A stretch of DNA of 64,000 nt, from NCBI GenBank assembly GCA_026197075.1, contig JAPHQV010000015.1:62001-126000 (forward strand), read 5' to 3'. Origin of the DNA: Gammaproteobacteria bacterium. GTDB lineage: Bacteria > Pseudomonadota > Gammaproteobacteria > DSM-19610. Below, one piece after another: positions 1 to 64,000 of the stretch. A program made the translations under genes and the position numbers. The notes under the pieces are model-generated. The model saw only the letters and a program-made list of their open reading frames with translations, was not told the DNA's origin and did no database searches. How positions within the stretch are numbered: position 1 is the first letter of the stretch; every line of letters begins with the position of its first letter.

Positions 1-58
1 CGATGCATGGGTGATCTGCCGGGCAAGGCGGACCACCAAGTCTGCGTGAGAGGCGGCT

Positions 59-1006
59 TTACTGCGGCCCATATCCATACCCGTATCCGTATCCGTATCC
101 ACCGTAGTAGTCCGCACCTCCCGGTCGCTTGCTCTTGTTGAGCACCAATCCCACCACTTCACAGGATTCCAGCATACTCAGAGCCTCTTTCAACACCGGC
201 TGTGAGGTACGGGATTCCTCCACCACCACCACGATCTGCCCCACCAGGGTTGCCAGCACCCGCGCTTCCGTCGTCATCAGCAGGGGCGGCGAATCGAAAA
301 TGATGATGCGATCCGCATACCGGGTCGCCAGTTCCTCGGCAAAATTGCGCATGGCCCCACTCGCCAGCAACTCGGTGGACTTCACATGCCGTTGCCCGGC
401 CGGCAGAAGCATCAGGTTCGGGACATCGGTCTTGATGAGGACATCCTTCAGTTTCACCTTGCCGCTCAGCACATCGGTAAAACCGTCCTTGGCCTGCACA
501 CCCAGTCGGTTGCTGACCTCCGGCTTGGCAACGTCGGCATCGATCAGCAACACGCTCTTTTCCATCTCCATGGCCAGGCTCATGGCCAGGTTGATGGAGG
601 TAAAGGTCTTGCCTTCTCCGGAAATCGAACTGGTCACCATGACCAGGTTTGGGTGGGTAACCGGTGAGGCCGCCAATCCGTTGATATGCATCAGCAGCGG
701 ACGCTTGATGTTACGAAATTGCTCGGAAATATGGGTATTGTGCTCGCCGCGGGGATCGATGACACCCATGGCCGTCAGGTGTTTCCAGTCCAGCTTAACC
801 CGGTTCGTTTCGGCCAGATCGGCCGGCAGCGAAGTGCCGGGGCCGTCGGCGCGGCCGTCCTGCGCACCCGCCTCGACCGGCTCCGCTACCGCCGCATCCG
901 CGGCGACCGGGCCAATTTCATCGTTTTTGACGCTGGCGCCCGACGGCAATGATGTTCCGTTGGCGAGGCCGCCGAGTTTTTCCATTGCTTTCTCGATGGT
1001 GCTCAT
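59..1006 (-). CDS. XrtA-associated tyrosine autokinase (BY-kinase)
   Basis: A 315-residue cytoplasmic P-loop tyrosine kinase of the CpsD/Wzc-C family, which phosphorylates its own tyrosine tail to control exopolysaccharide chain length and export. The long N-terminus (about 1-90) is variable. The Walker A motif SSISGEGKT lies at about 126-134, Walker A' is VLLIDAD and Walker B is IIFDSPPLL. The last 16 residues alternate Tyr and Gly (YYGGYGYGYGYG), the autophosphorylation cluster expected of BY-kinases. Its start codon abuts the stop of the upstream chain-length gene, so the two are co-transcribed and together equal a split Wzc. The N-terminal MSTIEKAMEKL type is that of kinases linked to XrtA exosortase loci. 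The operon probably continues past the left edge. Confidence 0.93.
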   Translation of the reverse strand: MSTIEKAMEKLGGLANGTSLPSGASVKNDEIGPVAADAAVAEPVEAGAQDGRADGPGTSLPADLAETNRVKLDWKHLTAMGVIDPRGEHNTHISEQFRNIKRPLLMHINGLAASPVTHPNLVMVTSSISGEGKTFTSINLAMSLAMEMEKSVLLIDADVAKPEVSNRLGVQAKDGFTDVLSGKVKLKDVLIKTDVPNLMLLPAGQRHVKSTELLASGAMRNFAEELATRYADRIIIFDSPPLLMTTEARVLATLVGQIVVVVEESRTSQPVLKEALSMLESCEVVGLVLNKSKRPGGADYYGGYGYGYGYGYGPQ

Positions 1007-2587
1007 CTAACCCAACCCCATTCTTGATGTGACTTTAGCCATGATGTCGAGATCCATGATCTCGATCATCGCCACGCCACCGTAGGCTGCGAGCAGCAAT
1101 AGCCACGAGGAGGTGAATGCCACAATCGCCACGCGACGCTTATTGATGTAGTCGTCTGTACGCACCATGGAAATCACTCCAAGGACCGGCAGCCCGGTAA
1201 TATCCTTCATCGATTTCGTATCATCGAATGTGGGACGAACCAGGGACAGCAGAAAGGCTGAACCCACACCCATCGCCAGGCTGCCCAGCATCACGATGGT
1301 CATGAACAGCAGCCGGTCCGGGCCGGAAGGCGAAAGTGGCACACGCGGCGGGTCGATCACCCTGAACTTGCTGCCATCACCGCGCACATCCGCGCTCTCC
1401 GAGATACTGGCGGCCTCGCGGCGTTGCAGAAGCTCGTTGTAATTACGCCGGTTGACATCGTAGTCGCGATTGAGGCGTTGCAGTTCCGCCTCGACCTGGG
1501 GCACCGTATCCACCAGATTCTTCAGCTCATCCACGCGACGCTGGTATTCCTGCACTCGCGCCTTCATGGATGCAATCTGGGAATTGGTTTCCGCCATCAT
1601 CATCTCCATCTGCTGCAGCATGGGATTGGAACTCGAAGCAGGAGCCAGTTCGGCCTGCTGTTGCTGCTCTTCCCTGCGCTGCTCCTCCAGGCTCTCGATC
1701 AGGCGACGCGTCTCGATGACATCGGGATGACTTTCGGTGTACCTCAACAGCATCTCGTCCATCTGCGACTGAAGATTCTGAATCCTCATATCCAAGGGCG
1801 AGGAGTACCCGCCCGCGGCACCAGGGAAGAGACTGTTCGAGGAATCATCGCGCTGCTTGATATCGGCCACCTGGCCCTGCTGGGAACGACGGCGGTTTTC
1901 CATCTCCTCCAGGGCCAGCCGGGCCTGGTCGAGATCAGCCAGGGCGGCCTGCAGTCGCCCGTAATAATCCTGCCCGGAACCCGGCATCAGGCCGACATTC
2001 TGACGCTTGAATTCCGCCAGTCGTTGTTCCGCGATGGTGAGCCGCTGCTCGTACTCGCGGATCTGTTCATCGAGGAATTTTTGCGCCATCTGGGTTCCCG
2101 TGCGGCCTTCGCCCAGCGCACTTTCCACCCAGATGGTGATGATGGATTGCACCACCCGCCGCGCCAGCTCACGGTCCTCGTGCTCGTAGGAAATGGTATA
2201 CAGGTTTTCACCGCGATCGACCTTGGCGATACGCACACCCTTGCCCAGGCTGTCCAGCAGGGCCTCCTTGGCGCCCGGCGTGGTAACCGTGATATCCAGG
2301 TCCGTCATGCGGGAAAGCTTTTCCAGGTTGGGGCGGCTTAGCAGGGTCCGCGTCATCAGCTCGACACTGCGACGTGAATCCGCCGATATCGCCAGACCGC
2401 GCAGAAGGGGCTGCAACACAGACTGGGTATCGATGTGAACACGTGCCGACGCCTGGTACTGATCGGGCATGCGCATGATCATGGCCCACCCGATCAGGCA
2501 CACCACCCACATGACGGCGAGCGCCACCCAGCGGAAACGCCAGACACCCCGGGCATAGCGCAACAGTTCTTCAAGTAATTCGTGCAT
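1007..2587 (-). CDS. XrtA-system polysaccharide chain-length determinant (Wzz/GNVR)
   Basis: A 526-residue inner-membrane polysaccharide co-polymerase. One N-terminal transmembrane helix lies at about 17-36 and a second at about 425-447, with further hydrophobic sequence at 485-505. The periplasmic part between them is long and coiled-coil-rich, with many Gln/Glu/Arg heptads at about 170-385. The pre-TM proline segment RVIDPPRVPLSPSGPDR is the usual Wzz signature. It lacks the cytosolic kinase domain, which is encoded by the next gene. It starts 39 bp after the stop of the export lipoprotein gene, in the same operon. The length and domain plan match the chain-length proteins of PEP-CTERM/XrtA exopolysaccharide loci. 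Confidence 0.92.
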   Translation of the reverse strand: MHELLEELLRYARGVWRFRWVALAVMWVVCLIGWAMIMRMPDQYQASARVHIDTQSVLQPLLRGLAISADSRRSVELMTRTLLSRPNLEKLSRMTDLDITVTTPGAKEALLDSLGKGVRIAKVDRGENLYTISYEHEDRELARRVVQSIITIWVESALGEGRTGTQMAQKFLDEQIREYEQRLTIAEQRLAEFKRQNVGLMPGSGQDYYGRLQAALADLDQARLALEEMENRRRSQQGQVADIKQRDDSSNSLFPGAAGGYSSPLDMRIQNLQSQMDEMLLRYTESHPDVIETRRLIESLEEQRREEQQQQAELAPASSSNPMLQQMEMMMAETNSQIASMKARVQEYQRRVDELKNLVDTVPQVEAELQRLNRDYDVNRRNYNELLQRREAASISESADVRGDGSKFRVIDPPRVPLSPSGPDRLLFMTIVMLGSLAMGVGSAFLLSLVRPTFDDTKSMKDITGLPVLGVISMVRTDDYINKRRVAIVAFTSSWLLLLAAYGGVAMIEIMDLDIMAKVTSRMGLG

Positions 2588-2626
2588 CTTGTCCCTTAGA
2601 TAACTTCCGTTGCTGTGCGCTTCGGC

Positions 2627-3250
2627 CTAGAACCAGGCTTCCGGGATGATCAGGATATCGCCGGGCAGCATGCGTACATTGGCGGAAATGTCACCGGTGT
2701 TGAGCAGGTCACTCAGGCGCACCTGGAACTGTTGCGGGGAACCATCCTGGTTACGCACGATGGTCGCCCGGTTGCCGGCGGCATACTGAGTGATCCCGCC
2801 CACGGCGATCATGACATCCAGCACGGTCATGCCATCCTGGAACGGCAGGGCCTGGGGATCCGCCGCCTGGCCCACGACGCGGATCTGCTGGTCGAAGGGA
2901 CCCTTGAAGCCCCCCACCATGACGGTGACCACCGGGTTCTTGATGTAGGTTCCCAGTTCCTTTTCCATATCGCGGGCCAGTTGGGTGGGCGTCTTGCCGC
3001 TGGCCTGAACATCCTCGACCAGCGGCGTGGTGATACGGCCATCGGGGCGCACGGTGGTGGACGCGGAAAGCTCGGGGTTGCGCCAGACGAAGATATTGAT
3101 GGAGTCTCCCGAGCCGATGATATACATGGGCGTTTCGTCCACCGTGCGCGCCTCGCTGGTCGCGACGGGATAGCGACTGGCGCAACCGGCCAGCAGTTGC
3201 AGCAGAAAAATCACGGAAACTACGGTCAACAAGGTGCGAGTGCGGTTCAC
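2627..3250 (-). CDS. Polysaccharide export lipoprotein (Wza-like, XrtA system)
   Basis: Outer-membrane polysaccharide export protein. A GTG start at 3250 is chosen because AGGAGG lies about 9 bases upstream. An in-frame ATG at 3289 would add 13 residues and put that Shine-Dalgarno inside the gene. The signal peptide ends in the lipobox LAGC, so the mature protein is a lipoprotein. A Poly_export domain follows (YIIGSGDSINIFVWRNPELS...VRPDGRITTPLV), then an SLBB-like segment (IRVVGQAADPQALPFQDGMTVLD cut here for length). The C-terminus LPGDILIIPE is typical. It is the first gene of the operon leading to the chain-length protein and autokinase, which together form the export route for the XrtA-linked polysaccharide. 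Confidence 0.92.
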   Translation of the reverse strand: MNRTRTLLTVVSVIFLLQLLAGCASRYPVATSEARTVDETPMYIIGSGDSINIFVWRNPELSASTTVRPDGRITTPLVEDVQASGKTPTQLARDMEKELGTYIKNPVVTVMVGGFKGPFDQQIRVVGQAADPQALPFQDGMTVLDVMIAVGGITQYAAGNRATIVRNQDGSPQQFQVRLSDLLNTGDISANVRMLPGDILIIPEAWF

Positions 3251-3769
3251 GGGAATACCCCCTCCTGGATCATGAATTGGACTATGCATCTAGTGTTCTT
3301 GGTAACTGCTTATAATAGCAGCATATTCCCCTGCCAGGGTCCAGCCGGAAATGAAATCCCCGCTCGGGCGGAACCGGCGCCTGACGACCAGCTCCGGCCC
3401 TCCGTCCAGCCCCACCCTGCGCGATCCAGCATAAATGATGAATAGATTCAAATAGCTGTACCTACAACGTGGTATGTAGTCCACATTGTAGCGGTCAAGG
3501 TCAGGTAATCTTCAGCGGCCAACGGGCCTGGCTGATTTGGATTTGAATCATTTTTGCTTCCCCATTGCCATGGTAGCGCGAACCCGTCCAAATCGGAATA
3601 GTCCCGAGCCGCGATACCCGACTAAAGTTTCGGGGCTTCAGCCGGCTACAGCGATAAGCTATGGTACGGACAGCCCCGCAGCCGGGGCATCGGCGGCACA
3701 CAGGGACGAACCCATGACAGGCCCGGCAATCCTTCTCCCCTCCCCCTCCTCTTCAGGGCAACAATTGCC
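3251..3769. other. Divergent intergenic region, no gene seen
   Basis: About 520 bp separate the exopolysaccharide operon (minus) from the ABC permease pair (plus). The short open frames here look non-coding in composition. An inverted repeat CTACA-8 nt-TGTAG sits at 3462-3479 and could be a regulator site. A minus-strand TGGCAG...TGCT stretch around 3310-3340 resembles a sigma-54 promoter but its spacing is one base too long. I see no convincing terminator. Confidence 0.5.
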
Positions 3770-4999
3770 ATGTCACCCCTGACCCTGGTCCAGACAGGCG
3801 CCAAGAACGTCCTGCGCCAGGTAGGTCGTACCAGCGCGGCCCTGACGGCGGTGGTGTTCGGCGTGATCTCGATGATACTGGCCGCCGGCTTCATCGACTG
3901 GAACCTGGAATTCGGCCGTGACCATTCCATCGAGTCCCAGCTGGGGCACCTGCAGGTCATGAAGCCGGGTTTTCTCGAACGGGGCCGGTCGGATCCCCAC
4001 GGCTACCTGCTGCCCGGCCAGGCCGGCACGGACCTTGACGATCTCGAGGCCCTGCCCGGCTACCGGGTCGATGCCCCGCGGTTGTTGATCTCCGGCCTGG
4101 CCAGTTCCGGGGACATCACCCTGTCCTTCATCGGCGAAGGCGTGGACCCGGAAGCCGAATCGATCCTCTCAGCGGCCCTGCGTTTTCCGCAGGGACGCAA
4201 CCTGGTACCTGGAGAGGCCAATTCGGTGATCGTCGGCAGCGGGCTCGCCGAGAACCTGCAGGCCGGCATCGGCAGTAGCCTGGTACTGATCGCCAACACG
4301 GAAACGGGTGGCATCAGCGCGGTGGAGGCACGCGTCGTCGGCATTTTCGAGTCCATCTTCAAGGCCTATGACGACGTCGCCCTGCGCATCCCCCTGCCCC
4401 TTGCCCGGGAGCTCATGCGCACGGAGGGCGAGCACCTGCGCCTGGTGCTGCTCGAGCGCATCGACCAGACCGAGGCCGCCGTACAACAATTGCGCGACAC
4501 CCTGCCCGAAGACCGCTACCAGGTCGTGCCCTGGCAGAATATGTCCGATTTCTACAACAAGAGCGTGGAACTCTTTTCCAAACAGGTTGGGGTGATCTAT
4601 CTCATCATCGCCGTCATCATCGTGCTGGCCATCTCCAACACCATGACCATGGCGGTGATGGAGCGGGTCGGCGAGATCGGTACCCTCATGGCCCTGGGCA
4701 ACCGCCGCCGGGACATCCTCGGCATTTTCCTGGCGGAAGGCTGTATCCTGGGTCTGCTCGGGGCTTTGGTGGGCCTGGTGCTGGGTGTTTTGCTGGGCCT
4801 GCTCATCAGCGCCATCGGCATCCCCATGCCACCCGGGCCGGTGATGGCCTGGGGATATGAGGCCGGCATTCGGCTATCGGTGGAAAACCTGACCAAGGCG
4901 GCGGTCATTGCCCTGGTCACCACGGTGCTGGCCAGCCTCTATCCCGCCTGGAAGGCATCCCGGCTGGGCATCGTCGATGCCTTGCGGACCCGGCAGTAG
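3770..4999 (+). CDS. ABC transporter permease, FtsX/LolC-MacB family (1 of 2)
   Basis: A 409-residue inner-membrane permease. It has one N-terminal transmembrane helix (about 20-40), a periplasmic MacB-PCD-type domain (about 45-275), then three C-terminal helices (about 278-300, 325-350, 375-395). The FtsX core signature NTMTMAVMERVGEIGTLMALG precedes the second helix (one residue omitted). The family acts as type VII ABC machines that move lipids or lipoproteins or do mechanical work in the periplasm. It is followed after 9 bp by a homologous permease. The only ATPase gene of matching type in the window is at 10094-10771. The initiator ATG has only a weak Shine-Dalgarno. Confidence 0.88.
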   Translation: MSPLTLVQTGAKNVLRQVGRTSAALTAVVFGVISMILAAGFIDWNLEFGRDHSIESQLGHLQVMKPGFLERGRSDPHGYLLPGQAGTDLDDLEALPGYRVDAPRLLISGLASSGDITLSFIGEGVDPEAESILSAALRFPQGRNLVPGEANSVIVGSGLAENLQAGIGSSLVLIANTETGGISAVEARVVGIFESIFKAYDDVALRIPLPLARELMRTEGEHLRLVLLERIDQTEAAVQQLRDTLPEDRYQVVPWQNMSDFYNKSVELFSKQVGVIYLIIAVIIVLAISNTMTMAVMERVGEIGTLMALGNRRRDILGIFLAEGCILGLLGALVGLVLGVLLGLLISAIGIPMPPGPVMAWGYEAGIRLSVENLTKAAVIALVTTVLASLYPAWKASRLGIVDALRTRQ

Positions 5000-5008
5000 G
5001 ACTCGCCC

Positions 5009-6226
5009 ATGACCCAACTACTCCGACTTGCCCTGCGCAACCTGTTCCGCAACCGCGTGCGCAGCATGATCACGCTGGGGGCGATCCTGTTCGGTGTCTG
5101 CGGCCTGATCCTGTCCGGCGGTTTCGTGCGCGACATCTTCCTGCAGCTGGGCGAGGCCCTCATACACTCCCAGAGCGGCCACGCCCAGATCGGCCATGAG
5201 GCGGTCTTCAGCTACGGCTCCCGTTCCCCGGAACGCTACCTGCTGGAAGCACCGGCTGAACTGCGCGCAGCCATCACGGACCAGCCGGAGGTCAAGGATG
5301 TGATGGCGCGCATCACCTTTTCAGGACTGCTCAATAACGGCAAGACGGACTACGCCATCGTCGGCGATGGCGTGGAACCGGAGGGGGAAAATCGCCTGGG
5401 CACCCACTTGCACCTGGTCAGCGGACGCATGCTGGAAGATGACGACCGTTTCGGCATCATGCTCGGCGAAGGGGTCGCGAGCGCCTTGCAGCTCGGGGTC
5501 GGCGACCAGGCCACCCTGCTGGCCAATACCGTCCATGGCGCCTTGAACACCCTGAGCCTGGAAGTGGTGGGCATTTTCCAGACCTTCTCCAAGGACTTCG
5601 ATGCCCGCGCCATCCGCATCCCCCTGTCCGCGGCCCAGGACCTGCTGCTTACGGACGGGGTAACGAAATTCGTGATCACCCTCCACGACACCCCGCTCAC
5701 CGGGGAATTCACGGCGCGCATGCGCCAGCGGCTGCCTGCCCCACTGGCGGTCCATGACTGGAAACAGCTCAATGACTTCTACGGAAAAACCGTCGACATG
5801 TACAATCAGCAATTCGGTTTTCTCAAGGCCATGGTACTGCTGATGGTATGCCTGAGCGTGATCAACACCGTGAACATGAGCCTGATGGAACGTACCTGGG
5901 AGTTCGGCACCATGCGTGCCCTGGGCAACCGCAATCGCACCATTGCCGGACTGATCATGAGCGAAGCCGGCATGCTGGCCCTGCTGGGCGCGAGCCTGGG
6001 ACTGGCACTGGGCCTTTCCCTGGCCATGATCATCTCCGGCATCGGCATCCCCATGCCCCCGCCGCCCAATGCGGACTTGAGTTACGACGCCTATATCCGC
6101 ATCGTACCGGAGGTGTTGCTGGAGTCCTGGCTGATCGGCCTGGGGGCTACCCTGCTGGCGGCCCTGTACCCGGCATGGCGTTTCACCCGAATCCCGATCA
6201 TCGATGCCTTGCGCACCCGTGAATAA
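5009..6226 (+). CDS. ABC transporter permease, FtsX/LolE-MacB family (2 of 2)
   Basis: A 405-residue homologue of the preceding permease with the same plan: an N-terminal helix (about 20-40), a periplasmic domain, and three C-terminal helices around 275-395. Both proteins end in ...YPAW...ID/VDALRTR. Core motif: NTVNMSLMERTWEFGTMRALG (from NTV to MRALG). Two non-identical permeases in tandem suggest a heterodimer like LolC/LolE. The start lies 9 bp after the previous stop, and the beta-barrel gene begins 22 bp downstream, so the three form one transcription unit. The substrate is unknown. The location in an exosortase island suggests an envelope lipid, glycolipid or lipoprotein. Confidence 0.88.
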   Translation: MTQLLRLALRNLFRNRVRSMITLGAILFGVCGLILSGGFVRDIFLQLGEALIHSQSGHAQIGHEAVFSYGSRSPERYLLEAPAELRAAITDQPEVKDVMARITFSGLLNNGKTDYAIVGDGVEPEGENRLGTHLHLVSGRMLEDDDRFGIMLGEGVASALQLGVGDQATLLANTVHGALNTLSLEVVGIFQTFSKDFDARAIRIPLSAAQDLLLTDGVTKFVITLHDTPLTGEFTARMRQRLPAPLAVHDWKQLNDFYGKTVDMYNQQFGFLKAMVLLMVCLSVINTVNMSLMERTWEFGTMRALGNRNRTIAGLIMSEAGMLALLGASLGLALGLSLAMIISGIGIPMPPPPNADLSYDAYIRIVPEVLLESWLIGLGATLLAALYPAWRFTRIPIIDALRTRE

Positions 6227-6248
6227 TATCCATAAAGGAACCTGCCAC

Positions 6249-7706
6249 ATGGAATCGCACCGCCGCCACGTACCGAAAACCTGCCTGCTGTCCGGTCTCG
6301 CCATCCTGTTGCCACTCACGATCCTGGCCCCGTTGCCATCGCTGGCGGACAATGGAGTGCCCTCCGGCATGGAGGACCTGTTCGCCGAACCGCCCACGGA
6401 CGCTCCCGCCGACGCGGCCGCCCCGACTCCCGGCCTGGACGCGTCACTGGAGGACATGTTTGCCGAAGACAGCCCGCCGGAAGACGCGCGTGCGGCAGCG
6501 CCCTTCACGGGCTTCTTCCAATCGGAACTGGCCTACAGCACCGAAAGCCCCAGTCACTGGTCCAAGTTCCGCAACCTGCTGGAGATCGGCACCGGTGGCG
6601 ACCTGGATAACGGCATGCGCTGGAAGCTGAGCGGCCGCTTGAGTTACGACGCGGTCTTCGACCTGGAGGATGATTTCTACCCCAAGGCGGTACGCAACGA
6701 TCGTCGCCAGGAGGCCTGGCTGCACGAGACCTACCTGGACATCCCCGCCGGTGAATGGGCCCTGCGACTCGGACGCCAGCACATCATCTGGGGCGAGATG
6801 GTGGGACTGTTCTTTGCCGATGTGGTCTCCGCCCGCGACATGCGCCAGTTCGTCGCCCAGGATTTCGAGCTGTTGCGCATACCCCAGTGGGCGGTGCGCG
6901 CCGAACATTTCGGCGAGTCGGTACACCTGGACGCCATCTGGATCCCGTACATGACCTATGATGAGATCGGCCGCCCCGGTGACGATTTCTTCCGCCTGCC
7001 GGTGCCACCCGAACCCGGCTACGGGATCGCCATCCTGGGCGAGGAAAAACCCGCCAACACCCTGTCCAACAGCGCCTTCGGCCTGCGCCTGTCACGCATG
7101 ATCAATGGTTGGGATCTGACCGGCTTTTACTATCGCAGCATGGACGCCGCACCCGCCTTCCGTCGCACGGTCATGGGACAGACCCTGGTATTCCAACCGG
7201 AACATTTTCGTATCCAGCAGTTCGGCACCACCCTGTCCAAGGACATCGGTCGCAGCCTGATCCTCAAGGCCGAGGCGGTCTATACCCTGGACAAGCGCTT
7301 CTCGGTTACCGACCTGAACGACACGGACGGATTGGTCAAGCAGGACATGCTGGATTACGTGGTGGGACTGGAACACACCTTCGACAGCGGCGCACGGATC
7401 AATGTGCAGTTATTCCAGCGCTGGTTCCCGGACCATGTGGACAGTATGATCCCCGACGAGGTGGAAAGCGGCTACAGCCTGTATGCCACCACCGAATGGC
7501 TGAATGGCCGCCTGCGTCCGGAAATAACCTGGATACAGGGCTTCAACCAGGGCGACTGGCTGGCACGCCCGAAACTCAACTGGCATTTTGCACCAAACTG
7601 GCGCGCAGCCCTGGGCGCGGATATCTTTGATGGTCGCCCCACCACCCTGCTGGGACAATTCGATGGTGCCGACCGGGTGTACGCGGAACTGCGTTACAGT
7701 TACTAG
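6249..7706 (+). CDS. Predicted outer-membrane beta-barrel (DUF1302-like)
   Basis: The start at ATG 6249 is supported by AAAGGAA just upstream; the reading frame is also open from 6204. The signal peptide has a hydrophobic core LLSGLAILLPLTILAPLP and likely cleavage after LAD or SLA. A Pro/Ala/Asp-rich linker then carries two copies of an acidic-aromatic motif, MEDLFAE and LEDMFAE, about 25 residues apart. From about residue 90 to the end there are alternating amphipathic strands, the phrase RLGRQHIIWGE, and a terminal aromatic strand ELRYSY typical of BAM-dependent barrels. The resemblance is to the DUF1302 outer-membrane family, but that name rests on memory. Its stop codon TAG lies inside the end of a repeat (7703-7724). 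Confidence 0.75.
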   Translation: MESHRRHVPKTCLLSGLAILLPLTILAPLPSLADNGVPSGMEDLFAEPPTDAPADAAAPTPGLDASLEDMFAEDSPPEDARAAAPFTGFFQSELAYSTESPSHWSKFRNLLEIGTGGDLDNGMRWKLSGRLSYDAVFDLEDDFYPKAVRNDRRQEAWLHETYLDIPAGEWALRLGRQHIIWGEMVGLFFADVVSARDMRQFVAQDFELLRIPQWAVRAEHFGESVHLDAIWIPYMTYDEIGRPGDDFFRLPVPPEPGYGIAILGEEKPANTLSNSAFGLRLSRMINGWDLTGFYYRSMDAAPAFRRTVMGQTLVFQPEHFRIQQFGTTLSKDIGRSLILKAEAVYTLDKRFSVTDLNDTDGLVKQDMLDYVVGLEHTFDSGARINVQLFQRWFPDHVDSMIPDEVESGYSLYATTEWLNGRLRPEITWIQGFNQGDWLARPKLNWHFAPNWRAALGADIFDGRPTTLLGQFDGADRVYAELRYSY

Positions 7707-7724
7707 GAGTCTGTCGGACTTGAG
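7703..7724 (+). repeat. Solo MITE end (left-type) overlapping a stop codon
   Basis: One copy of the 22-bp terminal repeat that begins CTAGGAGTCTGTCGGACTTG. It differs at one base from the left end of the complete element at 9882, and the identity continues for 8 more bases (ACTGATCT). The TAG of CTAG is the stop codon of the beta-barrel gene. No matching right end lies immediately downstream. Confidence 0.85.
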
Positions 7725-7765
7725 ACTGATCTACTGCGACGGTGGCTGCCTGGCAGCCCCATGGA

Positions 7766-8506
7766 TCAGCCGTCCGCCAGATCCGTCTTGATGGAAAACA
7801 GCAGGGCCTCCATCTCGGGATGCAGGCCCTGGAACAGGCCTTCGCGCGAGATATAATAGGCCGCCCGCTGGCCGTGATATTCCATGACGCCACCAGCCTG
7901 CTGGAATTCGATACCAAAACGCTTCAAGTGCCGCGCCAGGCGCGGCTCCATCATGGCAAACACCCCGTCCAGGCCCGATTCCAGGCCGATGGAAGTGGCC
8001 GCCATGTACAAACCCAGTGCGATGTGAGGACTGCGACGCTGATCATCCTGCCGCTCCTCTTCTCCCGTGGTGCCAACCGGGCAGCTTTGCTCGCCTTTGC
8101 GACGCCGGAAGCGGGCAGGAACCGCCAGCCGTGAAATCTCCCCGTAGCGTGCGCCACGCGCACGCAGGTCGTGCATCAGGGCAGGATCGAGGCTTTGCCA
8201 GCAGTATTTTTCCAGGGGCAGGCGGGTCTGCTGATCCAGGGCATGGCGCGCAATCAGGCGCACGCAGCCGGCGTACTCGCCACTACCACGGTGCCGCAAC
8301 AGGCAGTGGCGGGCCCGGTCATCGAACTCATCCCGCTCGCGCTGGTCGGGGAAACGACTGGCGTCCTCGTAGGCCAGTTCCCGGCAGTAAACCTCGTAGC
8401 GAATCCGGTACACCTCGTCCTGCAAGGCAGCGGTATCGGCCGCGAGTACCTGAAAGTAATCATGGAAGGATGCTGACAAGGAACCGGACTCCTGCACTTT
8501 ATTCAT
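7766..8506 (-). CDS. PEP-CTERM/exosortase-associated acyltransferase (paralogue 1)
   Basis: A 246-residue GNAT-like N-acyltransferase related to autoinducer and N-acyl amino acid synthases. Diagnostic stretches are EVYRIRYEVYCRELAYED near the N-terminus (about 30-47), the acidic FPDQRERDEFDDRA, and GEISRLAVPARFRRR at about 121-135. These are characteristic of the exosortase-associated family TIGR03694. An internal insert (about 136-155) is charged and poorly conserved between the two paralogues here. The donor would be an acyl-ACP or acyl-CoA and the acceptor is unknown. It is divergent from paralogue 2 across a 607-bp region. The gene is convergent with the beta-barrel gene. Confidence 0.88.
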   Translation of the reverse strand: MNKVQESGSLSASFHDYFQVLAADTAALQDEVYRIRYEVYCRELAYEDASRFPDQRERDEFDDRARHCLLRHRGSGEYAGCVRLIARHALDQQTRLPLEKYCWQSLDPALMHDLRARGARYGEISRLAVPARFRRRKGEQSCPVGTTGEEERQDDQRRSPHIALGLYMAATSIGLESGLDGVFAMMEPRLARHLKRFGIEFQQAGGVMEYHGQRAAYYISREGLFQGLHPEMEALLFSIKTDLADG

Positions 8507-8745
8507 GCTCTACCACTCTTGCGCATCTCACTGGACCATCGTCAGCCAACTGGTACCCGGTCGCCAACATCCCTGACCCGACAACAATGACGTTCTTGTA
8601 AGAAATGGCGGAAAAAATCCCGAAACCTTTACTGAAACGGGAAAATAAACACCGTTATCCCAGTTATACGGTGACGCTGCCTGGACGGCTCACAGCGCGA
8701 CCGTCACCAAATTGAGACACTAATAATCGTAATTTATCAATGAGT

Positions 8746-8762
8746 TGTAAATTTTGTTGCAA
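8746..8762. promoter_or_regulatory. Partial PrsR-type upstream motif
   Basis: TGTAAA-TTTTG-TTGCAA has the same outline (TGTnnA, 5-nt spacer, TTnnnA) as the motif before both PEP-CTERM genes, but the right half is degenerate. It lies about 110 bp upstream of the sigma-54 promoter at 8869, a usual distance for an enhancer-binding protein. Confidence 0.35.
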
Positions 8763-8868
8763 AACCTGTCCCCGTACAAAGACAATTTAGCCGTTCTTTG
8801 CCGGGTATTATCCATGTCGGTATTTCTTGCAGCCGGTAAGCCCTTGATTCGCCGTTGTCCTGATCAGT

Positions 8869-8884
8869 TGGCCCATATTTTGCT
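8869..8884 (+). promoter_or_regulatory. Sigma-54 (-24/-12) promoter for acyltransferase 2
   Basis: TGGCCCATATTTTGCT has GG and GC at exactly the required 12-bp offset and matches the consensus TGGCACGnnnnTTGCW except at two positions. The transcript would start near 8895, about 220 nt upstream of the acyltransferase ATG. The local NtrC-family activator PrsR is a plausible driver. Confidence 0.65.
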
Positions 8885-9113
8885 ACAGTATCCGAGTATA
8901 GTCTTCAAAAGAGTAGTAACCATGCAAGGGATTCGCCGCTTGACTGTGTTCAGTCCTGCCACACCGCCCGGCACCAACGACACGGGTCTTATCCTGTGAA
9001 GAGTATAGTGCCTACACTAACTCCCGCCGGGCACGCACATTTCACGCCGCCTTCTTCTCAGTCGTCCAAAACCGCCAGACCGGTCCCGCTGGTTCCTGGC
9101 ACCGGGGGTACAC

Positions 9114-9872
9114 ATGGATCGTTCGTGCATGTTTGATCATGAATACGAGGCTATTCTCGCCGACACCGACGAAGCACGGCGCATCCATCACCAGATCCGA
9201 TACCAGGTCTTTTGCGAAGAGACCGGTTTCGAGGACGGACGCGCCTTCCCATCCAACGAGGAGTTTGACCAGTGGGACCGGCACGCCGTGCCCTTCATCG
9301 TACGCACACGCCAGACACAGGAATGGGTCGCCACCCTGCGCCTGATACTGCCCCGGGCGAGCCTGCCTTCCCAGCAATTATGCATGCTCGACCGCGGCGC
9401 AATCGCCAAGATCAAACCCCATGAGGTCGGCGAGATTTCCCGCCTGTGCGTGCTCCCCACCTTCCGGTGCCGTCGTCGCGCACCGGGAAGGCGGCGCAAC
9501 GGCGTGGTGAAGCACCAGCACGAGTCGGAAATCACCCTGGGCCTGTTGCGTGCCGCTGCGGCCTACAGCCGGCGTATGAATATTCGTTACTGGTATATGC
9601 TGACCACGGGTGGGCTCGCCCGGCTCATGAACCGCATGCATCTGCCCCTGCATCCCATCGGCAGTGGTATCGAGCATCGCGGCACACGCTATCCCTTCCT
9701 GGCCCATATCGAGAAAAGCCAGGCGCGCGCAGAGAATATTTCACCGGAGTTCGCACGACTGTTCAGCCATCCCAACCCCTATATACATTACAGCGCACTC
9801 CATGATGAAGGATCCGAACCGGAACCGGCCTGGGATGAACTGGAGGGGCTGCAACTGGGTTGCATCGCCTGA
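9114..9872 (+). CDS. PEP-CTERM/exosortase-associated acyltransferase (paralogue 2)
   Basis: A 252-residue GNAT-like N-acyltransferase, a paralogue of the protein at 7766-8506. Conserved blocks are RRIHHQIRYQVFCEETGFED (about 22-41), AFPSNEEFDQWD, and the shared GEISRL at about 105-110. A basic insert (RRRAPGRRR) follows GEISRL and is followed by a hydrophobic helix and the ITLGLLRAAA segment. The chosen ATG at 9114 has no strong Shine-Dalgarno. ATG 9129 (MFDHEYE) is equally possible and would fit the family start better. It is probably transcribed from the sigma-54 promoter at 8869. It ends 10 bp before the MITE-like element. Confidence 0.88.
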   Translation: MDRSCMFDHEYEAILADTDEARRIHHQIRYQVFCEETGFEDGRAFPSNEEFDQWDRHAVPFIVRTRQTQEWVATLRLILPRASLPSQQLCMLDRGAIAKIKPHEVGEISRLCVLPTFRCRRRAPGRRRNGVVKHQHESEITLGLLRAAAAYSRRMNIRYWYMLTTGGLARLMNRMHLPLHPIGSGIEHRGTRYPFLAHIEKSQARAENISPEFARLFSHPNPYIHYSALHDEGSEPEPAWDELEGLQLGCIA

Positions 9873-9881
9873 AACAGGCCT

Positions 9882-10097
9882 CTAGGAGCCTGTCGGACTT
9901 GAGACTGATCTCGGCAACTGCTCCATGCGTTGCTCTACCTCCTGCATCCATGCAGTCGTACTGCGCCGGCGGGAGAGCGGCTCAAATTTCCCTGATTTCT
10001 CGTTGCGTAGGATCACTATGCGCCTCGAAATCATGAAAATTTGTTCTCGCTCTCCCACCTTGCTCGCTACGATCGCTCAAGTCCGACAGGCTCCTAG
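9882..10097. mobile_element. MITE-like palindromic element, 216 bp
   Basis: It is bounded by a perfect 22-bp inverted repeat at 9882-9903 and 10076-10097, starting CTAGGAGCCTGTCGGACTTG. Inside is a second inverted pair, GGGAGAGCG at 9971-9979 and CGCTCTCCC at 10048-10056, followed by imperfectly matching inward sequence (CAAATTT...TGATTTC). Nearly the whole element could therefore fold back on itself. It holds no coding frame of meaningful size and no transposase, so mobilisation in trans is the likely origin. The right terminal CTAG supplies the TAG stop of the adjacent ABC ATPase. No target-site duplication is obvious in the flanks. Confidence 0.85.
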
Positions 10098-10771
10098 CGC
10101 AACATTCCGTCTTCGATCTGTACCACCCGATCCGCCATCTCCATCACCTTCGGGTCATGGGTGGAGAAAATGAAGGTGGTACCCTTTTCGCGGTTGATGG
10201 CATGCATCAACTCCAGGATGCTGGTACCGGTCTTGTGATCCAGATTGGCAGTGGGTTCGTCGGCCAGCACGATGGCCGGACGGGCAATCAGGGCCCGGGC
10301 GATGGCCACCCGCTGGCGCTGGCCACCGCTGAGCTGGTTGGGACGGTGGGTGGCGTAATCGCCGACCCCGACCAGTTCCAGGTAGCGCTGCACCCGGGCC
10401 CGGCGCCGGGCCTTGTCGAAGCGGAACTGGAGCAGTGGGTATTCGACATTCTCCGCGGCGGACAATACCGGCAACAGGTTGAAGGTCTGGAACACAAAGC
10501 CGATCTTCCTGGCCCGCAGGTCCGCCAGTTCGTCCGGGGTCTTGCCGGCCACATCCTCCCCATCGATGAGGATGTGGCCCGTACTGGGGCTGTCGATACA
10601 ACCGATGAGATTGAGTAAGGTGGATTTACCGCTGCCAGAAGGCCCGGCGATGGCCAGGAATTCGCCCTCCTCCACATCCAGGCTGGTTTCACGCAGGGCC
10701 TGTACGCGCTGTTCGCCGAGCGCATAATCCTTGCTAACGCCTCGCACCTCAACCACTGCTGCCATGATCAT
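10094..10771 (-). CDS. LolD/MacB-type ABC transporter ATPase
   Basis: A 225-residue cytoplasmic ATPase. The Walker A motif GPSGSGKST lies at about 41-49, the Q-loop is [14 protein letters not shown] at about 92-105, the signature is [15 protein letters not shown] at about 143-157, Walker B is [12 protein letters not shown] and the H-loop is FSTHD. The [17 protein letters not shown] phrase marks the MacB/LolD/FtsE branch that partners FtsX-type permeases. It should power the two permeases at 3770-6226, from which acyltransferase genes and a MITE-like element now separate it. It is divergent from the LolA-like gene, and its TAG stop lies within the MITE end. Length and C-terminus are normal for the family, so the insertion did not obviously truncate it. 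Confidence 0.92.
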
Positions 10772-10900
10772 TCATTCATTAGTGTGAAGGGTTTCATGCT
10801 AATGGATCGAGGTAGTTTGCACAATCACACTGAAAATCCCGCCGCCCTGGCCGATAATGATTCCGAACGGTCCGGAAGACGGCATACATATGGAATACAC

Positions 10901-11650
10901 ATGAAAACGACTCCACTGCTGCAGATTTGTTGTCTCGCCCTCTCCCTTTGCGTATTCATTCCGGCCGGCGCGAAGGAAAACGTCGATGCCGCGCGCATCG
11001 TCGAGAATGCCGATCAGATCCGTTTCCCGGCCCAGGGCTTCCAGGTGGATGCCCGGGTCATCTCCATCACCGACGGCGTACGCAGCGTCCATCAATACCG
11101 CATCCTGTCCCAGAACAAGGACAACACCATCGTCATGACCACCGCTCCGGCATCGGAGCGGGGACAGACCATGCTGGTGAAGGGGCAGGACCTCTGGGTG
11201 TTCATGCCCAATGTCTCCCAGGCCGTGCGCCTTCCCCTGTCGCAACGGCTGACCGGCCAGGTGGCCAACGGCGACCTCGCCCGCGCCAATTTCAGCGGCG
11301 ACTACAATCCGGAACTGCTGCGCACGGAAACCATCGAGGGCAGGGACTACCACGTGCTGGAACTGACGGCCGTGAACCGTCGTGTCACCTATCACCGGGT
11401 AATGTACTGGGTGGAGAAGGACAGCCATCGTCCCTTCAAGGCGGAGTTCTATGCCTTGTCTGGCAACCTGATCAAGACCGCCCACTATCGTGATTATGTG
11501 ACCATGGCCGGGGTGGAACGCCCCTCGAAACTCTATATGCAGGACCCGCTCAAGAGCGGGTCACACTCGCTGATGGAGTACAGCAACATGCAGCTGCGGG
11601 ACCTGCCCGACCGTTTCTTCACCCACAACTACCTGCGTCGCCTGCAGTAG
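10901..11650 (+). CDS. LolA-like outer-membrane lipoprotein-sorting protein
   Basis: A 249-residue periplasmic carrier of the LolA/LolB-fold family (COG2834 type). ATG 10901 is preferred because a clean signal peptide follows (MKTTPLLQICCLALSLCV then IPAGAKE); the frame is also open upstream to 10784. The motif IVENADQIRFPAQGFQVDARV and the phrase LWVFMPNVSQAVRLPLSQRL are typical of the family that carries lipids or lipoproteins through the periplasm. It is divergent from the LolD-like ATPase, with about 130 bp between start codons. Together with the ATPase, two permeases and barrel it makes a complete inner-to-outer-membrane route, although the genes are scattered over 8 kb. Confidence 0.85.
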   Translation: MKTTPLLQICCLALSLCVFIPAGAKENVDAARIVENADQIRFPAQGFQVDARVISITDGVRSVHQYRILSQNKDNTIVMTTAPASERGQTMLVKGQDLWVFMPNVSQAVRLPLSQRLTGQVANGDLARANFSGDYNPELLRTETIEGRDYHVLELTAVNRRVTYHRVMYWVEKDSHRPFKAEFYALSGNLIKTAHYRDYVTMAGVERPSKLYMQDPLKSGSHSLMEYSNMQLRDLPDRFFTHNYLRRLQ

Positions 11651-11659
11651 AATCCCGCG

Positions 11660-11674
11660 CCGACAGGCTCCTAG
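11660..11674 (-). repeat. Solo MITE end fragment (right-type)
   Basis: CCGACAGGCTCCTAG is identical to the outer 15 bases of the right end of the 9882-10097 element. Bases 11671-11673 are the stop codon TAG of the minus-strand TPR gene. It lies between convergent genes only 20 bp apart. Confidence 0.8.
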
Positions 11675-14448
11675 CGGTTCAGTTCCCGCAGCAATTCCCG
11701 CGCCGATTCCGCGAGCACGAATTGCTGATGCTCCGCCAGGAGGTTCACCAGCTCCCGCCGTGCCGCCGCCGGCTGGCCATCGTGCTGCTGCCACAAGGCA
11801 TCCAGGTAGCGTGCCTCCGGGCCGCGATGGGTGCGGATCAGGAGTTCATCGATGAAGTCCCGCGCTTCCTTCCCCTTGTCCTGGGCCAGCAAGGCGCGCA
11901 CCAGGGTATCCAGCACGTAGGGATGATCCGGCAGTGCTTCCTGGGCGCGTCGGGCATGGGCCTCCGCGCCCAGGGGATCCTCTTCCATCAGCAGGTGAGC
12001 CAGGTTGTTGAGTGCCAGCACCTGTCCGGGCGCCAGCGCGATGATCCGGCGATAGAGCTCCATGGCCTGCCGGCGCTCATCCTGTAGCAGGGCGTAATTG
12101 GCCCGCGCAAGCAGCAGATGAATATCGTCGGGATGTTCGACCGCCCAGTCCTCCAGGACGTCCACGGCCGCTTCCCGTTCACCGGCACTCCATTTCACCC
12201 CGGCCAGCTCCACCACCAGGGCGGTGGACGGTGCACGGGCCAGGGCTTCGCCATAGGCCCGGGCCGCTCGCTCAGGCTGGTTCCGGGCCATGGCGAGGGT
12301 ACCTTCCAGTACATGGGTGCGCGGATGATCCCCCAGGTCTTCCTTCAGGGATTGCAACACCCGCTCGGCCTCGACGAGATTCCGCTCCTGGACCAGGACA
12401 TGTCCCCACTCCAACCTGGCCTCGATATGACCGGGTTCCACTTCCAGGGCCCGGGCAAGCTGGCGTTTCACGCAATCACGGTCATCGGTGCGGTCACACA
12501 CCAGCGCCAGCCAGTAGTATCCCTGTCCGTGCTCCGGCACAACATCCACCAGGGCCGTGAATTCCGCCCGCGCACCGGGCCAGTTCTGGAGGGCCAGATA
12601 GGACTCGCCGACCACGGCCAGCAGGCCGGGGTTGCGGCCATGATGCTCGCGCAGTGGCAACAACAGGGTCAGCGCGCGTTCCGGTTGGCCCTTGCGTAAA
12701 TGATGGCGGGCCAGTTGGACGGAAAAATCGACCTTCCCGGGATGGGCCATGATGGCCCTGTTCAGGGTTTCCACCAGTCCCTCCTCATTGCCCGCGCGGG
12801 ATTCCAGCAAGGCCAGGTACTGGAGGGTGGGAGCATGCTCCGGGTGGGCCTTGAGGGTGTTTCCGTAATAGTCGCGGGCCGCGGCGTAATCCTTGTCCTC
12901 CATGGCCAGAACCGCCAGGCGGTGATTGGCCGCCGGGTCGCCAGGATCCAGGGTCAACGCAGCCTCGAAGGACGTCCGTGCCCCGTCCCGGTCGGCAAGA
13001 CCCAGCTGGCCCATACCCTTGAGTACCAGGGGCATGGGGGCCTCGGGATACCGCTTCGCAAACGCCTCGGCTGCCGCCACCGCCTCGCCAAAGGCACCCT
13101 GATGCAGGTGGGCCATGACCAGAATGATATCCGTCTGCGCCAACTCCGGGGAACTGGCGAGGATGTCTTCCAGCACGCGCACCCCGGCATCATAGTCACC
13201 GCCGAGCAGCATACCCAGTCCCAGCTGGGCCTGCATTTGCGGGGAATCGGGATGCAGCTCGGCGAGCTTGCGCAAATGCTCCATGGCCTCGTCGGTGCGT
13301 CCCAGCTGCATCAGGGAAGAAGCCAGCAGCAGCAAGGCACGGGTATTCTCAGGGTCACGGGCCAGGATGGGTTCCACCAGCTGCACCGCGCTATCCGCCT
13401 CGCCCCGCTGCAGGCGTGCCGTCGCCAGCAGGATGCGGCCGGGAACATAGTTGGGATTGCGGGCAAAGGCACGCGCCAGATACTGTTCCGCCTGCTGGGT
13501 ATTGCCGGCGCCCAGGTTGGCCAAGCCAAACTGCAGCACCGCATCCCGGTAGTCTTCCACCTTGCCGAGCAGGCTTTCGAAGTGAGCCCGGGCATTGCCG
13601 TAGCGCTGTTCCTGCAGGGCGAGAATCCCCTCGGCATAGTCCAGGGCCGGGTGACGCTCATTGAGCTTGCGCATCCGGTCTATATCCTGGCGTGCCTCGT
13701 CGAAGCGTCGCAGGTAGCTCAGCAGAACGGCACGTTTTTCCAGGTTGCCCAGTTGGTCACGGCGCGCACCCAAGGCCTTGCCATAGTGCTCCACCGCCGC
13801 TTCCAGATCCCTCTGGTAATGGGCGAGATCGCCGCGCAGGCTCCAGGCGGCACTGTCATCCTCTTCCAGGCGCAACGCCTCTTCCAGCAGTTGTTCCGCG
13901 CGGGAAAACTCCCGACGCACGGTGGCCACCAGGGCCTGCCCCACCAGGGGCGCCGCGGTGGCCGGGGAAAGGTCGCGGGCCCGGGCGAAGCTTTGCTCAG
14001 CCTCGCGCACCATGCCGCGACGCATATAGGCCTCACCCTGGATACCCAAGACCTCCGCCCATTGCAAATCCGTAAGCGTGGGTGGCCGCTGCACGGCAAT
14101 CACCTCATCGAATTTGCGCTGCTGATACCAGGCGCGGGCAAGCGATACCTGCAAGGCCTCCAGCGGTACGCCCAGTTGCCGGGCGTGCTGTAATTCCTTC
14201 TCGGCACTGGCCCCATCGCCGGCATCGAGATACAGCTCGCCCAGCAGCAAGCGGGCATCGGCATTATCGGGATTCTTCGCCAGGGCGTTCTTGAGCTCGA
14301 TCACCGCCGCGCGCAGTTTCCCCTGCTCCACCTGCTCACGGGCCCGGTATACATATTCCACATCACTGAGCGATTGGCCCACATCGCAGGCCGACAGCCA
14401 GACTGCCAGCGGCATCACCAGCACCAGTTTCAAGCATCGAGACTTCAT
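11671..14448 (-). CDS. prsT: PrsT-like TPR lipoprotein of the PEP-CTERM system (paralogue 1)
   Basis: A 925-residue periplasmic or outer-membrane lipoprotein. The signal peptide ends in the lipobox LSAC (Cys about 20). About 20 tandem TPR units follow from residue 33 to the C-terminus. The opening phrase AAVIELKNALAKNPDNADAR and then GASAEKELQHARQLGVP identifies the PrsT/TIGR02917 family of exosortase loci, a likely scaffold for polysaccharide or PEP-CTERM protein assembly at the envelope. A second full-length paralogue lies at 17588-20350. The stop codon comes from a solo repeat end, and the last TPR still looks complete. The gene has its own upstream spacer of 130 bp. Confidence 0.88.
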   Translation of the reverse strand: MKSRCLKLVLVMPLAVWLSACDVGQSLSDVEYVYRAREQVEQGKLRAAVIELKNALAKNPDNADARLLLGELYLDAGDGASAEKELQHARQLGVPLEALQVSLARAWYQQRKFDEVIAVQRPPTLTDLQWAEVLGIQGEAYMRRGMVREAEQSFARARDLSPATAAPLVGQALVATVRREFSRAEQLLEEALRLEEDDSAAWSLRGDLAHYQRDLEAAVEHYGKALGARRDQLGNLEKRAVLLSYLRRFDEARQDIDRMRKLNERHPALDYAEGILALQEQRYGNARAHFESLLGKVEDYRDAVLQFGLANLGAGNTQQAEQYLARAFARNPNYVPGRILLATARLQRGEADSAVQLVEPILARDPENTRALLLLASSLMQLGRTDEAMEHLRKLAELHPDSPQMQAQLGLGMLLGGDYDAGVRVLEDILASSPELAQTDIILVMAHLHQGAFGEAVAAAEAFAKRYPEAPMPLVLKGMGQLGLADRDGARTSFEAALTLDPGDPAANHRLAVLAMEDKDYAAARDYYGNTLKAHPEHAPTLQYLALLESRAGNEEGLVETLNRAIMAHPGKVDFSVQLARHHLRKGQPERALTLLLPLREHHGRNPGLLAVVGESYLALQNWPGARAEFTALVDVVPEHGQGYYWLALVCDRTDDRDCVKRQLARALEVEPGHIEARLEWGHVLVQERNLVEAERVLQSLKEDLGDHPRTHVLEGTLAMARNQPERAARAYGEALARAPSTALVVELAGVKWSAGEREAAVDVLEDWAVEHPDDIHLLLARANYALLQDERRQAMELYRRIIALAPGQVLALNNLAHLLMEEDPLGAEAHARRAQEALPDHPYVLDTLVRALLAQDKGKEARDFIDELLIRTHRGPEARYLDALWQQHDGQPAAARRELVNLLAEHQQFVLAESARELLRELNR

Positions 14449-14578
14449 AATCCTGTGTTCCCCCGGTTCGACAGCGTGAACGAAACACCGGCTGGTATCC
14501 GTTCACATGAACAAAGCATGATTGTTGTGTTTATGGATCCGTTATGGTGTTTACCACGCGCCTCCGTGCAGGTTCCGG

Positions 14579-15460
14579 TTATCGGAAAACATCATTTCCC
14601 AGCCCCCCCAGACGGAAGAAGATACGCATGTCATCCAGGTCGCGCCGAAAGCGGGGATGAATGCGGGTGCGCATCTCCCGCAGGGCCTCGACCTTCTCCC
14701 CGGGCAGGGTCCTGTCAGCCGTTTTTACAGCCATCAACAGGGGCACCTTGAAGGTACTGACCACCTCGACCCCGGCCGGCAACCGTTCGCGCACCAGGGC
14801 CTGGAATTCCTCCAGCAGGAAGGCCGCCCGCAAGGAACGCTCGTAGTCCAGCAACAACTGGTGAGGATCCCGGTCGCGGTTCATGTAGGCAAAAAATATA
14901 ACAGAATTCAGTGACTTGAGCCTGGTAAAATCGGCCAGGTAGAGGGCCCCGCCAGGACTCAGCACGCGGCCGATCTCGCTGAAGCACTGCTCCAGGTGCG
15001 CCAGGGTCGGCAGGTGGTGCAGGGATACGGTGCTGATCACTCCATCCACGGATTGATCTTCAAAATCAGCTAGTTTCGTGATATCCCCCACCTGGAAACG
15101 GACATTACCCACCCCACTCCGGTCCACATGGGCACGGGCCTGGTCGAGCATGGTGGCGGACATGTCGATGCCGATGAAGTCGATCTCGGGGTTCAGGGCG
15201 GCGATCTGCACCAGCTGGGTGGCGGGCCCACAGCCCAGGTCAATCACCCGGCGGCAGCCCTGCAGCACCTGCGAGGCGCGGGCCGTGTGAAACAGGTAGG
15301 AGGCAGCCAGGGTGCTATCATTGCGGCCGGTTTCCGTGAAGGCGGCCACCTGGTCGGCATCCTCCATGATGGCATCGGGCTCCGTTTCACGCGGCAGTGT
15401 CCGGGCACTGAACAGCTCCCTTAGAAAGGTGGGGGCCAGGGACAAGCGTGGTAAATCCAT
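14579..15460 (-). CDS. Class I SAM-dependent methyltransferase
   Basis: A 293-residue cytosolic Rossmann methyltransferase. Motif I is VIDLGCGPATQ at about 78-88, motif II acidic loop FIGIDMSATML at about 100-110, then VRFQVGDITKL and the post-motif DGVISTVSLHHLP. The N-terminal 60 residues include a segment (EPDAIMEDADQVAAFTETGR) seen in methyltransferases of lipid or natural-product type. The C-terminal third is probably the substrate cap. The substrate is not evident. Being between prsT and a PEP-CTERM gene suggests a link to the exosortase-dependent polymer, but this is context only. Confidence 0.8.
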   Translation of the reverse strand: MDLPRLSLAPTFLRELFSARTLPRETEPDAIMEDADQVAAFTETGRNDSTLAASYLFHTARASQVLQGCRRVIDLGCGPATQLVQIAALNPEIDFIGIDMSATMLDQARAHVDRSGVGNVRFQVGDITKLADFEDQSVDGVISTVSLHHLPTLAHLEQCFSEIGRVLSPGGALYLADFTRLKSLNSVIFFAYMNRDRDPHQLLLDYERSLRAAFLLEEFQALVRERLPAGVEVVSTFKVPLLMAVKTADRTLPGEKVEALREMRTRIHPRFRRDLDDMRIFFRLGGLGNDVFR

Positions 15461-15471
15461 CTTCAGACCTC

Positions 15472-15491
15472 CAAGTCCGACAGGTTCCTAG
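15472..15491 (-). repeat. Solo MITE end (right-type)
   Basis: CAAGTCCGACAGGTTCCTAG matches the right end of the 9882-10097 element with one mismatch over 20 bases. It lies 12 bp upstream of the methyltransferase start codon, in its leader. Confidence 0.8.
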
Positions 15492-15577
15492 CCTATAGGA
15501 TTGATACCAATTGTCCAGCACCCACCAGCGTGGGTGCCGGCGTGGGCGGCCAGGAAAGGGGCCAGTGGCAAAATCCT

Positions 15578-15594
15578 TGTCAATGAATTTTACA
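15578..15594. promoter_or_regulatory. Inverted-repeat upstream motif (candidate PrsR site)
   Basis: TGTCAA-TGAAT-TTTACA is a 17-bp inverted repeat centred about 90 bp upstream of the sigma-54 promoter of the PEP-CTERM gene. The 14 bases TGAATTTTACAGTC (15584-15597) recur exactly at 30994-31007 before the second PEP-CTERM gene, which argues for a shared regulator. PrsR, an NtrC-type activator for this system, is the natural candidate. Confidence 0.6.
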
Positions 15595-15668
15595 GTCACC
15601 GATCCCAAACTCCCCCGCGGGCGGGTAATTCAAAGATATAACAATATTTTTCATATAGTTGCATATTC

Positions 15669-15684
15669 TGGCACGATGACTGCA
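15669..15684 (+). promoter_or_regulatory. Sigma-54 (-24/-12) promoter of PEP-CTERM gene 1
   Basis: TGGCACGATGACTGCA matches 15 of 16 positions of TGGCACGnnnnTTGCA with correct spacing. The predicted start is near 15695, giving an 85-nt leader to the ATG at 15780, which has AAGGGAGAG just upstream. Confidence 0.85.
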
Positions 15685-15779
15685 TTCCTTCGGGCAAGAC
15701 GGTGAAAGCAGCACCCGGGGCAGACCGACGGCTTCACCAGTTCGAAATTTCGATCATCCAGGTAACAAGGGAGAGCAAA

Positions 15780-16643
15780 ATGAAAAAGACACTGCTTGCA
15801 GCAGCATTATTGGCGGTCGGGGGAAGTGCTACAGCGGCTCCCTTCTACATGGACATCGGCAGCAACTTCGACGGCCAGATCGCGCCGGCCGGCGACAAGG
15901 TGTGCGACACCTGCACCTCCGTTAAGGATGAACTCACCTTCGCATACGATTCCACCACCACCATCATCGACAACGACATCAGCGGCACCATCAACGCTGG
16001 CGACACCATCATCACCGATGGCGGCCTGGCCGTGGGCGGTCTGGCCACCAACCAGGTCACCGGCTTCCTGCCCGCCGAAGTCTTCGGTGCCAACAGCGAC
16101 AATGGCTATGGCAGCAGCAACGACTGGGTGATGAGCTTCTCGATCACCGGCTTGGCTGGCGTGGTAACCGGCGTGAGCGGTGGCGTGCCCCAGTTCGCCT
16201 ATGGCCCCGGCCTGATCGAATTGTTCGTGACCTTTGATGGCTTGAGCTTCAATAACTTCATGGACATCAACGTCACCGGCGGCGGCGCCACCGGCGTGAG
16301 CACCATCCTTACCGGTACCGCCGACTTCACCGCCGTGGATGCCGGCTTCAACGACCTGTTCCACTCCGGCACCTACGACTGCCTGGGTGACGACAGCTTC
16401 TTCGGTATCTGGAGCAACTGTGGCCAAGGCGCCGGTGAAATGTTGACCATCAACTTCTTCGCCAGCTTCGACACCAACATCTTCGTCAGCGATTTCACTG
16501 ACAACGGTGACGGTACCTTCTCGCTGACCTCCAACCACGATGGCAGCGCCACGTTCGCAGTGCCCGAGCCGAGCACCCTGGCCCTGCTGGGCGGTTCCAT
16601 GCTCCTGCTGGGTGGAATGGCCCGCCGCAACAAGAAGTCCTGA
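15780..16643 (+). CDS. PEP-CTERM sorting-domain protein (substrate 1)
   Basis: A 287-residue secreted protein. ATG 15780 is chosen over the frame opening at 15702 because it follows AAGGGAGAG and begins a clean signal peptide, MKKTLLAAALLAVGGSATAA. The mature part is rich in Gly, Asp, Asn, Thr and Ser and resembles no enzyme I know. It has paired cysteines near the start (CDTC) and two further ones around 201-217. The C-terminus is a canonical PEP-CTERM signal: VPEPSTLALLGGSMLLLGG, then the basic tail RRNKKS. Exosortase XrtA would cleave near the PEP motif. A sigma-54 promoter and a strong terminator flank it, so it is monocistronic and a likely PrsR target. Confidence 0.92.
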   Translation: MKKTLLAAALLAVGGSATAAPFYMDIGSNFDGQIAPAGDKVCDTCTSVKDELTFAYDSTTTIIDNDISGTINAGDTIITDGGLAVGGLATNQVTGFLPAEVFGANSDNGYGSSNDWVMSFSITGLAGVVTGVSGGVPQFAYGPGLIELFVTFDGLSFNNFMDINVTGGGATGVSTILTGTADFTAVDAGFNDLFHSGTYDCLGDDSFFGIWSNCGQGAGEMLTINFFASFDTNIFVSDFTDNGDGTFSLTSNHDGSATFAVPEPSTLALLGGSMLLLGGMARRNKKS

Positions 16644-16673
16644 AGTCCGGACTGACACACGTAGTACCCGAAA

Positions 16674-16700
16674 CGGGCACCGAAAGGTGCCCGTTTTTTT
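16674..16700 (+). terminator. Rho-independent terminator of PEP-CTERM gene 1
   Basis: CGGGCACC-GAAA-GGTGCCCG stem-loop followed by seven T residues, 30 bp after the stop codon. It separates this gene from the convergent ThiF-like gene. Confidence 0.9.
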
Positions 16701-16712
16701 ATGCCTGTCGTA

Positions 16713-17576
16713 TTATTTCACCTGCGCTAGCAGGCGTTTCACATACCAGAACATGAAACGCTGCAATGGGTGGCGGTTGCCAAAGGGGCGCCAGGTCCTG
16801 ATGAGACGGTTGCGGTAGGCATCGAAGTGCAGGCCCCGGGGCGCCGTAACCACTTCGCCTCGCCCCAGCAGTAATTTCAGCACATTGGTACAGGCCACGC
16901 CGGCGGCGATCTCGATCCCCATGGCGGTGGACGGCACCTTCTTTTGCAGGAAATTCACCGAGCTGCGATCCACCAGGTACTTGCGCTGCTGTACCGAGGG
17001 CGACACCCCGATCACGAACTTGATGATCTGGTCCTCGAAGGAGTAGCCGTCCAGGCAAAAATACTCCTCGAAACTCATCCCGCCCGGCATGAACACAAGG
17101 AAGGCCGTACCCATGCCCATGGGTGCGGCCGTAATGGTGGGAATCCCTTTCTCGTAGCAACGGGCGAACACGGCGCGGCGGATGTCGAGGGCGAAGATAT
17201 CCAGGCTGTCGACATAGATATCCACCCCGTCCAGGAAATCATCGAGGTTCTCCAGGCTGATGCCCTGCGGGAAACGGCGAATATCCAGCTCGGGATTGAT
17301 ATCCCGGATCACCCCTTCCATCACCTCCGCCTTCGGTCGACCCCAGGTGGCCATGGAGGCACCGTACTGGCGATTGAAATTGGGCAGGTCGAAGTCATCC
17401 AGGTCGGCGATATTGAACGCCCCGATACCCAGCCGGGACAGCACGATGAGGTGACTGCCCCCGACCCCGCCCAACCCGCCGATGGCCACCCGCTTGTGGC
17501 GCAGGGTCTCCTGCTCTTCACGGGTCACCCAGCCGATGTTACGGGAGAAGGCCTGGTGGTAGTCGAAGCGGTTCAT
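16713..17576 (-). CDS. ThiF/MoeB/HesA-family (E1-like) adenylyltransferase
   Basis: A 287-residue Rossmann adenylating enzyme. The nucleotide-binding loop VAIGGLGGVGGSHLIVLSRLG is at about 30-50 (quoted up to HLI). The conserved DLDDFDLPNFNRQYGA holds the acidic residues and the Arg finger, and ATWGRPKAEVM follows. ATG 17576 gives the typical family N-terminus (MNRFDYHQAFSRNIGW). A GTG at 17591 that overlaps the prsT-2 stop as GTGA is the alternative. It lacks the paired CxxC zinc sites of many ThiF/MoeB enzymes, and no ubiquitin-like or sulfur-carrier partner is encoded nearby. It is the last gene of the prsK-prsR-prsT operon. Its substrate is unknown; a C-terminal-carboxylate activation role is known only for the family. 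Confidence 0.82.
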   Translation of the reverse strand: MNRFDYHQAFSRNIGWVTREEQETLRHKRVAIGGLGGVGGSHLIVLSRLGIGAFNIADLDDFDLPNFNRQYGASMATWGRPKAEVMEGVIRDINPELDIRRFPQGISLENLDDFLDGVDIYVDSLDIFALDIRRAVFARCYEKGIPTITAAPMGMGTAFLVFMPGGMSFEEYFCLDGYSFEDQIIKFVIGVSPSVQQRKYLVDRSSVNFLQKKVPSTAMGIEIAAGVACTNVLKLLLGRGEVVTAPRGLHFDAYRNRLIRTWRPFGNRHPLQRFMFWYVKRLLAQVK

Positions 17577-17587
17577 TACCGTGCCTG

Positions 17588-20350
17588 TCACTTCAGGGAT
17601 TCATAGAGGGTAACCGCCTCATCACGCCCTTCGAATTCCGGACTGCGCAGGGCCTGTTCCAGTTCGAGCCGGGCCTCACGGTCACGGCCAGTACGCTGCA
17701 GGGCAACCGCCGTGTGATAGCGGATCTGCGCCATATGGGGGGCCTTGAGCAGGGCCTCCTGCAAGTACACCAGGCCTTTCTGTTCCTGGCCATTACGGAC
17801 CAGGGTCCAGCCATAGGTATCCAGCACCTCGGGGCGATCCGGGCTGGACTGGTAGGCCTGCTCGGCATGCCGCAAGGCCCGCCCCGGGTCTTCCTCCAGG
17901 TACAGCCAGGCCAGGTTGTTGAGGGCAATGACGTTGCCGGGTTGCAGCTCCAGCACCTGCTCGTAGTGGGTGGCCGCCGCGGCATGATCCCCCTGACTCT
18001 GCAGCTCCATGGCCGCGCGCAGGCGTACCGCACCGTCCCGGGGCTGCTGTTGCAGCCAGGATTCCAGCAGCTCGGCCGCTTCCTCAAGGGCCCCCGCATC
18101 CTTCAACAACTGGTGGTAGCGCAGCAGGCGTACCTGGGAGGGATCACGGCCATAGGCCTTGCCGGCGCTGGCGGCGGCGGACTTCTGGTCACCCTCCCTG
18201 GCCAGCAGCTCAGCCTGCAGGGCGTGCCCCCAGGGCAGCTCGGCCCGTTGTTCCAGCAGCCGCGCGGCATAGGAGCGCGCCGCCTCCACCTCCCCGGCTT
18301 CCAGGTGAAGACTGCCCAGGCTGAACAGGGCGCCCGCATGCCCGGCCTCCAGATCCAGCACCTTGCGGAAAGAGGTGCGAGCCAGGTCGAGATCCCCCTG
18401 CTTGACCGCCGCGCTGCCCAGCAGGTAGTGCACCTGGGCATTTTCCAGCCGCAATTCCGCCAGGCGCCGGAAGGTGGCGACCCCAGCCGCATTGGAGTCC
18501 GTGGCCATTTGGGCCAGGCCCAGTACCCGCAGGGCATCGGGCTGGCTGGGCTGATGTTCACTCAGGGCACGCGCCACCTCCAGGGCCTTGAGGGGCTGGT
18601 TGCCCTGCAGGTAGTGCTCCGCCAGCAGCACGCTCGGCTTAACCGCCTGGGGATGGTGTTTACGGGCCCGCTCCAGCCACCGTTCCACCTGGTCGCGCTG
18701 ACCCTTGAGGTAGGCAAGGTCCGTCATGCCGAAAAGGGCATCGAGGCTGGTTTCGTTCGCCGCCAGTACTTCCTGGAAGCGGACCCGGGCCTGCTCCAGC
18801 TCTCCCGCAGCCATGTCCATGCGCCCCAGGTTGAGGAGCGCCGGCGGGAAACCCGGCTGCTTGTCCAGGGCGTGGTTGAAGGCCCTGCGGGCCGCATCGG
18901 TATCGCCTCTTTGCAGGTGCACGGCACCGAGGAGGTTATGGGGCATGGGATCATCGGGCCGCTTGGCCTGCAGGGTTTGCGCCGCACCCAATGCCTTGTC
19001 CATCTCCCCGTTGTTCAGGTAGGTGACCACCAGCAGGATATCCGCCTGCCATAACCCCTGACCCAGATTGACGGCGCCCTCGAGCTCATCGGTGGCCTGG
19101 CGCGTATCCCCCGCCAACAGGTGTCCAATCGCCATTTTCGTTTGTATGGCCGCGACATCGGGCGCCAGTTCCGCGGCACGTCCCAGGTACTCCAACCCCT
19201 GGTTGCTGTCCCCGCGTTCCAGGTAGGCACTGCCCAGCATGGCCAGCAACTGGGCATCCTCGGGAACCCGGGCAGCCGTGGCCTCGAGCAGCTCGATGGC
19301 GGCATCCACCTCACGTTTCTGCAGCAAGGCGGCCGCCAGCAGCTTCGCGGCCGGCGCATGCTCGGGATGGCCGGTCACGAAGGGGCGCAAATGCTGAATG
19401 GCCTGGTTGAATTGCCCTTGCTGATAGCGAATGGTGCCCATCAACAACAGGCTTGCCGAATGACCCGGCAGGCTCGCGAGGCTTTGCTGCAGGGAGGCAA
19501 TCGCCTCATCGGGCTGGCCCTTCTGGTAGGCCGAGAGGCCTTGCAGGTAACTGGCGATGGGGTGTCGCGGGGCATGGCGCAGGACCTGCTGCAGATCCCG
19601 TTCCGCCGCCTCGTGCCTGCCCTGGTCGAGGTAGATGGTGGCCCGCCCCAGGTAGGCACCCAGATGCCGCGGCTGCAGGGCCAGGGCCCGGGTGAAGCGG
19701 TCCTCCGCGGCCTCCAGCTCACCCGCCTGGCGCCGCAGCTCACCATCCAGCACCCAGGCATCCGCATGATCGTGGCTCAGCTTCAGGGCCAGGGTCAGAC
19801 GTTCCCGCGCCCCCTCGTGATCCGTTCGCCGGAACAGCAGCCGGGCCTGTCCCACCAGGCTGTCCACATGCTCCGGGTAGGCGCCCAGTGCCTCGGCATA
19901 CAGGGCTTCAGCCTGATCCAGCTCCCCCTGCATGGCAAAGGCCTGGGCGCGCAGGTAGAGGCGGTCCGCCAGGGGCTCACCCGTGAAGTCTTGGGTTTCG
20001 ATTGCCCCCAGCACCTGCTCCGTCCTGCCCTGCAACAACCAGGCCTGGCCGAGCAGCGGCAACACCGTCCGGTCCTCCACACCCAGGGCACGGGCGCGCT
20101 CCAGTTCCTTTTCCGCTGAGGCGCCCTCGCCCTGCCGCAGGTAGCTGCGCCCCAGCAGCAGGCGGGCTTGGCCGTGCTCGGGCTGGCGCTGCAGGGCGTT
20201 CTTCAACTGGATGATGGCGGCATTGATCTCGCCCTTGTCGAAGTACTGTTGGGCATCATCCAGGTAGGGATCCTCCGCCAGGGCGGTGGTACTGATGGTG
20301 ATGGTGCTGCTCAGGCAGGCCAGGAGAAGGGTACGGATCCATCGGTTCAT
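17588..20350 (-). CDS. prsT: PrsT-like TPR protein of the PEP-CTERM system (paralogue 2)
   Basis: A 920-residue periplasmic TPR protein. The signal peptide ends ...TTALA-EDP with no lipobox Cys, unlike paralogue 1. About 20 TPRs follow. The first block, AAIIQLKNALQRQPEHGQAR and GEGASAEKELERARALGVE, is shared with paralogue 1 and marks the PrsT family. The last TPR block retains the phrase VIALNNLAWLYLEEDPGRAL, closely matched by VLALNNLAHLLMEEDPLGA in paralogue 1, showing end-to-end homology. AGGA lies about 9 bases before the ATG. It lies in an operon downstream of prsR (44 bp gap) and runs into the ThiF-like gene. Confidence 0.85.
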   Translation of the reverse strand: MNRWIRTLLLACLSSTITISTTALAEDPYLDDAQQYFDKGEINAAIIQLKNALQRQPEHGQARLLLGRSYLRQGEGASAEKELERARALGVEDRTVLPLLGQAWLLQGRTEQVLGAIETQDFTGEPLADRLYLRAQAFAMQGELDQAEALYAEALGAYPEHVDSLVGQARLLFRRTDHEGARERLTLALKLSHDHADAWVLDGELRRQAGELEAAEDRFTRALALQPRHLGAYLGRATIYLDQGRHEAAERDLQQVLRHAPRHPIASYLQGLSAYQKGQPDEAIASLQQSLASLPGHSASLLLMGTIRYQQGQFNQAIQHLRPFVTGHPEHAPAAKLLAAALLQKREVDAAIELLEATAARVPEDAQLLAMLGSAYLERGDSNQGLEYLGRAAELAPDVAAIQTKMAIGHLLAGDTRQATDELEGAVNLGQGLWQADILLVVTYLNNGEMDKALGAAQTLQAKRPDDPMPHNLLGAVHLQRGDTDAARRAFNHALDKQPGFPPALLNLGRMDMAAGELEQARVRFQEVLAANETSLDALFGMTDLAYLKGQRDQVERWLERARKHHPQAVKPSVLLAEHYLQGNQPLKALEVARALSEHQPSQPDALRVLGLAQMATDSNAAGVATFRRLAELRLENAQVHYLLGSAAVKQGDLDLARTSFRKVLDLEAGHAGALFSLGSLHLEAGEVEAARSYAARLLEQRAELPWGHALQAELLAREGDQKSAAASAGKAYGRDPSQVRLLRYHQLLKDAGALEEAAELLESWLQQQPRDGAVRLRAAMELQSQGDHAAAATHYEQVLELQPGNVIALNNLAWLYLEEDPGRALRHAEQAYQSSPDRPEVLDTYGWTLVRNGQEQKGLVYLQEALLKAPHMAQIRYHTAVALQRTGRDREARLELEQALRSPEFEGRDEAVTLYESLK

Positions 20351-20394
20351 GGTGTTTGTCCTGTTGTTGTCCGCTGTGTCCCGCAGCTCCGGGA

Positions 20395-21756
20395 TTACAG
20401 GTTGATATTATGCTTTTTCACCAGGGCATAAAAAGTCGGTCGTGTGATACCCAGCAATTCGGCAGCCTGGGAAATATTACCGCCCACATGGTGCAGTGCC
20501 CGCACCAGGGCCCGGGATTCCGCCGTGTCCCGAACCTCGCGCAGATTGAAGGGCAGTGGTTCCTGATCCCCCTCGGCCGCTTTCAGCTCCAGGCCCTCCG
20601 GGGTGATCTGCTTGCCCTCGGCCATGATCACGGCCCGCTTCACGCGGTTCTCCAGTTCACGCACATTACCCGGCCAGGCATGGGCGGAAATCGCGGCCAG
20701 TGCCTCCTGGTTGAAGACCAGCCCCGGCTTGTTGTGTCTGCGCGCCTGGCTGTCGAGCAGGTGGTTGGCGATGACCACCGCCTCGCCATCCCGCTCCCGC
20801 AGGGCAGGGATACGTACCGTGACCTCACTGATGCGGTAATAGAGGTCTTCGCGGAACAGGCCCTCGGCAATACGTTGTTCCAGGTTCTGGTGGGTGGCGC
20901 AGACCACGCGCACATCCACCGGGATCTCGCTGCGTCCGCCCACCCGCACGATTACCCGCTCCTGGAGAAAGCGTAGCAGCTTGGCCTGCAGGGACATGGG
21001 CAGGTCGCCCACTTCGTCGAGGAACAGGGTGCCGCCATCGGCGTATTCGATATTGCCCCGGGTCTGTTTGCTCGCGCCGGTAAAGGCGCCCTTTTCATAA
21101 CCGAACAGTTCGCTTTCCAGCAAGGTTTCCGGGATGGCGGCACAATTGAGTGCCACCCAGTTCTTGGAAACCCGTGGGCTGAGATCATGCAGCGCCCGTG
21201 CCAGCAACTCCTTGCCGGTACCACTCTCGCCCAGCAGCAGGGTGGTGACATCGGTGGGGGCCACCTTCTCGATGGTACGGCATACTTCGAGCATCTGCGG
21301 ACTGGTGGCGATGATGCCATTGAGACCGGTCTTGTTGGCGCCCCGGCTCAGGGCCCGGTTTTCCGTTTCCAGTTCATGCAGGCGATAGGCGCGCTCCACG
21401 ATGAAGCCCAGCAACTGGGGATCCACCGGTTTTTGGCAGAACATCCAGGCACCATGGCCGATGGCCTGGACCGCGTTGTCACGGTCATTGTTGCCGGTCA
21501 CCACGATCACCTTGGTGCGCGGTGCCATGGCGAGGATCTGCTGCAGGGTGGCCAGGCCCTCGGTGGCGCCACCGGCATCCGGCGGCAGTCCCAGGTCCAG
21601 GGTCACCACCTGGGGCTCGTGGCGGCGCAGTTCGGCGATGGCGGCCTCGCGGTCCTCGGCGGTCACCACGTCGAAATCATCGAACGCCCAGCGCAATGCA
21701 CTTTGCAGACCGGGGTCGTCCTCCACCACCAGCAATTTTTTCTTGCCCGCGCTCAC
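20395..21756 (-). CDS. prsR: PEP-CTERM-associated sigma-54 response regulator PrsR
   Basis: A 453-residue NtrC-family activator. The receiver domain (about 7-120) has the acidic pair ED and phospho-acceptor Asp54 in VTLDLGLPP. The AAA+ domain has Walker A GESGTGKE at about 176-183, the sigma-54 contact loop GAFTGA at about 223-228 and Walker B GGTLFLDE at about 241-248. The Fis-type HTH (GNISQAAELLGITRPTFYAL) is at the C-terminus. Its start overlaps the prsK stop as ATGA. It should bind upstream sites and open sigma-54 promoters such as those at 8869 and 15669, controlling PEP-CTERM proteins and associated genes. The intact GAFTGA loop supports genuine sigma-54 dependence. Confidence 0.95.
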   Translation of the reverse strand: MSAGKKKLLVVEDDPGLQSALRWAFDDFDVVTAEDREAAIAELRRHEPQVVTLDLGLPPDAGGATEGLATLQQILAMAPRTKVIVVTGNNDRDNAVQAIGHGAWMFCQKPVDPQLLGFIVERAYRLHELETENRALSRGANKTGLNGIIATSPQMLEVCRTIEKVAPTDVTTLLLGESGTGKELLARALHDLSPRVSKNWVALNCAAIPETLLESELFGYEKGAFTGASKQTRGNIEYADGGTLFLDEVGDLPMSLQAKLLRFLQERVIVRVGGRSEIPVDVRVVCATHQNLEQRIAEGLFREDLYYRISEVTVRIPALRERDGEAVVIANHLLDSQARRHNKPGLVFNQEALAAISAHAWPGNVRELENRVKRAVIMAEGKQITPEGLELKAAEGDQEPLPFNLREVRDTAESRALVRALHHVGGNISQAAELLGITRPTFYALVKKHNINL

Positions 21757-23834
21757 GTTCTTGCCTCCGTGTCCAGTTCCTGCAGCTGCTCTGCCATGGC
21801 CTTGTCCAGCAGGGGGATGCGGATGGTGAACACCGTACCCTGGCCCGGCTTGCTGGCCACGGTCAGATCCCCCTGCAGGGCGCGCAGGTATTCGCGGCTG
21901 TCATAGGCACCGATCCCCATGCCCGTATCTCCCTTGGTGGTATCGAAGGGCCGGAACAAGCGCTCCCGGATGAAGGCATCGTCCATGCCCACGCCGTCGT
22001 CCTCCACGGTGATCATTGCCTGTCCCTGTTCTTCGCGCAGGCGAATCATGACATGTCCATGGCGACGGGTCGCCTCCTGGGCATTCTGCACCAGGTTTTC
22101 GATGGCGGAGGTCAGCCGGTCACGATCCGCCGTGACTTCGATGTCAGGACCATCATAGCGCCATTCGGGGCAGGGTTGCTGCTGGCAACGCTTGTCGACG
22201 ATCTCGTTCAGCAACCGTGGCAGAGACAGGGTCACCGGGATACCGCCGGCCATGCCGGTGCGCAGTAATTGCATCAGCCGCTGCATCTTGCCCACGGAGT
22301 GCTCCATGATGCGCACCGCGTCGTCGATGAAGGCCGGGTTGTGTTTGTGGCGGGCCGCGCTGCTCACCACCACGCTCTGCTGGGCAATGAGATTCTTGAT
22401 GTCATGGAGGATAAAGGCGGACAGCCGGTTGAAGCCCTCGAACTGACGCGCCTCCGCCAGGGCCTGCAGGGCCTGCATCTGCGCCAGGTGGCTGGCGGCC
22501 TGCATGGCCGCGGTCTTGAGCAGGTCACGCACTTCCCAGTCCGCCTGCACCGCAGCCCGGGGCTGGGTCAGCAGCACGAAGCCCTGCAGTTGCTCCCGGT
22601 CCGTCAGTGGCACGATCACCCAGGGTTCGGGGATCGTATCCAGCCAGGCGGGTAATTCCAGGTCCTGGTAGAAATCCGGTGTGCGGGCATACTCGTCGAG
22701 ATTCACCACCCAGCCGGAGCGTTGCAGGAAGGCCACCAGGGAGTCCAGGCCCGCGCTGGTATCCACACCCGGTTCCGGCAGGTTGAGGCGCGCTCGCAGT
22801 GACAGGCGGCCGCGTTCGTCGGCCATCCACAGCATGCCGCCCGGGCTGTCCACCAGCTCCGCAATGGCGCCGATCACGCATTCATAGGGATGATCGTCGT
22901 CCTTGCACCCGGACAGGGCATGGGTGAACTGCACCCATTCATCCCGGTAGTCATATTTGTACTGATAGAAATGCTTGTTGACCAATACCCGAAGGCGCGC
23001 CCGCAACTGGCCCGAAAACAGCATGACCAGCAGCAGTACCGCGGCACCGAACAGGAATACGGCTTGTACCAGCGTGCCCCATTCACCACCTATGGCGCGC
23101 AGGTAATAGCCCACGACGGCCATCAACAGAAGGTAGACACCGGTGCCGACCAGGGAGGCAGTGTGGTAGACCACCTTGCGTGAAACAAACATTTCGAAGG
23201 ACCATTCGGGATTGCGCGCCACGGAAATGGCGATCAGCGGCACCACCAGTGCGTGGATCACCCCCCGCGCATGCCAGAGCCCGGGACTGAGCTGGCCGAA
23301 CAACAGGCCGTGGGAATAAAGAAACAGGTCGTAGGAGAACATGCCGCCGATGCCCAGGCAGAGAAACTTGATGGACCAGCGCTGGGAAACGGGTGTGTTG
23401 CGGTAGAGCATTTCCACCAGCCACAGACCTCCCACGGCCAGGGCCAGGTAGCCGGCGAGCAGAATCCTGGAAATTTGCGGTGCGGCCAGCCAATGGGGGG
23501 ACAGGTGGGGAAACAGCACCAGGGCGGCGGCCAGGGTGTAGAGCGCCAGGGGGATGCGGGCCAGCCCGCGCTGTCCACCCTGCACCGTGGACAGCAGCTT
23601 CAACAGGAAAGCAAACCAGAGTACCGCCTTCAGCGTCTCGGCAAACTGTATCACCGTGCCCGACAGGGACAGGTGGGATTGCAGGGCCAGCACCAGGGCC
23701 CAGACCGTAGTGCCGGCACAGGCCGCCAGCAACAGTCCGCCCTGCAGGCGTCCCCGCCAGCCGGTCACCAACATCAGCGTCAGTAACAGGAAAGCCAGCG
23801 CCCCGAGAGTATAACTGATGGTTCCGATCGACAT
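21753..23834 (-). CDS. prsK: PEP-CTERM-system sensor histidine kinase PrsK
   Basis: A 693-residue inner-membrane kinase. Residues 1-290 hold about eight transmembrane helices. A GAF-like region follows at about 315-455 (VIGAIAELVDSPGGMLWMAD). The H-box is FILHDIKNLIAQQ near 480, and the catalytic domain has N-box IENLVQNAQEAT, G1 DDGVGMDD and G2 GMGIGAYDSREYL. This atypical HDIKN box and long membrane domain are those of PrsK (TIGR02916 type). It is cognate to PrsR, with which it overlaps by 4 bp. The signal sensed is unknown; the membrane domain suggests an envelope or polymer cue. Confidence 0.95.
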   Translation of the reverse strand: MSIGTISYTLGALAFLLLTLMLVTGWRGRLQGGLLLAACAGTTVWALVLALQSHLSLSGTVIQFAETLKAVLWFAFLLKLLSTVQGGQRGLARIPLALYTLAAALVLFPHLSPHWLAAPQISRILLAGYLALAVGGLWLVEMLYRNTPVSQRWSIKFLCLGIGGMFSYDLFLYSHGLLFGQLSPGLWHARGVIHALVVPLIAISVARNPEWSFEMFVSRKVVYHTASLVGTGVYLLLMAVVGYYLRAIGGEWGTLVQAVFLFGAAVLLLVMLFSGQLRARLRVLVNKHFYQYKYDYRDEWVQFTHALSGCKDDDHPYECVIGAIAELVDSPGGMLWMADERGRLSLRARLNLPEPGVDTSAGLDSLVAFLQRSGWVVNLDEYARTPDFYQDLELPAWLDTIPEPWVIVPLTDREQLQGFVLLTQPRAAVQADWEVRDLLKTAAMQAASHLAQMQALQALAEARQFEGFNRLSAFILHDIKNLIAQQSVVVSSAARHKHNPAFIDDAVRIMEHSVGKMQRLMQLLRTGMAGGIPVTLSLPRLLNEIVDKRCQQQPCPEWRYDGPDIEVTADRDRLTSAIENLVQNAQEATRRHGHVMIRLREEQGQAMITVEDDGVGMDDAFIRERLFRPFDTTKGDTGMGIGAYDSREYLRALQGDLTVASKPGQGTVFTIRIPLLDKAMAEQLQELDTEART

Positions 23835-23887
23835 GGTCCCTGCTTATGTGCCTGTATCCTGTTGCACTATCGTAGGTCCGTCACGGC

Positions 23888-25306
23888 TCAATGGGCACCT
23901 TTTCCCCACAACACCACCTCGGCGGTGGTGAGCAGGATCAGCAGATCCAGAAAGACGCCGTGGTTCTTCACATAGTACAGATCATACTGCAGCTTTTCGA
24001 AGGCATCCCGTTCCGAGGAGCCGTACTGGTAGCGGATCTGGGCCCATCCCGTGAGTCCGGGCTTGACCCGGTGACGCTCCCGGTAATAAGGGATAGTCTC
24101 ATCCAGCTGACTGACGAACTCGGGGCGCTCCGGGCGCGGTCCAACGAAGCTCATGTCACCACGCAGGACATTGAAGATCTGCGGCAGCTCATCCAATCGC
24201 ACCTTGCGAATGATGGAACCCACCCGGGTGATGCGGGCATCGTTCTTGGAAGCCCAACGCGCCACGCCGTCTTCCTCCGCCGTCACCGTCATGCTGCGAA
24301 ACTTGTAGATGGTGAACGGACGGTTGTTGAGTCCCACCCGCACCTGGCTGAACAGGATGGAACCGGCCCTGGTGTCCTCCAGGTATACCGCCAGCATCAC
24401 CAGTGCCATCAACGGCAGCAGCACCGGGAGCAACGCCAGGGCGAACACCACGTCGAAGGCCCGCTTGGAAAAGCTGCGCAGGACACCCTGGTCGAAACCG
24501 TCGGAGAGGAACATCCAGCTGGGCTGCAGGATATCCAGCAACACCTTGCCCGCCTCGCGCTCGAAGAAGCTGAGCAGGTCACAAACCTCCACGCCATCCA
24601 TCTTGCAGTCGAGAATATCATCCACCGGCATGGCATTGCGCCGATCATCCACCGCCAGCACGATCTCGTCCACCTGCATCTTGCGCACGTACTCCGGCAA
24701 GGACATGCCGAGGCTGATCACTTTTTCCTGTTCCACCCGATCCTCGTCGGGCAGGTCCTGGTCACCAGACATGTGCACATAGCCCACTACCCGAAAGCCG
24801 CGCCGGTCGGTCTGGCGCCGCAGCCGGCTGATCATGCTCGCCTTCTCTCCGGCCCCCAGCACCAGCACGCGGCGCTTGAGCAGATCCTGGTCGACGATCC
24901 TGAAGAAGTAGAAGCGCAGGGCCAACAGCAGGGGCAGCGCCACCAGCAGGGCCATGAACAGGGCGCCACGACCCAGGTAGAGGCCGGGAAACAGGTAATA
25001 GAGCAGGGTCAGGGGCACGATACTGACCAGGAAACTCGCACCCAGGCGCAGGGTCATGGCCTCCATGCCTTCGCGAAGACTGCGCTGGTACAACCCCAGG
25101 CCGATCATGGTCAGCACCACGACCAGGGCGAAGGTGATCGATTTGGGGAACAGGGGCTGCACATGCTCCCGCACCGCCGGGGTGGCGTCCAGGAAACGCA
25201 ATTCCACCCCGATATGGAAGGCGATGATCAGCAGTACCACTTCCAGCAACCCCAGCAACAGGAACTGGGTTGGAATGTAATGTTTGAAAATCCTGATGGT
25301 TGCCAT
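23888..25306 (-). CDS. XrtA-system sugar-phosphate transferase (TIGR03013-type)
   Basis: An initiating glycosyl-1-phosphate transferase of the WcaJ/WbaP polyprenol-phosphate family. It has four or five N-terminal transmembrane helices (about 15-125), a Rossmann-like domain (VLVLGAGEKASMISRL), another helix near 280-300 and the bacterial sugar transferase domain at the C-terminus. Diagnostic phrases are AFDVVFALALLPVLLPLMAL, YKFRSM, LDELPQIFNVLRGDMSFVGPR (quoted to DMSF) and VKPGLTGWAQI. ATG 25306 (MATIRIFKHYIP) is chosen; ATG 25348 is an alternative that adds 14 poorly conserved residues. It would load the first sugar of the exopolysaccharide exported by the operon at 59-3250. It heads the prsK-prsR-prsT operon. 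Confidence 0.92.
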   Translation of the reverse strand: MATIRIFKHYIPTQFLLLGLLEVVLLIIAFHIGVELRFLDATPAVREHVQPLFPKSITFALVVVLTMIGLGLYQRSLREGMEAMTLRLGASFLVSIVPLTLLYYLFPGLYLGRGALFMALLVALPLLLALRFYFFRIVDQDLLKRRVLVLGAGEKASMISRLRRQTDRRGFRVVGYVHMSGDQDLPDEDRVEQEKVISLGMSLPEYVRKMQVDEIVLAVDDRRNAMPVDDILDCKMDGVEVCDLLSFFEREAGKVLLDILQPSWMFLSDGFDQGVLRSFSKRAFDVVFALALLPVLLPLMALVMLAVYLEDTRAGSILFSQVRVGLNNRPFTIYKFRSMTVTAEEDGVARWASKNDARITRVGSIIRKVRLDELPQIFNVLRGDMSFVGPRPERPEFVSQLDETIPYYRERHRVKPGLTGWAQIRYQYGSSERDAFEKLQYDLYYVKNHGVFLDLLILLTTAEVVLWGKGAH

Positions 25307-25545
25307 GATCGAACTGCTTCCCGCGCCCACTGCCAACCTGGGCGTCATTGATTCTTGTTTCAGCGTGAATGGCGGACGGATGATCGGCGCAAGGCCCCCT
25401 GCCCTCCGTTCAGCGTATCGGCTGGCAGCCTGAAGCCTTAATTAATGAATGCATGGACGCCGGATATCCCATCGGCGCACTCCGCAACCCCGGTTTCGGG
25501 GACCCCCTATCCTGCCGCGGGCGCCAACCGGCGCCCTGAAAAAAA

Positions 25546-26040
25546 CTACAAGTGCTGTTCGATCCGGTGCGCCTTGAGACCCCAGACAAACAGGGACACC
25601 AGCTTCTTGTTGGTGGAGCGCAAGCGTCCCACGGTGACCGACAGCATTTTTCTCAGTATGTTATAGCCAATTTCAGGGTTGGCGTCGAAAAAACGCAACA
25701 ATTGCTCGCCATCGATGACCACCAATTCCGCATCCTCCACCGCCACCACCGTGGCCGAGCGCGGCTCCCGGTCGAACAGGGCCAGTTCACCGAACAGGGC
25801 TCCTGCCGGCAGGTCACAGAAGCCGGGCTGGATATGGCTCCGGGACTCCAGCTCCACATCCCCCAGCACCCGCACGCTCCCTTGCAGGATGAGATAGAGT
25901 TCGGAACCCGTCTCGCCCTCCCGGAAAACCGCCTGGCCGGCCTCGACCCGGCGCGTTCGCCAATGACTGCCTTCCTGAAAATCAGGATGTTCGAGCAGTG
26001 CCTTCAGTTCGGTTTCCAAGCCACCCGCCTGCCCGACCAC
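25546..26040 (-). CDS. Cyclic-nucleotide-binding-domain protein without HTH
   Basis: A small cytosolic protein (164 residues from GTG 26040) consisting mainly of one cNMP-binding beta-roll. Visible features are VFREGETGSELYLILQGSVRVL, LPAGALFGELALFDREPRSATVVA (the phosphate-binding cassette with GELALF and PRSAT; quotes shortened in function) and a C-terminal helix. There is no DNA-binding domain or enzyme domain, so it may be a stand-alone sensor or an adaptor. The start is uncertain: the frame is open to 26091, overlapping the end of the DAHP synthase gene, and no good Shine-Dalgarno is seen. It is probably co-transcribed with the DAHP synthase. Confidence 0.78.
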   Translation of the reverse strand: MVGQAGGLETELKALLEHPDFQEGSHWRTRRVEAGQAVFREGETGSELYLILQGSVRVLGDVELESRSHIQPGFCDLPAGALFGELALFDREPRSATVVAVEDAELVVIDGEQLLRFFDANPEIGYNILRKMLSVTVGRLRSTNKKLVSLFVWGLKAHRIEQHL

Positions 26041-26053
26041 CCGACGGGGCAAG

Positions 26054-27157
26054 CTACGCCTCGGCGCGGTTGCGCGCCGCCGTCTTGGCACTCAGGCGCC
26101 GTTGCCGCACGGCCGTGGCCAGCTGTTCCAGCAGCCGCTCACTGTCCTCCCAACCAATGCAGGCATCGGTGATGCTCTGACCATGGGCCAGGTCCTGACC
26201 CGGCAGCACATCCTGACGGCCCTCGTACAGGTGGCTTTCGATCATGGCGCCCATGATACGGTCGTCGCCCGCCGCCACCTGGGCCGCGACATTGGCCCCC
26301 ACGTCCAGCTGGCGCTTGAATTCCTTGCTGCTGTTGCCATGACTGAAATCGATCATCAGGCGCGGCGCCAATCCCGCCGCCACCAGCTGCTGTGCCGCCT
26401 CGTCCACATGGGTGGCATCGTAGTTGGGCTCGCGTCCACCGCGCAGGATGATGTGGCAGTCCTCGTTCCCCGAGGTGGCGAAGATGGCGGAATGCCCGGC
26501 CTTGGTCAGGGACAGGAACTGGTGCGGCTGGGAAGCCGAACGAATGGCATCGATGGCCACCTGCAAGGTGCCGTCCGTGCCGTTCTTGAAACCTACCGGA
26601 CAGGACAGGCCGGAGGCCAATTCGCGGTGTACCTGGCTTTCCGTGGTACGGGCGCCGATGGCGCCCCAGCTCACCAGGTCGGAAATGTACTGGGGACTCA
26701 TGAGATCGAGGTATTCCGTGGCCGCCGGGATACCCAGATTGTTCAGATCCAGTAACAGCTTGCGCGCCAGGCGCAGGCCCTTGTTGATCTCGAAGCTGCC
26801 GTCCAGATTGGGATCGTTGATCAACCCCTTCCAGCCCACGGTGGTGCGGGGCTTCTCGAAATAGACCCGCATGACGATGAGCAGGTCACCGGCCAGTCGG
26901 TCCTTGACCGCCTTCAGCCGCCGACCGTACTCCAGGGCCGCTTCCGGGTCGTGGATGGAACAGGGACCGGTGATGGCCAGCATGCGGTCATCCTGGCCAT
27001 GGAGGATGTCGTGGATCGCCTGCCGTGCCTCCTGGGTGGCCTGCGCCGCCTCCGGGGTGATGGGGAATTCTTCCTGCAGCTCGGCGTAGCGCACCACCTC
27101 GCGGATGGCCACGATGCGCAAATCGTCGGTATTGGGCGGTGTCTTTGTCTTATTCAT
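26054..27157 (-). CDS. aroG: 3-deoxy-7-phosphoheptulonate (DAHP) synthase, AroG/F/H class
   Basis: A 367-residue class I-alpha DAHP synthase. It condenses phosphoenolpyruvate with erythrose 4-phosphate as the first step of aromatic amino acid synthesis, in the cytosol. Visible signatures are MLAITGPCSIHDPEAALEYG at about 58-77, MRVYFEKPRTTVGWKGLIND (metal and substrate loop), GARTTESQVHRELASGLSCP, KNGTDG and MIDFSHGNSSK. The length is normal for the microbial feedback-regulated isozymes. The isozyme (Phe-, Tyr- or Trp-sensitive) cannot be told by eye, so the symbol is for the class. It stands alone except for the downstream cNMP-binding gene. Confidence 0.95.
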   Translation of the reverse strand: MNKTKTPPNTDDLRIVAIREVVRYAELQEEFPITPEAAQATQEARQAIHDILHGQDDRMLAITGPCSIHDPEAALEYGRRLKAVKDRLAGDLLIVMRVYFEKPRTTVGWKGLINDPNLDGSFEINKGLRLARKLLLDLNNLGIPAATEYLDLMSPQYISDLVSWGAIGARTTESQVHRELASGLSCPVGFKNGTDGTLQVAIDAIRSASQPHQFLSLTKAGHSAIFATSGNEDCHIILRGGREPNYDATHVDEAAQQLVAAGLAPRLMIDFSHGNSSKEFKRQLDVGANVAAQVAAGDDRIMGAMIESHLYEGRQDVLPGQDLAHGQSITDACIGWEDSERLLEQLATAVRQRRLSAKTAARNRAEA

Positions 27158-27285
27158 TAAATTCAGTCTGTTAATGCGTAAATCTCAACAAGAATCTGGC
27201 ACGGGGGCGAAGACATGCATTATCGCAGATCGAGCGCAAAAGTGCATGGCGCAAGGCATTTGTTCGCATCATCCCGGCAATGGTA

Positions 27286-27318
27286 ATACAATACTTATAC
27301 AAGTTGTGTATCTCAAAT
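27286..27318. promoter_or_regulatory. Three 11-bp direct repeats, candidate CarH/LitR operator
   Basis: ATACAATACTT, ATACAAGTTGT and GTATCTCAAAT occupy consecutive 11-bp registers, each beginning RTAY. An inverted ATACA-AGTTG-TGTAT (27297-27311) is embedded. CarH of Thermus binds as a tetramer to 11-bp-spaced repeats. The site is 28-60 bp upstream of the regulator start codon, fitting autoregulation. A comparable trio precedes the ybgA-like gene. Confidence 0.65.
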
Positions 27319-27345
27319 ATCACGCCCCAGGAGGCGACTCGAGCC

Positions 27346-28266
27346 ATGGATCTACCGGACAGTGATGCGGACGGCCTCTATCCCATCCGCACCGTCTCCA
27401 GCCTCACGGGCGTCAATGCGGTCACCCTGCGCGCCTGGGAACGCCGCCACGGCCTGATCCGGCCACGACGCACACCCAAGGGCCACCGCCTGTACAGTCG
27501 CGAGGACATTGAACGCATCCAGCGCACCGTGGAATTGCTCGAGCGCGGCCTGGCCATCAGCCAGGTGGCGCCACTGCTGGATCCCGCCCAGACCGTACCC
27601 GGCGGACGGGAACCCCCGGGGCAGGGGGATATCTGGGCGCGCTATCGCCAGCGGATGCTGGCGGCCATCGAAGATTTCAACGAGGCGGCCCTGGACGCGG
27701 CCTATCATGATGCCCTTTCCCTCTATCCCGCCGAGCTGGTCAGCACGCGCCTGGCCAAGCCGTTGCTGATCGAGCTTGGTGAGCGCTGGCAGGATCGCCC
27801 CGCCGGCATCGCCGAGGAGCACTTTTTTTCCGTGTACCTGCGCAACAAACTCGGCGCCCGCATCCAGCACCTGAACAGCCGCGGTCGGGGACCGCGCCTG
27901 CTGCTGGCCTGCCTGCCCGGCGAATACCATGAAATCGGCCTGCTGCTGTTCGCACTGGCCGCCGTCAGCCATGGCTACCAGGTACTGGTGCTGGGCGCCA
28001 ATCTGCCCCTGGAACAGATTCCCCCGGTGCTGGCCCGCCAGCCCTGTGACGCCGTCGTGCTGTCCTCTTCCTCACGACTGGTCAAGAAGAAGATGTACAG
28101 TACCGACCTGCCCGCGTTGCGGGGAGCGATCGGGAACCCGGTACTGGTGGGCGGCAGTCAATCGGAACTCGCCCGCCGGGACATCGAGGCAACGGGGGCC
28201 ATCGTGGTGGGCGAGGACCACCAGGAGGCACTGGTGATCATCGACACCATCCTGGCAGGCGCCTGA
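27346..28266 (+). CDS. CarH/LitR-type MerR regulator with B12-binding photoreceptor domain
   Basis: A 306-residue light-responsive repressor. ATG 27346 follows AGGAGG. The MerR winged helix (about 12-80) contains LRAWERRHGLIRPRRTPKGHR. A four-helix bundle then carries the Wx9EH motif (W148, E158, H159) that caps the upper face of adenosylcobalamin. The Rossmann B12 domain has the E-x-H-x-x-G motif (E193, H195, G198), where His195 is the lower cobalt ligand. In known CarH proteins, the dark AdoCbl tetramer represses and light breaks it up. The residue after the motif Trp is Gln149 rather than the His of Thermus CarH that forms the photoproduct bond. It lies 8 bp upstream of the photolyase gene, a classic regulon partner. 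Confidence 0.93.
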   Translation: MDLPDSDADGLYPIRTVSSLTGVNAVTLRAWERRHGLIRPRRTPKGHRLYSREDIERIQRTVELLERGLAISQVAPLLDPAQTVPGGREPPGQGDIWARYRQRMLAAIEDFNEAALDAAYHDALSLYPAELVSTRLAKPLLIELGERWQDRPAGIAEEHFFSVYLRNKLGARIQHLNSRGRGPRLLLACLPGEYHEIGLLLFALAAVSHGYQVLVLGANLPLEQIPPVLARQPCDAVVLSSSSRLVKKKMYSTDLPALRGAIGNPVLVGGSQSELARRDIEATGAIVVGEDHQEALVIIDTILAGA

Positions 28267-28274
28267 GTCCAGTC

Positions 28275-29720
28275 ATGGAATATGCCCTGGTCTGGCTGCG
28301 CCGTGACCTGCGTCTTGGCGACAATCCCGCGCTGCGGGCCGCCCTCGAAGCCGGCCTGGTGCCCGTGCCCGTTTATATTCAGGAGGTGACCGATGGGGAG
28401 CTTCCCGTGGGCAGCGCCAGCGCCTGGTGGCTGCACCACAGCCTGGCCGCCCTGGACCGGGATCTGCGGGATCAGGGCAGCCGCCTGTTGCTGCGCCGTG
28501 GTGATCCCGCCCGGGAGCTGTTGGCAGTGGCACGGCAACTCGGTGCCCACAAGCTGTTCTGGAACCGGCGCTACGAGCCCCGCCACCTGGCCCGGGATCG
28601 CACCCTGAAACAAGAATTGGGAGACGCCGGGCTCGACGTTCAGGACTTTCCCGGCAACCTGCTGCGCGAACCCTGGCAGCTGTTGAAGGCCGACGGCACG
28701 CCCTACCGGGTATTCACCCCCTACTGGAAGGCCCTGCAGCGAACCGGTGTCACGGAAGCTTCCAACACCCCGCTGGCGTGGCCCGACGGGGAGGCACCCC
28801 AGGTGGATTCCCTCTCCCTGGCCGAGTTACAACTGTTGCCCGCCATCCCCTGGGATGCGGCCTTTCCCGACATTTGGGTGCCTGGCGAAGCAGGTGCCTG
28901 GCAGTCCCTGGAGCGTTTCTGCACGGAAGCCCTGGTGGACTATCCCACCGACCGCGACCGGCCCGGCCTGCCCGGCACTTCGCGGCTCTCCCCCCATCTG
29001 CATTTCGGCGAAATCAATCCGCGCCAGGCGTGGGCCGCCCTGTCAGACTGGGGCCAGCAGCATGCCCGGCCGGGCACGCTCGCCGCCATCGAGGCCTTCC
29101 AGCGCCAGCTGGCCTGGCGCGATTTTGCCCACCAGCTGTTGCATCACTTTCCCCACACCGCCCGCGAACCGCTGGACCGCCGCTTTGCACAATTCCCCTG
29201 GGCCAGGGACTACGGCGAGTCGCTGCGGCGCTGGCAACGCGGGCAGACGGGCATTCCCATCGTCGATGCGGGCATGCGGGAACTCTGGCACAGCGGCTGG
29301 ATGCACAACCGGGTGCGCATGGTCGTCGCCTCCCTGCTCACCAAGAACCTGCGCATCCCCTGGCAGGAGGGTGCCGACTGGTTCATGGATACCCTGGTGG
29401 ACGCCGACCTTGCCAACAACACCATGGGCTGGCAGTGGGTGGCCGGCTGCGGTGCCGACGCGGCCCCCTACTTCCGCATCTTCAACCCGGTGCGCCAGGG
29501 CGAACGCTTCGACCCCGACGGCACCTATGTGCGGCGCTGGGTACCGGAACTGGGCCGGCTGCCGGCCAAGTGGATCCATTGTCCCTGGGAGGCACCGTCC
29601 CCGGTGCTGGATGCGGCCGGTATCGAACTGGGGCGGAACTATCCCGCCCCCATGGTCGACCTGGCCGCCAGCCGGGCCCGTGCCCTGGCCGCATGGGAGC
29701 AGATCAAGCAGACCCGCTAG
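28275..29720 (+). CDS. phrB: Deoxyribodipyrimidine photolyase (CPD class I)
   Basis: A 481-residue flavoprotein that repairs cyclobutane pyrimidine dimers with blue light. The N-terminal antenna-binding Rossmann domain begins ALVWLRRDLRLGDNPAL. The C-terminal FAD domain contains GTSRLSPHLHFGEINPRQ, WRDFAHQLLHHFPH, VDAGMRELWHSGWMHNRVRM and the DNA-repair loop MGWQWVAGCGADAAPYFRIF. Its length is normal. The Trp residues expected for the electron-transfer chain appear conserved. It starts 8 bp after the CarH-like regulator, so the repressor probably controls it by light. Its stop overlaps the ybgA-like stop in the shared sequence CTAG. Confidence 0.95.
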   Translation: MEYALVWLRRDLRLGDNPALRAALEAGLVPVPVYIQEVTDGELPVGSASAWWLHHSLAALDRDLRDQGSRLLLRRGDPARELLAVARQLGAHKLFWNRRYEPRHLARDRTLKQELGDAGLDVQDFPGNLLREPWQLLKADGTPYRVFTPYWKALQRTGVTEASNTPLAWPDGEAPQVDSLSLAELQLLPAIPWDAAFPDIWVPGEAGAWQSLERFCTEALVDYPTDRDRPGLPGTSRLSPHLHFGEINPRQAWAALSDWGQQHARPGTLAAIEAFQRQLAWRDFAHQLLHHFPHTAREPLDRRFAQFPWARDYGESLRRWQRGQTGIPIVDAGMRELWHSGWMHNRVRMVVASLLTKNLRIPWQEGADWFMDTLVDADLANNTMGWQWVAGCGADAAPYFRIFNPVRQGERFDPDGTYVRRWVPELGRLPAKWIHCPWEAPSPVLDAAGIELGRNYPAPMVDLAASRARALAAWEQIKQTR

Positions 29721-30688
29721 AGGGCATTGCGTAAGCCCAGTTCCCGCGGATGGGGCTGCAGGTAGACCTGGCGTGCGATATAGGGATCGGGATGACGCCG
29801 GAAATGGTGCTGCAGCATGGTCATGGGCACCACCAGCGGCACGTCACCGCGCCGGTAGGACTCGATGCTGTCGTGCAGCTCGGCCCGGTCCTCCGGGTCG
29901 ATCCGCTCGCGCAGGTAACCGGTAAGGTGCTGCAGCACGTTCACATGCCGGTTGCGGGTGGCGCGCTGGCGCAACAGCTCCATCAACCGCTCGATATAGC
30001 ACTCGGCCAGGTCCGCCAGCGGCTCCAGCCCCACACGGGCCACCAGCCGGCCCAGTTCGCGGTAGCCCTGCGGGTTGTGGGCCATGAGCACCAGCTTGTG
30101 GCAGGCATGGAAATCCACCAGGCCGGCCTTGCTGAGACCCTGCTGCCGGAAGGCGCGCCAGCGGGCATAGACATAGACGCGGGTAATGAAATTCTCGCGC
30201 AGCACGGGATCGTGCAAGCGGCCCTCCTCCTCCACTGGCAGCAGTGGCTGATGGCGTACCAGTTCATCGGCGAACAACCCGCGTCCCTGGGCATGGGGCA
30301 TGCCCTGTTCGGTGTAGACCTTCACCCGCTCGAGTCCGCAACTGGGTGATCCCTTCTTGAGGATGAAGCCGCACAGCTCATTGTGCTTACGCGCCACGCG
30401 CTCGCCATAGGCACGCAGGGGCAGGCTGTAGTCGAGATTCGGGTCGCGGGTGCCCAGGGCGCGGGGCGCCTCCGCAGTACCCACCAGGCGGATGGGCGCG
30501 CGCGGGGTGCCCATGCCCACGGCCACCTCCGGACAGAAGGGGACCAGCTGGAAATATCCGCCCAGCACATCGTCGATGAAGGCATCGCGCTTGTGGCCGC
30601 CATCGAAGCGCACCTTCGCGCCCAGCAGGCAGGCGCTGACGCCGACCGGAATCGTGTCCAGGGGAATGGCAAACCGGCTCATGTTCAT
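29717..30688 (-). CDS. ybgA: YbgA-like protein (DUF523 plus DUF1722)
   Basis: A 323-residue protein with an N-terminal DUF523 domain (VGVSACLLGAKVRFDGGHKRD, ending KKGSPSCGLERVKVY) and a C-terminal DUF1722 domain (about 190-320). ATG 30688 is chosen because GAGGAG lies 6 bases upstream. The longer frame start at 30739 would lie inside the operator-like repeats. In E. coli and many other bacteria ybgA neighbours the photolyase gene, and here it is tail-to-tail with phrB. The biochemical role is unproven; conserved cysteines in SACLLG and SCG could bind a metal cluster. The upstream CarH-like operator suggests light control. Confidence 0.88.
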   Translation of the reverse strand: MNMSRFAIPLDTIPVGVSACLLGAKVRFDGGHKRDAFIDDVLGGYFQLVPFCPEVAVGMGTPRAPIRLVGTAEAPRALGTRDPNLDYSLPLRAYGERVARKHNELCGFILKKGSPSCGLERVKVYTEQGMPHAQGRGLFADELVRHQPLLPVEEEGRLHDPVLRENFITRVYVYARWRAFRQQGLSKAGLVDFHACHKLVLMAHNPQGYRELGRLVARVGLEPLADLAECYIERLMELLRQRATRNRHVNVLQHLTGYLRERIDPEDRAELHDSIESYRRGDVPLVVPMTMLQHHFRRHPDPYIARQVYLQPHPRELGLRNAL

Positions 30689-30731
30689 CACGCGCTCCTC
30701 ATGCATGGACCACCGATGGGCCACAGCAATA

Positions 30732-30766
30732 TTGTACATATCTTATACTCGATATGTACAACTTAA
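30732..30766. promoter_or_regulatory. Palindrome and 11-bp repeats upstream of ybgA (candidate CarH operator)
   Basis: An 11-bp perfect inverted repeat, TTGTACATATC and GATATGTACAA, with an 8-bp spacer spans 30732-30761. The same stretch reads as three 11-bp registers: GTACATATCTT, ATACTCGATAT and GTACAACTTAA (30734-30766), each starting RTAC. It lies 44 bp or more upstream of the ybgA-like ATG and mirrors the site before the carH-like gene. Confidence 0.7.
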
Positions 30767-30841
30767 TTCGGGAATCCGGGTTGTGGGCCAGGCCGACATC
30801 GGCAACGCGTGGTGGAACGGTTCATTCGCGGCTTGACCATC

Positions 30842-30858
30842 TGTCCAGAATTTTTACA
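30842..30858. promoter_or_regulatory. Upstream motif, distal copy (candidate PrsR site)
   Basis: TGTCCA-GAATT-TTTACA, flanked by C and G to make CTGT...ACAG, has the same 6-5-6 architecture and right half as the motif at 15578. It is 237 bp upstream of the weak sigma-54 promoter of PEP-CTERM gene 2. Confidence 0.5.
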
Positions 30859-30987
30859 GATGCGGGTTACAACCCATCGTTCGGAAACAGCCCATTGGTG
30901 CGAACCTCAGCAAATCCCGCACGCAAAATCGCGACACAGAGCGAACAAGCCATTATTTTATCTGATAAATTTTACCGGACAGCAATA

Positions 30988-31004
30988 TCTTAGTGAATTT
31001 TACA
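30988..31004. promoter_or_regulatory. Upstream motif, proximal copy (candidate PrsR site)
   Basis: TCTTAG-TGAAT-TTTACA keeps the spacer and right half of the 15578 site exactly, while its left half is degenerate. The 14-mer TGAATTTTACAGTC at 30994-31007 is identical to that at 15584-15597. A further AAATTTTAC half-like stretch lies near 30967. The site is about 90 bp upstream of the candidate promoter, the same spacing as for PEP-CTERM gene 1. Confidence 0.55.
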
Positions 31005-31078
31005 GTCCGACCTTTCGTTAGCTGGCAGGCATCGCCAAAGACTATTAACCATATGTTATACAGTCTGTTTTCCATCGT

Positions 31079-31094
31079 TGGCACAAATTGTGTA
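31079..31094 (+). promoter_or_regulatory. Candidate weak sigma-54 promoter of PEP-CTERM gene 2
   Basis: TGGCACAAATTGTGTA has a perfect TGGCAC -24 element, but the -12 element reads GTGTA instead of TTGCA: the conserved G is kept and the C is lost. Position relative to the upstream motif matches PEP-CTERM gene 1. It may be weak or decayed. Confidence 0.4.
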
Positions 31095-31184
31095 TAACCA
31101 TCAGCAGCCAAGCCATTGGATTCAGCGGCGCGAAACGATAACACCAAAAAAAAAACCGGAAGTGCATGCCAAAGGAGAAATGCG

Positions 31185-32591
31185 ATGCAAGCAACCACAA
31201 TGAAGAAACCAGTGAGGTTCCGCCTGAAAACACCTGCCCTCACCCTGGCGATCATCCTCGGTGGAATGGGGGCAGGTGCGGGGCAGGCCGGAACCCTCTA
31301 CTTCGATTTCAACCAAAACCTCGTTACTCCCAACGCCTCGTTGTTCCTCTTTGGCGATGTCGGGCAAACGGCGACGGTAACGAATCTCGCCGGGTTTAAC
31401 GAGGGCGTCGTGCTGGGTGCCGATGGATTTTTCAACCTGACCATCCCGAACACCTACCAACAAAGCGGCACGGGCGTCAGGAATACGGGCTTCCAGGTCG
31501 TATCACCTGATCCTATCGCGGGCTATTTCGTCAACCGGGCCAGTGCATCAACCGACATGACCTTCGTATTCGATAGCGGTGCCCTCGGAACGAATTATGT
31601 GGTTGCAAGCCAGGGAAATGGTTTCGGCGAGGGTAGCCAGGTGATGATCCAGGCCACGCAGAACAACACCAACGTAAGCTTCACACCCAAGGGTGGTGCG
31701 CCGATCAATGTAACCCTGAATGCCGGGGAGACCTACAAGTATGCCGGCGGCAGTACGAATCTCACTGGCTCCCTCGTCAATGCCGACAATCCAGTAGCGG
31801 TGTTTGGCGGACATGCCTGTGCACAGGTTCCGGCTGGCATAACGGCCTGCGATACCCTGCTCGAGCAGATGATTCCGACCGACCGTCTGTCGAAGACCTA
31901 TGCACTGACCGCCTCCAAGGGCGCGGATATCGCTTCTACCCAGAGTGACCTGGTACGCGTAATCGCAACTGCCGACAACACCGAGATCAAGCTGAATGGC
32001 GTAGTCGTGGCAACGATCAATACTGGCGACTTCCACGAGTTTTCTCTCGCTGCCAACAGTGGCGCCAGCGTCGAGGCCTCCGAGGCGGTCATGGTGGCGC
32101 AATATCTGAAGGGAGGCCAGGGCGCCCTGACGGATCCCGCCATGGCGCTCGTACCCGGCTCGGATACCTGGCTCAGTGAATATCGTCTTGCCACACCGAG
32201 CGATGATCAGGCATTCAACATAAACTACGCTTCCATCGTGATCGAGACCGCAGACTTGGCATCATTGCTGCTCGACGGTATCGCGCCCGACACTTCAGGC
32301 TTCACATCGGTGCTGGGTACAAGCTTTAGCCGCGGTGTCATTGACCTTCCGCTCGGACTGTTCGACCTGGTCGCCGACAGTCCATTCCTGGTGATGTTGG
32401 GTGGGGGCAGCTTCGCAGACAGTTACTTCACCTTTGGTGGCGCGACCTTCGTCCCCGGTATTTCTCCGCCGCCACCGGATGAGGAGCCACCACCGCCGCC
32501 GGTCAATGGTGTGCCAGAACCTGCCACCTTGGGTCTGTTCGGCATCGCCCTCGCGGGTCTGGGCGTTCTGCGTCGGCGCCGTAACGCCTGA
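31185..32591 (+). CDS. PEP-CTERM protein with IgGFc-binding-like domain (substrate 2)
   Basis: A 468-residue secreted protein. ATG 31185 follows AAAGGAG and starts a signal peptide (KTPALTLAIILGGMGAGAGQ then AGT); the frame is also open from 31116. The mature region resembles the N-terminal domain named after human IgG-Fc-binding protein (FVFDSGALGTNYVVASQGNG; AVFGGHACAQVPAGITACD; EQMIPTDRLSKTYALTAS). Bacterial versions are extracellular adhesin-like modules. A proline-rich linker (PPPPDEEPPPPP) precedes the sorting signal VPEPATLGLFGIALAGLGVL and tail RRRRNA. XrtA is the expected processing enzyme. It may act as an exported or matrix-bound adhesin; that function is inferred from the domain only. 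Confidence 0.88.
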   Translation: MQATTMKKPVRFRLKTPALTLAIILGGMGAGAGQAGTLYFDFNQNLVTPNASLFLFGDVGQTATVTNLAGFNEGVVLGADGFFNLTIPNTYQQSGTGVRNTGFQVVSPDPIAGYFVNRASASTDMTFVFDSGALGTNYVVASQGNGFGEGSQVMIQATQNNTNVSFTPKGGAPINVTLNAGETYKYAGGSTNLTGSLVNADNPVAVFGGHACAQVPAGITACDTLLEQMIPTDRLSKTYALTASKGADIASTQSDLVRVIATADNTEIKLNGVVVATINTGDFHEFSLAANSGASVEASEAVMVAQYLKGGQGALTDPAMALVPGSDTWLSEYRLATPSDDQAFNINYASIVIETADLASLLLDGIAPDTSGFTSVLGTSFSRGVIDLPLGLFDLVADSPFLVMLGGGSFADSYFTFGGATFVPGISPPPPDEEPPPPPVNGVPEPATLGLFGIALAGLGVLRRRRNA

Positions 32592-32614
32592 GCCGCAGGG
32601 CAATCGCAACGCCA

Positions 32615-32645
32615 AAACGGCGGCTTCGGCCGCCGTTTTCTTTTC
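32615..32645 (+). terminator. Rho-independent terminator of PEP-CTERM gene 2
   Basis: AAACGGCGGC-TTCG-GCCGCCGTTTT stem-loop followed by C and a second T-run, 24 bp after the stop codon. Confidence 0.88.
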
Positions 32646-32693
32646 CCGTCCGGCTCGGGGATAATGCGGATCCCGCAACCTCGAAGCGCACCC

Positions 32694-33914
32694 ATGTCCC
32701 AGTCCATCACGGAAGAACGCCCCAGCCCGCCCCTGCGCCACATCCACCGCGATGGTACCGGCTTCACCCTGCTGGGCACCGCCCATGTCTCGCGTTCCAG
32801 CGCGGAAGACGTCGGCAAGCTACTGGAGAGTAGCGACTACGATGCCGTAGCCATCGAACTGTGCCCGGCCCGCCACCATGCCCTGGTGAACCCGGATGTG
32901 TGGGGCCAGACCGACCTGTACCGGGTGTTCAAGGAAGGCCGCACCACCATGATGGCCGCCAGCCTGGCCCTGGGGGCCTATCAGCAACGCCTGGCCGAAC
33001 AATTCGGCATCGAGCCCGGGGCGGAGATGCGCGCCGCCATGGAAGGCGCCCTGGCGCGCGGCCTGCCGGTACTGCTCATCGACCGCGACATCGGCATCAC
33101 CCTGCGCCGTGTCTACCGCAACGTGCCCTGGTGGCAACGCATGGGCCTGCTTGCCGGCCTGCTGGGCAGCGTGCTGTCCCGGGAGCAGGTAAGCGAGGAG
33201 GAGATCGAGCGCCTGAAGGAAGGGGACATCCTGGAGACCACCTTCGCGGAGTTCGCCGACCGCAACCAGGTGCTCTACGAACCCCTGATCGCCGAGCGGG
33301 ACGAGTACATGGCGGCACGCCTGTGCGAGGAGACCCGCGCCTCGGGCTATCAAAAGGTACTGGCCGTGGTGGGTGCCGGGCACCTGAAAGGCATCGCCGA
33401 CCACCTGGAACAGGGCACGGTCTGCGCCGCACCGGAGCAGGTGATCCGACGCCTGGAGCAGCAACCACCACCGGCGCGCTGGCCGAAGGTGATACCCTGG
33501 CTCATCGTGGCCGTGATCCTGGTGGGTTTCTACATCGGCTTTTCACGCAGCCCGGAACTGGGCATGCTCATGGTCTGGGACTGGATCCTGATCAACGGCG
33601 TGCTGTCCGCGCTGGGCGTCATCATCGCCACCGGCCATCCCATGTCCATCCTGGCGGCCTTCCTGGCCGCGCCCTGGACCTCGCTGAATCCCATGATCGG
33701 CGCCAGCATGGTGGCCGGGGCCGTGGAGGTCTATTTCCGCAAGCCCCGGGTCTCGGATTTCAACCACCTGCGCCACGATGTGACCCACTGGCGTGGCTGG
33801 TGGCGCAACCGGGTGTCGCGCACCCTGCTGGTGTTCTTCCTCGCCGGCTTCGGCTCGACCCTGGGCACCTATATCGCCGGCTTCCGCATCTATGACCGCC
33901 TGATCGGGAGCTGA
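32694..33914 (+). CDS. TraB/PrgY (GumN-related) family membrane protein
   Basis: A 406-residue protein. The N-terminal TraB domain contains the conserved GTAHVSRSSAEDV, the catalytic-type AIELCPARHHAL and, later, GAGHLKGIADHL. The C-terminal part (about 265-405) has four to five transmembrane helices. The family includes Enterococcus TraB/PrgY, thought to be membrane peptidases or chelators acting on signalling peptides. Bacterial chromosomal homologues lack a proven substrate. ATG 32694 is preferred to the frame opening at 32664, which overlaps the terminator of the previous gene. It is convergent with the NYN-domain gene. Confidence 0.88.
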   Translation: MSQSITEERPSPPLRHIHRDGTGFTLLGTAHVSRSSAEDVGKLLESSDYDAVAIELCPARHHALVNPDVWGQTDLYRVFKEGRTTMMAASLALGAYQQRLAEQFGIEPGAEMRAAMEGALARGLPVLLIDRDIGITLRRVYRNVPWWQRMGLLAGLLGSVLSREQVSEEEIERLKEGDILETTFAEFADRNQVLYEPLIAERDEYMAARLCEETRASGYQKVLAVVGAGHLKGIADHLEQGTVCAAPEQVIRRLEQQPPPARWPKVIPWLIVAVILVGFYIGFSRSPELGMLMVWDWILINGVLSALGVIIATGHPMSILAAFLAAPWTSLNPMIGASMVAGAVEVYFRKPRVSDFNHLRHDVTHWRGWWRNRVSRTLLVFFLAGFGSTLGTYIAGFRIYDRLIGS

Positions 33915-33942
33915 GCATCCCGGGACCGGCGGCCGGCAATGA

Positions 33943-34749
33943 CTACTCCGCGCCCGCCGGCCTGACCACATAGCCACCGGATTTTTCATCGCGCTCCAGC
34001 TCCAGGAGATGGCGCGCCTGCGCCTCCAGCAGCATGTCGCTGAAGCCGCGAAAGCCATGATAGCTTTCGTTGAAACCCGGTTTGCGCCGCTTGATCATCT
34101 GCTTGACCATGGAGCCCCAGACCTTTTCCTCTTCGCCCCGCTCCTCCATCAGGTCCTCGACCGTGGCGACGATGAGATCCAGTCCTTCCTGCCGGCGCTG
34201 TTCCTCGTCACTGGCCTTTTTGGGCGCAGCGCCTTTCACGGGTGTCTTCTTTTTCGCGCGTCGCGGCTTTTTCTCGTCGCGCACCAGGTCATCGTAATAG
34301 ATGAATTCGTCGCAGTTGGCGGTAAGCAGGTCCGAGGTGGAGTTCTTCACCCCCACGCCGATCACGGTCTTGTTGTTCTCCCGCAGCTTGCTGACCAGGG
34401 GAGAAAAATCCGAATCGCCGGAGATGATGACGAAGGTATCCACGTGGGACTTGGTGTAACAGAGATCCAGGGCATCCACCACCATGCGGATGTCCGCCGA
34501 ATTCTTGCCGGACATGCGCACATGGGGGATCTCGATCAGCTCGAAGGCCGCTTCATGCATGGTCCCCTTGAACTCCTTGTAGCGGTCCCAGTCGCAATAG
34601 GCCTTCTTGACCACGATATTGCCCTTGAGCAACAGCCGTTCCAGCACCTTCTGGATACTGAAGGCGGAATAACTGGCGTCACGCACCCCGAGGGCGACGT
34701 TTTCGAAATCACAGAACAGCGCCATGTTACTGGTCTTGGTCTTTTCCAC
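33943..34749 (-). CDS. NYN-domain (LabA-like) protein with C-terminal OST-HTH/LOTUS
   Basis: A 268-residue predicted RNase or RNA-binding protein. A GTG start at 34749 is chosen because AAGGAG sits 6 bases upstream. The PIN-like NYN domain (about 8-155) has conserved acidic residues in ALFCDFENVALG, the phrase NSADIRMVVDALDL, and FVIISGDSDFSPLVSKLRE. A Lys/Arg-rich linker (KKPRRAKKK) follows, then a LOTUS-type winged helix (about 190-260: TVEDLMEE...GSMVKQMIKRRKPGFNE). The NYN family cleaves or binds RNA. It begins 38 bp after the hydrogenase protease gene and may share the hydrogenase transcript, an unusual association. Confidence 0.9.
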   Translation of the reverse strand: MEKTKTSNMALFCDFENVALGVRDASYSAFSIQKVLERLLLKGNIVVKKAYCDWDRYKEFKGTMHEAAFELIEIPHVRMSGKNSADIRMVVDALDLCYTKSHVDTFVIISGDSDFSPLVSKLRENNKTVIGVGVKNSTSDLLTANCDEFIYYDDLVRDEKKPRRAKKKTPVKGAAPKKASDEEQRRQEGLDLIVATVEDLMEERGEEEKVWGSMVKQMIKRRKPGFNESYHGFRGFSDMLLEAQARHLLELERDEKSGGYVVRPAGAE

Positions 34750-34786
34750 GGCATACTCCTTGTAGTAATGGGCAGGGGATAGCGTG

Positions 34787-35260
34787 TCAGCTGGCAAGCA
34801 GGCCGGTCACGGCATCCGTGATTTCCTGTTCCAGACGTGAACACAAACCGTCCGGCAGCGCATCCAGCGGCTCCGCGAATCCATCCCCCACCCCGATCCC
34901 CAGCAGTGTAATCGGTTCCGGCCTACGGTACAGGATTTCGATCAACGGCAGGATTTCCCGCAGGCCGAGCCCATGGCTGCCGGAGAGCAGCGGCGCCCGT
35001 TCCAGTTCCTGCCAGGAAAGCCACTGTATCTCGCCGAAGGGCCGTCCCTGCAAGGCATCGATGAGCAGCACCGCCGTGCCGGGCTGGATCAGGGCCGGCA
35101 GTTGCGCGGGGCTGGGGCATGCTTGCAGTTGCAGCCTCCCGGGCGGGAAGGTTGTGCAGAAGTGCTTGGCCTCGAGCTGCTCGACCACAAGCCAGCCGAG
35201 ACGATCGGCACCGTGGGGAGAGCCGAGGCCGATGACCTGCACCCTGGATTCGCCCGGCAT
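34787..35260 (-). CDS. Hydrogenase maturation protease (group 3b operon)
   Basis: A 157-residue HyaD/HycI-type endopeptidase that trims the C-terminus of the nickel-loaded large subunit. The N-terminus VQVIGLGSPHGADRLGW carries the family G-x-G-N/S-x-x-x-x-D-x-x-G pattern (here GLGSPHGADRLG), where Asp coordinates nickel. The second motif is VLLIDALQG. ATG 35260 starts 15 bp after the large-subunit stop. A longer in-frame extension to 35563 lies inside the large-subunit gene and is not credible. The sequence is divergent from the protease at 56934-57410, as expected for enzymes specific to different large subunits. Confidence 0.85.
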   Translation of the reverse strand: MPGESRVQVIGLGSPHGADRLGWLVVEQLEAKHFCTTFPPGRLQLQACPSPAQLPALIQPGTAVLLIDALQGRPFGEIQWLSWQELERAPLLSGSHGLGLREILPLIEILYRRPEPITLLGIGVGDGFAEPLDALPDGLCSRLEQEITDAVTGLLAS

Positions 35261-35274
35261 GGAATGCCCGTCTT

Positions 35275-36579
35275 CTATTGCGGTTCCCGCTCGATGCCGA
35301 GACGCAGGAAATGGGTGGCGCAGGAGATACAGGGATCGTAATTGCGGATCACGGTTTCGCCGCGCAGACGAATGGCGTCCTCGGCCTGGTCCAGGCCGAA
35401 GGCCTCCAGGGACTGCTTCAGGTCCTCTTCCATGCGCGCCTGGTTCTGGCTGGTGGGCGGTACGATGCGGGCACTGCGGATAGTGCCATCGGCAGCGGTT
35501 TCGTAGCGGTGCCAGAGCAGGCCACGTGGTGCTTCGGTGGCGCCGTAGCCGACACCTGCGCACGCTTTTACGGGCTGGTAGGCGGCACTGAATGCCGGTG
35601 GCGCGGACAACAGGCGCAGGGCATCCACCAGGGCCAGGTGGGTCTCCAGGGCGCGGGCCAGCAGGCTGTGGAACATGTTGCGGCTGGGCAGTCGCAGGCC
35701 GCTGGCCTGCAGCAATGCCCGGGTGCTGTCCGGCAGCTGCGCATGGTTCAGATTGAGTCTCGCCAACGGACCGACCAGGTAGGGTTGGCCGTCGAGATGG
35801 GAATACAGCGCCGTGGAATGGGCCATATGGGATTCACTGAAATGGCCGTCATAGTCCTGTCGTGCCAGGTCCAGGCCCGTGCTGCTGACCACGCGCCCCT
35901 CGCCCATGGCATAGTCCCGTTCCGCACGCAGGGCCACGGAAACAAATTCCTGTTGATCATCGGGCATGTCGATGGCGGCGCACCAGCGCACCAGCTCGGC
36001 CGCCTCGGCAACCCCCGTCTCCAGGCGCGGCAACAGTTCCGCGATCCGCTCCCTATCGGGCGCGCGATGAAAGCCCCCCACGCGCACACCGACGGGATGC
36101 ACGGAACGGCCGCCGAACAGGGCGATGAGCTCATTGCCCAGGGCCTGCAGGCGCAACCCGCGCCGCACCGCCTCGCCCTGTTCCCGGGCCAGATCCACCA
36201 CGCTATCGCAGCCGAAGAAATCCGGCGCCGCCAGCAGGTGGATGTGCAGCGCATGGCTCTGGATCCACTCGCCACAGTACATGACCCGGCGCATGGCGCG
36301 CACCCAGGGGTCGGGGTCGATACCGAAGATGTCTTCCAGGGCCTGCGCGGCGCTCATCTGGTAGGCCACGGGACAGATGCCGCAGATGCGCGCCACCACG
36401 TCCGGCACCTCGTGCCAGGCACGCCCCTCGAGGAATTTCTCGAAGAAGCGCGGCGGCTCGAAGATGCGCAGTTGCAGTTGTTCGATACGGCCGTTCTCGA
36501 TACGCAGGTGCAGGGCACCCTCGCCCTCCACCCGCGCCAGCACCGGTACCTCGATCTGAATGCGGCGTTCCTCGCTCAT
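35275..36579 (-). CDS. hydA: Group 3b [NiFe] hydrogenase large (alpha) subunit
   Basis: A 434-residue catalytic subunit of a soluble bidirectional NAD(P)-linked hydrogenase (sulfhydrogenase-type). The N-terminal nickel motif is RICGICPVAYQ (Cys66, Cys69). The C-terminal motif is DPCISCATH (Cys417, Cys420, His423), followed by only 11 residues to be removed by the protease. ATG 36579 overlaps the small-subunit stop as ATGA. A much longer frame to 36945 is a shadow of the small-subunit gene. Gene order beta-gamma-delta-alpha-protease matches hydBGDA-type operons. It works in the cytosol, taking electrons to or from NAD(P)H through the gamma and beta subunits. Confidence 0.95.
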   Translation of the reverse strand: MSEERRIQIEVPVLARVEGEGALHLRIENGRIEQLQLRIFEPPRFFEKFLEGRAWHEVPDVVARICGICPVAYQMSAAQALEDIFGIDPDPWVRAMRRVMYCGEWIQSHALHIHLLAAPDFFGCDSVVDLAREQGEAVRRGLRLQALGNELIALFGGRSVHPVGVRVGGFHRAPDRERIAELLPRLETGVAEAAELVRWCAAIDMPDDQQEFVSVALRAERDYAMGEGRVVSSTGLDLARQDYDGHFSESHMAHSTALYSHLDGQPYLVGPLARLNLNHAQLPDSTRALLQASGLRLPSRNMFHSLLARALETHLALVDALRLLSAPPAFSAAYQPVKACAGVGYGATEAPRGLLWHRYETAADGTIRSARIVPPTSQNQARMEEDLKQSLEAFGLDQAEDAIRLRGETVIRNYDPCISCATHFLRLGIEREPQ

Positions 36580-37355
36580 CCCTCTTCCCTCCATTTCCTG
36601 CCTTCGGCCGCGAAGGCCGGCGCGTCGTTGGAGATGAACAGGAAGCGGCGGGCGATATCCACGGGCAGCAGGCCCAGACCCTGGAAGCGCCGGGCCAGGG
36701 CGCCGGTGTTGGGATTTTCCGCCGGGCCGAAACAGCCGTAGCAATCGCGGCCGAAGGCCGGGCACAGCGCACCGCAGCCGGTACCGGTCACCGGGCCCAG
36801 GCAGGGCTCCCCCCTGGCGACCAGCGTGCACACGGTCTGGTTGCGCTTGCAGTCCATGCACACCTTGTCGCGGTTCTTCACCGGCGCCACGCCATACAGC
36901 AGGGCGCGGATGGCCGCCACCACCTGCGCCGTGGTGACCGGGCAACCCCAGAGCTCCAGGTCGACCTTCACCTCCTCGGCAATGGCACGGGACTGGTCCA
37001 GGGTCTGGATGTACTCGGGCCGGGCATAGATGGCGCCCACCCAGTCACGGGTATCGCCCAGGTTGCGCAGGGCCTGGATGCCGCCGGAGGTGGCGCAGGC
37101 GCCGATGCTGATGAGGTAGCGGCTGCTGGTGCGGATGCGCCGGATGCGGTCCACATCCTCGGGCGTATAGACACTGCCCTCCACGAAGGCGATATCCACC
37201 GGTTCGTCGGGATCCAGCATGCCCGCCTCGGCGAAGTGCACGATGTCGAGCAGTTCCGGCAGGGCCAGCAGGGCCTCGCCGGCATTCAGGAAGGCCAGCT
37301 GGCAACCGTCGCAGGAGCTGAACTTGTGCACTGCCACTTTCGGTCGGGTACTCAT
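36576..37355 (-). CDS. hydD: Group 3b [NiFe] hydrogenase small (delta) subunit
   Basis: A 259-residue electron-transfer subunit. ATG 37355 is preceded by AGGAGG. The proximal [4Fe-4S] motif is FSSCDGCQLAF near the N-terminus, with further Cys in ISIGACATSGG and LWGCPV. A C-terminal ferredoxin-like region is rich in Cys (KVCMDCKRNQTVC, EPCLGP, GCGALCPAFGRDCYGC), indicating extra clusters as in F420- and NAD(P)-type group 3 enzymes. There is no Tat signal, so the complex is cytosolic. It overlaps both neighbours by 4 bp (ATGA), which implies coupled translation. Confidence 0.94.
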   Translation of the reverse strand: MSTRPKVAVHKFSSCDGCQLAFLNAGEALLALPELLDIVHFAEAGMLDPDEPVDIAFVEGSVYTPEDVDRIRRIRTSSRYLISIGACATSGGIQALRNLGDTRDWVGAIYARPEYIQTLDQSRAIAEEVKVDLELWGCPVTTAQVVAAIRALLYGVAPVKNRDKVCMDCKRNQTVCTLVARGEPCLGPVTGTGCGALCPAFGRDCYGCFGPAENPNTGALARRFQGLGLLPVDIARRFLFISNDAPAFAAEGRKWREEG

Positions 37356-38185
37356 AGCCCCCTCCTGCCCAGCAATGTGCGCAGCCGTGTATAAGGGAAC
37401 ACCGGCCCGTCCTTGCAGATGAACTGCGGGCCGAGCTGGCAGTGGCCGCAATGGCCGGTGGCGCACTGCATGTTGCGCTCCATGCTGAGCCAGACATCCT
37501 CTTCGCGCACACCCAATTGCAGGCAGCGCTGTGCCGCCGCCAGCATCATGGGTTCGGGGCCACAGATCATGGTGGCGGCGCCCTGGGGACCCAGCGGCAC
37601 CTGGTCGAGCAGGTCCGTGACCAGGCCCACGTGCCAGCTCCAGCCGGCAGCGGCCACGTCGGCGGCCAGCAACACGGTGGTATCGGGCTGGCGCATCCAG
37701 GCCTCGTAGCGTGGCCGCCAGATCAGGTCATGGTGGTGCTTCACGCCCTGGATGATGGTGACATGGCCGAAGCGCTCGCGCCGGCGCATGACGTACTCGA
37801 TCACCGACACCAGGGGCGCGCAGCCCAGGCCACCGGTGATGAGCAGCAGGTCACGGCCCTCGGCCTGCGCCAGCGGCCAGCCGTGGCCGAAGGGTCCACG
37901 CACGCCAATGTGATCTCCGACCTTGAGCTTTTCAAATCCCTTCGTCACCCGCCCCACGGCGCGCAGGGTGTGCATGAGCAGGTCCGGTTCCTCCGGATCG
38001 GAGACGATGGAGATGGGGATCTCGCCCACGCCGTGCAGGTACAACATGTTGAACTGGCCGGGTACGAAGGCATAGTCGCGCGCCAGGTCCGGATCGGGGA
38101 TGCGCAGGTAGAGGGAGAACACGTCCGCGGCCTCCTGCACCCGTTCGGCCACCTCGGCGTCGAAGGGTAGGCGGTATCTATCCAT
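37352..38185 (-). CDS. hydG: Group 3b hydrogenase gamma subunit (FAD/NAD(P)-binding reductase)
   Basis: A 277-residue ferredoxin-NADP reductase-like diaphorase. The FAD-binding beta-barrel contains [13 protein letters not shown] and [10 protein letters not shown]. The NAD(P) domain begins [19 protein letters not shown]. The C-terminal Cys cluster ([19 protein letters not shown]) binds a [2Fe-2S] cluster as in PyrK and sulfhydrogenase gamma. ATG 38185 is preceded by GGGGAGG. It overlaps the beta-subunit stop by 8 bp and the delta start by 4 bp. It passes electrons between NAD(P)H and the beta and delta iron-sulfur chain. Confidence 0.94.
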
Positions 38186-39314
38186 GCTCGCCTCCCCCGC
38201 AGATCGCCTGCGCCTCCTCGGTGATATCGATGCCCACGGGACACCAGGCGATGCAGCGGCCGCAGCCGACACAGCCACTGCGGCCATACTGGGCATGCCA
38301 GCCGCCGAGCTTGTGGGTCAGCCACTGGCGGTAACGGGTGCGGGTGTCATGGCGCAGGCTGCGGCCGTGCACGTAGGAATGCCCCTCGCTGAAACAGGAG
38401 TCCCAGCTGCGTTGCTGGTCGCTGCTCGCACCATCGAGGCTGGGCGCGGCGTCCTGGCGATGACAGAAACAGGTGGGGCATACGGAGGTGCAATTGCCAC
38501 AGGACAGGCAGCGTTCCGCCACCACCTCCCAGCGCGGATGATCCAGGTTACCGAACAGCGGACCGGAAAGATCGCCCGGTGGCAGAACGCGCTGCTGGGC
38601 GGCCACCGCCTGCTCCGTGGCGCTGGCCGCTGCCTGCCACTGGGCCTCGCTCACCGGCCGCAGGGTCAGCTGCTCGAACAGGGCCTGGCCGGCCTGGCTG
38701 CCAACCCGCACGATGTAACCCTCATCCAGTTCGTCGAGCAACAGGTCGTATCCAGTCTGCGCGGCGGGGCCATCACCGGTGGAGGCACAGAAACAGGTAG
38801 CGGCGGGATGGGTGCAATTCACCGCCACCAGCAACAGGGCGTGGCGGCGCTCGGCATAGTGGGGATCCTCGCGGCCCGGGGCGAGGAAGTGCCGGTCCTG
38901 GAGTTCGAGCGCGGCAAGATCACAGGCACGCACCCCCAGCACGGCGGTACGCGGCACCAGCGGGGTCTCGGCGGCGAAGGCCAGCCGTCCCTGCGCATCC
39001 CGCTTCACCCGCCACAGGGTTTCCCGAGGCGCGAATACCAGGGGCTTGAGGGCCTGGGGTCCATTGGCCCAGGCGAAGGCCCGCCGCGGATCGCCGGGCC
39101 GGGTGCGGTATTCCCCTGCTGCCTGCCGGTCGCCGGTACCCCAGGGCAAGGCCGAGGGTTCTTCCAGGGGGGCCATGACAATGGCGCCATCACGAAGTTG
39201 CGGCCCCTGCCAGCGATAGCCCAAGGCACGCCCGGCCTCCAGCAGGGTGGCCAGGCGCTCGCGCGCCAGGAAGCCGGCATCTTCATTCGTCGCTGTCGGT
39301 ATGGTTCCCATCAT
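38178..39314 (-). CDS. hydB: Group 3b hydrogenase beta subunit (4Fe-4S dicluster)
   Basis: A 378-residue iron-sulfur protein of the sulfite reductase subunit A/HydB family. Two ferredoxin-type motifs are at the C-terminal half: [16 protein letters not shown] (about 285-300) and [14 protein letters not shown] (about 348-361). ATG 39314 is taken because AGGG lies 5 bases upstream; ATG 39311 is adjacent. The frame is open further to 39500, but that would overlap the divergent gene's start region. It is the first gene of the operon. An upstream 120-bp spacer separates it from the plus-strand CcmI-like gene and should contain both promoters. Confidence 0.92.
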
Positions 39315-39434
39315 TGCGACCCTGGTGTCCTGCCAGCAATTGACTCGCGTCCGGCCTGGATGCAGGCTTTGCGGTATCCGCACGGCCATGACGGCACTAC
39401 TGGCCATTACTTGTACCATACTATAGGCGATCAG

Positions 39435-39869
39435 ATGATGACCGAAATCAGGCTTTCTGCCATTCTCCTGCTGCTCGTGACCCTGCTTCCTTCCTATCAC
39501 GGCGCGCTGGCGGAGAGTGCGACACCCGCCATCCGCGTATCCGTGTCGCTTTCGGAAACCATGCGGGCCCTGGTCAGGCCGGACGATACCCTGTTTGTCT
39601 ACGCGCGCGCTCCTGCCGGTCCGCGCATGCCCCTGGCCATCGTTCGCCTGACGGCAGCCGACCTGCCCGCGACCGTGATCCTCGATGACAGCAGCGCCAT
39701 GATGCCCAACCTGAAGCTGTCCAGCTTCGACGAAGTGGTGGTCATGGCAAGGATCTCGCGCTCCGGCGATGCCATGACCCGCAGCGGTGACCTGTTCGGC
39801 AGCAGTGTGCCGCTACGGGTGCTGGAATCCCCGCAGGTACGGGTACGAATCGAGGAACAAGTCCCCTGA
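39435..39869 (+). CDS. Stand-alone CcmI C-terminal (periplasmic) domain protein
   Basis: A 144-residue secreted protein. The signal peptide MMTEIRLSAILLLLVTLLPS ends near HGALAES. The mature part matches the C-terminal apocytochrome-binding domain of the cytochrome c biogenesis factor CcmI/CycH: RVSVSLSETMRALVRPDDTLFVYARA (quoted as signature RPDDTLFVYARAPAGPRMP), PLAIVRLTAADLPATVILDD, LSSFDEVVVMARISRSGDAM. The TPR part and membrane helices of full CcmI are missing. No other ccm gene is near. It is divergent from the hydrogenase operon, so a role as a periplasmic chaperone for a c-type protein is possible but unproven. Two ATGs (39435, 39438) are adjacent. Confidence 0.8.
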   Translation: MMTEIRLSAILLLLVTLLPSYHGALAESATPAIRVSVSLSETMRALVRPDDTLFVYARAPAGPRMPLAIVRLTAADLPATVILDDSSAMMPNLKLSSFDEVVVMARISRSGDAMTRSGDLFGSSVPLRVLESPQVRVRIEEQVP

Positions 39870-39954
39870 CCCACATGGACGTGGTTCCTGGCCGGGTCTT
39901 GCCAGGTACGGTTCCGTTACCGGGCGGGAATCCCTGGCACGATCGCTTGTCCAA

Positions 39955-40503
39955 ATGGTTATGAAACGACTGCTGTCCTTATTCCGACCCCTGGTCCTGC
40001 TGATGGCAGCGCTGTGGCTGACCGCCTGTGCCAGTACGCTGCCCCAGGCGATTCGCGAGGCGCCGGTCGGCGCGCCCAAGCTGGATGAGGTACGCGCCGA
40101 ACCGGAGCGTTTCCGGGGCAGCACGGTGCGCTGGGGAGGCGTGATCGCCAAGGTGCAGAACCGTGCCGACGACACCCTGATCGAGGTGGTGGGACGCCCC
40201 CTCGCGCGCAACGGGCGCCCCCGGGAAATCGATGACAGCCAGGGTCGTTTCCTGGCCCGGGTAGCGGGTTTCCTGGACCCTGCCGTCTACGTGGAGGGGC
40301 GCGAGATCACCGTGACAGGACGGGTGACGGGCCTGGAACCGCGTCCGGTGGGAGAGTACGACTATCCCTATGTACGCGTGGAGGTGGACCTGTACCATCT
40401 ATGGGCCGTCCGGGAACCGGCGCCCGACCCCTATTACCCGCCCTGGTGGTACGACCCCTGGTATCCCTACCATCCGTTCCACAGTCCCTGGGGGCGTTAC
40501 TGA
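39955..40503 (+). CDS. Slp-family outer-membrane lipoprotein (1 of 2)
   Basis: A 182-residue lipoprotein. The signal peptide ends in the lipobox LTAC (VLLMAALWLTACAS). The Slp core has VRWGGVIAKVQNRADDTLIEVVGRP, DDSQGRFLARVAGFLDPAVYVEGREITV and GEYDYPYVRVE (shown in parts). An unusual C-terminal tail from about residue 155 is built almost only from Pro, Tyr, Trp and His (YYPPWWYDPWYPYHPFH). Slp proteins are starvation- and stress-linked lipoproteins of unknown exact role. ATG 39955 or 39961 is the start; neither has a good Shine-Dalgarno. A second Slp follows after 57 bp. Confidence 0.88.
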   Translation: MVMKRLLSLFRPLVLLMAALWLTACASTLPQAIREAPVGAPKLDEVRAEPERFRGSTVRWGGVIAKVQNRADDTLIEVVGRPLARNGRPREIDDSQGRFLARVAGFLDPAVYVEGREITVTGRVTGLEPRPVGEYDYPYVRVEVDLYHLWAVREPAPDPYYPPWWYDPWYPYHPFHSPWGRY

Positions 40504-40560
40504 GCGCCCGCCACGAGGGCTGCGCCAGGTGATGATATGTCCTTCGCCTTGGAGTCTGCC

Positions 40561-41058
40561 ATGACCAAGATCCTCATCCCCCTGTTCGCCCTGCTCTGGT
40601 TGAGTGCCTGTGCCACGGGTCCACGCTATCCCACTTCAGGCGTGGCCGTGGACCTGCAGCCCGCGGAGGTATCCAGCAGTGCCGCCGATACCCACCGGGG
40701 GGCAGGTGTCATCTGGGGCGGCATGATCGTGGCCACGCGTAACCTGAGCCAGTACACGGAGATCGAGGTACTGGGTTATCCCCTGGACCGTATCCAGCGG
40801 CCGCAGACCAGCCGTTCCCCCCAGGGCCGTTTCCTGGTACGTCAGGCAGGTTACCTGGAAGAGGTGAATCACGCCCCGGGTCGCCATATCACCGTCAGGG
40901 GCACGCTGGCTGACAACCTGGAAGGACAAGTGGGTGAGGCCTCTTACCGCTACCCCCTGGTCCAGGCACGGGACATCCACCTGTGGCCGGCTGACCGGGA
41001 TGGCGATAGCGGGCGAACCCGCTTCAATATTGGCGTGGGCGTGATCTTCGGCCGCTGA
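40561..41058 (+). CDS. Slp-family outer-membrane lipoprotein (2 of 2)
   Basis: A 165-residue paralogue of the preceding protein. ATG 40561 is preferred over 40537 because TTGGAG lies 7 bases upstream and the signal peptide MTKILIPLFALLWLSAC then starts cleanly. The lipobox is LSAC. The core repeats the Slp phrases: VIWGGMIVATRNLSQYTEIEV, SPQGRFLVRQAGYLEEVNHAPG and the strand RHITVRGTL. It lacks the aromatic tail of paralogue 1 and ends with a beta-like IGVGVIFGR. A hairpin that follows could end the transcript. Confidence 0.88.
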   Translation: MTKILIPLFALLWLSACATGPRYPTSGVAVDLQPAEVSSSAADTHRGAGVIWGGMIVATRNLSQYTEIEVLGYPLDRIQRPQTSRSPQGRFLVRQAGYLEEVNHAPGRHITVRGTLADNLEGQVGEASYRYPLVQARDIHLWPADRDGDSGRTRFNIGVGVIFGR

Positions 41059-41099
41059 GCCGCGCAGGCTCAGCTGTAGCTGGCGCGGCGCTTTTCAAT
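41059..41099 (+). terminator. Possible bidirectional terminator after the slp pair
   Basis: Arms GCCGCGC (41059-41065) and GCGCGGC (41083-41089) can pair around an inner GCT/AGC stem, followed by GCTTTTCAATTTT. It overlaps the 3' end of the convergent DUF1059 gene. Confidence 0.45.
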
Positions 41100-41270
41100 T
41101 TTGAAGCAACTGCGCAAACGCTCACGCAACTCGGGGGTATCCTTGCAGCCATGGGCGCCCACGGCATGTTGCAGCGCCGCTTCCAGCAGTTCTTCCTCGG
41201 TTTCCGCAAAGATCGCCACTGTGCACTTGACGCCGGGCATGTCTCGGCAATCGATAAATTTTCTGATCAT
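41070..41270 (-). CDS. Small DUF1059 protein
   Basis: A 66-residue cytosolic protein, MIRKFIDCRDMPGVKCTVAI at the start, matching the DUF1059 pattern: Cys8-x-x-x-x-G and Cys16, then ETEEELLEAALQHAVGAHG with conserved His. Family function is unknown. It is a monocistronic gene facing the slp pair. The 190 bp upstream to the phosphoglycerate mutase gene is very AT-rich around 41393-41433 and probably contains divergent promoters. Confidence 0.8.
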   Translation of the reverse strand: MIRKFIDCRDMPGVKCTVAIFAETEEELLEAALQHAVGAHGCKDTPELRERLRSCFKIEKRRASYS

Positions 41271-41459
41271 CTCTCACAGCCCTGCGCAGGATTCACTAAA
41301 CATGACGCCGGCAAGGTCATAATCATTCCCATACAGAAAGGCCCCTCTGGCAGACCCCGTGTGCGACAAACCGGCTATGAAGGGGAGATTATTTAATACT
41401 ATCGATTTAATTATAACAATTGATTTTTACTTTCCATCCTGGTCCGGCACACTGTCCTC

Positions 41460-42215
41460 ATGAACCGAGACCAATACCCACACGATCCCCGCTCGCCCGG
41501 CCTGCTGCTCATCCGTCACGCCCAGAGCGAATGGAACCAGCAGAACCGTTTCACGGGTTGGGCCGATCCCGCGCTCACGGAACAAGGCATCGAGGAGGCC
41601 CGACGTGCCGCTGGCCTGCTCCTGGAAATGGGCTATCGCTTCGACCGCGCCTGGAGCTCCGAGCTGCGGCGCGCCGTGCATACCCTGGAGCTCCTGCTGG
41701 ACGGCATCGGTCAACCCGGTCTTGCCCGACAGCACGACTGGCGGCTCAACGAACGTCATTACGGCGCCCTGCAAGGGGCGGACAAGACGGCCATGACACA
41801 CCAGGCGGGCGAGCAACAGGTATGGCGCTGGCGACGCGGCTACCGGGACCGCCCGCCGGCCATGAGCCAGGCGCAGTGGCAGGCACAATATCCGGATTGG
41901 GCGGGACGGACCCCTGGCGCCGCCCTGCCCCACTGCGAGACCCTGGCCGAGACCCGTGGACGGGTAAGTGGCTTCTACCGGGAACGAATCCTGCCAAGCC
42001 TGGCGCGGGGCGAGCGTGTCCTGATCAGTTCCCATGGCAACACCCTGCGTGCCTTGCTGATGGAGCTCATGAACATGAGTGTCGCCGAGGTGGAGGGCTT
42101 CGAGATCCCCACGGCCACACCCATCGAACTGGAGTTTGTCGATAACCACGGCAACGGACCGATGATCGAAGGCTGGCGCTATCTGGGCAGTACTACGGCA
42201 CGAGAGGTAGCCTGA
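41460..42215 (+). CDS. gpmA: 2,3-bisphosphoglycerate-dependent phosphoglycerate mutase
   Basis: A 251-residue histidine phosphatase-fold enzyme interconverting 3- and 2-phosphoglycerate. The catalytic motif is LLIRHAQSEWNQQNRFTGWAD (RHA in place of RHG), with WSSELRRAVHTLELLLDG, the acid/base region LNERHYGALQG, and the second catalytic His in LISSHGNTLRALLMEL. Length and motifs agree with GpmA. Its activity serves glycolysis and gluconeogenesis in the cytosol. It is a single gene; pyruvate kinase lies 7 kb away. Confidence 0.92.
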   Translation: MNRDQYPHDPRSPGLLLIRHAQSEWNQQNRFTGWADPALTEQGIEEARRAAGLLLEMGYRFDRAWSSELRRAVHTLELLLDGIGQPGLARQHDWRLNERHYGALQGADKTAMTHQAGEQQVWRWRRGYRDRPPAMSQAQWQAQYPDWAGRTPGAALPHCETLAETRGRVSGFYRERILPSLARGERVLISSHGNTLRALLMELMNMSVAEVEGFEIPTATPIELEFVDNHGNGPMIEGWRYLGSTTAREVA

Positions 42216-42317
42216 GTCTCGAGCTCAGAAATCACCGGCGACTCGAGCATTGTCGGATGAGGGCAGTGGCAGGATCCATCCCAAGGTGTACGCACCAGGT
42301 CATTGCGGCAATGACCC

Positions 42318-43031
42318 TCATCCGGCGGACATCTTCAGCTTACTCGGGACAGCAGCATTTTCAGTTGGCTTGAGCTTGAGCAGTTCTGCAATCTGCTTGC
42401 GCAGGAATTCGTTTTCGTCTTCCAGGATAGCCACGCAGAGCTTGAGTTCTTCGTTCACCCGATCCAGCTCGTTGAATCGGTCTTCTATGTCCGTTTCAGG
42501 GATTGGCTGATGTCCCAGCGCTTGCAGGAGTTCCTGGATATACTCACGCAAATGCATGATGGTTTGTTCCTGTTGCTTGGCGAGCACCACACTGGTCTGC
42601 GTGTCCTCGCCATGAATCTGGTCCCCTTTGGCCTTGCGCACATAACCTTCGGCATTCAGCAGCTGCGATACATCCCGCGCCAGCAATGACCAGCCTGCGG
42701 GATCACGCTCGCGCACGGGTGTCCGGGCCAGTGCCGATTCGTGCCGCAGAAAACGGGCACGTACCCCGAGGGATGAGCGAAGGGCAGGATCGGTTGGCTC
42801 AGATTCCGGGTTCACCTGCAGGTTCGCGACAAAGGTTTGGGTCTGAGCTGCTTCACGATCCAGGTAGAGACCGGGCGGCGGGTGGCCCTCATTCGCCTCG
42901 ATGATTTTGTGTCCGCTCCCGCCACTGACCCTGCGCATGCGCCAACCCGCGATGATCAACAGGACCAGCAGGATAACGATCACCTCGAGAAGGAAATAAA
43001 AGGACAAGGTACTTATGGTGATCATGTGCAT
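42318..43031 (-). CDS. Membrane-anchored coiled-coil protein of unknown function
   Basis: A 237-residue protein I do not recognise. A single N-terminal membrane helix (LSFYFLLEVIVILLVLLIIA, about 7-26) is followed by a basic stop-transfer RMRR, a charged middle part, and from about 135 a long helical region with Glu/Leu/Gln heptads (TIMHLREYIQELLQALG; IEDRFNELDRVNEELKLCVA; ILEDENEFLRKQIAELLKLK). The topology would be N-out/C-in with a cytosolic coiled coil. ATG 43031 or 43025 is the likely start; the frame continues to 43070. It lies downstream of the nickel transporter on the same strand, separated by about 145 bp. Confidence 0.7.
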   Translation of the reverse strand: MHMITISTLSFYFLLEVIVILLVLLIIAGWRMRRVSGGSGHKIIEANEGHPPPGLYLDREAAQTQTFVANLQVNPESEPTDPALRSSLGVRARFLRHESALARTPVRERDPAGWSLLARDVSQLLNAEGYVRKAKGDQIHGEDTQTSVVLAKQQEQTIMHLREYIQELLQALGHQPIPETDIEDRFNELDRVNEELKLCVAILEDENEFLRKQIAELLKLKPTENAAVPSKLKMSAG

Positions 43032-43176
43032 GCACCAGGTATGGCTACTCAACCAGTATCTACCGGGCATGTTTTGCGCCCGTCATGGTTGAGGTATAGC
43101 ACAACCCCGTGGCATGGCTTGCACGGAGTTAAATCCATCACCTAGGAAATGGTTTTACACAGCAGTCAACATCCGA

Positions 43177-43947
43177 TCACCAGTCATGCACATGGGGGTG
43201 CCGGTGTTCCAGATCCCCGTGACGATGCCGGTGGCTGTGCACCAGGTTGGCGGCCGCGAGCCGCGGCAAATCGTCCAGCAACGGGGCAATGGCCCCGTCG
43301 TAGACCAGCCCGTGATCCTCACCCAGTACCAGGGCGCGACTGCCCAGTTCCGGTGCCAGGCTGAGGTTGTGGGTGCTGACCAGGGTGGTCACCGGCAGGT
43401 CCGCGAGAAAATCCACCAGCCAACCCGTCGAGCGTGGATCCAGGGAAGCGGTGGGTTCATCGAGCAGCAGCAGCTTCGGTTCCATGACCAGCAGCGCGGC
43501 CAGCGCCACCTTCTGTTTCTCGCCACCCGACAGGCCGAAGGGCGGTCGCTTCAGGTGGGCCGTGATCCCCACGGTGGCAGCCCAGTGCTGCACCCGTTCT
43601 TCCAGGTCACTCACCCCCAGCTGGCGCGGCCCGAAGGCGATTTCGTCGAACACGGTGGGGTTGAACAGCATGGTGTCCGGGTTCTGGAACAACAGCGCGA
43701 CCTCCTGGCGGAAGCGGCGGTTGCGATCCGGGTCCTTGAGGCGCGCGGGATCGATCAGCTCGCCACGATAGCGGTACTGGCCCGCCGCAGGTCTGATCAG
43801 GCCGGCAAGGATCTTCAGCAAGGTCGACTTGCCGCTGCCGTTGCAGCCCAGCAGCACCCGCTTCTCCCCTTCCGCTTGCACGAATTCGATATCACGCAGA
43901 ACGTCACTGCCGTTGTAGTGATGCGTAACCCCACTCAGCTCAATCAT
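43177..43947 (-). CDS. nikO: ECF-type nickel/cobalt transporter ATPase NikO/CbiO
   Basis: A 256-residue ABC ATPase of a group I ECF transporter. Walker A is [15 protein letters not shown]-loop ALLFQNPDTMLFNPTV, signature GLSGGEKQKVALAALL, Walker B LLLLDEPTASLD and H-loop VSTHN. The C-terminus is a His-rich tail with eight His in about 23 residues (VHSHRHRHGDLEHRHPHVHD), consistent with nickel or cobalt handling. ATG 43947 overlaps the NikQ stop by 8 bp; a frame opening at 44055 is inside nikQ. It energises the NikM/NikQ membrane parts. Confidence 0.9.
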   Translation of the reverse strand: MIELSGVTHHYNGSDVLRDIEFVQAEGEKRVLLGCNGSGKSTLLKILAGLIRPAAGQYRYRGELIDPARLKDPDRNRRFRQEVALLFQNPDTMLFNPTVFDEIAFGPRQLGVSDLEERVQHWAATVGITAHLKRPPFGLSGGEKQKVALAALLVMEPKLLLLDEPTASLDPRSTGWLVDFLADLPVTTLVSTHNLSLAPELGSRALVLGEDHGLVYDGAIAPLLDDLPRLAAANLVHSHRHRHGDLEHRHPHVHDW

Positions 43948-44494
43948 GGAAAAACCCCCGTGCACGCAGGGCCAGGGCCGTCTCCCGCGCCGTGGCCAGG
44001 CCGCGATCCAGAAACCAGGAGGCCGCTGCGGCACTGGCACGATAGCGGTCGGCAAGGCGCGGGCGCCGCAGCGAGCGACTCAGCAGCGCCAGGCGAAAAT
44101 CCTCGTAGCTGCGCCGAAAGGACAAGGCCTGGCTGTAGGCAAGCCCCAACAGCCAGGTGAGGTTGGGGGAGAAATCCAGTGCCTTGAACAGGTTTACCCG
44201 TTCCATGAACAGGAAGGTCATACAACTCAACAACAGCACCCGCAGGTTGATCAGTAACAGGGTGTGCCAGGGAGACAGTTCACGCAGCCAGGCCAGCAGC
44301 AGGTAACCCAGGCTCACCGCGAGATTGAACAACAGCACCAGCCGCAGGGCTCGCCGTAGTAACGGTGCCGCATCGCGCCCGGCCAGCAGCAGGGTGAGGA
44401 GCAACGCGCCCGCCAGCCAGGCGGGCTCATGCACCAGGGTGGCCGCGAGGACCGCCAGCAGGTAACCAGCCAGGAGAGCGCGATCGAGGGTCAT
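43940..44494 (-). CDS. nikQ: ECF transporter transmembrane T-component NikQ/CbiQ
   Basis: A 184-residue membrane protein with four to five helices (about 7-35, 50-70, 78-98, 110-125). The conserved coupling motif near the C-terminus is ALLSRSLRRPRLADRY and the second Ala-Arg-Gly motif is ALALRARGF. It is shorter than many CbiQ proteins. It overlaps nikM by 4 bp (ATGA) and nikO by 8 bp. It transmits ATPase movement to the substrate-binding NikM. Confidence 0.88.
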   Translation of the reverse strand: MTLDRALLAGYLLAVLAATLVHEPAWLAGALLLTLLLAGRDAAPLLRRALRLVLLFNLAVSLGYLLLAWLRELSPWHTLLLINLRVLLLSCMTFLFMERVNLFKALDFSPNLTWLLGLAYSQALSFRRSYEDFRLALLSRSLRRPRLADRYRASAAAASWFLDRGLATARETALALRARGFFHD

Positions 44495-45138
44495 GCGGCG
44501 TGGCGCGCACGCAGGCGCGTCAGGTAGTGATGACCGAAGACCGTGAGCACGCCCTCGCCCAGCCCCAGGATCAGATGAGGAATGAGCACCGCGGGCAGGG
44601 TGATGGCCAGGTCGAAGGGAAAGAACAGGGGCCGTCCCTGGTCATCCTGCGCGATCAGTGGCTGCAGGCCCAGCACCAGGGCGACCAGCAGCGCCGGCAA
44701 CAGCACCGACATCCAGCCGGCCAGGAACAAGGCGGCCCGAGCCTGTATGCGGCGCAGACCCCGCCACAGGAGCCAGGCCGTCAGGCTGCCGAGGAAACCC
44801 ATGGCCAGTGCGTTGATGGGCAGGGCCGTGATGCCGCCGTCGCCGAACAACAGGGCCTGCATGAGCAGCACCAGGGAAACCGCCAGGAAGGCCGTCCAGA
44901 CACCGAAACTCACCGCCAGCAAGGCGATTCCGCTGGCATGGGCCGTAGTGCCACCCGGTAGTGGAAGCGCCACCATCATGAGCACGAAGGAAAGCGCGGT
45001 GAGCACGGCGATATAAGGTAGCGTCTCCTCGTCCAGTCGGGTACGCACCCGCCGCAGTGCCAGCCACCAGAGCCCGGCACAGATGATATAGGCCGGCACA
45101 TAAGTCTGGGGGGAGATGAAACCATCGGGTATATGCAT
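44491..45138 (-). CDS. nikM: ECF transporter substrate-binding membrane protein NikM/CbiM
   Basis: A 215-residue integral membrane protein of six to seven helices. The N-terminus MHIPDGFISP is diagnostic: the amino group with His2 and a later His coordinate the metal ion. The central LPLPGGTTAHASGIALLAV contains that second His. Ni(II) is preferred to Co(II) because the neighbouring small protein is NikL-like and the locus sits between two [NiFe] hydrogenase operons. Specificity cannot be proven from sequence. Confidence 0.92.
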   Translation of the reverse strand: MHIPDGFISPQTYVPAYIICAGLWWLALRRVRTRLDEETLPYIAVLTALSFVLMMVALPLPGGTTAHASGIALLAVSFGVWTAFLAVSLVLLMQALLFGDGGITALPINALAMGFLGSLTAWLLWRGLRRIQARAALFLAGWMSVLLPALLVALVLGLQPLIAQDDQGRPLFFPFDLAITLPAVLIPHLILGLGEGVLTVFGHHYLTRLRARHAA

Positions 45139-45164
45139 CGCGTGTCAGCAGGGCGGCATCGATT

Positions 45165-45599
45165 TCACGGTCTCTGTTTCCTGCGAACGAACAGCATCAG
45201 GATCCCAAACAGACCGAGAATCAGGGATACCCCCACGAGCAGGCTCGCATGGCGTTCATGGAACGGCTTGTCCAATCCGCTGAGCCGTGCCATGGCATCG
45301 GTTGTGAAGCGGATATCCAGGCCGTGACCATCCTCGGAAAAGGCGATCAGGCGCCAGCGTCCGGCCTGGTCGGGCAGGAAGGCGATACGACCCTGGCCAT
45401 CGGTGCGGCCAAGCTGGTATGGCTGGCTATCGCCCTCCCGGTAGATCTCGTACGCCTCAAAATGAAAGCTGCTGTCATCGGCATGGAAAAGACGCAGTAT
45501 GGTGGCCTCGCCCTGCGTGGCGGTGTACTGCAGGTCATGTGCCTGTACGAGCATGGGGCAGAGGCCACACAGGAAAACCAGTACTGACTTCACGCACAT
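45165..45599 (-). CDS. nikL: NikL-like accessory membrane protein of the nickel ECF transporter
   Basis: A 144-residue protein. A signal peptide (VLVFLCGLCPMLVQA) exposes an N-terminal His-Asp (AHDLQY) in the mature protein, a metal-binding feature of NikL. An Ig-like or DUF4198-type beta domain follows (YEIYREGDSQPYQLGRTDGQ, AFLPDQAGRWRLIAFSEDGHG). One C-terminal helix (LLVGVSLILGLFGILMLFV) ends in RRKQRP. No nikK is seen. It begins the nikLMQO operon. The start codon lies just after a hairpin/T-run (45622-45645) that belongs to the upstream gene or attenuates this one. Confidence 0.82.
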   Translation of the reverse strand: MCVKSVLVFLCGLCPMLVQAHDLQYTATQGEATILRLFHADDSSFHFEAYEIYREGDSQPYQLGRTDGQGRIAFLPDQAGRWRLIAFSEDGHGLDIRFTTDAMARLSGLDKPFHERHASLLVGVSLILGLFGILMLFVRRKQRP

Positions 45600-45621
45600 T
45601 CACCCCGGGCCGGGTCAGGAG

Positions 45622-45645
45622 AAAGAAAAACCTCGTATAGCGAGG
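45622..45645 (-). terminator. Short hairpin with T-run (terminator or attenuator)
   Basis: On the minus strand CCTCG-CTATA-CGAGG is followed by TTTTTCTTT. It is 113 bp past the chemoreceptor stop and only 22 bp before the nikL start. The stem is short (5 bp). Confidence 0.5.
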
Positions 45646-45757
45646 AAACTATAGTTCTTCATGCGCGGAATCAAGTAAAGATTGCCGGTGTGGATGGCAG
45701 GGATGTCGGACCGGGAACGGATCGCCAGGCCGCGAAGGTACGCCCCGGTCTGGCGAA

Positions 45758-47818
45758 CTACACCTTGAAACTGCCCACCAGGGTCTGCAGCTCGCTCGAC
45801 AGGCGCGCCAGGTCGTGGCTGGCCTCGGCCAGCTGCTCGGTGCCGGTGGAAGAACTGTCGGCGATGTGGGTGATATTGATGACGCTTTGATTGATATCCT
45901 CGGCCACCTGACCCTGTTGGCGGGCGGCATCCGCAATCTGCTGGTTCATATCCTTGATCCTGTTGACCGCGCTGGCGATGCTCTGCAGGGCCTTCCCGGC
46001 ATTGTCCGCCTGCTCGACGCTGGACTGAGCCTGGTTACGACCCGCCTCCATTGCGGCGACCGCATTCCTGGCACCGGTCTGCAATGCTTCGATCATCTGC
46101 CTGATTTCCCCGGTCGAGGATTGGGTACGGCTGGCCAGGTTACGCACCTCGTCGGCCACCACGGCAAAACCCCGCCCCTGCTCCCCGGCCCGGGCGGCTT
46201 CGATGGCGGCATTCAACGCCAGCAGGTTGGTCTGTTCTGCAATGCCCTGTATCACGGACAGAACAGCGCCGATTTTGTCGCTATCCTCTTCCAGCCGGCT
46301 GATGACATCACTGGCCGTCTCGACTTCCTGTGCGAGGCGACCGATGGAATTGATGGTGTTATTGACAACCGACCGTCCTGCCGCGGCCTGGCTGTCGGCC
46401 TCGCTCGCGGTCTCCGCGGCGGACTCGGCATTGCCGGCAACCTCCTGCACCGTGGATGTCATCTCCGTCATCGCCGTGGCCACCTGCTCGGTCTCGCTGC
46501 GTTGCCGGTATACCCCCTGGCTGGTCTCGCTGGTAATGATGGACATTTCCTCCGCAGCTGCCGCCAGCTGCGTGGTCGCACTGGAAACCTGTCGGACCAT
46601 CTCCTGGATCTTGTCGATGAATTTATTGAAACTGGCGGACAATTGGCCCATCTCGTCCTGGCCCTGCACTTGCAGGCGGCGGGTCAGATCCCCCTCACCC
46701 TCCGAGATGTCTTCCATGGCCTGAACCGCAATCTGCATCGGACGGGTGATGGAACGGGCCAACAGCAGGGCACCACCGCCACCGAGGACCAGGCCCAGCA
46801 GCAACAGCGTGCCAACCAGGCCCTTGGTCGTGGTTACGTCCGCCAGCAGGGATTGGGTGGAACCTTCCACATCCTCACGCTGCCCCCGTACCAGCCAATC
46901 GATATCCTGGCGAATATCCTGTGCCAGGGGACCGATCTCGGTGCGAATCAGGTAGGAATCCGTTCGCCATTGATCGCTGCTGTGCACCCGGAACAGTTCA
47001 TCCTGCAATTCAATATAGCGATTCGCCGCTTCGCGGACTACGGAGACAGCGTCCTCCTGTTCGAAGCTCAACAGGTCACTGTAGTTTGCGATTCGCTCCA
47101 GCACTTCGATGAAACCTTCGCGAAACAGTACCGCATTACTGCGGTTGGCCTCGACACGAAACGCGATGAAGGCACGGTTGTTGTTCAGTACATTCATCCA
47201 GGTCTGGCGCAACTCCGCAAGCTCGAGCAGCAGCTGCTTACGCTCCGACGAGGCTTCCTGCTCGGCTTCCGAAGTCAGCATCTGGTTGAGATACTGCTGT
47301 ATTTCCGATGCCACCGGCTCCATCTGCGAAGCCGAGAAACCGATGCCCGGCTGATTCAGGTTGAAGTCTTCGGCCAGTTGCAACATTCTGTCGCGGTAGA
47401 GGGAATAACGATCGATATCACGCACGATCTTCTCGACCCTTCCGCGGAGTTCGGAATTCCCTTCGAGGGCGTTCAGGGTCATCATCGCCTGCGCCATCTC
47501 ACCCAGCCGCTGCAGGTTGCTTTCATACTCCTGGCGTTCATCCTCGGCATTGCTGAGCAGGTAAAATCCAAGGGCAGAGTTGGTACGATCCAGCATGGCG
47601 GCCAGCTCCATGGAAGCCAGCACCATGGGTTGACTGACATCCACTACCCCATGCAGATTCTGCTGGGCGCGTGACAGGCTGCCAAGGGAAGTAAGGGACA
47701 CAATGGCCAGCAGCAGCACCAGGATACCGAAGCCCATCCATAACTTGTGACGGATCTTGAACCCGGAGAAGGCTTGCTCGAGTTTACGTGACGATGGCAT
47801 GGGTTCTGGCGCTTGCAT
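45758..47818 (-). CDS. Methyl-accepting chemotaxis protein
   Basis: A 686-residue transmembrane chemoreceptor. Helix 1 is [19 protein letters not shown] at about 28-46. The periplasmic part of about 280 residues is predicted helical (two four-helix-bundle-like repeats). Helix 2 is [20 protein letters not shown] at about 333-352, followed by HAMP ([22 protein letters not shown]). The cytoplasmic hairpin has the strictly conserved tip [20 protein letters not shown] plus [16 protein letters not shown]. There is no C-terminal CheR-tether pentapeptide. The ligand is unknown; the position beside nickel and hydrogenase genes gives no proof. Confidence 0.93.
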
Positions 47819-48010
47819 GGTTCACCTCCGACCCGATCTCACCATCCCGCCAGCGCGTGCAGTCTACGTGATTATTCAACCAAGGCACGGAGGAGGCGGG
47901 GACAGGGCCTCTACCGGTTGCTGTCGGCGAATCATTGGAAAACTTGACGCAAAATTCGCGGGCATGGCGGGTCTGGCAGACCGCCACGGCCCGGGTTGGC
48001 GCTCGTCCTG

Positions 48011-49351
48011 TCAGCCTGCCTCGCAGAGGGTTCTGCGGAAACGTTCCTCGTCGATGTGCGCGCCCAGGAAGGTCGCGATGGCGCGCATGTCCTGCTCGGC
48101 ATTCTCCAGGCAGGAGGTGCCGCCCGGCGAGGGTGTCATATTGAAAATGGCGCCGATGCCGGTATCGATCTTGGCCTCGCCCATCAGCAGTTTCATGTTC
48201 GGCTTGTCGATGAGCTGCGGACGGATGCCGCCCACCTTGCGGGCAAACTCCAGGTCACGAAAGCGCAAGCCGGGCACGATCTTGCGCGCATCACGCAGGA
48301 ACAGCCATTTCCGGATGATGGGGATCTCGAACAGGATATTCTTGAGCATGTAATTGCGGATATCCGGCACCTTGAACAGGTCCCAGAGCACCCGCGCCAC
48401 GCGCCGGTCAAAGCGGAATACGCGCAGAAAATCGGGCAGCGTCCGGTAATTGTAGCGCTCCAGGATGGGCAGGATCAGCGCCGTGGGCCCGAAGCGGGTC
48501 TTGCCCGGCACCTGGACGTCCGGATCACCGTGGATGGCGGCAAAAGGCAGCTTGTCGTTCTGCACCGTGTAGACCTTGCCGTTGAGGATCTGGGGTGTGA
48601 AATAATAACTGCCAGCCACCGGCAGGCAGGAATACTCCAGGCCATAGCCGAGATCCTGGGCCAGTTTCAGGCTGTGGCCGCCGGCGCAGACCACCAGGGA
48701 GCGGCTCCGGAAACAGGCGCTACCAGTCTCCACCAGGAAGCAGCCGTCCTCGATATGAATACGTTGCACCTGCTGGTTGTAGCGTACATCGATGGCCTTG
48801 CCCTCGGCCTGCTGCGCCTGGCGCACGAAGGAACGTGACGCCGCTTCGAAATCCACCGCCGTGTATTCGTCGGTGGACCCCAACGCCAGCAACTCCTCCT
48901 GTCGCAGCTTGCCATCGGGACCCGTGGCCACGCTGGGCTCGATACGGGCAATGGCCTTCAGGTCCAGCAGCCGCAGGTGCGGGTAATGGGGGCTGAGCCG
49001 GGTAAAACGTTCGCGCAGCAGCGCACACTCGCGCGCACCCACCCCCAGCACCATCTTCGGGTACCGGAAGATCAGGTGGTCCCTGTCGGGCTGGCCGAGG
49101 CAATAACGTGCCAGCATGGCGGCGGCCCGCTGCACCTTGAGGGCCTTCTCCAGGCTGTAGTTGGTCTCGATGTCCCCGCAGTGCAGGGTCTGGCTGTTAT
49201 TGCTGGCCAGTGAATTGACCCGCGCGGGCGCAGCGTATTTCTCCAGCAAGCCGATGGACTGGATATCGGTGAAGCTGGCCGTCTGATACAGCAAGGCGGC
49301 ACCGGTGATGCCACCGCCGATGATCAGCAGGTCGTAGACTTCATTACTCAT
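48011..49351 (-). CDS. mqo: Malate:quinone oxidoreductase (Helicobacter-like type)
   Basis: A 446-residue peripheral membrane flavoprotein oxidising malate to oxaloacetate with electrons to quinone. The N-terminal dinucleotide fold is DLLIIGGGITGAALLYQTA. The family-typical NNSQTLHCGDIETNYSLEKA lies at about 51-70. The FAD-contact phrase near the middle is SCLPVAGSYYFTPQILNGKV, then PFAAIHGDPDV, TRFGPTALILP and the C-terminal IFNMTPSPGGTSCLENA. Similarity by memory is greatest to the epsilonproteobacterial Mqo branch, not to the long E. coli Mqo. It starts 30 bp after pyruvate kinase and is probably in operon with it. Confidence 0.88.
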   Translation of the reverse strand: MSNEVYDLLIIGGGITGAALLYQTASFTDIQSIGLLEKYAAPARVNSLASNNSQTLHCGDIETNYSLEKALKVQRAAAMLARYCLGQPDRDHLIFRYPKMVLGVGARECALLRERFTRLSPHYPHLRLLDLKAIARIEPSVATGPDGKLRQEELLALGSTDEYTAVDFEAASRSFVRQAQQAEGKAIDVRYNQQVQRIHIEDGCFLVETGSACFRSRSLVVCAGGHSLKLAQDLGYGLEYSCLPVAGSYYFTPQILNGKVYTVQNDKLPFAAIHGDPDVQVPGKTRFGPTALILPILERYNYRTLPDFLRVFRFDRRVARVLWDLFKVPDIRNYMLKNILFEIPIIRKWLFLRDARKIVPGLRFRDLEFARKVGGIRPQLIDKPNMKLLMGEAKIDTGIGAIFNMTPSPGGTSCLENAEQDMRAIATFLGAHIDEERFRRTLCEAG

Positions 49352-49381
49352 GGTTCAGATCCAGGGTATACATGCGCACAA

Positions 49382-50845
49382 TCAGAGGTGCAACACCTTC
49401 ATGGACGGCTCGTTGCGGGCCGGATCGTCATGGAAGCCGGCCACCAGCAACACGTCGTGTCCGGCCTTGCCCAGGTGGCAGCAACTGGCAATATGATGAC
49501 ACATCCGCCGCCAGTCCTGGGTCTCCTCCTCGGTGGATTGCACGGGCACGATGCCCCAGTGCAGGGCCAGCAGGCGGCATACGGAAGCCCTGGCGCAAAC
49601 ACCCACCGTGGGGGAAATTGGCCGGTGCGCCGCGACGATGCGCGCCGTGGTGCCGGTGCGGGTAGGCACCACGATGGCCTCGATCTCCAGGTCGCGGCTC
49701 AATTGCATGGCGGCGTGGGCCATGGATTCGCGCAAGAGGTTCACCTTGTTGCTGCGATCGGCGGTGGGCTCCGGGGCGAAACAGCCCTGCTCCCATTGGT
49801 GGCGCTCCACCTCGCGCAACACCCGGTCCATGGTCTCCACGGCCCGCAAGGGATACTTTCCGGCCGCCGTCTCGCCGGACAGCATGACGGCATCGGCACT
49901 CATCAGGGCCGCATTGGCCACATCGCCCACCTCGGCGCGGGTGGCCGTGGGTTGGTCGATCATGGACTCCAGCATCTGGGTCGCCACGATCACCGGTACC
50001 GATTGCTGACGCGCCTTTTCCACCAGCTCACGCTGGATGAGCGGCACCTGCTCGGCGGGCAGCTCGATGCCGAGGTCACCCCGGGCGATCATGATGCCGT
50101 AGGAATGCACCAGTATCTCATCGATATTGGCCACCGCTTCCGGACGTTCGATCTTGCTGATCACCGGAATCAACCGCCCCTGCCCCTGCAGGAACCGGTT
50201 CAGGCGCTTGAGATCGGCGGCTCCGCGCACGAAGCTCAGCGCCAGAAAATCGATCTCCAGCTCCACTGCCAGAGCCGCGTCCTCCCGGTCCTTGGCACTG
50301 AAGGCCGGCGCGGACACCTGTGAATCGGGCAGGTTCATGCCCTTGTGGTCGGATAAGGGACCGCCGTGAATCACCTTGCAGTGGATGTCTCGCCCCTCGA
50401 TGGACTGTACGCGCAACTCCAGTCGGCCATCATCCAGCAGAATCCGTTCGCCAGGACGCACATCGCGGTGCAGTTGGCGGTACTGGGAGGGAATCAGGCC
50501 GGGAGTCCCCGTCACGGCCCGGGTGGTCACCAGTACCCGGCTGCCCCTGGCAAGCTGGATGGCGCCCTGTTCGAAACGCCCGGTGCGCAGCTTGGGTCCA
50601 CGCAAGTCCATGAGGATGGCCACATGGCGGCCCAATCGGGCGGCGGTCTCCCGTACCAGGGCCACGGCCCGACGATGGTGATCATGGCTGCCATGGGACA
50701 GGTTGAGGCGGATCACATCGACGCCGGCACCCAGCAATTGCTCCACCACGGCCGGTGAATCCGTGGCCGGCCCCAGGGTGGCAATGATCTTCGTGCGCCG
50801 CCAATGCAGGGCCAGCGCCTTGCCCTCCAGAATCTTTTCACCCAT
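49382..50845 (-). CDS. pyk: Pyruvate kinase
   Basis: A 487-residue glycolytic enzyme making pyruvate and ATP from phosphoenolpyruvate and ADP. Signatures are TKIIATLGPATDSPAVVEQL, DVIRLNLSHGSHDHHRRAV, ILMDLRGPKLRTGRF, the metal and catalytic ISKIERPEAVANIDEIL, IMIARGDLGIELPAEQVPLI and VATQMLESMI. The C-terminal allosteric domain (about 355-487) is shorter and ends EPSMKVLHL. ATG 50845 (MGEKILEGKAL) is chosen. The frame extends upstream to 50929 but that part looks non-coding. It is likely co-transcribed with mqo. Confidence 0.94.
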   Translation of the reverse strand: MGEKILEGKALALHWRRTKIIATLGPATDSPAVVEQLLGAGVDVIRLNLSHGSHDHHRRAVALVRETAARLGRHVAILMDLRGPKLRTGRFEQGAIQLARGSRVLVTTRAVTGTPGLIPSQYRQLHRDVRPGERILLDDGRLELRVQSIEGRDIHCKVIHGGPLSDHKGMNLPDSQVSAPAFSAKDREDAALAVELEIDFLALSFVRGAADLKRLNRFLQGQGRLIPVISKIERPEAVANIDEILVHSYGIMIARGDLGIELPAEQVPLIQRELVEKARQQSVPVIVATQMLESMIDQPTATRAEVGDVANAALMSADAVMLSGETAAGKYPLRAVETMDRVLREVERHQWEQGCFAPEPTADRSNKVNLLRESMAHAAMQLSRDLEIEAIVVPTRTGTTARIVAAHRPISPTVGVCARASVCRLLALHWGIVPVQSTEEETQDWRRMCHHIASCCHLGKAGHDVLLVAGFHDDPARNEPSMKVLHL

Positions 50846-50932
50846 CACCCTGTCCCCGGCCAAGTACCATACGAAAAACGTGTCTGAACAGGCCAAATGA
50901 TACAGCAGGCCGTAGGCAAATATCTCCACAGG

Positions 50933-51193
50933 CTAAAGTTTCGGGCCACCGGGATCGGACTCGATCTTGCACGCCTGTGCCAGCAACATGACGACAAGGA
51001 AATGGTGAATACAGCTGCCTGCCAGGTGGTGAAAAACCATAATGAGGAACAGCAGGTACTGGAGAAACTCACCCGCCTGTACCGGGAAGCGGGCGCGGAA
51101 GAGGAAGGCAAAGCGACAGAACAGCGTGGTAATGCCGGCTGTGATGCGCAGCCGGCTGCGCTATGAGGGTAATCGACTCAACAGCAGCCTCAT
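50933..51193 (-). pseudogene. Small membrane-protein frame with an in-frame amber codon
   Basis: ATG 51193 has AGGA 6 bases upstream and opens MRLLLSRLPS, then TAG at 51163-51161, then a 75-codon open continuation to TAG at 50935-50933. The continuation is strongly hydrophobic and helical (ITTLFCRFAFLFRARF; EFLQYLLFLIMVFHHLAGSC; IHHFLVVMLLAQAC). It reads like a decayed or amber-interrupted two-helix membrane protein. A plus-strand frame over the same bases (50897-51166) is less protein-like. I do not recognise a family. It could also be chance. Confidence 0.4.
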
Positions 51194-51257
51194 CCAGATC
51201 CTGACCTTCTAGCTTCCGTGAGAACTGGATCAGAGGCCGTAGCTCGGGACATCGCGC

Positions 51258-51524
51258 TCAAGCCCCACCCTGTTTGGTTGGAGGACGATGTTCCATGTCC
51301 CTCTGCGCATCCAGCTGCCGCAGGGCCGTCAGCACCTCGTCCAACAGGTCCGGTGGTCCACCACTCATGTTTTCTTCCTCGGCCACTTCGAGTTCGCGCG
51401 CGTCATACTCCCAGCGACGCAGCACCTTGATCTTTTCCTCCCGACTGAGTTCCCGGTCATCCAGTACCTCGGCCGGCGCATGGTAGTGGCTGGCCGGATC
51501 CAGCATTGCCTGTTCGACGTCCAT
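51258..51524 (-). CDS. Small conserved acidic protein downstream of group 1e hydrogenase
   Basis: An 88-residue soluble protein, probably all helical. ATG 51524 follows GGGAGAAGG and begins MDVEQAMLDPASHYHAPAEV; the frame opening at 51668 is rejected. The core DDRELSREEKIKVLRRWEYDARELEVAEEENM is a recognisable conserved small-protein pattern of proteobacteria with no known function (shown here only by its ends DDRELSREEKIK and RRWEYDARELEVAEEE). It follows the hydrogenase large-subunit gene by 137 bp and could be the last gene of that operon. Confidence 0.78.
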   Translation of the reverse strand: MDVEQAMLDPASHYHAPAEVLDDRELSREEKIKVLRRWEYDARELEVAEEENMSGGPPDLLDEVLTALRQLDAQRDMEHRPPTKQGGA

Positions 51525-51661
51525 AAGCCTTCTCCCAACAGAGTCAGTCCCTATAAACCATAGACGATGAATGGCCGGGAGAGAACCGGGTGAAGCGGAC
51601 GGGATTTCGCCATCCGTACCGGCCACGCACGGATGCGAAACGGGGTTTCGGCCCGGATTGT

Positions 51662-53431
51662 CTAGCACACCTTCACTTGCACCAGTTCCTCCCCTTCCGC
51701 GTCGGACACATGCACGGCACAGGCGATACAGGGGTCGAAGCTGTGGATGGTGCGCAGGATCTCGATGGGCTGCTTGGCATCATGCAGGCGATGTCCTTTC
51801 AGGGCCGCCTCGTAGGGCCCGTCCTGGCCCTCGGAATCGCGCGGCCCGGCATTCCAGGTGCTGGGCACCACCGCCTGGTAGTTGTCGATCAGGCCATCCT
51901 TGATCACCACCCAGTGCGCCAGGGCACCCCGTGGTGCCTCCATGAAACCGACCCCCTGGCAACTTTTCGGCCAGCTGCTGGGCTCCCATTTCTGGTCATT
52001 GAAGGTATCCAGCACGCCGGCACGGATATTGGTGATCAGTTGGTCATACCAGCCCTGCATGGCGTCCACCATGATCTTGGTTTCCAGGGTACGGGCCGCC
52101 GTGCGTCCCAGGGTGGAGAACAGGGCCTCCACCGGCAGGTCCAGGGTCTTGAGGGTCATCCCCACCAATTCCTGCGCCTGCTTGTGACCGGTGGCATGAA
52201 GCATCAGCATGCGCGCCAGCGGCCCCACTTCCATGGGCTTGCCACGCCAGCGCGGTGACTTCATCCAGGAGTAGCGTTCGTCGGTTTTCAGGTAGTCGTA
52301 GGGTGGCTTGGGCCCGGTGTAGTTGAGCTTGGTCTCGCCCTGGTAGGGATGCAGTCCCGCATCCTGACCCGCCTCGTAGTCGTACCAGGAATGGGACACG
52401 AACTCCTGGATCTGGTCGTCGGCATTCAGGTCCATTTCATGCACCCGTGACAGGTCGCGATCCAGAATCACGCCACGCGGCACCAGGAAGCTGTCGATAT
52501 CGGCCATGTCCTTGTCGGGAAAATCACCGTAGGTCATGAAATTGCCGATTCCCTCGCCCTGGTGAGCCCAGTCCTTGTAGAAACCGGCGATGGCCAGGGT
52601 GTCGGGCACGTACACCTGGTCGACGAAATCACGCATGGAATGGATGATGTTCTGCACCTTCTGCAGTCCGGTCAGGTTGAGGGCCGTGGCACCCCCTCCA
52701 CCGCGATAATGAGGTCCCTTGCCCTTGCCCTCGTGGCCGGGATGGATGCTGATGGGTGACGGTGACCCCCCCACCAGGAAATTGGGATGCGGGTTCTTGC
52801 CACCGAAGATGGTCAGCAGCTTGGCCGCGTCCCGCTGCCAGGCCAGGGCGTCGAGATAATGGGCCACGGCCATGAGATTGGCCTCCGGCGGCAACTTGTA
52901 GGCCGGGTGCCCCCAGTAACCATTACTGAATATCCCCAACTGCCCCGATTCCACGAAGGTCTTGAGCTTCTTCTGCATGTCGGAGAAGTAGCCCGGTGAG
53001 GAACGGGAATAGTTGCTGATGGACTGGGCCAGGTCCGAGGTGGCCTTGGGATCCGCCTTCAGCGCCGAAACCACGTCCACCCAGTCCAGGGCATGCAGAT
53101 GATAGAAATGCATGACATGGTCATGGACATACTGTCCGGCAATCATGAGATTACGGATCAGCTGGGCATTGTGGGGAATGGGGTAATCCAGGGCATCCTC
53201 CACGGAGCGTACCGAGGCCAGGCCATGCACCAGGGTACAGACGCCGCAGATACGCTGGGCGAAGGCCCAGGCATCGCGTGGGTCGCGCCCCTGCAGGATG
53301 ATCTCGATGCCGCGCACCATGGTGCCGGAACTGGAGGCCTGCTGGATCACACCATCGTCGCTGGTTTCCGCCTCGATGCGCAGATGGCCCTCGATGCGGG
53401 TGATGGGATCGACTACGATTCGTTCGCTCAT
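51662..53431 (-). CDS. hynL: Group 1e (Isp-type) [NiFe] hydrogenase large subunit
   Basis: A 589-residue catalytic subunit of a membrane-linked uptake hydrogenase. The N-terminal nickel motif is RICGVCTLVHG (Cys62, Cys65, His69). The C-terminal motif is DPCIACAVH (Cys568, Cys571, His574), followed by a 15-residue peptide for the protease. The order small-Isp1-Isp2-large with a 4-bp overlap (ATGA) to isp2 is the hallmark of the HynS-Isp1-Isp2-HynL operons of purple sulfur bacteria. The enzyme works on the periplasmic face after Tat export with the small subunit. No Tat signal of its own, as expected. Confidence 0.95.
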   Translation of the reverse strand: MSERIVVDPITRIEGHLRIEAETSDDGVIQQASSSGTMVRGIEIILQGRDPRDAWAFAQRICGVCTLVHGLASVRSVEDALDYPIPHNAQLIRNLMIAGQYVHDHVMHFYHLHALDWVDVVSALKADPKATSDLAQSISNYSRSSPGYFSDMQKKLKTFVESGQLGIFSNGYWGHPAYKLPPEANLMAVAHYLDALAWQRDAAKLLTIFGGKNPHPNFLVGGSPSPISIHPGHEGKGKGPHYRGGGGATALNLTGLQKVQNIIHSMRDFVDQVYVPDTLAIAGFYKDWAHQGEGIGNFMTYGDFPDKDMADIDSFLVPRGVILDRDLSRVHEMDLNADDQIQEFVSHSWYDYEAGQDAGLHPYQGETKLNYTGPKPPYDYLKTDERYSWMKSPRWRGKPMEVGPLARMLMLHATGHKQAQELVGMTLKTLDLPVEALFSTLGRTAARTLETKIMVDAMQGWYDQLITNIRAGVLDTFNDQKWEPSSWPKSCQGVGFMEAPRGALAHWVVIKDGLIDNYQAVVPSTWNAGPRDSEGQDGPYEAALKGHRLHDAKQPIEILRTIHSFDPCIACAVHVSDAEGEELVQVKVC

Positions 53432-54717
53432 GCTTCAGCCCCCTTGCTGGCTTTGCTGTCATCGAGGTGCTCCGCGAGCAACTCGGTCAAGCTCAATACT
53501 TCCATATCCATGCCATATTCCTCCAGGCCCTCTTCCAGCATGTTGCGGCAGTTGGAGCAGGTAGTGACCATGGCCTTCACGCCGATGCTGTCGAGCTGGC
53601 TCTTCTTGCGGCTGAACACCTTCAGGCGTAGCGGCTCGGCGCGCTCGTTGGTGCTGACACCACCGCCGCCGCCGCAACACCAGTTCCATACCCCGCTGTC
53701 GGGCATTTCCGTGAAATTGTCGGCACACAGATCCAGCAGCCGACGCGGTTGTTCCACCACCCCGCCACGGCGCACCATCTGGCAGGGATCGTGAAAGGTG
53801 AGCTTCATGTCCTCCTTGCTGTCATCGAAATGCAGGCGCCCCTGGGCGCGGAATTCGTCCAGCACCTCGACGATGTGTTTCACCTGGAAACCATAGGGCC
53901 GGCCGATGAGGTTGGGCCCATCCCAGCGGATAGCGATATAGGCATGGCCGCATTCGGGACTGATGACCGTCTTCACGCCCAGCTTCTCCGCCACGTCCAC
54001 CACCCGCTGCACCAACTGGCGGGCGATATCCGAGGAACCGATCTGAATGCCCGTGTTGGTCGCCTCGAAGGCCTCTGTCGATATGGTCCAGGTGGCGCCG
54101 GCATGATCCATTACCTTGGCCACGGCACCGATGAATTCATGGAACTGCATGATCTCCGCCGAGGACAGCATCAGCAGGTACTCCACACCGGGCTTGTCCA
54201 GCTCGATCTCGATGCCGCTGGCCTTGGCTTCCGAGGCCACCATCTTTTTCAGGGTCTCGGCCTTGATCCCCATGGGGCTGCCGATATTGACGGTACGGAT
54301 GGCCGCTTCGGCCAGTCCTTCGGTGGCATGTCCGGACACGGCGAAACCCTCGCGTACCTTGCGCACCATGTAGGCGATATCGTTACCCACGGGACAGACA
54401 GCAGAACAGCGCCCACACATGGTGCAGCTGTCGTACACCAGTTCCTGCCAGGCATCCAGGTCCGCGTCGGTCACTCGCCGACTCAGTCCAAGGGTGGACA
54501 TCAGCTTGCCCCAGAAGGTGTATTCCTGCTTCCAGACGCGACGCAGGGGCTCCACCTTGTGGATGGGCGTGTACTTGGGATCGCCGGTCTCGGTATAGAA
54601 CAGGCAGGCATCGGCACAAAGGCCACAGTGGACACAGCTGTTGAAATAGGAGGCGATGGGCGCGTCGATCTGTTCCATCATGGCCTTTACGCCACGTTCC
54701 ATATTCAGGGCACTCAT
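53428..54717 (-). CDS. isp2: Isp2: HdrD-like iron-sulfur electron-transfer subunit
   Basis: A 429-residue cytoplasmic-side protein. Two ferredoxin motifs are CVHCGLCADAC (about 28-38) and CTMCGRCSAVCPVG (about 97-110). Two CCG-type domains follow: SPECGHAY with HDPCQMVRRGG, then WNWCCGGGGG with TTCSNCRNML. These resemble heterodisulfide reductase HdrD and the DsrK subunit. It has no membrane helix and should dock to Isp1. With Isp1 it carries electrons from the hydrogenase through the membrane to quinone or to cytosolic thiol/sulfur metabolism. Overlaps isp1 and hynL by ATGA. Confidence 0.93.
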   Translation of the reverse strand: MSALNMERGVKAMMEQIDAPIASYFNSCVHCGLCADACLFYTETGDPKYTPIHKVEPLRRVWKQEYTFWGKLMSTLGLSRRVTDADLDAWQELVYDSCTMCGRCSAVCPVGNDIAYMVRKVREGFAVSGHATEGLAEAAIRTVNIGSPMGIKAETLKKMVASEAKASGIEIELDKPGVEYLLMLSSAEIMQFHEFIGAVAKVMDHAGATWTISTEAFEATNTGIQIGSSDIARQLVQRVVDVAEKLGVKTVISPECGHAYIAIRWDGPNLIGRPYGFQVKHIVEVLDEFRAQGRLHFDDSKEDMKLTFHDPCQMVRRGGVVEQPRRLLDLCADNFTEMPDSGVWNWCCGGGGGVSTNERAEPLRLKVFSRKKSQLDSIGVKAMVTTCSNCRNMLEEGLEEYGMDMEVLSLTELLAEHLDDSKASKGAEA

Positions 54718-55373
54718 AACTGAACTCCCTTGCGGCCGGAAACGGCGCCGTTATACCAGCGTGAAACGAAAATGGTGAAGGTGTGCATCAACTTGGTGAA
54801 AGGGAACACCACCAGCAACAATGCCACGCTCAGCATGTGGTACGCCAGCATCTCCGTGTAGGGCAGGATCATGCGGTGATAGGCCAGGTAGCCTGTCAGC
54901 AAGGGCAGGAAGGTCACCGCCCACACCAGGTAATCCACCCAGCTGGAGAGAAAGCGTCGCACCGGGTTGACCAGACGGTGTACCAGCAACACCAGCAGTG
55001 CCACGATCGCAATCACCGTGGCGGCATCCACGACGAAGAAGGGCAGCGCCGGCCAGGACAGGCCGAACACGTCCTTGAACAGCAGGATATGAGGCGCGAA
55101 GAACAGCAGGGCAATCAGGAGGCCGATGTGGAAGGCGTAACCGGCATAGATCACCACCGGCGCCTGCTTCACCAGGCCCGGTGCCGGAATGGAACGGCGC
55201 CAGACGGTGCGCCAGCCCCCCCCCGCGGCACTGGCGCGAGCTTCACTCAGGTCCGGCTTGCGTCCCAGCAAGGACATCTCCAGGAAGCGCACCAGTACAC
55301 CCACCACGAAGATGATGGTGGCCCATTCCAGGGCGGGGCCGCGCGCCCAGTTCAGTAATTCCATGTCCGTCAT
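54714..55373 (-). CDS. isp1: Isp1: NarI-like cytochrome b membrane subunit
   Basis: A 219-residue integral membrane protein with about five helices (about 12-30, 65-90, 102-125, 140-160, 170-195). It resembles the NarI/DsrM/HdrE gamma family that binds two b hemes. Candidate axial His residues lie in YAGYAFHIGLLIALLFFAPH and MLAYHMLSVALLLV...LMHTFTIFVSRWYN. It connects the periplasmic hydrogenase dimer with Isp2. It overlaps the small-subunit gene and isp2 by 4 bp each. Confidence 0.92.
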   Translation of the reverse strand: MTDMELLNWARGPALEWATIIFVVGVLVRFLEMSLLGRKPDLSEARASAAGGGWRTVWRRSIPAPGLVKQAPVVIYAGYAFHIGLLIALLFFAPHILLFKDVFGLSWPALPFFVVDAATVIAIVALLVLLVHRLVNPVRRFLSSWVDYLVWAVTFLPLLTGYLAYHRMILPYTEMLAYHMLSVALLLVVFPFTKLMHTFTIFVSRWYNGAVSGRKGVQL

Positions 55374-56473
55374 GATTTGTCTCCTTCGAGTTCATCGGCG
55401 GTGAGCGGTTTGTGGGCCGCCTTGGCGCCTGCCTTGACATGCCGGTTGTGCAGGCCGACCGCCACGCCCGCTACCGCGCCGGCTGCCGCCGCGGCCAGAC
55501 CCAGCTTGCCGAGATCGGAGATGGGCATGCTGACCGCCTTGTAGAAGCTGCCGGCATCCCAGAAATCCGGTTCCGAACAGCCGAGGCAACCGTGGCCGGA
55601 CTCGACGGGCCAGCTGGTGCCTTCGTTCCACTTGGTGGTGGCACAGGCGTTGTAGGTGGTCGGACCCTTGCAGCCCAGTTCGTAGAGGCACCAGCCGTTG
55701 CGAGCACCCGCGTCGTCGAAACTCTTGGCGAACTTGCCCTGGTCATAGAAGGGGCGGCGATAGCAGCGATCGTGGATGGTCTCACCATAGAAGGCGGTGG
55801 GTCGTCCCAGCTTGTCCAACTCGGGAATGGTGCCGAAGGTCAGGTAGTGGGCCAGCACGCCGGTGATGACCACCGGGATGGGCGGGCAACCGGAGACATT
55901 GATGATGGGCTTGTCCTTGATGATGTCGGCCACGGAAACCGCCCCGGTAGGGTTCGGGTTGGCCTTGGGGATGCCGCCGAAGGCGGCACAGCTGCCCACC
56001 GCCACGATGGCCGCGGCGCCCTTCGCGCTTTCCTCCAGCATCTGCAGGTTGGTCATGCCGGCGATGGTGGAATAGACACCACCGTCCGCGATCGGGATGG
56101 AGCCGTCCACGATCAGCAGGTACTCGCCGGCAAATTCCTCCTGCACGCGTTCGCGGTGGTGTTCCGCCGCATCACCGGCCGCCGCCTGCAGGGTGTGGTG
56201 ATAGTCCAGGGAAATGACATCGAAGATCAGGCTCTCGATGGTCGGCGAATGGGATCGGGTCAGGGACTCGGTACAGCCGGTGCATTCCTGGAAGGACAGC
56301 CAGATCACCGCCGGGCGCCGGCGCTGTCCCAGCGCCTCGGCAATGGCGGGCGCCATGCCCGGCGGCAGGGCCATCATCGAGGCCGTGGCCGCGCAGAATT
56401 TCAGGAAGGCGCGCCGACTCACTCCCTGCCGGGCCAGATGTTCCGCCACCGTTGGACGTTTGCTCATACTCAC
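55370..56473 (-). CDS. hynS: Group 1e [NiFe] hydrogenase small subunit (Tat-exported)
   Basis: A 367-residue subunit carrying the electron-relay clusters. The twin-arginine signal is SRRAFLKFCAATASMMALPP. Mature motifs are WLSFQECTGCTESL (proximal cluster), VGSCAAFGGIPKA, NVSGCPPIP, CLYELGCKGP, NACATTKWNEG and GHGCLGCSEPDFWD (medial and distal clusters). The C-terminus has a hydrophobic stretch (LGLAAAAAGAVAGVAVGL) that may anchor it, then a charged tail. AGGAGG lies before ATG 56473. It heads the hynS-isp1-isp2-hynL unit, 45 bp after the hupH-like gene. Confidence 0.95.
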   Translation of the reverse strand: MSMSKRPTVAEHLARQGVSRRAFLKFCAATASMMALPPGMAPAIAEALGQRRRPAVIWLSFQECTGCTESLTRSHSPTIESLIFDVISLDYHHTLQAAAGDAAEHHRERVQEEFAGEYLLIVDGSIPIADGGVYSTIAGMTNLQMLEESAKGAAAIVAVGSCAAFGGIPKANPNPTGAVSVADIIKDKPIINVSGCPPIPVVITGVLAHYLTFGTIPELDKLGRPTAFYGETIHDRCYRRPFYDQGKFAKSFDDAGARNGWCLYELGCKGPTTYNACATTKWNEGTSWPVESGHGCLGCSEPDFWDAGSFYKAVSMPISDLGKLGLAAAAAGAVAGVAVGLHNRHVKAGAKAAHKPLTADELEGDKS

Positions 56474-56517
56474 CTCCTGTGTTCGTAGTCGTTGTTACTT
56501 CTTATCCGTCATGCCTT

Positions 56518-56937
56518 TCATTCCAGCTCCACCAGCCTGGCGCGCAGATCCTCCAGGCTGTCCCGGACATCCGCCGGATGGGCACGGATGATATCGGGGC
56601 ATTGGGTGACCTCCAGGAACTCGGCCATCACCTCATCATTACTGTTGTAGTGCCGCACCCACCAGACGCCGTGGATGGCGGTTTCCTGAACCGTGCTGGG
56701 TCCCAGTGCCGAGACCTCGGCCGTTACCTCGCCCTTCCCCAGGTGCTGTTCCAGGAAGGCGAGGTCGCCGGGTGACAAGGGCAGGCTGCGCAGATCGATG
56801 CTGCTCTCGCGACCCTGCTCCACCAAATCGCGCAACTGGTTTTCCAGTTCCATCAGCAGGGCGCGCCCATGGGGCGCCGCATCGGCCCCGGCCTGGAGCA
56901 CGGTCACGGTAACGGGGATATCACTCAGTTGACTCAT
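56518..56937 (-). CDS. HupH/HyaF-like hydrogenase expression/formation protein
   Basis: A 139-residue protein matching the C-terminal HupH/HyaF domain: STVQETAIHGVWWVRHYNSN, then EFLEVTQCPDIIRAHPAD. These accessory proteins assist assembly or protection of the uptake hydrogenase small subunit. ATG 56937 overlaps the protease stop as ATGA, so it is preferred to the GTG at 56946. It is shorter than full HupH, lacking an extended N-terminal domain. It is the second conserved gene in the group 1e operon. Confidence 0.82.
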   Translation of the reverse strand: MSQLSDIPVTVTVLQAGADAAPHGRALLMELENQLRDLVEQGRESSIDLRSLPLSPGDLAFLEQHLGKGEVTAEVSALGPSTVQETAIHGVWWVRHYNSNDEVMAEFLEVTQCPDIIRAHPADVRDSLEDLRARLVELE

Positions 56938-57410
56938 GTGCGCCACCGCTGGATGAGCTCGCGTACCTGGGCGCAGGCGGCCGGGATGGCCTGACGCACC
57001 GCCGGGCTGGGATCATGCCCCCAGTCGATGCACTCCGGCTGAATACCCACCAGGGCGCGGCGTTCGGGCAGGCGACCCGCCAGCAACACCACCGCCAGTA
57101 GGTCCAGCAGGCTCACTTCATGGACGCTGCGCTTGCGATTACTGCCGAGGAAGCCATCCATGGCGGTTCCCTCGAAACAGCGTACCGTGCCGGCCGGCGC
57201 GCCCAGCTCGGCGGCATCCACCACGATGAGCTGTTCACTGTCTTCGATGGTGCCCGCCAGGGTAAAACTGAGGGTACCCCCATCCAGGTACTGCACCCCG
57301 GGAAGAGGGCTATCCTTTTCCAGGCTGTGGATGGCATGCACACCTACGCCCTCGTCACTGAGGAGACTATTGCCAATGCCGAGCACCAGGACGGAAGGGG
57401 GCGTGGGCAT
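56934..57410 (-). CDS. hynD: Hydrogenase maturation protease (group 1e operon)
   Basis: A 158-residue nickel-dependent endopeptidase (HyaD/HupD family). Motifs are VLVLGIGNSLLSDEGVGVHA (nickel ligand Asp in SDEG), LDGGTLSFTLA, and LIVVDAAELGAPAG. Later ECIDWGHDPSPAV is typical of HupD. It should cleave the 15-residue tail of HynL at 51662-53431. Its ATG overlaps the stop of an upstream 27-codon ORF as TGATG, and GGAGGAAGG lies directly before it. The downstream hupH-like start overlaps its stop. Confidence 0.93.
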   Translation of the reverse strand: MPTPPSVLVLGIGNSLLSDEGVGVHAIHSLEKDSPLPGVQYLDGGTLSFTLAGTIEDSEQLIVVDAAELGAPAGTVRCFEGTAMDGFLGSNRKRSVHEVSLLDLLAVVLLAGRLPERRALVGIQPECIDWGHDPSPAVRQAIPAACAQVRELIQRWRT

Positions 57411-57493
57411 CAGCCTTCCTCCGCGGCGACCAGCAGGACCGGGAGCGGCAGTAAAGCGAGCATCACGCTAGCGGATAGAAACCATCGTTCCAC
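57410..57493 (-). CDS. 27-residue leader membrane micro-ORF coupled to hynD
   Basis: A GTG at 57493 has a perfect GGAGG with a 5-base spacer upstream. The frame encodes a 27-residue peptide: a short polar N-terminus (MERW), a hydrophobic helix (FLSASVMLALLPLPVLLVAA), then EEG and TGA. The TGA overlaps the protease ATG as TGATG, so translation would be coupled. Its second half also provides the Shine-Dalgarno of the protease gene. It could be a real small membrane protein of the hydrogenase operon or a translated leader. I know no family for it. Confidence 0.6.
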   Translation of the reverse strand: MERWFLSASVMLALLPLPVLLVAAEEG

Positions 57494-57696
57494 AACAACC
57501 TCCACGGGTATGTCAATGCACGATACGCCAACTATGTCCGGAGATACTGATCTCCGTCAACGATGAAAGCGATTTCTGCCTCGCCTGGCGACCGCGTCGG
57601 TTCGCTGGCGCTGGCGGATGGCCGGGTGTAGGCTTACGGACAAGGATAGCGCACGTTTCCTACCCTTTCGTTACAAACCAAGCCAGGGAGGTCCCC

Positions 57697-57942
57697 ATGT
57701 GTCTCGGAATCCCCATGCAGGTCACCGCCGTCCACGGCTTCATCGCCCATTGCGAGGCCAAGGGCGTCACCCGGGATGTGAGCCTGTTTCTGATGCAGGA
57801 GGAGCCCGTGGCACCCGGCGATTTCATCATGGTGCACGTGGGCTACGCCATCCAGAAGATGACACCCCAGGAGGCCCGCTCCGCCTGGGAACTCTATGAC
57901 GAGATGCTGGGCCTGGGGAAGGAGGCGCCCCAGGGTGCATGA
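57697..57942 (+). CDS. hypC: Hydrogenase assembly chaperone HypC
   Basis: An 81-residue chaperone that carries the Fe(CN)2CO unit between HypD and the hydrogenase large subunit. The essential N-terminal Cys2 is present (MCLGIPMQV), along with the family core FIMVHVGYAIQKM. GGAGG lies 5 bases before the ATG. It opens the hypCABD operon, divergent from hynD across about 200 bp, which should contain both promoters. It overlaps the hypA start by 8 bp. Confidence 0.95.
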   Translation: MCLGIPMQVTAVHGFIAHCEAKGVTRDVSLFLMQEEPVAPGDFIMVHVGYAIQKMTPQEARSAWELYDEMLGLGKEAPQGA

Positions 57943-58279
57943 ACTCGCCGTCTGCCAGGGTATGCTGCGTCAGGTGATGGACATCACCCGGCGCGAACAG
58001 GCCCGTACCGTCACCCGCATCCTGGTACAGGTCGGCCCCCTGTCCGGCGTGGAACCCCGGCTGCTCTCCCAGGCTTTCCCCATTGCCAGTGCGGGTACTC
58101 CCGCCGCCGGCGCCGTACTGGAGCTGGAAAGCCTGCCGGTACGGGTCCGTTGCGAGCAGTGCGGGGCCGAGACTGATGCCCGCCCCAACCGCCTGCTCTG
58201 CGGTGCCTGTGGCGACTACCATACCCGCCTGTTGAGCGGTGACGAGCTGCTGTTGGTGTCGGTTGAACTGGAACGCTGA
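57935..58279 (+). CDS. hypA: Nickel metallochaperone HypA (GTG start)
   Basis: A 114-residue nickel-insertion chaperone. A GTG at 57935 gives the obligatory (M)HE N-terminus, where His2 binds nickel, and AGGAGG lies 9 bases upstream, inside hypC. The frame open before it (57896) is rejected. The zinc domain has two CxxC pairs: RCEQCGAE and LLCGACGDYH. It partners HypB to deliver nickel to both large subunits in this window. HypB starts 35 bp later. Confidence 0.93.
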   Translation: MHELAVCQGMLRQVMDITRREQARTVTRILVQVGPLSGVEPRLLSQAFPIASAGTPAAGAVLELESLPVRVRCEQCGAETDARPNRLLCGACGDYHTRLLSGDELLLVSVELER

Positions 58280-58314
58280 GCGGCGTTACCCTCGACGCCA
58301 GGGAGGATTGGCAC

Positions 58315-59160
58315 ATGTGTGATACCTGCGGCTGTAACATCACCCCCGGGAACCGGCACCTGATCCTGGGCCAGGGCAAACTGGCGCGCACCGAGGATGG
58401 CCGCAGCGCGGTCACCGTATTGAGCCGCCTGTTGTCCGAAAACGATGTGCAGGCCCTGCACAACCGCCGGCATTTCGACCAGCATGGGGTGCTGGCCATC
58501 AACCTCATGTCGGCGCCCGGCTCCGGCAAGACGGCCCTGCTGGAGGCCACCATCGATGCCCTGGGAGACGAATTCCGGATTGGCGTGGTGGAAGGTGACC
58601 TGGAAACGGAGAATGATGCCGAACGCATCCGTGCCCGTGGCGTACCCGCGGTGCAGATCGTTACCGGTACCGCCTGTCATCTCGATGCCCACATGCTGCA
58701 TGACGCCCTGCACCGCATCGACCTCGACAGCCTGGACATCCTGTTCATCGAGAACGTCGGCAATCTGGTGTGCCCGGCCAGCTTCGATCTTGGCCACCAT
58801 CGCAATGTCACGCTGTTGTCGGTCACCGAGGGCGACGACAAGCCCGCCAAGTATCCGGTCATGTTCCGTGGTACCGACCTGCTCGTACTGAGCAAGTCGG
58901 ATCTGCTGGAGATATTGGGGGATTTCGATCCGGCGGCGGCCGAACGGCACCTGCGTGCCCTGGCCAGTCGTGCACCGGTCATGGCGCTCTCGGCCCGCAA
59001 GGGCATCGAGCTGGATGCCTGGCTGGACTGGCTGCGGGCCGAGGTCAGGGCCCAGCGGGAACGCCTGGAACGGGGCGACAGCCTGACGCCGGTCATGCAG
59101 CCCGAGGGCGCGCGCCTGCATGAAACTCAGCCGGCCCCTGCACCTGAGCCCGGCCCGTGA
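58315..59160 (+). CDS. hypB: Hydrogenase nickel-incorporation GTPase HypB
   Basis: A 281-residue SIMIBI GTPase. The N-terminal high-affinity metal motif CDTCGC (Cys2, Cys5, Cys7) is present without a long His-rich stretch. The G domain has Walker A SAPGSGKT, VEGDLETENDAERI, the metal-site GTACHLDAHML with Cys and His, ENVGNLVCPASFDLG, and base-specificity LSKSDL. An unusual Pro/Gln-rich tail of about 25 residues follows the domain. The stop overlaps the hypD GTG as GTGA. Confidence 0.95.
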   Translation: MCDTCGCNITPGNRHLILGQGKLARTEDGRSAVTVLSRLLSENDVQALHNRRHFDQHGVLAINLMSAPGSGKTALLEATIDALGDEFRIGVVEGDLETENDAERIRARGVPAVQIVTGTACHLDAHMLHDALHRIDLDSLDILFIENVGNLVCPASFDLGHHRNVTLLSVTEGDDKPAKYPVMFRGTDLLVLSKSDLLEILGDFDPAAAERHLRALASRAPVMALSARKGIELDAWLDWLRAEVRAQRERLERGDSLTPVMQPEGARLHETQPAPAPEPGP

Positions 59161-60281
59161 GCGCCGACGCCAAAACCTGGCTGGAACGCATCCATCGTTT
59201 GCCCCTGCGTGAGCGGGTGCGGGTGATGAACGTATGCGGCGGCCATGAGCGCTCCATCACCATGGCGGGACTGCGCGGCGCCCTGCCTGCGAACATCGAG
59301 CTCATCCCCGGTCCCGGTTGTCCGGTGTGTGTATGTCCCGAGGAGGATGTCTACGAGGCCATCCAACTGGCCCTGAACGAAGACCTGATCCTGGTGGCCT
59401 TCGGCGACATGCTGCGGGTGCCCGTAAACGTGAAAAAGGCAGACATCCGCTCCCTGGAGCAGGCCAAGGCGGCCGGTGCCGACATCCGGCCCATCGCCTC
59501 GCCGGCCGAGGCGGCGCGCATCGCCCGCGACAATCCGGAACGACCCGTGGTGTTCTTCGCCGCCGGTTTCGAGACCACCACCGCGCCGGTCGCCGCCCTG
59601 CTGGCGGAAGGTACGCCCGACAACCTGCTGTTGCTGCTCTCGGGCCGGCTCACCTGGCCGGCGGTGGCCATGCTGCTGGACTCGGAACAACCGGGCTTCG
59701 AGGCGCTGATCGCACCCGGACATGTGGCGACGATCATGGGGCCGGAGGAATGGCAATTCGTGGTGGACGATCATGGCCTGCCGGCGGCCGTGGCCGGCTT
59801 CACGCCTGTATCCCTGCTCGCGGCGCTCTACTCCGTGTTGCGTCAGCACCTGGAGGGCCGTCGCTTCCTGGACAACTGTTATCCAGAGCTGGTGCGTCCC
59901 GGCGGCAATGTTGCCGCGCGGCGCGTGCTGGCCCAGACCATGGACGTGGCGAGCGCCACCTGGCGCGGCGTGGGCAGCATCCCCGATTCCGGTTTCGTGC
60001 TCAACGCGGACTTTCGCCACCAGGATGTGCACCAGCACCTGCCCCGCTATCGCGACGACGCCCGCAAGCGGGCCGGCGAGATGCCGCCCGGCTGTGACTG
60101 CGCGCGGGTGGTACTGGGCAAGATCTATCCGAACGAATGCAAGATCTACGGCAAGGCCTGTACGCCGCGCACCCCCATCGGTCCCTGCATGGTGTCCGAT
60201 GAGGGTGCCTGCCGCATCTGGTGGGCGGGTGGTATCCGGGAAGCGATCAGCCCTGGAAGATATACTGTTCCAGCTGAGTGA
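59157..60281 (+). CDS. hypD: Hydrogenase formation protein HypD
   Basis: A 374-residue iron-sulfur scaffold for assembling the Fe(CN)2CO group. Motifs are MNVCGGHERSITMAGLR, PGPGCPVCVCPEED, FFAAGFETTTAPVAALL, and the C-terminal cluster GEMPPGCDCARVVLGK then IYPNECKIYGKACTPRTPIG and GPCMVSDEGACRIWW. The GTG start overlaps the hypB stop. The C-terminus (REAISPGRYTVPAE) extends past the usual GG end and overlaps the convergent CBS-domain gene by 35 bp. hypE and hypF are not in this window and must lie elsewhere. Confidence 0.94.
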   Translation: MSADAKTWLERIHRLPLRERVRVMNVCGGHERSITMAGLRGALPANIELIPGPGCPVCVCPEEDVYEAIQLALNEDLILVAFGDMLRVPVNVKKADIRSLEQAKAAGADIRPIASPAEAARIARDNPERPVVFFAAGFETTTAPVAALLAEGTPDNLLLLLSGRLTWPAVAMLLDSEQPGFEALIAPGHVATIMGPEEWQFVVDDHGLPAAVAGFTPVSLLAALYSVLRQHLEGRRFLDNCYPELVRPGGNVAARRVLAQTMDVASATWRGVGSIPDSGFVLNADFRHQDVHQHLPRYRDDARKRAGEMPPGCDCARVVLGKIYPNECKIYGKACTPRTPIGPCMVSDEGACRIWWAGGIREAISPGRYTVPAE

Positions 60282-60678
60282 TGGTGAAGTCCTTGTCCGC
60301 CATGAGCTGACGCACTGCGTCCCCGATGGTGACGATGCCGATGAGCTTGCCCTGCTCCAGCACCGGCAGGTGCCGTACCCGCCTGGCGGTCATCAAGGCC
60401 ATACAGGCATCCACGCTGGTGTCCGGTGCCACGCAAATCAGTTCTCTCGTCATCACGTCGCGCACCAGGGTTTCTCTCGATGATTTTCCCTTGAGCACCA
60501 CCTTACGCGCGTAGTCCCGCTCGCTGAACAATCCCGCCAGCCGCCCCTGCTCCAGTACCAGCAAGGCACCGATCTGGCGCTCCGCCATCCGCTCCACGGC
60601 CGCATACACGGTCGCATCCGGATCGATGGCAATGATTTCGTGCCCCTTGAAATCCAGTAGCTGTTTTACCGTCGACAT
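60247..60678 (-). CDS. Tandem CBS-domain protein
   Basis: A 143-residue cytosolic protein made of two CBS motifs forming one Bateman module. Repeat 1 runs from about 18 (AIDPDATVYAAVERMAERQI...LAGLFSERDYARKVV) and repeat 2 from about 80 (MTRELICVAPDTSVDACMAL...LIGIVTIGDAVRQLM). Stand-alone CBS proteins usually sense adenine nucleotides. ATG 60678 (MSTVKQLLDFKG) is preferred over 60714 on family length; GAAGGAG is about 11 bases before it. It is convergent with hypD, overlapping its 3' end. Confidence 0.88.
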   Translation of the reverse strand: MSTVKQLLDFKGHEIIAIDPDATVYAAVERMAERQIGALLVLEQGRLAGLFSERDYARKVVLKGKSSRETLVRDVMTRELICVAPDTSVDACMALMTARRVRHLPVLEQGKLIGIVTIGDAVRQLMADKDFTITQLEQYIFQG

Positions 60679-60748
60679 GGTGACCGACTCTCCTTCGGCA
60701 ACAAGCCTTATCAATGAAAGAATAGCCCATCAGGGACGAGCACGCCGC

Positions 60749-61465
60749 TCATGCCTGCTCGTCCCACAGGCACGCCCCCCCGCTGGCCTTGCGGATGGCG
60801 GCCAGGCGTTGTTCGTGCTGGTGCAATTCCCCCTCGCTGGCGCGCAGCACCGCGAGGGCCGGGCGATCGGCGGGCAGGCGGCGAATGCCATCTCCCTGAC
60901 CGGTAGCGTCCGCGTGCTCTTCACCACTCCCCAGGGACAGGCTCGTCTGTCCACCGGTCATGATCAGGTAGACGTCGGCAAGGATCTCCGCATCGAGCAA
61001 CGCGCCGTGCAGCTCACGGTGGGCATTGTCGATGCTGTAGCGCTTGCACAGGGCATCCAGGTTGTTTTTCTGTCCCGGATGCATGCGGCGCGCCAGCGCC
61101 AGGGTATCGAGGACGGTACAGTAATCAGCCAGCCGGCCCCATTTCTTCCCCAGCCTGGCGAGCTCATGATCGATGAAACCCACATCGAAGGGGGCATTGT
61201 GGATGATGAGTTCAGCACCCTTGATGTAGTCGAGAAAATCCGTGGCCAGATCGGCGAAGCGTGGCTTGTCGGCGAGAAATTCATTGCTGATGCCATGCAC
61301 CTCCATGGCGCCGGCATCGATTACACGGTCCGGTTGCAGGTACTGGTGATAATGACTGCCGGTCAGTCGCCGGCTCACCAGTTCCACGCAACCGATCTCG
61401 ATGATGCGGTGACCCTCGGAAGGCGCCAGGCCGGTGGTTTCCGTATCCAGTACGATTTGTCGCAT
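60749..61465 (-). CDS. dnaQ: DNA polymerase III epsilon subunit (proofreading exonuclease)
   Basis: A 238-residue 3'-5' exonuclease. ExoI motif is QIVLDTETTGLAPSEGHRII, ExoII is IIHNAPFDVGFIDHEL, and ExoIII-epsilon (HxAxxD) is HGALLDAEILADVY with catalytic His and Asp. The C-terminal tail (about 180-238) contains the alpha-subunit-binding segment after a Gly/Asp-rich linker. ATG 61465 follows AGGAG. It lies 8 bp from rnhA on the same strand, the conserved rnhA-dnaQ arrangement. Confidence 0.95.
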   Translation of the reverse strand: MRQIVLDTETTGLAPSEGHRIIEIGCVELVSRRLTGSHYHQYLQPDRVIDAGAMEVHGISNEFLADKPRFADLATDFLDYIKGAELIIHNAPFDVGFIDHELARLGKKWGRLADYCTVLDTLALARRMHPGQKNNLDALCKRYSIDNAHRELHGALLDAEILADVYLIMTGGQTSLSLGSGEEHADATGQGDGIRRLPADRPALAVLRASEGELHQHEQRLAAIRKASGGACLWDEQA

Positions 61466-61473
61466 GTTGACTC

Positions 61474-61917
61474 CTACACCTTGGCAAGCAGTTCGTCGAT
61501 GGCCTCGTTGGCCAGTTGATCGGCACGCTCGTTTTCGGGATGGCCGCTGTGGCCCCGCACCCAGTGCCAGCGGACCTGGTGGGCATGGGTGGCAGTCTCC
61601 AGCCGTTGCCACAAATCAGCATTCTTGACCGGCTGCTTGGCCGCATTCTTCCAGCCGCGGCGCTTCCAGCCCGCGATCCACTCGGTGATGCCCTTCTGTA
61701 CGTACTGGGAATCGGTGGTGAGTTGCACCTTGCAGGGACGGGTCAGGGATTCCAGCGCCTGGATGGCGGCCATCAGTTCCATGCGGTTGTTGGTGGTAGC
61801 GCGCTCCGCACCCTTGAGGGTTTTTTCATGACCGTTGTAGCGCAGCAGCACCCCCCAGCCTCCGGGTCCCGGGTTACCGCGGCAGGCGCCATCCGTATAG
61901 ACCTCAACTTCGTTCAT
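61474..61917 (-). CDS. rnhA: Ribonuclease HI
   Basis: A 147-residue enzyme that degrades RNA in RNA-DNA hybrids. Catalytic carboxylates are seen in [17 protein letters not shown] (first Asp), [13 protein letters not shown] (Glu), [14 protein letters not shown] (Asp) and [18 protein letters not shown] (final Asp and His). ATG 61917 is chosen ([10 protein letters not shown]), overlapping the upstream methyltransferase by 14 bp. The length is standard. Confidence 0.96.
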
Positions 61918-62677
61918 GACGACTCCGGTTGGTCGGTTCCGCCACACCCCCCGCTCCCAGCAGGCCGCGGCGGGGACGCCAGCGCGGCCGTAGGGGTGTC
62001 AGGGTGGCCACCCGCTTGCGCGCCAGTAGAAAGTAGGCCCCGGCCAACAGGCTCATGGGGCGCCGCGACTCCAGGATGCGCAATCGATCCAGGGCCCGCT
62101 CACTCTGCAGGGGCGGCCGTTGAAACAGGGGCACCACGCGCAGGGTATCGAAGCCCAGGAGGGACAACCAGTCGCGCAATCGTCCCGGACCGATGCCCTG
62201 CAGGCGCCAGGGAACGGGATGCCACCAGCGCGCCACCAGGCCCCACAGGCCCCACCAGCTGACGGGGTTGAAGCCCAGGATCAGCACATGCCCCTCCGGC
62301 ACCAGGCAACGTTCCACCTCTCGCAACACCTGGTGGGGGTCCCGGGAACGTTCCAGGACATGGGGCAGGAGGATGGCATCCAGGGTGTCCGTGCCAAAGG
62401 GCAGCCGCTCCGTCTCTCCCTCAAGGCCACAGCCCTCGCTGCCGCTGCAAGGGGAATGAGACTGCAGAATGATGTGGGAGATCCGGCTGCTGGCCAGGGC
62501 CTCCTGCGGGCAGGGCGGATCGAGGGCAAGCAGATGATATCCAAAGAGATCCGGAAGATGCTGCGCCAATTGTTCCTGTTCCCGTCCGGCCATGGCCCGG
62601 CCCAGGGGCGTGCGGTACCAGGCGCGCAATTCGGACAGTGTGGGGCGGGGTCGGGGGTCTCGGCGTGGGCTGTCCAT
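61904..62677 (-). CDS. Class I SAM-dependent methyltransferase (mltD-rnhA linked)
   Basis: A 257-residue methyltransferase of the type found between mltD and rnhA in gammaproteobacteria (YafS-like). Motif I is unusual: the first glycine-rich loop region is weak, whereas [20 protein letters not shown] and [22 protein letters not shown] are clear. The N-terminus [20 protein letters not shown] is diagnostic. The C-terminal region is very Arg-rich. ATG 62677 or 62692 is the start. Its substrate is unknown. Confidence 0.82.
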
Positions 62678-62805
62678 GTGGCTTCGGATCATAGCCCATG
62701 ACGGGGCCGTGCCCAAGTCGGGCTGTTGCCCATCCGCGACGCTTGCGCGTCCTGGAATAAACCCGGACAATATCCAGCTGAATTACGCAACTGATTGAAA
62801 ACATT

Positions 62806-64000
62806 ATGAACAAACCCGGATCCTTGCCCTTGCGGGTCGCACTGTTCCTTAGCCTGCTGGGAGGCAGTCTCCTAGGCCCCCTGCTCAGTGGCTGCGCCCT
62901 GCGGGATGAGCCGGTGCACGGTTCCGGCCTGGTGGCCGCCAGCCCCGTGTCCAATGCGATTCCCGAGGTGGTCAGCCCATCCCGGGAACCAATCCCGTCC
63001 GTGGCGGCAAAGGCCCGCCTGACGCCGCCTCCGCCGGCCGATCTCTGGACCCGGTTGCGGGAGGGCTTCGGCCTGCCCCACCAGCAGAACGCCAGCATCG
63101 CCCCCCACCTCAGCTGGTACCGCAGGAATCCCGCCTACCTGGACCGTGTGTTCGAGCGTGCCGAACCCTTCATGCACCATATCCTGGAGCAACTGGAGGC
63201 GCGTGGCATGCCGACGGAAATCGCCCTCCTGCCGGTGGTGGAAAGCGCCTTCGATCCCTTCGCCTATTCCCACGGCCGCGCCGCGGGACTCTGGCAGTTC
63301 GTGCCCGCCACCGGCAAGCGTTTCCATCTCAAGCAGGACTGGTGGTATGACGGTCGTCGTGATGTGATCGCATCCACCGAAGCGGCCCTGGATTATCTCC
63401 AGTACCTGCACCGCTTCTTCGACGGTGACTGGATGCTGGCCCTGGCGGCCTACAATTCCGGCGAGGGAACGGTACGCAATGCCGTGCGCCGCAACCGTGC
63501 CGCCGGCAAACCGAGCGATTTCTGGAACCTGAAGCTGCCCCGGGAAACGCGTGCCTACGTACCCAAGCTGCTGGCCCTGAGCCTGGTGGTGGAGGACCCC
63601 GCGCGCCACGGCCTGGTGCTGCGTGAGCTTCCCAACGAGCCACGCATCGCCCTCGTGGAAACGGGTGGCCAGCTGGATCTCGCCATTGCCGCGGAACTGG
63701 CGGCACTACCGCTGGATGATCTCTACAAGCTCAATCCCGGCTTCAACCATTGGGCCACCCATCCCGAGGGCCCCCACCGACTGGTGCTGCCCATCGAGCT
63801 GGCCGAGTCCTTCACCCAGGCCCTGGCGGATCTGCCCCAGGAGCAACGCCTGCGCTGGCGACGCCACGAGATCCGTCCCGGTGAAACCCTCGGTCATATC
63901 GCCAGGCGTTACCAGACCACCGTCGCGGTTTTGCGGGAGACCAATCAGCTCTCTGGAAACTCGATCCGCGCCGGACGCCATTTACTGGTGCCGGTCGCCG
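62806..64000 (+). CDS. mltD: Membrane-bound lytic murein transglycosylase D (partial, 3' end missing)
   Basis: 398 codons are present before the frame leaves the window at the right edge. The signal peptide ends with lipobox LLSGC, so it is an outer-membrane lipoprotein. The SLT domain (about 120-245) contains the catalytic Glu in LLPVVESAFDPFAYSHGRA (ES motif), GLWQFVPATGKRF, and MLALAAYNSGEGTVRNAV. A first LysM repeat begins near residue 362 (HEIRPGETLGHIARRYQTT, then LRETNQLSGNSIRAG). Further LysM repeats are expected beyond the edge. It cleaves peptidoglycan glycan strands. It is divergent from the methyltransferase gene, with about 130 bp between starts. Confidence 0.95.
   Translation, partial: MNKPGSLPLRVALFLSLLGGSLLGPLLSGCALRDEPVHGSGLVAASPVSNAIPEVVSPSREPIPSVAAKARLTPPPPADLWTRLREGFGLPHQQNASIAPHLSWYRRNPAYLDRVFERAEPFMHHILEQLEARGMPTEIALLPVVESAFDPFAYSHGRAAGLWQFVPATGKRFHLKQDWWYDGRRDVIASTEAALDYLQYLHRFFDGDWMLALAAYNSGEGTVRNAVRRNRAAGKPSDFWNLKLPRETRAYVPKLLALSLVVEDPARHGLVLRELPNEPRIALVETGGQLDLAIAAELAALPLDDLYKLNPGFNHWATHPEGPHRLVLPIELAESFTQALADLPQEQRLRWRRHEIRPGETLGHIARRYQTTVAVLRETNQLSGNSIRAGRHLLVPVA

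Follow-up and report, generated by a model that had tools for sequence, protein, structure and literature searches.

What does a set of Lol-like transport genes carry when it lies among acyltransferase genes inside an exosortase locus? In the window (the whole stretch of 64,000 nucleotides of gammaproteobacterial DNA that was analyzed), profile matches identify two FtsX-type permeases, an outer-membrane barrel, a LolD-like ATPase and a LolA-like carrier, all of them located where a preliminary description, made from the sequence alone, had placed them. The cluster lies inside an XrtA/PEP-CTERM locus.

Permease 1 (3770..4999, plus strand, 409 aa; Pfam FtsX 3e-17, MacB_PCD 2e-13) and permease 2 (5009..6226, plus strand, 405 aa; Pfam FtsX/MacB_PCD) are paralogous LolC/LolE/LolF-like subunits of the FtsX class. 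The solved chains nearest to permease 1 are LolE, LolF and LolC, with MacB ranked lower, and its AlphaFold model (pLDDT 89) displays a LolC/E-type fold, with LolE and LolC at the head of the Foldseek matches (LolE best, E 4e-24). A profile search of the PDB with permease 2 ranks LolF and LolE highest. The next gene encodes a DUF1302-like outer-membrane β-barrel with a signal peptide (6249..7706, plus strand, 485 aa; PF06980 2e-13), whose orthologs in other families are 41–53% identical. The barrel has no match in the PDB by sequence. Its AlphaFold model contains ~18 strands (pLDDT 78) and matches porin-type structures in Foldseek; since these are generic porins only, with TM ~0.4, function is not readable from the fold. 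The ATPase belongs to the LolD/MacB/DevA class (10094..10771, minus strand; ABC_tran 5e-35). The periplasmic LolA-like carrier (10901..11650, plus strand, 249 aa with a signal peptide, in an ORF open from 10784; PF17131 6e-50) is an ortholog of the solved structure 3BUU (NE2245, LolA superfamily; E 2e-84).

Two exosortase-associated N-acyltransferases are indeed encoded among the exporter genes, as had been proposed: acyl1 (7766..8506, minus strand, 243 bits) and acyl2 (9114..9872, plus strand, 165 bits) both score above the curated TIGR03694 cut-off of 112 bits. Acyl1 also matches FeeM (PF21926, 1e-9) and Autoind_synth (6e-7) and is, judging from its sequence, a candidate N-acyl amino-acid synthase. 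The description of the exporter as "split into pieces" fits only in part. The acyl genes are interleaved here, but many relatives have the five genes in an uninterrupted row, with LolA alone on the opposite strand. In nearly all relatives, the ATPase gene has those of the barrel and LolA as neighbors. A scan for promoters and terminators gave no signal above background.

XrtA itself (G000:C19:54095-54871, 367 bits) is located ~7 kb upstream of the window. XrtA-linked exopolysaccharide genes for a tyrosine autokinase, a chain-length-type protein and an export protein occupy 59..3289 on the minus strand; TIGR03018 and TIGR03027 are matched above their curated cut-offs at 59–1006 and 2627–3289, and the ORF at 1007–2587 was assigned as chain-length-determinant-like from its position and homologs. 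On the other side lie two copies of PrsT, a TPR protein of the XrtA system (TIGR02917; 11671..14448, minus strand, and 17588–20350), which score 635 and 761 bits, and PrsR/PrsK genes also flank the cluster. A stand-alone ThiF/E1-like protein of the PRK08223 type (16713..17591, minus strand; NF006077 432 bits, cut-off 266) is a relative of the ThiF portion of OxzB/TyzB-type cyclases, and in many relatives its homologs are fused to or adjoin a nitroreductase.

The cluster resembles LolCDE/LolF-LolA(B) in the class and fold of its permeases, its LolD-class ATPase, its LolA-superfamily carrier and its inner-to-outer-membrane logic; it differs in the added outer-membrane barrel and in its linkage to acyl-lipid synthases. 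The permeases score 111 and 98 bits against the curated LolCE model (cut-off 362), and the ATPase scores 223 bits against that of LolD (cut-off 308) and also falls below the MacB cut-off. Canonical LolF and LolD are encoded elsewhere in this genome, above their curated cut-offs, and identity with the housekeeping Lol system was therefore rejected. As judged from pairwise and profile alignments, the Hook hairpin by which LolC recruits LolA is ~4–5 residues shorter in permease 1 than in LolC and LolF; docking of the carrier is thus not simply transferable from Lol. Unlike in MacAB-TolC, the ATPase is a separate gene and LolE ranks above MacB, and no MacA-type adaptor was found among the ten proteins scanned. 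A role of the ATPase as partner of other permeases was rejected, because two MacB-like permeases accompany its nearest paralog (C59). With the nearest paralogs provided with neighboring permeases, and with canonical LolF/LolD elsewhere, the better match to other permeases that could have undermined the proposal did not appear.

Many genomes of the class contain three-gene ATPase-permease-LolA_like operons, which go by no settled name (L171-L184). These share the three families and their order with the present cluster, but usually have one permease gene and no barrel. Almost no synthase or exosortase genes occur in the stretches read around them (one weak acyltransferase match, in L179). One genome, G302, carries both a three-gene operon and a barrel-type set.

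To place the cluster in a wider context, 370 genomes of the class were surveyed, using curated cut-offs for XrtA and TIGR03694. The barrel subfamily is present in 14 genomes and the permease 2 subfamily in the identical 14 and no others (Fisher 1e-25); XrtA occurs in 13 of these 14 versus 75 of 370 overall (5e-9), and TIGR03694 in 13 of 14 versus 55 of 370 (6e-11), where the Fisher values ignore shared ancestry and the 14 genomes represent six families. The expected excess of TIGR03694-type acyltransferases is thus observed, and it persists among XrtA-positive genomes, in which the barrel still tracks TIGR03694 (12/35 versus 1/40, p 3e-4). The opposite outcome, a set found mostly without exosortase genes, did not appear; in a wider collection, XrtA is carried by 44 of the 50 genomes with barrel loci. 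In two exceptions (G281 and G302) the TIGR03694 gene and the barrel are on separate contigs, and G310 has no TIGR03694 match above the cut-off.

The association also extends to gene neighborhoods. Barrel and acyltransferase genes are directly adjacent in several families, and a synthase, ThiF or exosortase gene lies within 10 kb in 40 of 41 well-flanked complete sets. FeeM-type N-acyl amino-acid synthases (PF21926 1e-53) recur in the exporter loci, as do, in relatives, OxzB-like ThiF and nitroreductase genes, fused or adjoining; ThiF is found in 9/11 barrel-positive genomes, compared to 31/295 overall. These recurrent neighbors agree with the suggested link to an acylated product. The conveyor is no chance feature of this one locus but recurs across many bacteria; carriers of the complete set include Methylocaldum sp. 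14B, Plasticicumulans and Methyloversatilis thermotolerans. Distance correlations over 46 loci are 0.92 between the two permeases, 0.84 for carrier and barrel, 0.79 for ATPase and barrel, and 0.69–0.73 for permeases and ATPase; the last values, which do not exceed those of the carrier-barrel or ATPase-barrel pairs, say little beyond shared ancestry.

XrtA-linked loci that have a synthase and ThiF without the ABC set often have an HAE3/MMPL pump in its place, together with a carrier and a barrel homologous to those of the ABC version. Among 31 ThiF-positive genomes, the ABC set is present in 9 and an MMPL pump near ThiF or the synthase in 12, with no overlap (p 0.005); the remaining 10 have neither engine within the stretch read, which in some cases is near a contig end. 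Neither the window nor any of 80 ABC loci contains an MMPL gene. Carriers and barrels are homologous between the two versions, with hhalign probabilities of 97.0% for the carriers and 99.5% for the barrels, and the engine (ABC or HAE3/MMPL RND) seems interchangeable. A comparable arrangement is seen in AmeABCD of Castellaniella defragrans, where a single cassette couples one inner-membrane engine to a DUF1302 outer-membrane protein and a LolA-superfamily protein (PMC6394551). That engine, however, is an HAE3 RND pump rather than an ABC transporter, the carrier is of the DUF1329 type, the substrates are exogenous monoterpenes, and there is an additional periplasmic protein, AmeC.

We consider that the five proteins probably constitute a dedicated exporter of an N-acyl amino-acid-type lipid, with a probability of about two in three for this reading, including the inferred joint working, direction and cargo. 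The permease pair, ATPase, carrier and barrel would form one system, Lol-like in its working and distinct from housekeeping Lol. An amphiphile would be passed to the periplasmic LolA-like carrier, and from there to the DUF1302-like barrel, which may place it in the outer membrane or release it through it. The cargo would most likely be a fatty-acylated amino acid made by the neighboring N-acyl amino-acid synthases, or a ThiF-processed derivative. At related loci, the place of the ABC engine is taken by an HAE3/MMPL RND pump, with a homologous carrier and barrel retained. The recurrence beside fatty-acyl amino-acid synthases suggests that the set is probably the missing exporter for this class of small lipids. 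A further step appears highly improbable: that in these bacteria XrtA attaches PEP-CTERM proteins, at the outer membrane or the surface, to the exported lipid as their acceptor or anchor, and that the conveyor would thus deliver the exosortase anchor.

The similarity of the permeases to LolE, LolC and LolF in both sequence and fold, the LolA-like carrier and the adjoining PrsT genes could also indicate a second, specialized Lol pathway that takes particular lipoproteins, such as PrsT or other exosortase-associated ones, to the outer membrane or surface. We regard this as unlikely, given the canonical LolF and LolD above curated cut-offs elsewhere in the genome and the shortened Hook. Moreover, the set is present in just 13 of 75 XrtA-positive genomes and among them tracks the acyltransferases, and the engine that can occupy this place instead, HAE3/MMPL RND, belongs to a class of lipid and hydrophobe pumps.

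The same distribution bears on a quite unlikely proposal, that the set exports a lipid or polysaccharide intermediate for the exosortase/exopolysaccharide machinery and that the acyltransferases are incidental. XrtA is found in nearly all genomes with the set (13/14 and 44/50), and export and chain-length genes are nearby. However, the XrtA locus is already equipped with these genes as its own, the TIGR03694 association holds within XrtA-positive genomes, and 62 of the 75 XrtA-positive genomes lack the set, which places it outside the XrtA core. Detoxification efflux of exogenous hydrophobic compounds, by analogy with AmeABCD and its monoterpenes, seems very unlikely: a DUF1302 barrel, a LolA-superfamily protein and a pump make up the same architecture (PMC6394551), but the location of the present set is tied to synthase, ThiF and XrtA genes, not to catabolic islands.

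The N-acyl amino-acid lipid reading touches on the acyl-oxazolone clusters oxzAB and tyzABC. N-acyltransferase, ThiF-type and nitroreductase-type oxidase genes recur beside the exporter, and all three are present in many relatives, whereas ThiF stands alone in this window. No nitroreductase match was found in this genome, an empty result that by itself weighs little; a complete oxazolone pathway is thus unsupported here, with N-acyltransferases and ThiF as the parts present. The tyz cluster of Mtb, which makes an N-acyl-tyrosine oxazolone, adjoins mmpL9, with export put forward by the authors as a suggestion only (PMC10404671). In the papers on oxz/tyz clusters that were searched for an ABC transporter, a permease or LolA, no such exporter was found.

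A linkage of an N-acyl amino-acid synthase to PEP-CTERM/exosortase genes was reportedly described by Craig, Cherry and Brady in 2011. Two later papers cite the linkage as already published (PMC4897644, PMC11072679). The exporter combination was not known to have been described, and no description was found in the literature searched, a body that did not include the 2011 paper. The set represents a concrete and widespread five-gene candidate exporter, and would offer a mechanistic reason for the published, so far unexplained link between synthase and exosortase. NE2245 (3BUU), which has a solved structure but no assigned function, likely acts in such a pathway. Loci of one kind in which either an ABC or an RND engine feeds homologous carrier-barrel lines provide a natural experiment.

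The cluster had also been described as an island bounded by MITE ends. The repeat ends at 7703, 9882, 10076 and 15472 are genuine (chance expectation 0.01), and 23 such ends are present genome-wide. A MITE-like insertion of 216 bp with perfect 22-bp inverted ends occupies 9882..10097, and the sister genome L059 has an empty site from which this element is missing. A MITE-bounded island was therefore rejected; the MITEs neither bound nor carry the system, and the 216-bp element is outside the exporter system.

All the genes named in the preliminary description were found where it had placed them, and Pfam and NCBIfam confirm their families. Two FtsX/MacB_PCD permeases (permease 1, 3770-4999+; permease 2, 5009-6226+), a DUF1302-like barrel (6249-7706+), an ABC ATPase (10094-10771-) and a PF17131 LolA-like carrier (10901-11650+) make up a five-part set, together with two TIGR03694 acyltransferases (7766-8506- and 9114-9872+). 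NE2245, whose solved structure is 3BUU, is orthologous to the carrier. The surroundings are of the XrtA/PEP-CTERM type by NCBIfam: the XrtA-locus genes TIGR03018 and TIGR03027 lie upstream of the set, two PrsT genes, PrsR, PrsK and a ThiF-type gene (16713-17591-) lie downstream, and XrtA is located about 7 kb upstream of the window start. Several relatives likewise have a pair of PrsT TPR genes within a single locus (here at 11671-14448 and 17588-20350). A second exosortase-like gene of the same genome (contig C3, 14585-15367) scores 199 bits, just short of the XrtA cut-off of 208 bits.

To place this set among genomes, 324 relatives of the barrel profile (A1) were gathered from the genome collection, and the best 80 were examined with up to 10 kb on either side; omitting the near-identical sister genome leaves 79 loci, 52 of them well flanked. 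The carrier is present in 52/52 of these, the ATPase in 51/52 and all five parts in 41/52. The 41 complete sets are accompanied by ThiF in 31 cases, a synthase in 22 and an exosortase-system gene in 33, with at least one of the three in 40; XrtA is above cut-off in 44 of the 50 genomes containing the wider-collection loci. In a survey of 370 genomes of the class with completeness of 90% or more, 14 genomes spanning 6 families have the barrel subfamily (499 bits or higher; next score, 262), and the identical 14 have the permease 2 subfamily, with one copy truncated at a contig end. Counting genomes as independent, the set co-occurs with TIGR03694 (13/14 barrel genomes versus 55/370 overall) and with XrtA above cut-off (13/14 versus 75/370) beyond their overall frequency, and among XrtA-positive genomes the barrel tracks TIGR03694 (12/35 with it versus 1/40 without). 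The synthase-exosortase link has already been published, as cited in PMC4897644 and PMC11072679; no description of the ABC/LolA/barrel set with this link was found in the mainly open-access literature searched.

The permeases are closer in sequence to LolE, LolF and LolC than to MacB, and LolE is the best structural match to the predicted model of permease 1 (pLDDT 89). The set is distinct from the housekeeping Lol system. Canonical LolF and LolD of the same genome (C4, 10039-11965) both score above curated cut-offs, whereas the window permeases and ATPase score below them. In alignments, permease 1 has a shorter version of the LolC Hook. ATPase-permease-LolA_like operons of three genes, without a barrel, are widespread in many genomes (loci L171-L184) and represent a general Lol-like family; one surveyed genome, G302, carries both such an operon and the XrtA-linked set. 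The latter looks like a specialised relative, in which the permease would have been doubled and a barrel added.

Roughly half of the XrtA-linked ThiF/synthase loci without the ABC set carry an MMPL-family protein of ~770 aa, for which HAE3 is the closest NCBIfam model. It is mostly accompanied by a PF17131 carrier and a large DUF1302-like outer-membrane barrel (L192-L201, L212); at L202 and L204 the MMPL protein is present, but neither a carrier nor a barrel was detected. The ABC set is present in 9 of the 31 genomes with ThiF and the MMPL pump in 12; a further 10 show neither within the stretch examined, and no genome combines the two (chance probability of zero overlap, 0.005). No MMPL protein was found at the 80 ABC loci (best 80 of 324 barrel relatives). 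By profile comparison, the carriers of the two versions are homologous (97.0%), as are the barrels (99.5%), but the engines are unrelated. A related carrier-barrel-engine architecture with an RND pump has been published as AmeABCD (PMC6394551), and tyz of Mtb adjoins mmpL9 (PMC10404671). The strongest argument that the cargo is the amphiphile made by the locus, albeit an indirect one, is this exchange of one class of lipid pump for another.

Genes for making N-acyl amino acids are recurrent neighbours, as TIGR03694 proteins or FeeM-type synthases (PF21926, 1e-53). ThiF occurs in 41/79 loci and a nitroreductase in 33/79, either joined to ThiF in one protein or encoded beside it. In Pseudoalteromonas rubra (oxzAB) and Mtb (tyzABC), the synthase/ThiF/nitroreductase trio produces acyl-oxazolones (PMC10404671); it has also been proposed for N-acyl dehydrotyrosines (PMC12479983). 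Since the window ThiF is stand-alone and no nitroreductase was found in its genome, this locus may yield a plain N-acyl amino acid or some other derivative. The polysaccharide band was not formed by methanotroph mutants affected in genes that included an exosortase-linked N-acyl amino-acid synthase (PMC11072679). NCBIfam PRK14852 (NF011425), titled only "hypothetical protein", has a profile that appears to cover FeeM-like synthase, ThiF and nitroreductase parts, and is possibly a one-protein oxazolone pathway.

From gene identities and associations established computationally, we infer how the parts would assemble, in which direction they would work and what they would carry. The permease pair and ATPase would pull an acylated amino acid out of the inner membrane, the LolA-like protein would carry it onward, and the barrel would insert or release it. 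The predicted barrel has about 18 strands; a very conserved motif, WGEMVGLFFADVVSA-D, falls in a low-confidence part of the model at residues 182-209. The most conserved stretch, WGEMVGLFFADVVSARD, belongs to the same residues (window about 6792-6875), where prediction confidence is very low; it could serve as a plug or for docking. MMPL-type barrels retain a related motif.

The MITE ends, previously described as bounding the island, do not do so. The MITE-like element (9882-10097, 216 bp, perfect 22-bp inverted ends) is absent from the sister genome, whose alignment to the window covers 4089-9879 on one side and 10095-12588 on the other, leaving the site between them empty; the element is a late passenger rather than a boundary. 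The genome contains 23 such ends; further ends lie in the window at 7703 and 15472. The CTAG at the element's end shares bases with, or directly adjoins, the TAG stop codons of the barrel (7704-7706) and the ATPase (10094-10096).

Follow-up and report, generated by a model that had tools for sequence, protein, structure and literature searches.

What controls the two PEP-CTERM genes of this region, and which other transcripts come under the same control? The window analyzed is a stretch of 64,000 nucleotides from Gammaproteobacteria bacterium (GCA_026197075.1), and its genes were assigned with NCBIfam profiles at their curated cut-offs. A regulatory module for such genes was published in 2006 (Haft 2006; PMC1569441). 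In that description, PEP-CTERM genes are preceded by a 17-nt motif 1 ending in TTTACA and then by a sigma-54 motif (motif 2: −24 GG, −12 GC). The spacer is 62.8 ± 10.6 nt (range 32–92 nt), the gene starts 23–221 nt downstream of motif 2, both motifs precede 99 of 167 proteobacterial PEP-CTERM genes, and the motif profile matches PrsR, PrsK, and PrsT. All three proteins are encoded by the present genome (TIGR02915, TIGR02916, and TIGR02917 over cut-off), and the window holds a Prs cluster:

11671–14448, minus strand: second prsT (TIGR02917, 635 bits)
17588–20350, minus strand: prsT (TIGR02917, 761 bits)
20395–21756, minus strand: prsR, a response regulator of the NtrC family with GAFTGA and the recognition helix ITRPTFYALVKK (TIGR02915, 701 bits; cut-off 502.6)
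21753–23834, minus strand: prsK, sensor histidine kinase (TIGR02916, 787 bits)
23888–25348, minus strand: EpsB-type glycosyltransferase of XrtA systems (TIGR03013, 571 bits)

Each of these genes, like the two acyltransferases described below, scores above its curated cut-off. The translation of prsR bears out the intact GAFTGA loop of the original prediction and, together with the full-length TIGR02915 match, shows a receiver domain and a Fis-type helix-turn-helix, the makeup of an NtrC-type sigma-54 activator. Elsewhere in the window, positions 51662–56473 hold a cluster that encodes both [NiFe]-hydrogenase subunits, large and small, together with electron-transfer subunits resembling DsrK/HmcF and TmcC.

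The clearest case for the module is the first PEP-CTERM gene, pep1:

15578–15594, plus strand: activator site of the PrsR type (Haft motif 1), TGTCAATGAATTTTACA, with a 74-nt gap to the −24 element
15669–15683, plus strand: sigma-54 −24/−12 element, TGGCACGATGACTGC, with a predicted transcription start at about 15695
15780–16643, plus strand: PepA-like PEP-CTERM gene (below the NF033554 cut-off, above that of TIGR02595)

The site scores 21.9 bits with a matrix built from the sites of other genomes. The −24/−12 element, predicted to be strong, is in fact the best sigma-54-like match among 127,972 window positions, with both the GG at −24 and the GC at −12, and the gene begins about 96 nt 3′ of it, within the published range of 23–221 nt. 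Taken jointly, site and element make up the sole outstanding pair of the window (40.5 bits; no pairs in reversed controls). In a sister species (G001) both lie in blocks without any change, while the neighboring spacer and flanks vary. The element shares TGGCAC..CTGC with the pepA promoter of Aquincola tertiaricarbonis, which was mapped by primer extension (TGGCAC / CTGCTT), depends on RpoN1, and serves a gene that adjoins prsT and has a predicted enhancer upstream (PMC9850573); that promoter belongs to another organism, however, and its dependence was demonstrated on RpoN1, not on PrsR.

The second PEP-CTERM gene is preceded by a less regular arrangement:

30842–30858, plus strand: distal activator site, TGTCCAGAATTTTTACA (20.4 bits), 220 nt from the −24 element
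30988–31004, plus strand: partial proximal activator site, TCTTAGTGAATTTTACA, overlapping a shared 14-mer at 30994, with a 74-nt gap
31079–31093, plus strand: weak −24/−12 element, TGGCACAAATTGTGT, with GG at −24 and GT, not GC, at −12
31185–32591, plus strand: PEP-CTERM gene (TIGR02595, 27.1 bits; cut-off 16)

The three 17-mers of the original prediction are all present; those at 15578 and 30842 end in TTTACA, and the copy at 30988 is partial. The −24/−12 element is indeed weak, with GT at −12, and 66 window positions score equally well. The gene starts about 91 nt 3′ of this element, again within the range of Haft, and, counted from the proximal copy, the spacer is 74 nt at both PEP-CTERM genes, inside the published 32–92 nt and in phase. 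With its partial proximal site and the GT at −12, gene 31185 fits the module less well than gene 15780.

As predicted, the 14-mer TGAATTTTACAGTC is identical upstream of both genes; the window has two copies and no more, at 15584 and 30994 on the plus strand, and each lies 85 nt, start to start, before the −24 element. The repeat is little evidence by itself, because 83 different 14-mers repeat on the plus strand of the window. It could thus be a chance repeat or the site of an unrelated regulator, in which case NtrC or some other enhancer-binding protein would act at the sigma-54 elements. The raw motif frequency would agree with this reading, and the frequency test of the original prediction, taken literally, went against that prediction: with one mismatch allowed, the 17-bp motif is found 39 times in the 2.99-Mb genome, against 42 times for the reversed control, with no enrichment. 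The signal is carried by position, not by motif frequency. What speaks against chance in the window is the identical 85-bp offset at both genes.

The genome has nine PEP-CTERM genes, and the predicted arrangement of sites before sigma-54 elements held for five of them, where the site is correctly placed before a −24/−12-like element: 15780, 31185, and those on contigs C44, C20, and C11 (C11:169401), the last three with gaps of 63–64 and 73 nt. The C11:169401 arrangement is retained in the sister species. It did not hold for the other four, where the site is poor, far, or absent: C11:58785 has a degenerate site, in phase, at 63 nt; the site of C3:94254 lies 180 nt from its −24; C3:95262 has a sigma-54 element alone; and at C3:41449 neither an activator site nor a sigma-54 element was found. 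The site is thus absent in two of the nine and poor or distant in two more.

Two readings of other sites were discarded. The site at 14713, TGTCAGCCGTTTTTACA, lies within a methyltransferase gene, and the joint scan found no sigma-54 element with it; a CRP/FNR-type reading was rejected on sequence, since the half-sites are TGTC/TTACA and not TGTGA. Outside the window, at C19:16808–16902, a PrsR-type site and TGGTGCGATTATTGC, separated by a gap of 75, stand before an operon with genes of the HPr-rel-A system (C19:16898), which encodes a secreted protein without family, a PqqD-like protein (TIGR04353), and the HprK-related kinase A (TIGR04352).

Across 369 genomes, a strict pattern (TGTC-N8-TTACA, a gap of 40–100, and TGGCRC-N5-YTGC) detected 70 pairs in 47 genomes, spread over many families, while the reversed pattern gave none. 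PrsR was above cut-off in 42 of the 47 pair-bearing genomes, compared with 106 of the 369 overall (Fisher P=8e-21, uncorrected for relatedness); the strict pattern had no match in 64 of the 106 PrsR-bearing genomes. The loci around PrsR orthologues contained 14 pairs versus one in the reversed control, and the loci of other enhancer-binding proteins contained none. At least half of the targets (36/69) were clearly PEP-CTERM by a strict regular expression. Together with the conservation in the sister species, the phased spacing described below, and published DAP-chip data, this linkage to PrsR makes the chance or unrelated-regulator reading very improbable. In the DAP-chip study, DVUA0057 of Desulfovibrio vulgaris, a predicted PEP-CTERM regulator, enriched its five predicted PEP-CTERM targets (PMC3333781); this bacterium belongs to a distant group, and the study holds no validated motif for DVUA0057.

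Control of the PEP-CTERM genes by a PrsR-type activator and sigma-54 is supported by conservation in the sister species, the repetition of the module in the genome, the co-occurrence with PrsR over the 369 genomes, and the published binding and promoter data. From its sequence, we consider it very probable that the region is a sigma-54-dependent regulatory module of an exosortase/PEP-CTERM system controlled by PrsK and PrsR. The core of this finding, a PrsR site and a sigma-54 promoter at PEP-CTERM genes, was published in 2006, and the window is a new instance of it; the original prediction of a PrsR regulon, correct for these genes, is an independent rediscovery of the Haft module rather than a new regulon, it leaves the acyltransferase gene unproven, and it has to accommodate a second PrsR.

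The distances within the strict pairs add a feature of their own. Gaps cluster at 51–53, 61–65, 72–76, 83–87, and 95–98 nt and are quantized at about 52, 63, 74, and 85 nt; the intervals 54–60 and 66–71 nt are empty, and one gap each, of 43 and 81 nt, falls outside the clusters. When each genome contributes a single site, the periodicity reaches R = 0.79, a value attained by 0 of 20,000 jittered sets, and the bootstrap period is 10.94 (95% range 10.6–11.3). The same gap classes appear among the pairs near named PrsR orthologues, a set that may overlap with the first in its genomes. Of the 69 spacers, 24 contain an IHF-like sequence, YAANNNNTTGATW with one mismatch, where shuffles give 5.2 ± 2.1, and most of these matches begin 30–34 nt before TGG; minor groups were also seen near 20–22 and 43–45 nt before TGG, again about one helical turn apart. 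We read these data as indicating that PrsR acts from one helix face, across a bend that may often be set by IHF. The helical phasing of the PrsR site with its promoter, a computational result, appears to be new: Haft describes the spacer by its mean, spread, and range, and in the section consulted we saw nothing on a helical phase, on sequences resembling IHF sites, on non-coding targets, or on a genome having two classes of PrsR; nor did a literature search, mostly outside subscription journals, find a published account of PrsR phasing.

Whether the module extends to the acyltransferase genes is more doubtful. The features concerned are:

7766–8506, minus strand: second exosortase-associated acyltransferase, divergent (TIGR03694, 243.4 bits)
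8746–8762, minus strand: inverted, poor activator-like site, TTGCAACAAAATTTACA (5.1 bits, versus 21.9 at 15578)
8869–8883, plus strand: sigma-54-like element before the acyltransferase gene, TGGCCCATATTTTGC, a candidate regulon member
9114–9872, plus strand: PEP-CTERM/exosortase-associated acyltransferase (TIGR03694, 164.6 bits; cut-off 111.95)

The original prediction placed a −24/−12 element before gene 9114, and this much is plausible: TGGCCCATATTTTGC is equaled by six window positions and shares its core with the sister-species sequence. The activator site is where the case falls short, as the matrix scan found no acceptable motif 1 in normal orientation upstream of 9114, and the only activator-like sequence is the inverted one at 8746. 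Membership of the regulon through that site would draw on the retained sigma-54-like core, on the 106-nt gap, which would be in phase, and on the fact that acyltransferases of the TIGR03694 family accompany exosortase systems. We nevertheless regard it as unlikely, given 5.1 bits where good sites score 20–22, and a site half that reads TTGCAA here and CTGCAA in the sister species.

A separate question is which activator occupies the sites. A second PrsR, which also passes TIGR02915, is encoded on contig C3 with its own prsK and prsT (3541–9876 of C3:1–20000), adjoining an exosortase-like gene called by eye. Its recognition helix differs, with RPTMYDL in place of the RPTFYAL of the window PrsR. 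With two paralogues, and perhaps two subclasses of sites, membership of the regulon cannot be assigned to the window PrsR alone, and the activator at each site is not necessarily that protein. The sites might be read by the C3 PrsR, or by both paralogues with differing preferences, the window protein taking TGTCAA sites and VPEP genes and the C3 protein TGTCGA sites, VPVPA genes, and the candidate small RNA described below. Among single-PrsR genomes, base 5 of the site is G in 22 of 23 cases where Asp follows the Tyr, and A in 6 of 14 where another residue does (P=0.007, uncorrected for relatedness); in the present genome TCAA is found at VPEP genes and TCGA at VPVPA genes. This covariation is suggestive of a paralogue-specific preference and no proof of it: the numbers are small, several non-Asp genomes still use G at base 5, and G140 and G376, which have both paralogues, yielded no TCAA site by strict search. 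We give this reading somewhat less than an even chance, and retain the window PrsR as the presumed activator of the window genes.

One further pair of this genome, with a 74-nt gap (C15:8279–8579), faces no gene. Some 158 nt downstream of the start lies a strong terminator, and immediately beyond it comes the 3′ end of ffh, which is convergent. The same module lies between ffh and rpsP, with gaps of 62 and 73–76, in 10 genomes of three families:

ffh-side module, own family: this genome, G001, G003, and G005
ffh-side module, second family: G140, G254, and G350
ffh-side module, third family: G171, G281, and G376

A DNA search for the candidate small RNA among 144 relatives reached only the two species of the genus and, over 53 bases, a third genome; the units of further genomes were found by synteny with ffh (stretches L184 and L190, own C15; L179, L207, L255, L259, L269, L283, L284, L294, and L327). 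They span 158–200 nt. A terminator aimed at ffh was detected in four of the five module-bearing flanks scanned automatically and in none of 94 other ffh flanks; the fifth, in G254, has an imperfect terminator by eye. PrsR is over cut-off in 8 of the 10 genomes; G281 has none at the threshold used, and G001, which has PEP-CTERM genes, was outside the PrsR search.

Within the ten units AAnAAnAA occurs 21 times, compared with 1.55 ± 1.35 in shuffles, and a GGAGGAGTCACCC-like box recurs. No start codon was seen at a consistent place after this box, and the unit is for that reason read as non-coding. In Rfam, the only match was a weak, partial, sub-threshold one to CrcZ (RF01675) in G376 (19.5 bits; gathering 95), and L184, L179, and L207 had none. 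With z = −1.64, the G000 RNA does not fold with convincing stability, and no structure is claimed. On these computational data, we read the unit as a previously unreported, apparently non-coding sRNA that would be driven by PrsR and sigma-54. CrcZ is a sigma-54-driven small RNA rich in AAnAAnAA, and the ffh-side RNA resembles the CbrB/sigma-54/CrcZ system of Pseudomonas (RF01675) as a putative sigma-54-driven RNA with the same repeat, but is shorter, lies at another locus, and has a PrsR-type site in place of the CbrB site.

Apart from the ffh loci, a PrsR/sigma-54 pair of G384 (C7 3216–3322, minus strand; L362) precedes a stretch that is rich in A, includes AACAACAA, and has a terminator; it resembles the ffh-side units in makeup and is likewise apparently non-coding. 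Downstream of further pairs in G329 (L256), G229 (L257), and G112 (L228) come short stretches that have a terminator but no clear gene, and the pairs of G329 and G229 share a contig with prsR.

In the mechanism that we propose, phosphorylated PrsR, presumably the window protein rather than its paralogue, would bind the 17-bp imperfect dyad TGTC[A/G]R-N5-YTTACA. The DNA between the site and the −24 would bend, often perhaps with the help of IHF, and bring the AAA+ hexamer, placed on the right helix face, to the sigma-54 RNA polymerase at TGGCAC-N5-YTGC. The promoter of 15780 would thereby be opened and, less certainly, that of 31185; the acyltransferase gene may be a further member. In three families the module may also drive the terminator-bearing small RNA beside ffh, which could serve as an Hfq-binding decoy, as CrcZ does for CbrB; alternatively, CsrA might bind its GGA box. 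On balance, we lean slightly toward the full picture, in which PrsR, from a site on one helix face, and sigma-54 drive the exosortase substrates plus an undescribed ffh–rpsP sRNA, whose AAnAAnAA repeats would mark it as a ligand of the Hfq distal face or a CrcZ-like decoy and which carries the GGAGGAGTCACCC box, coupling the surface-protein program to post-transcriptional control.

The window is a clean instance of a published, little-tested regulon, and the spacing rule predicts which spacer insertions would kill or spare the promoter. The candidate small RNA is covered by no Rfam family, and because this genome encodes two PrsR paralogues, their site preferences can be set side by side. If true, a PrsR-driven RNA would offer a route to understanding why exosortase substrates switch together with exopolysaccharide genes.
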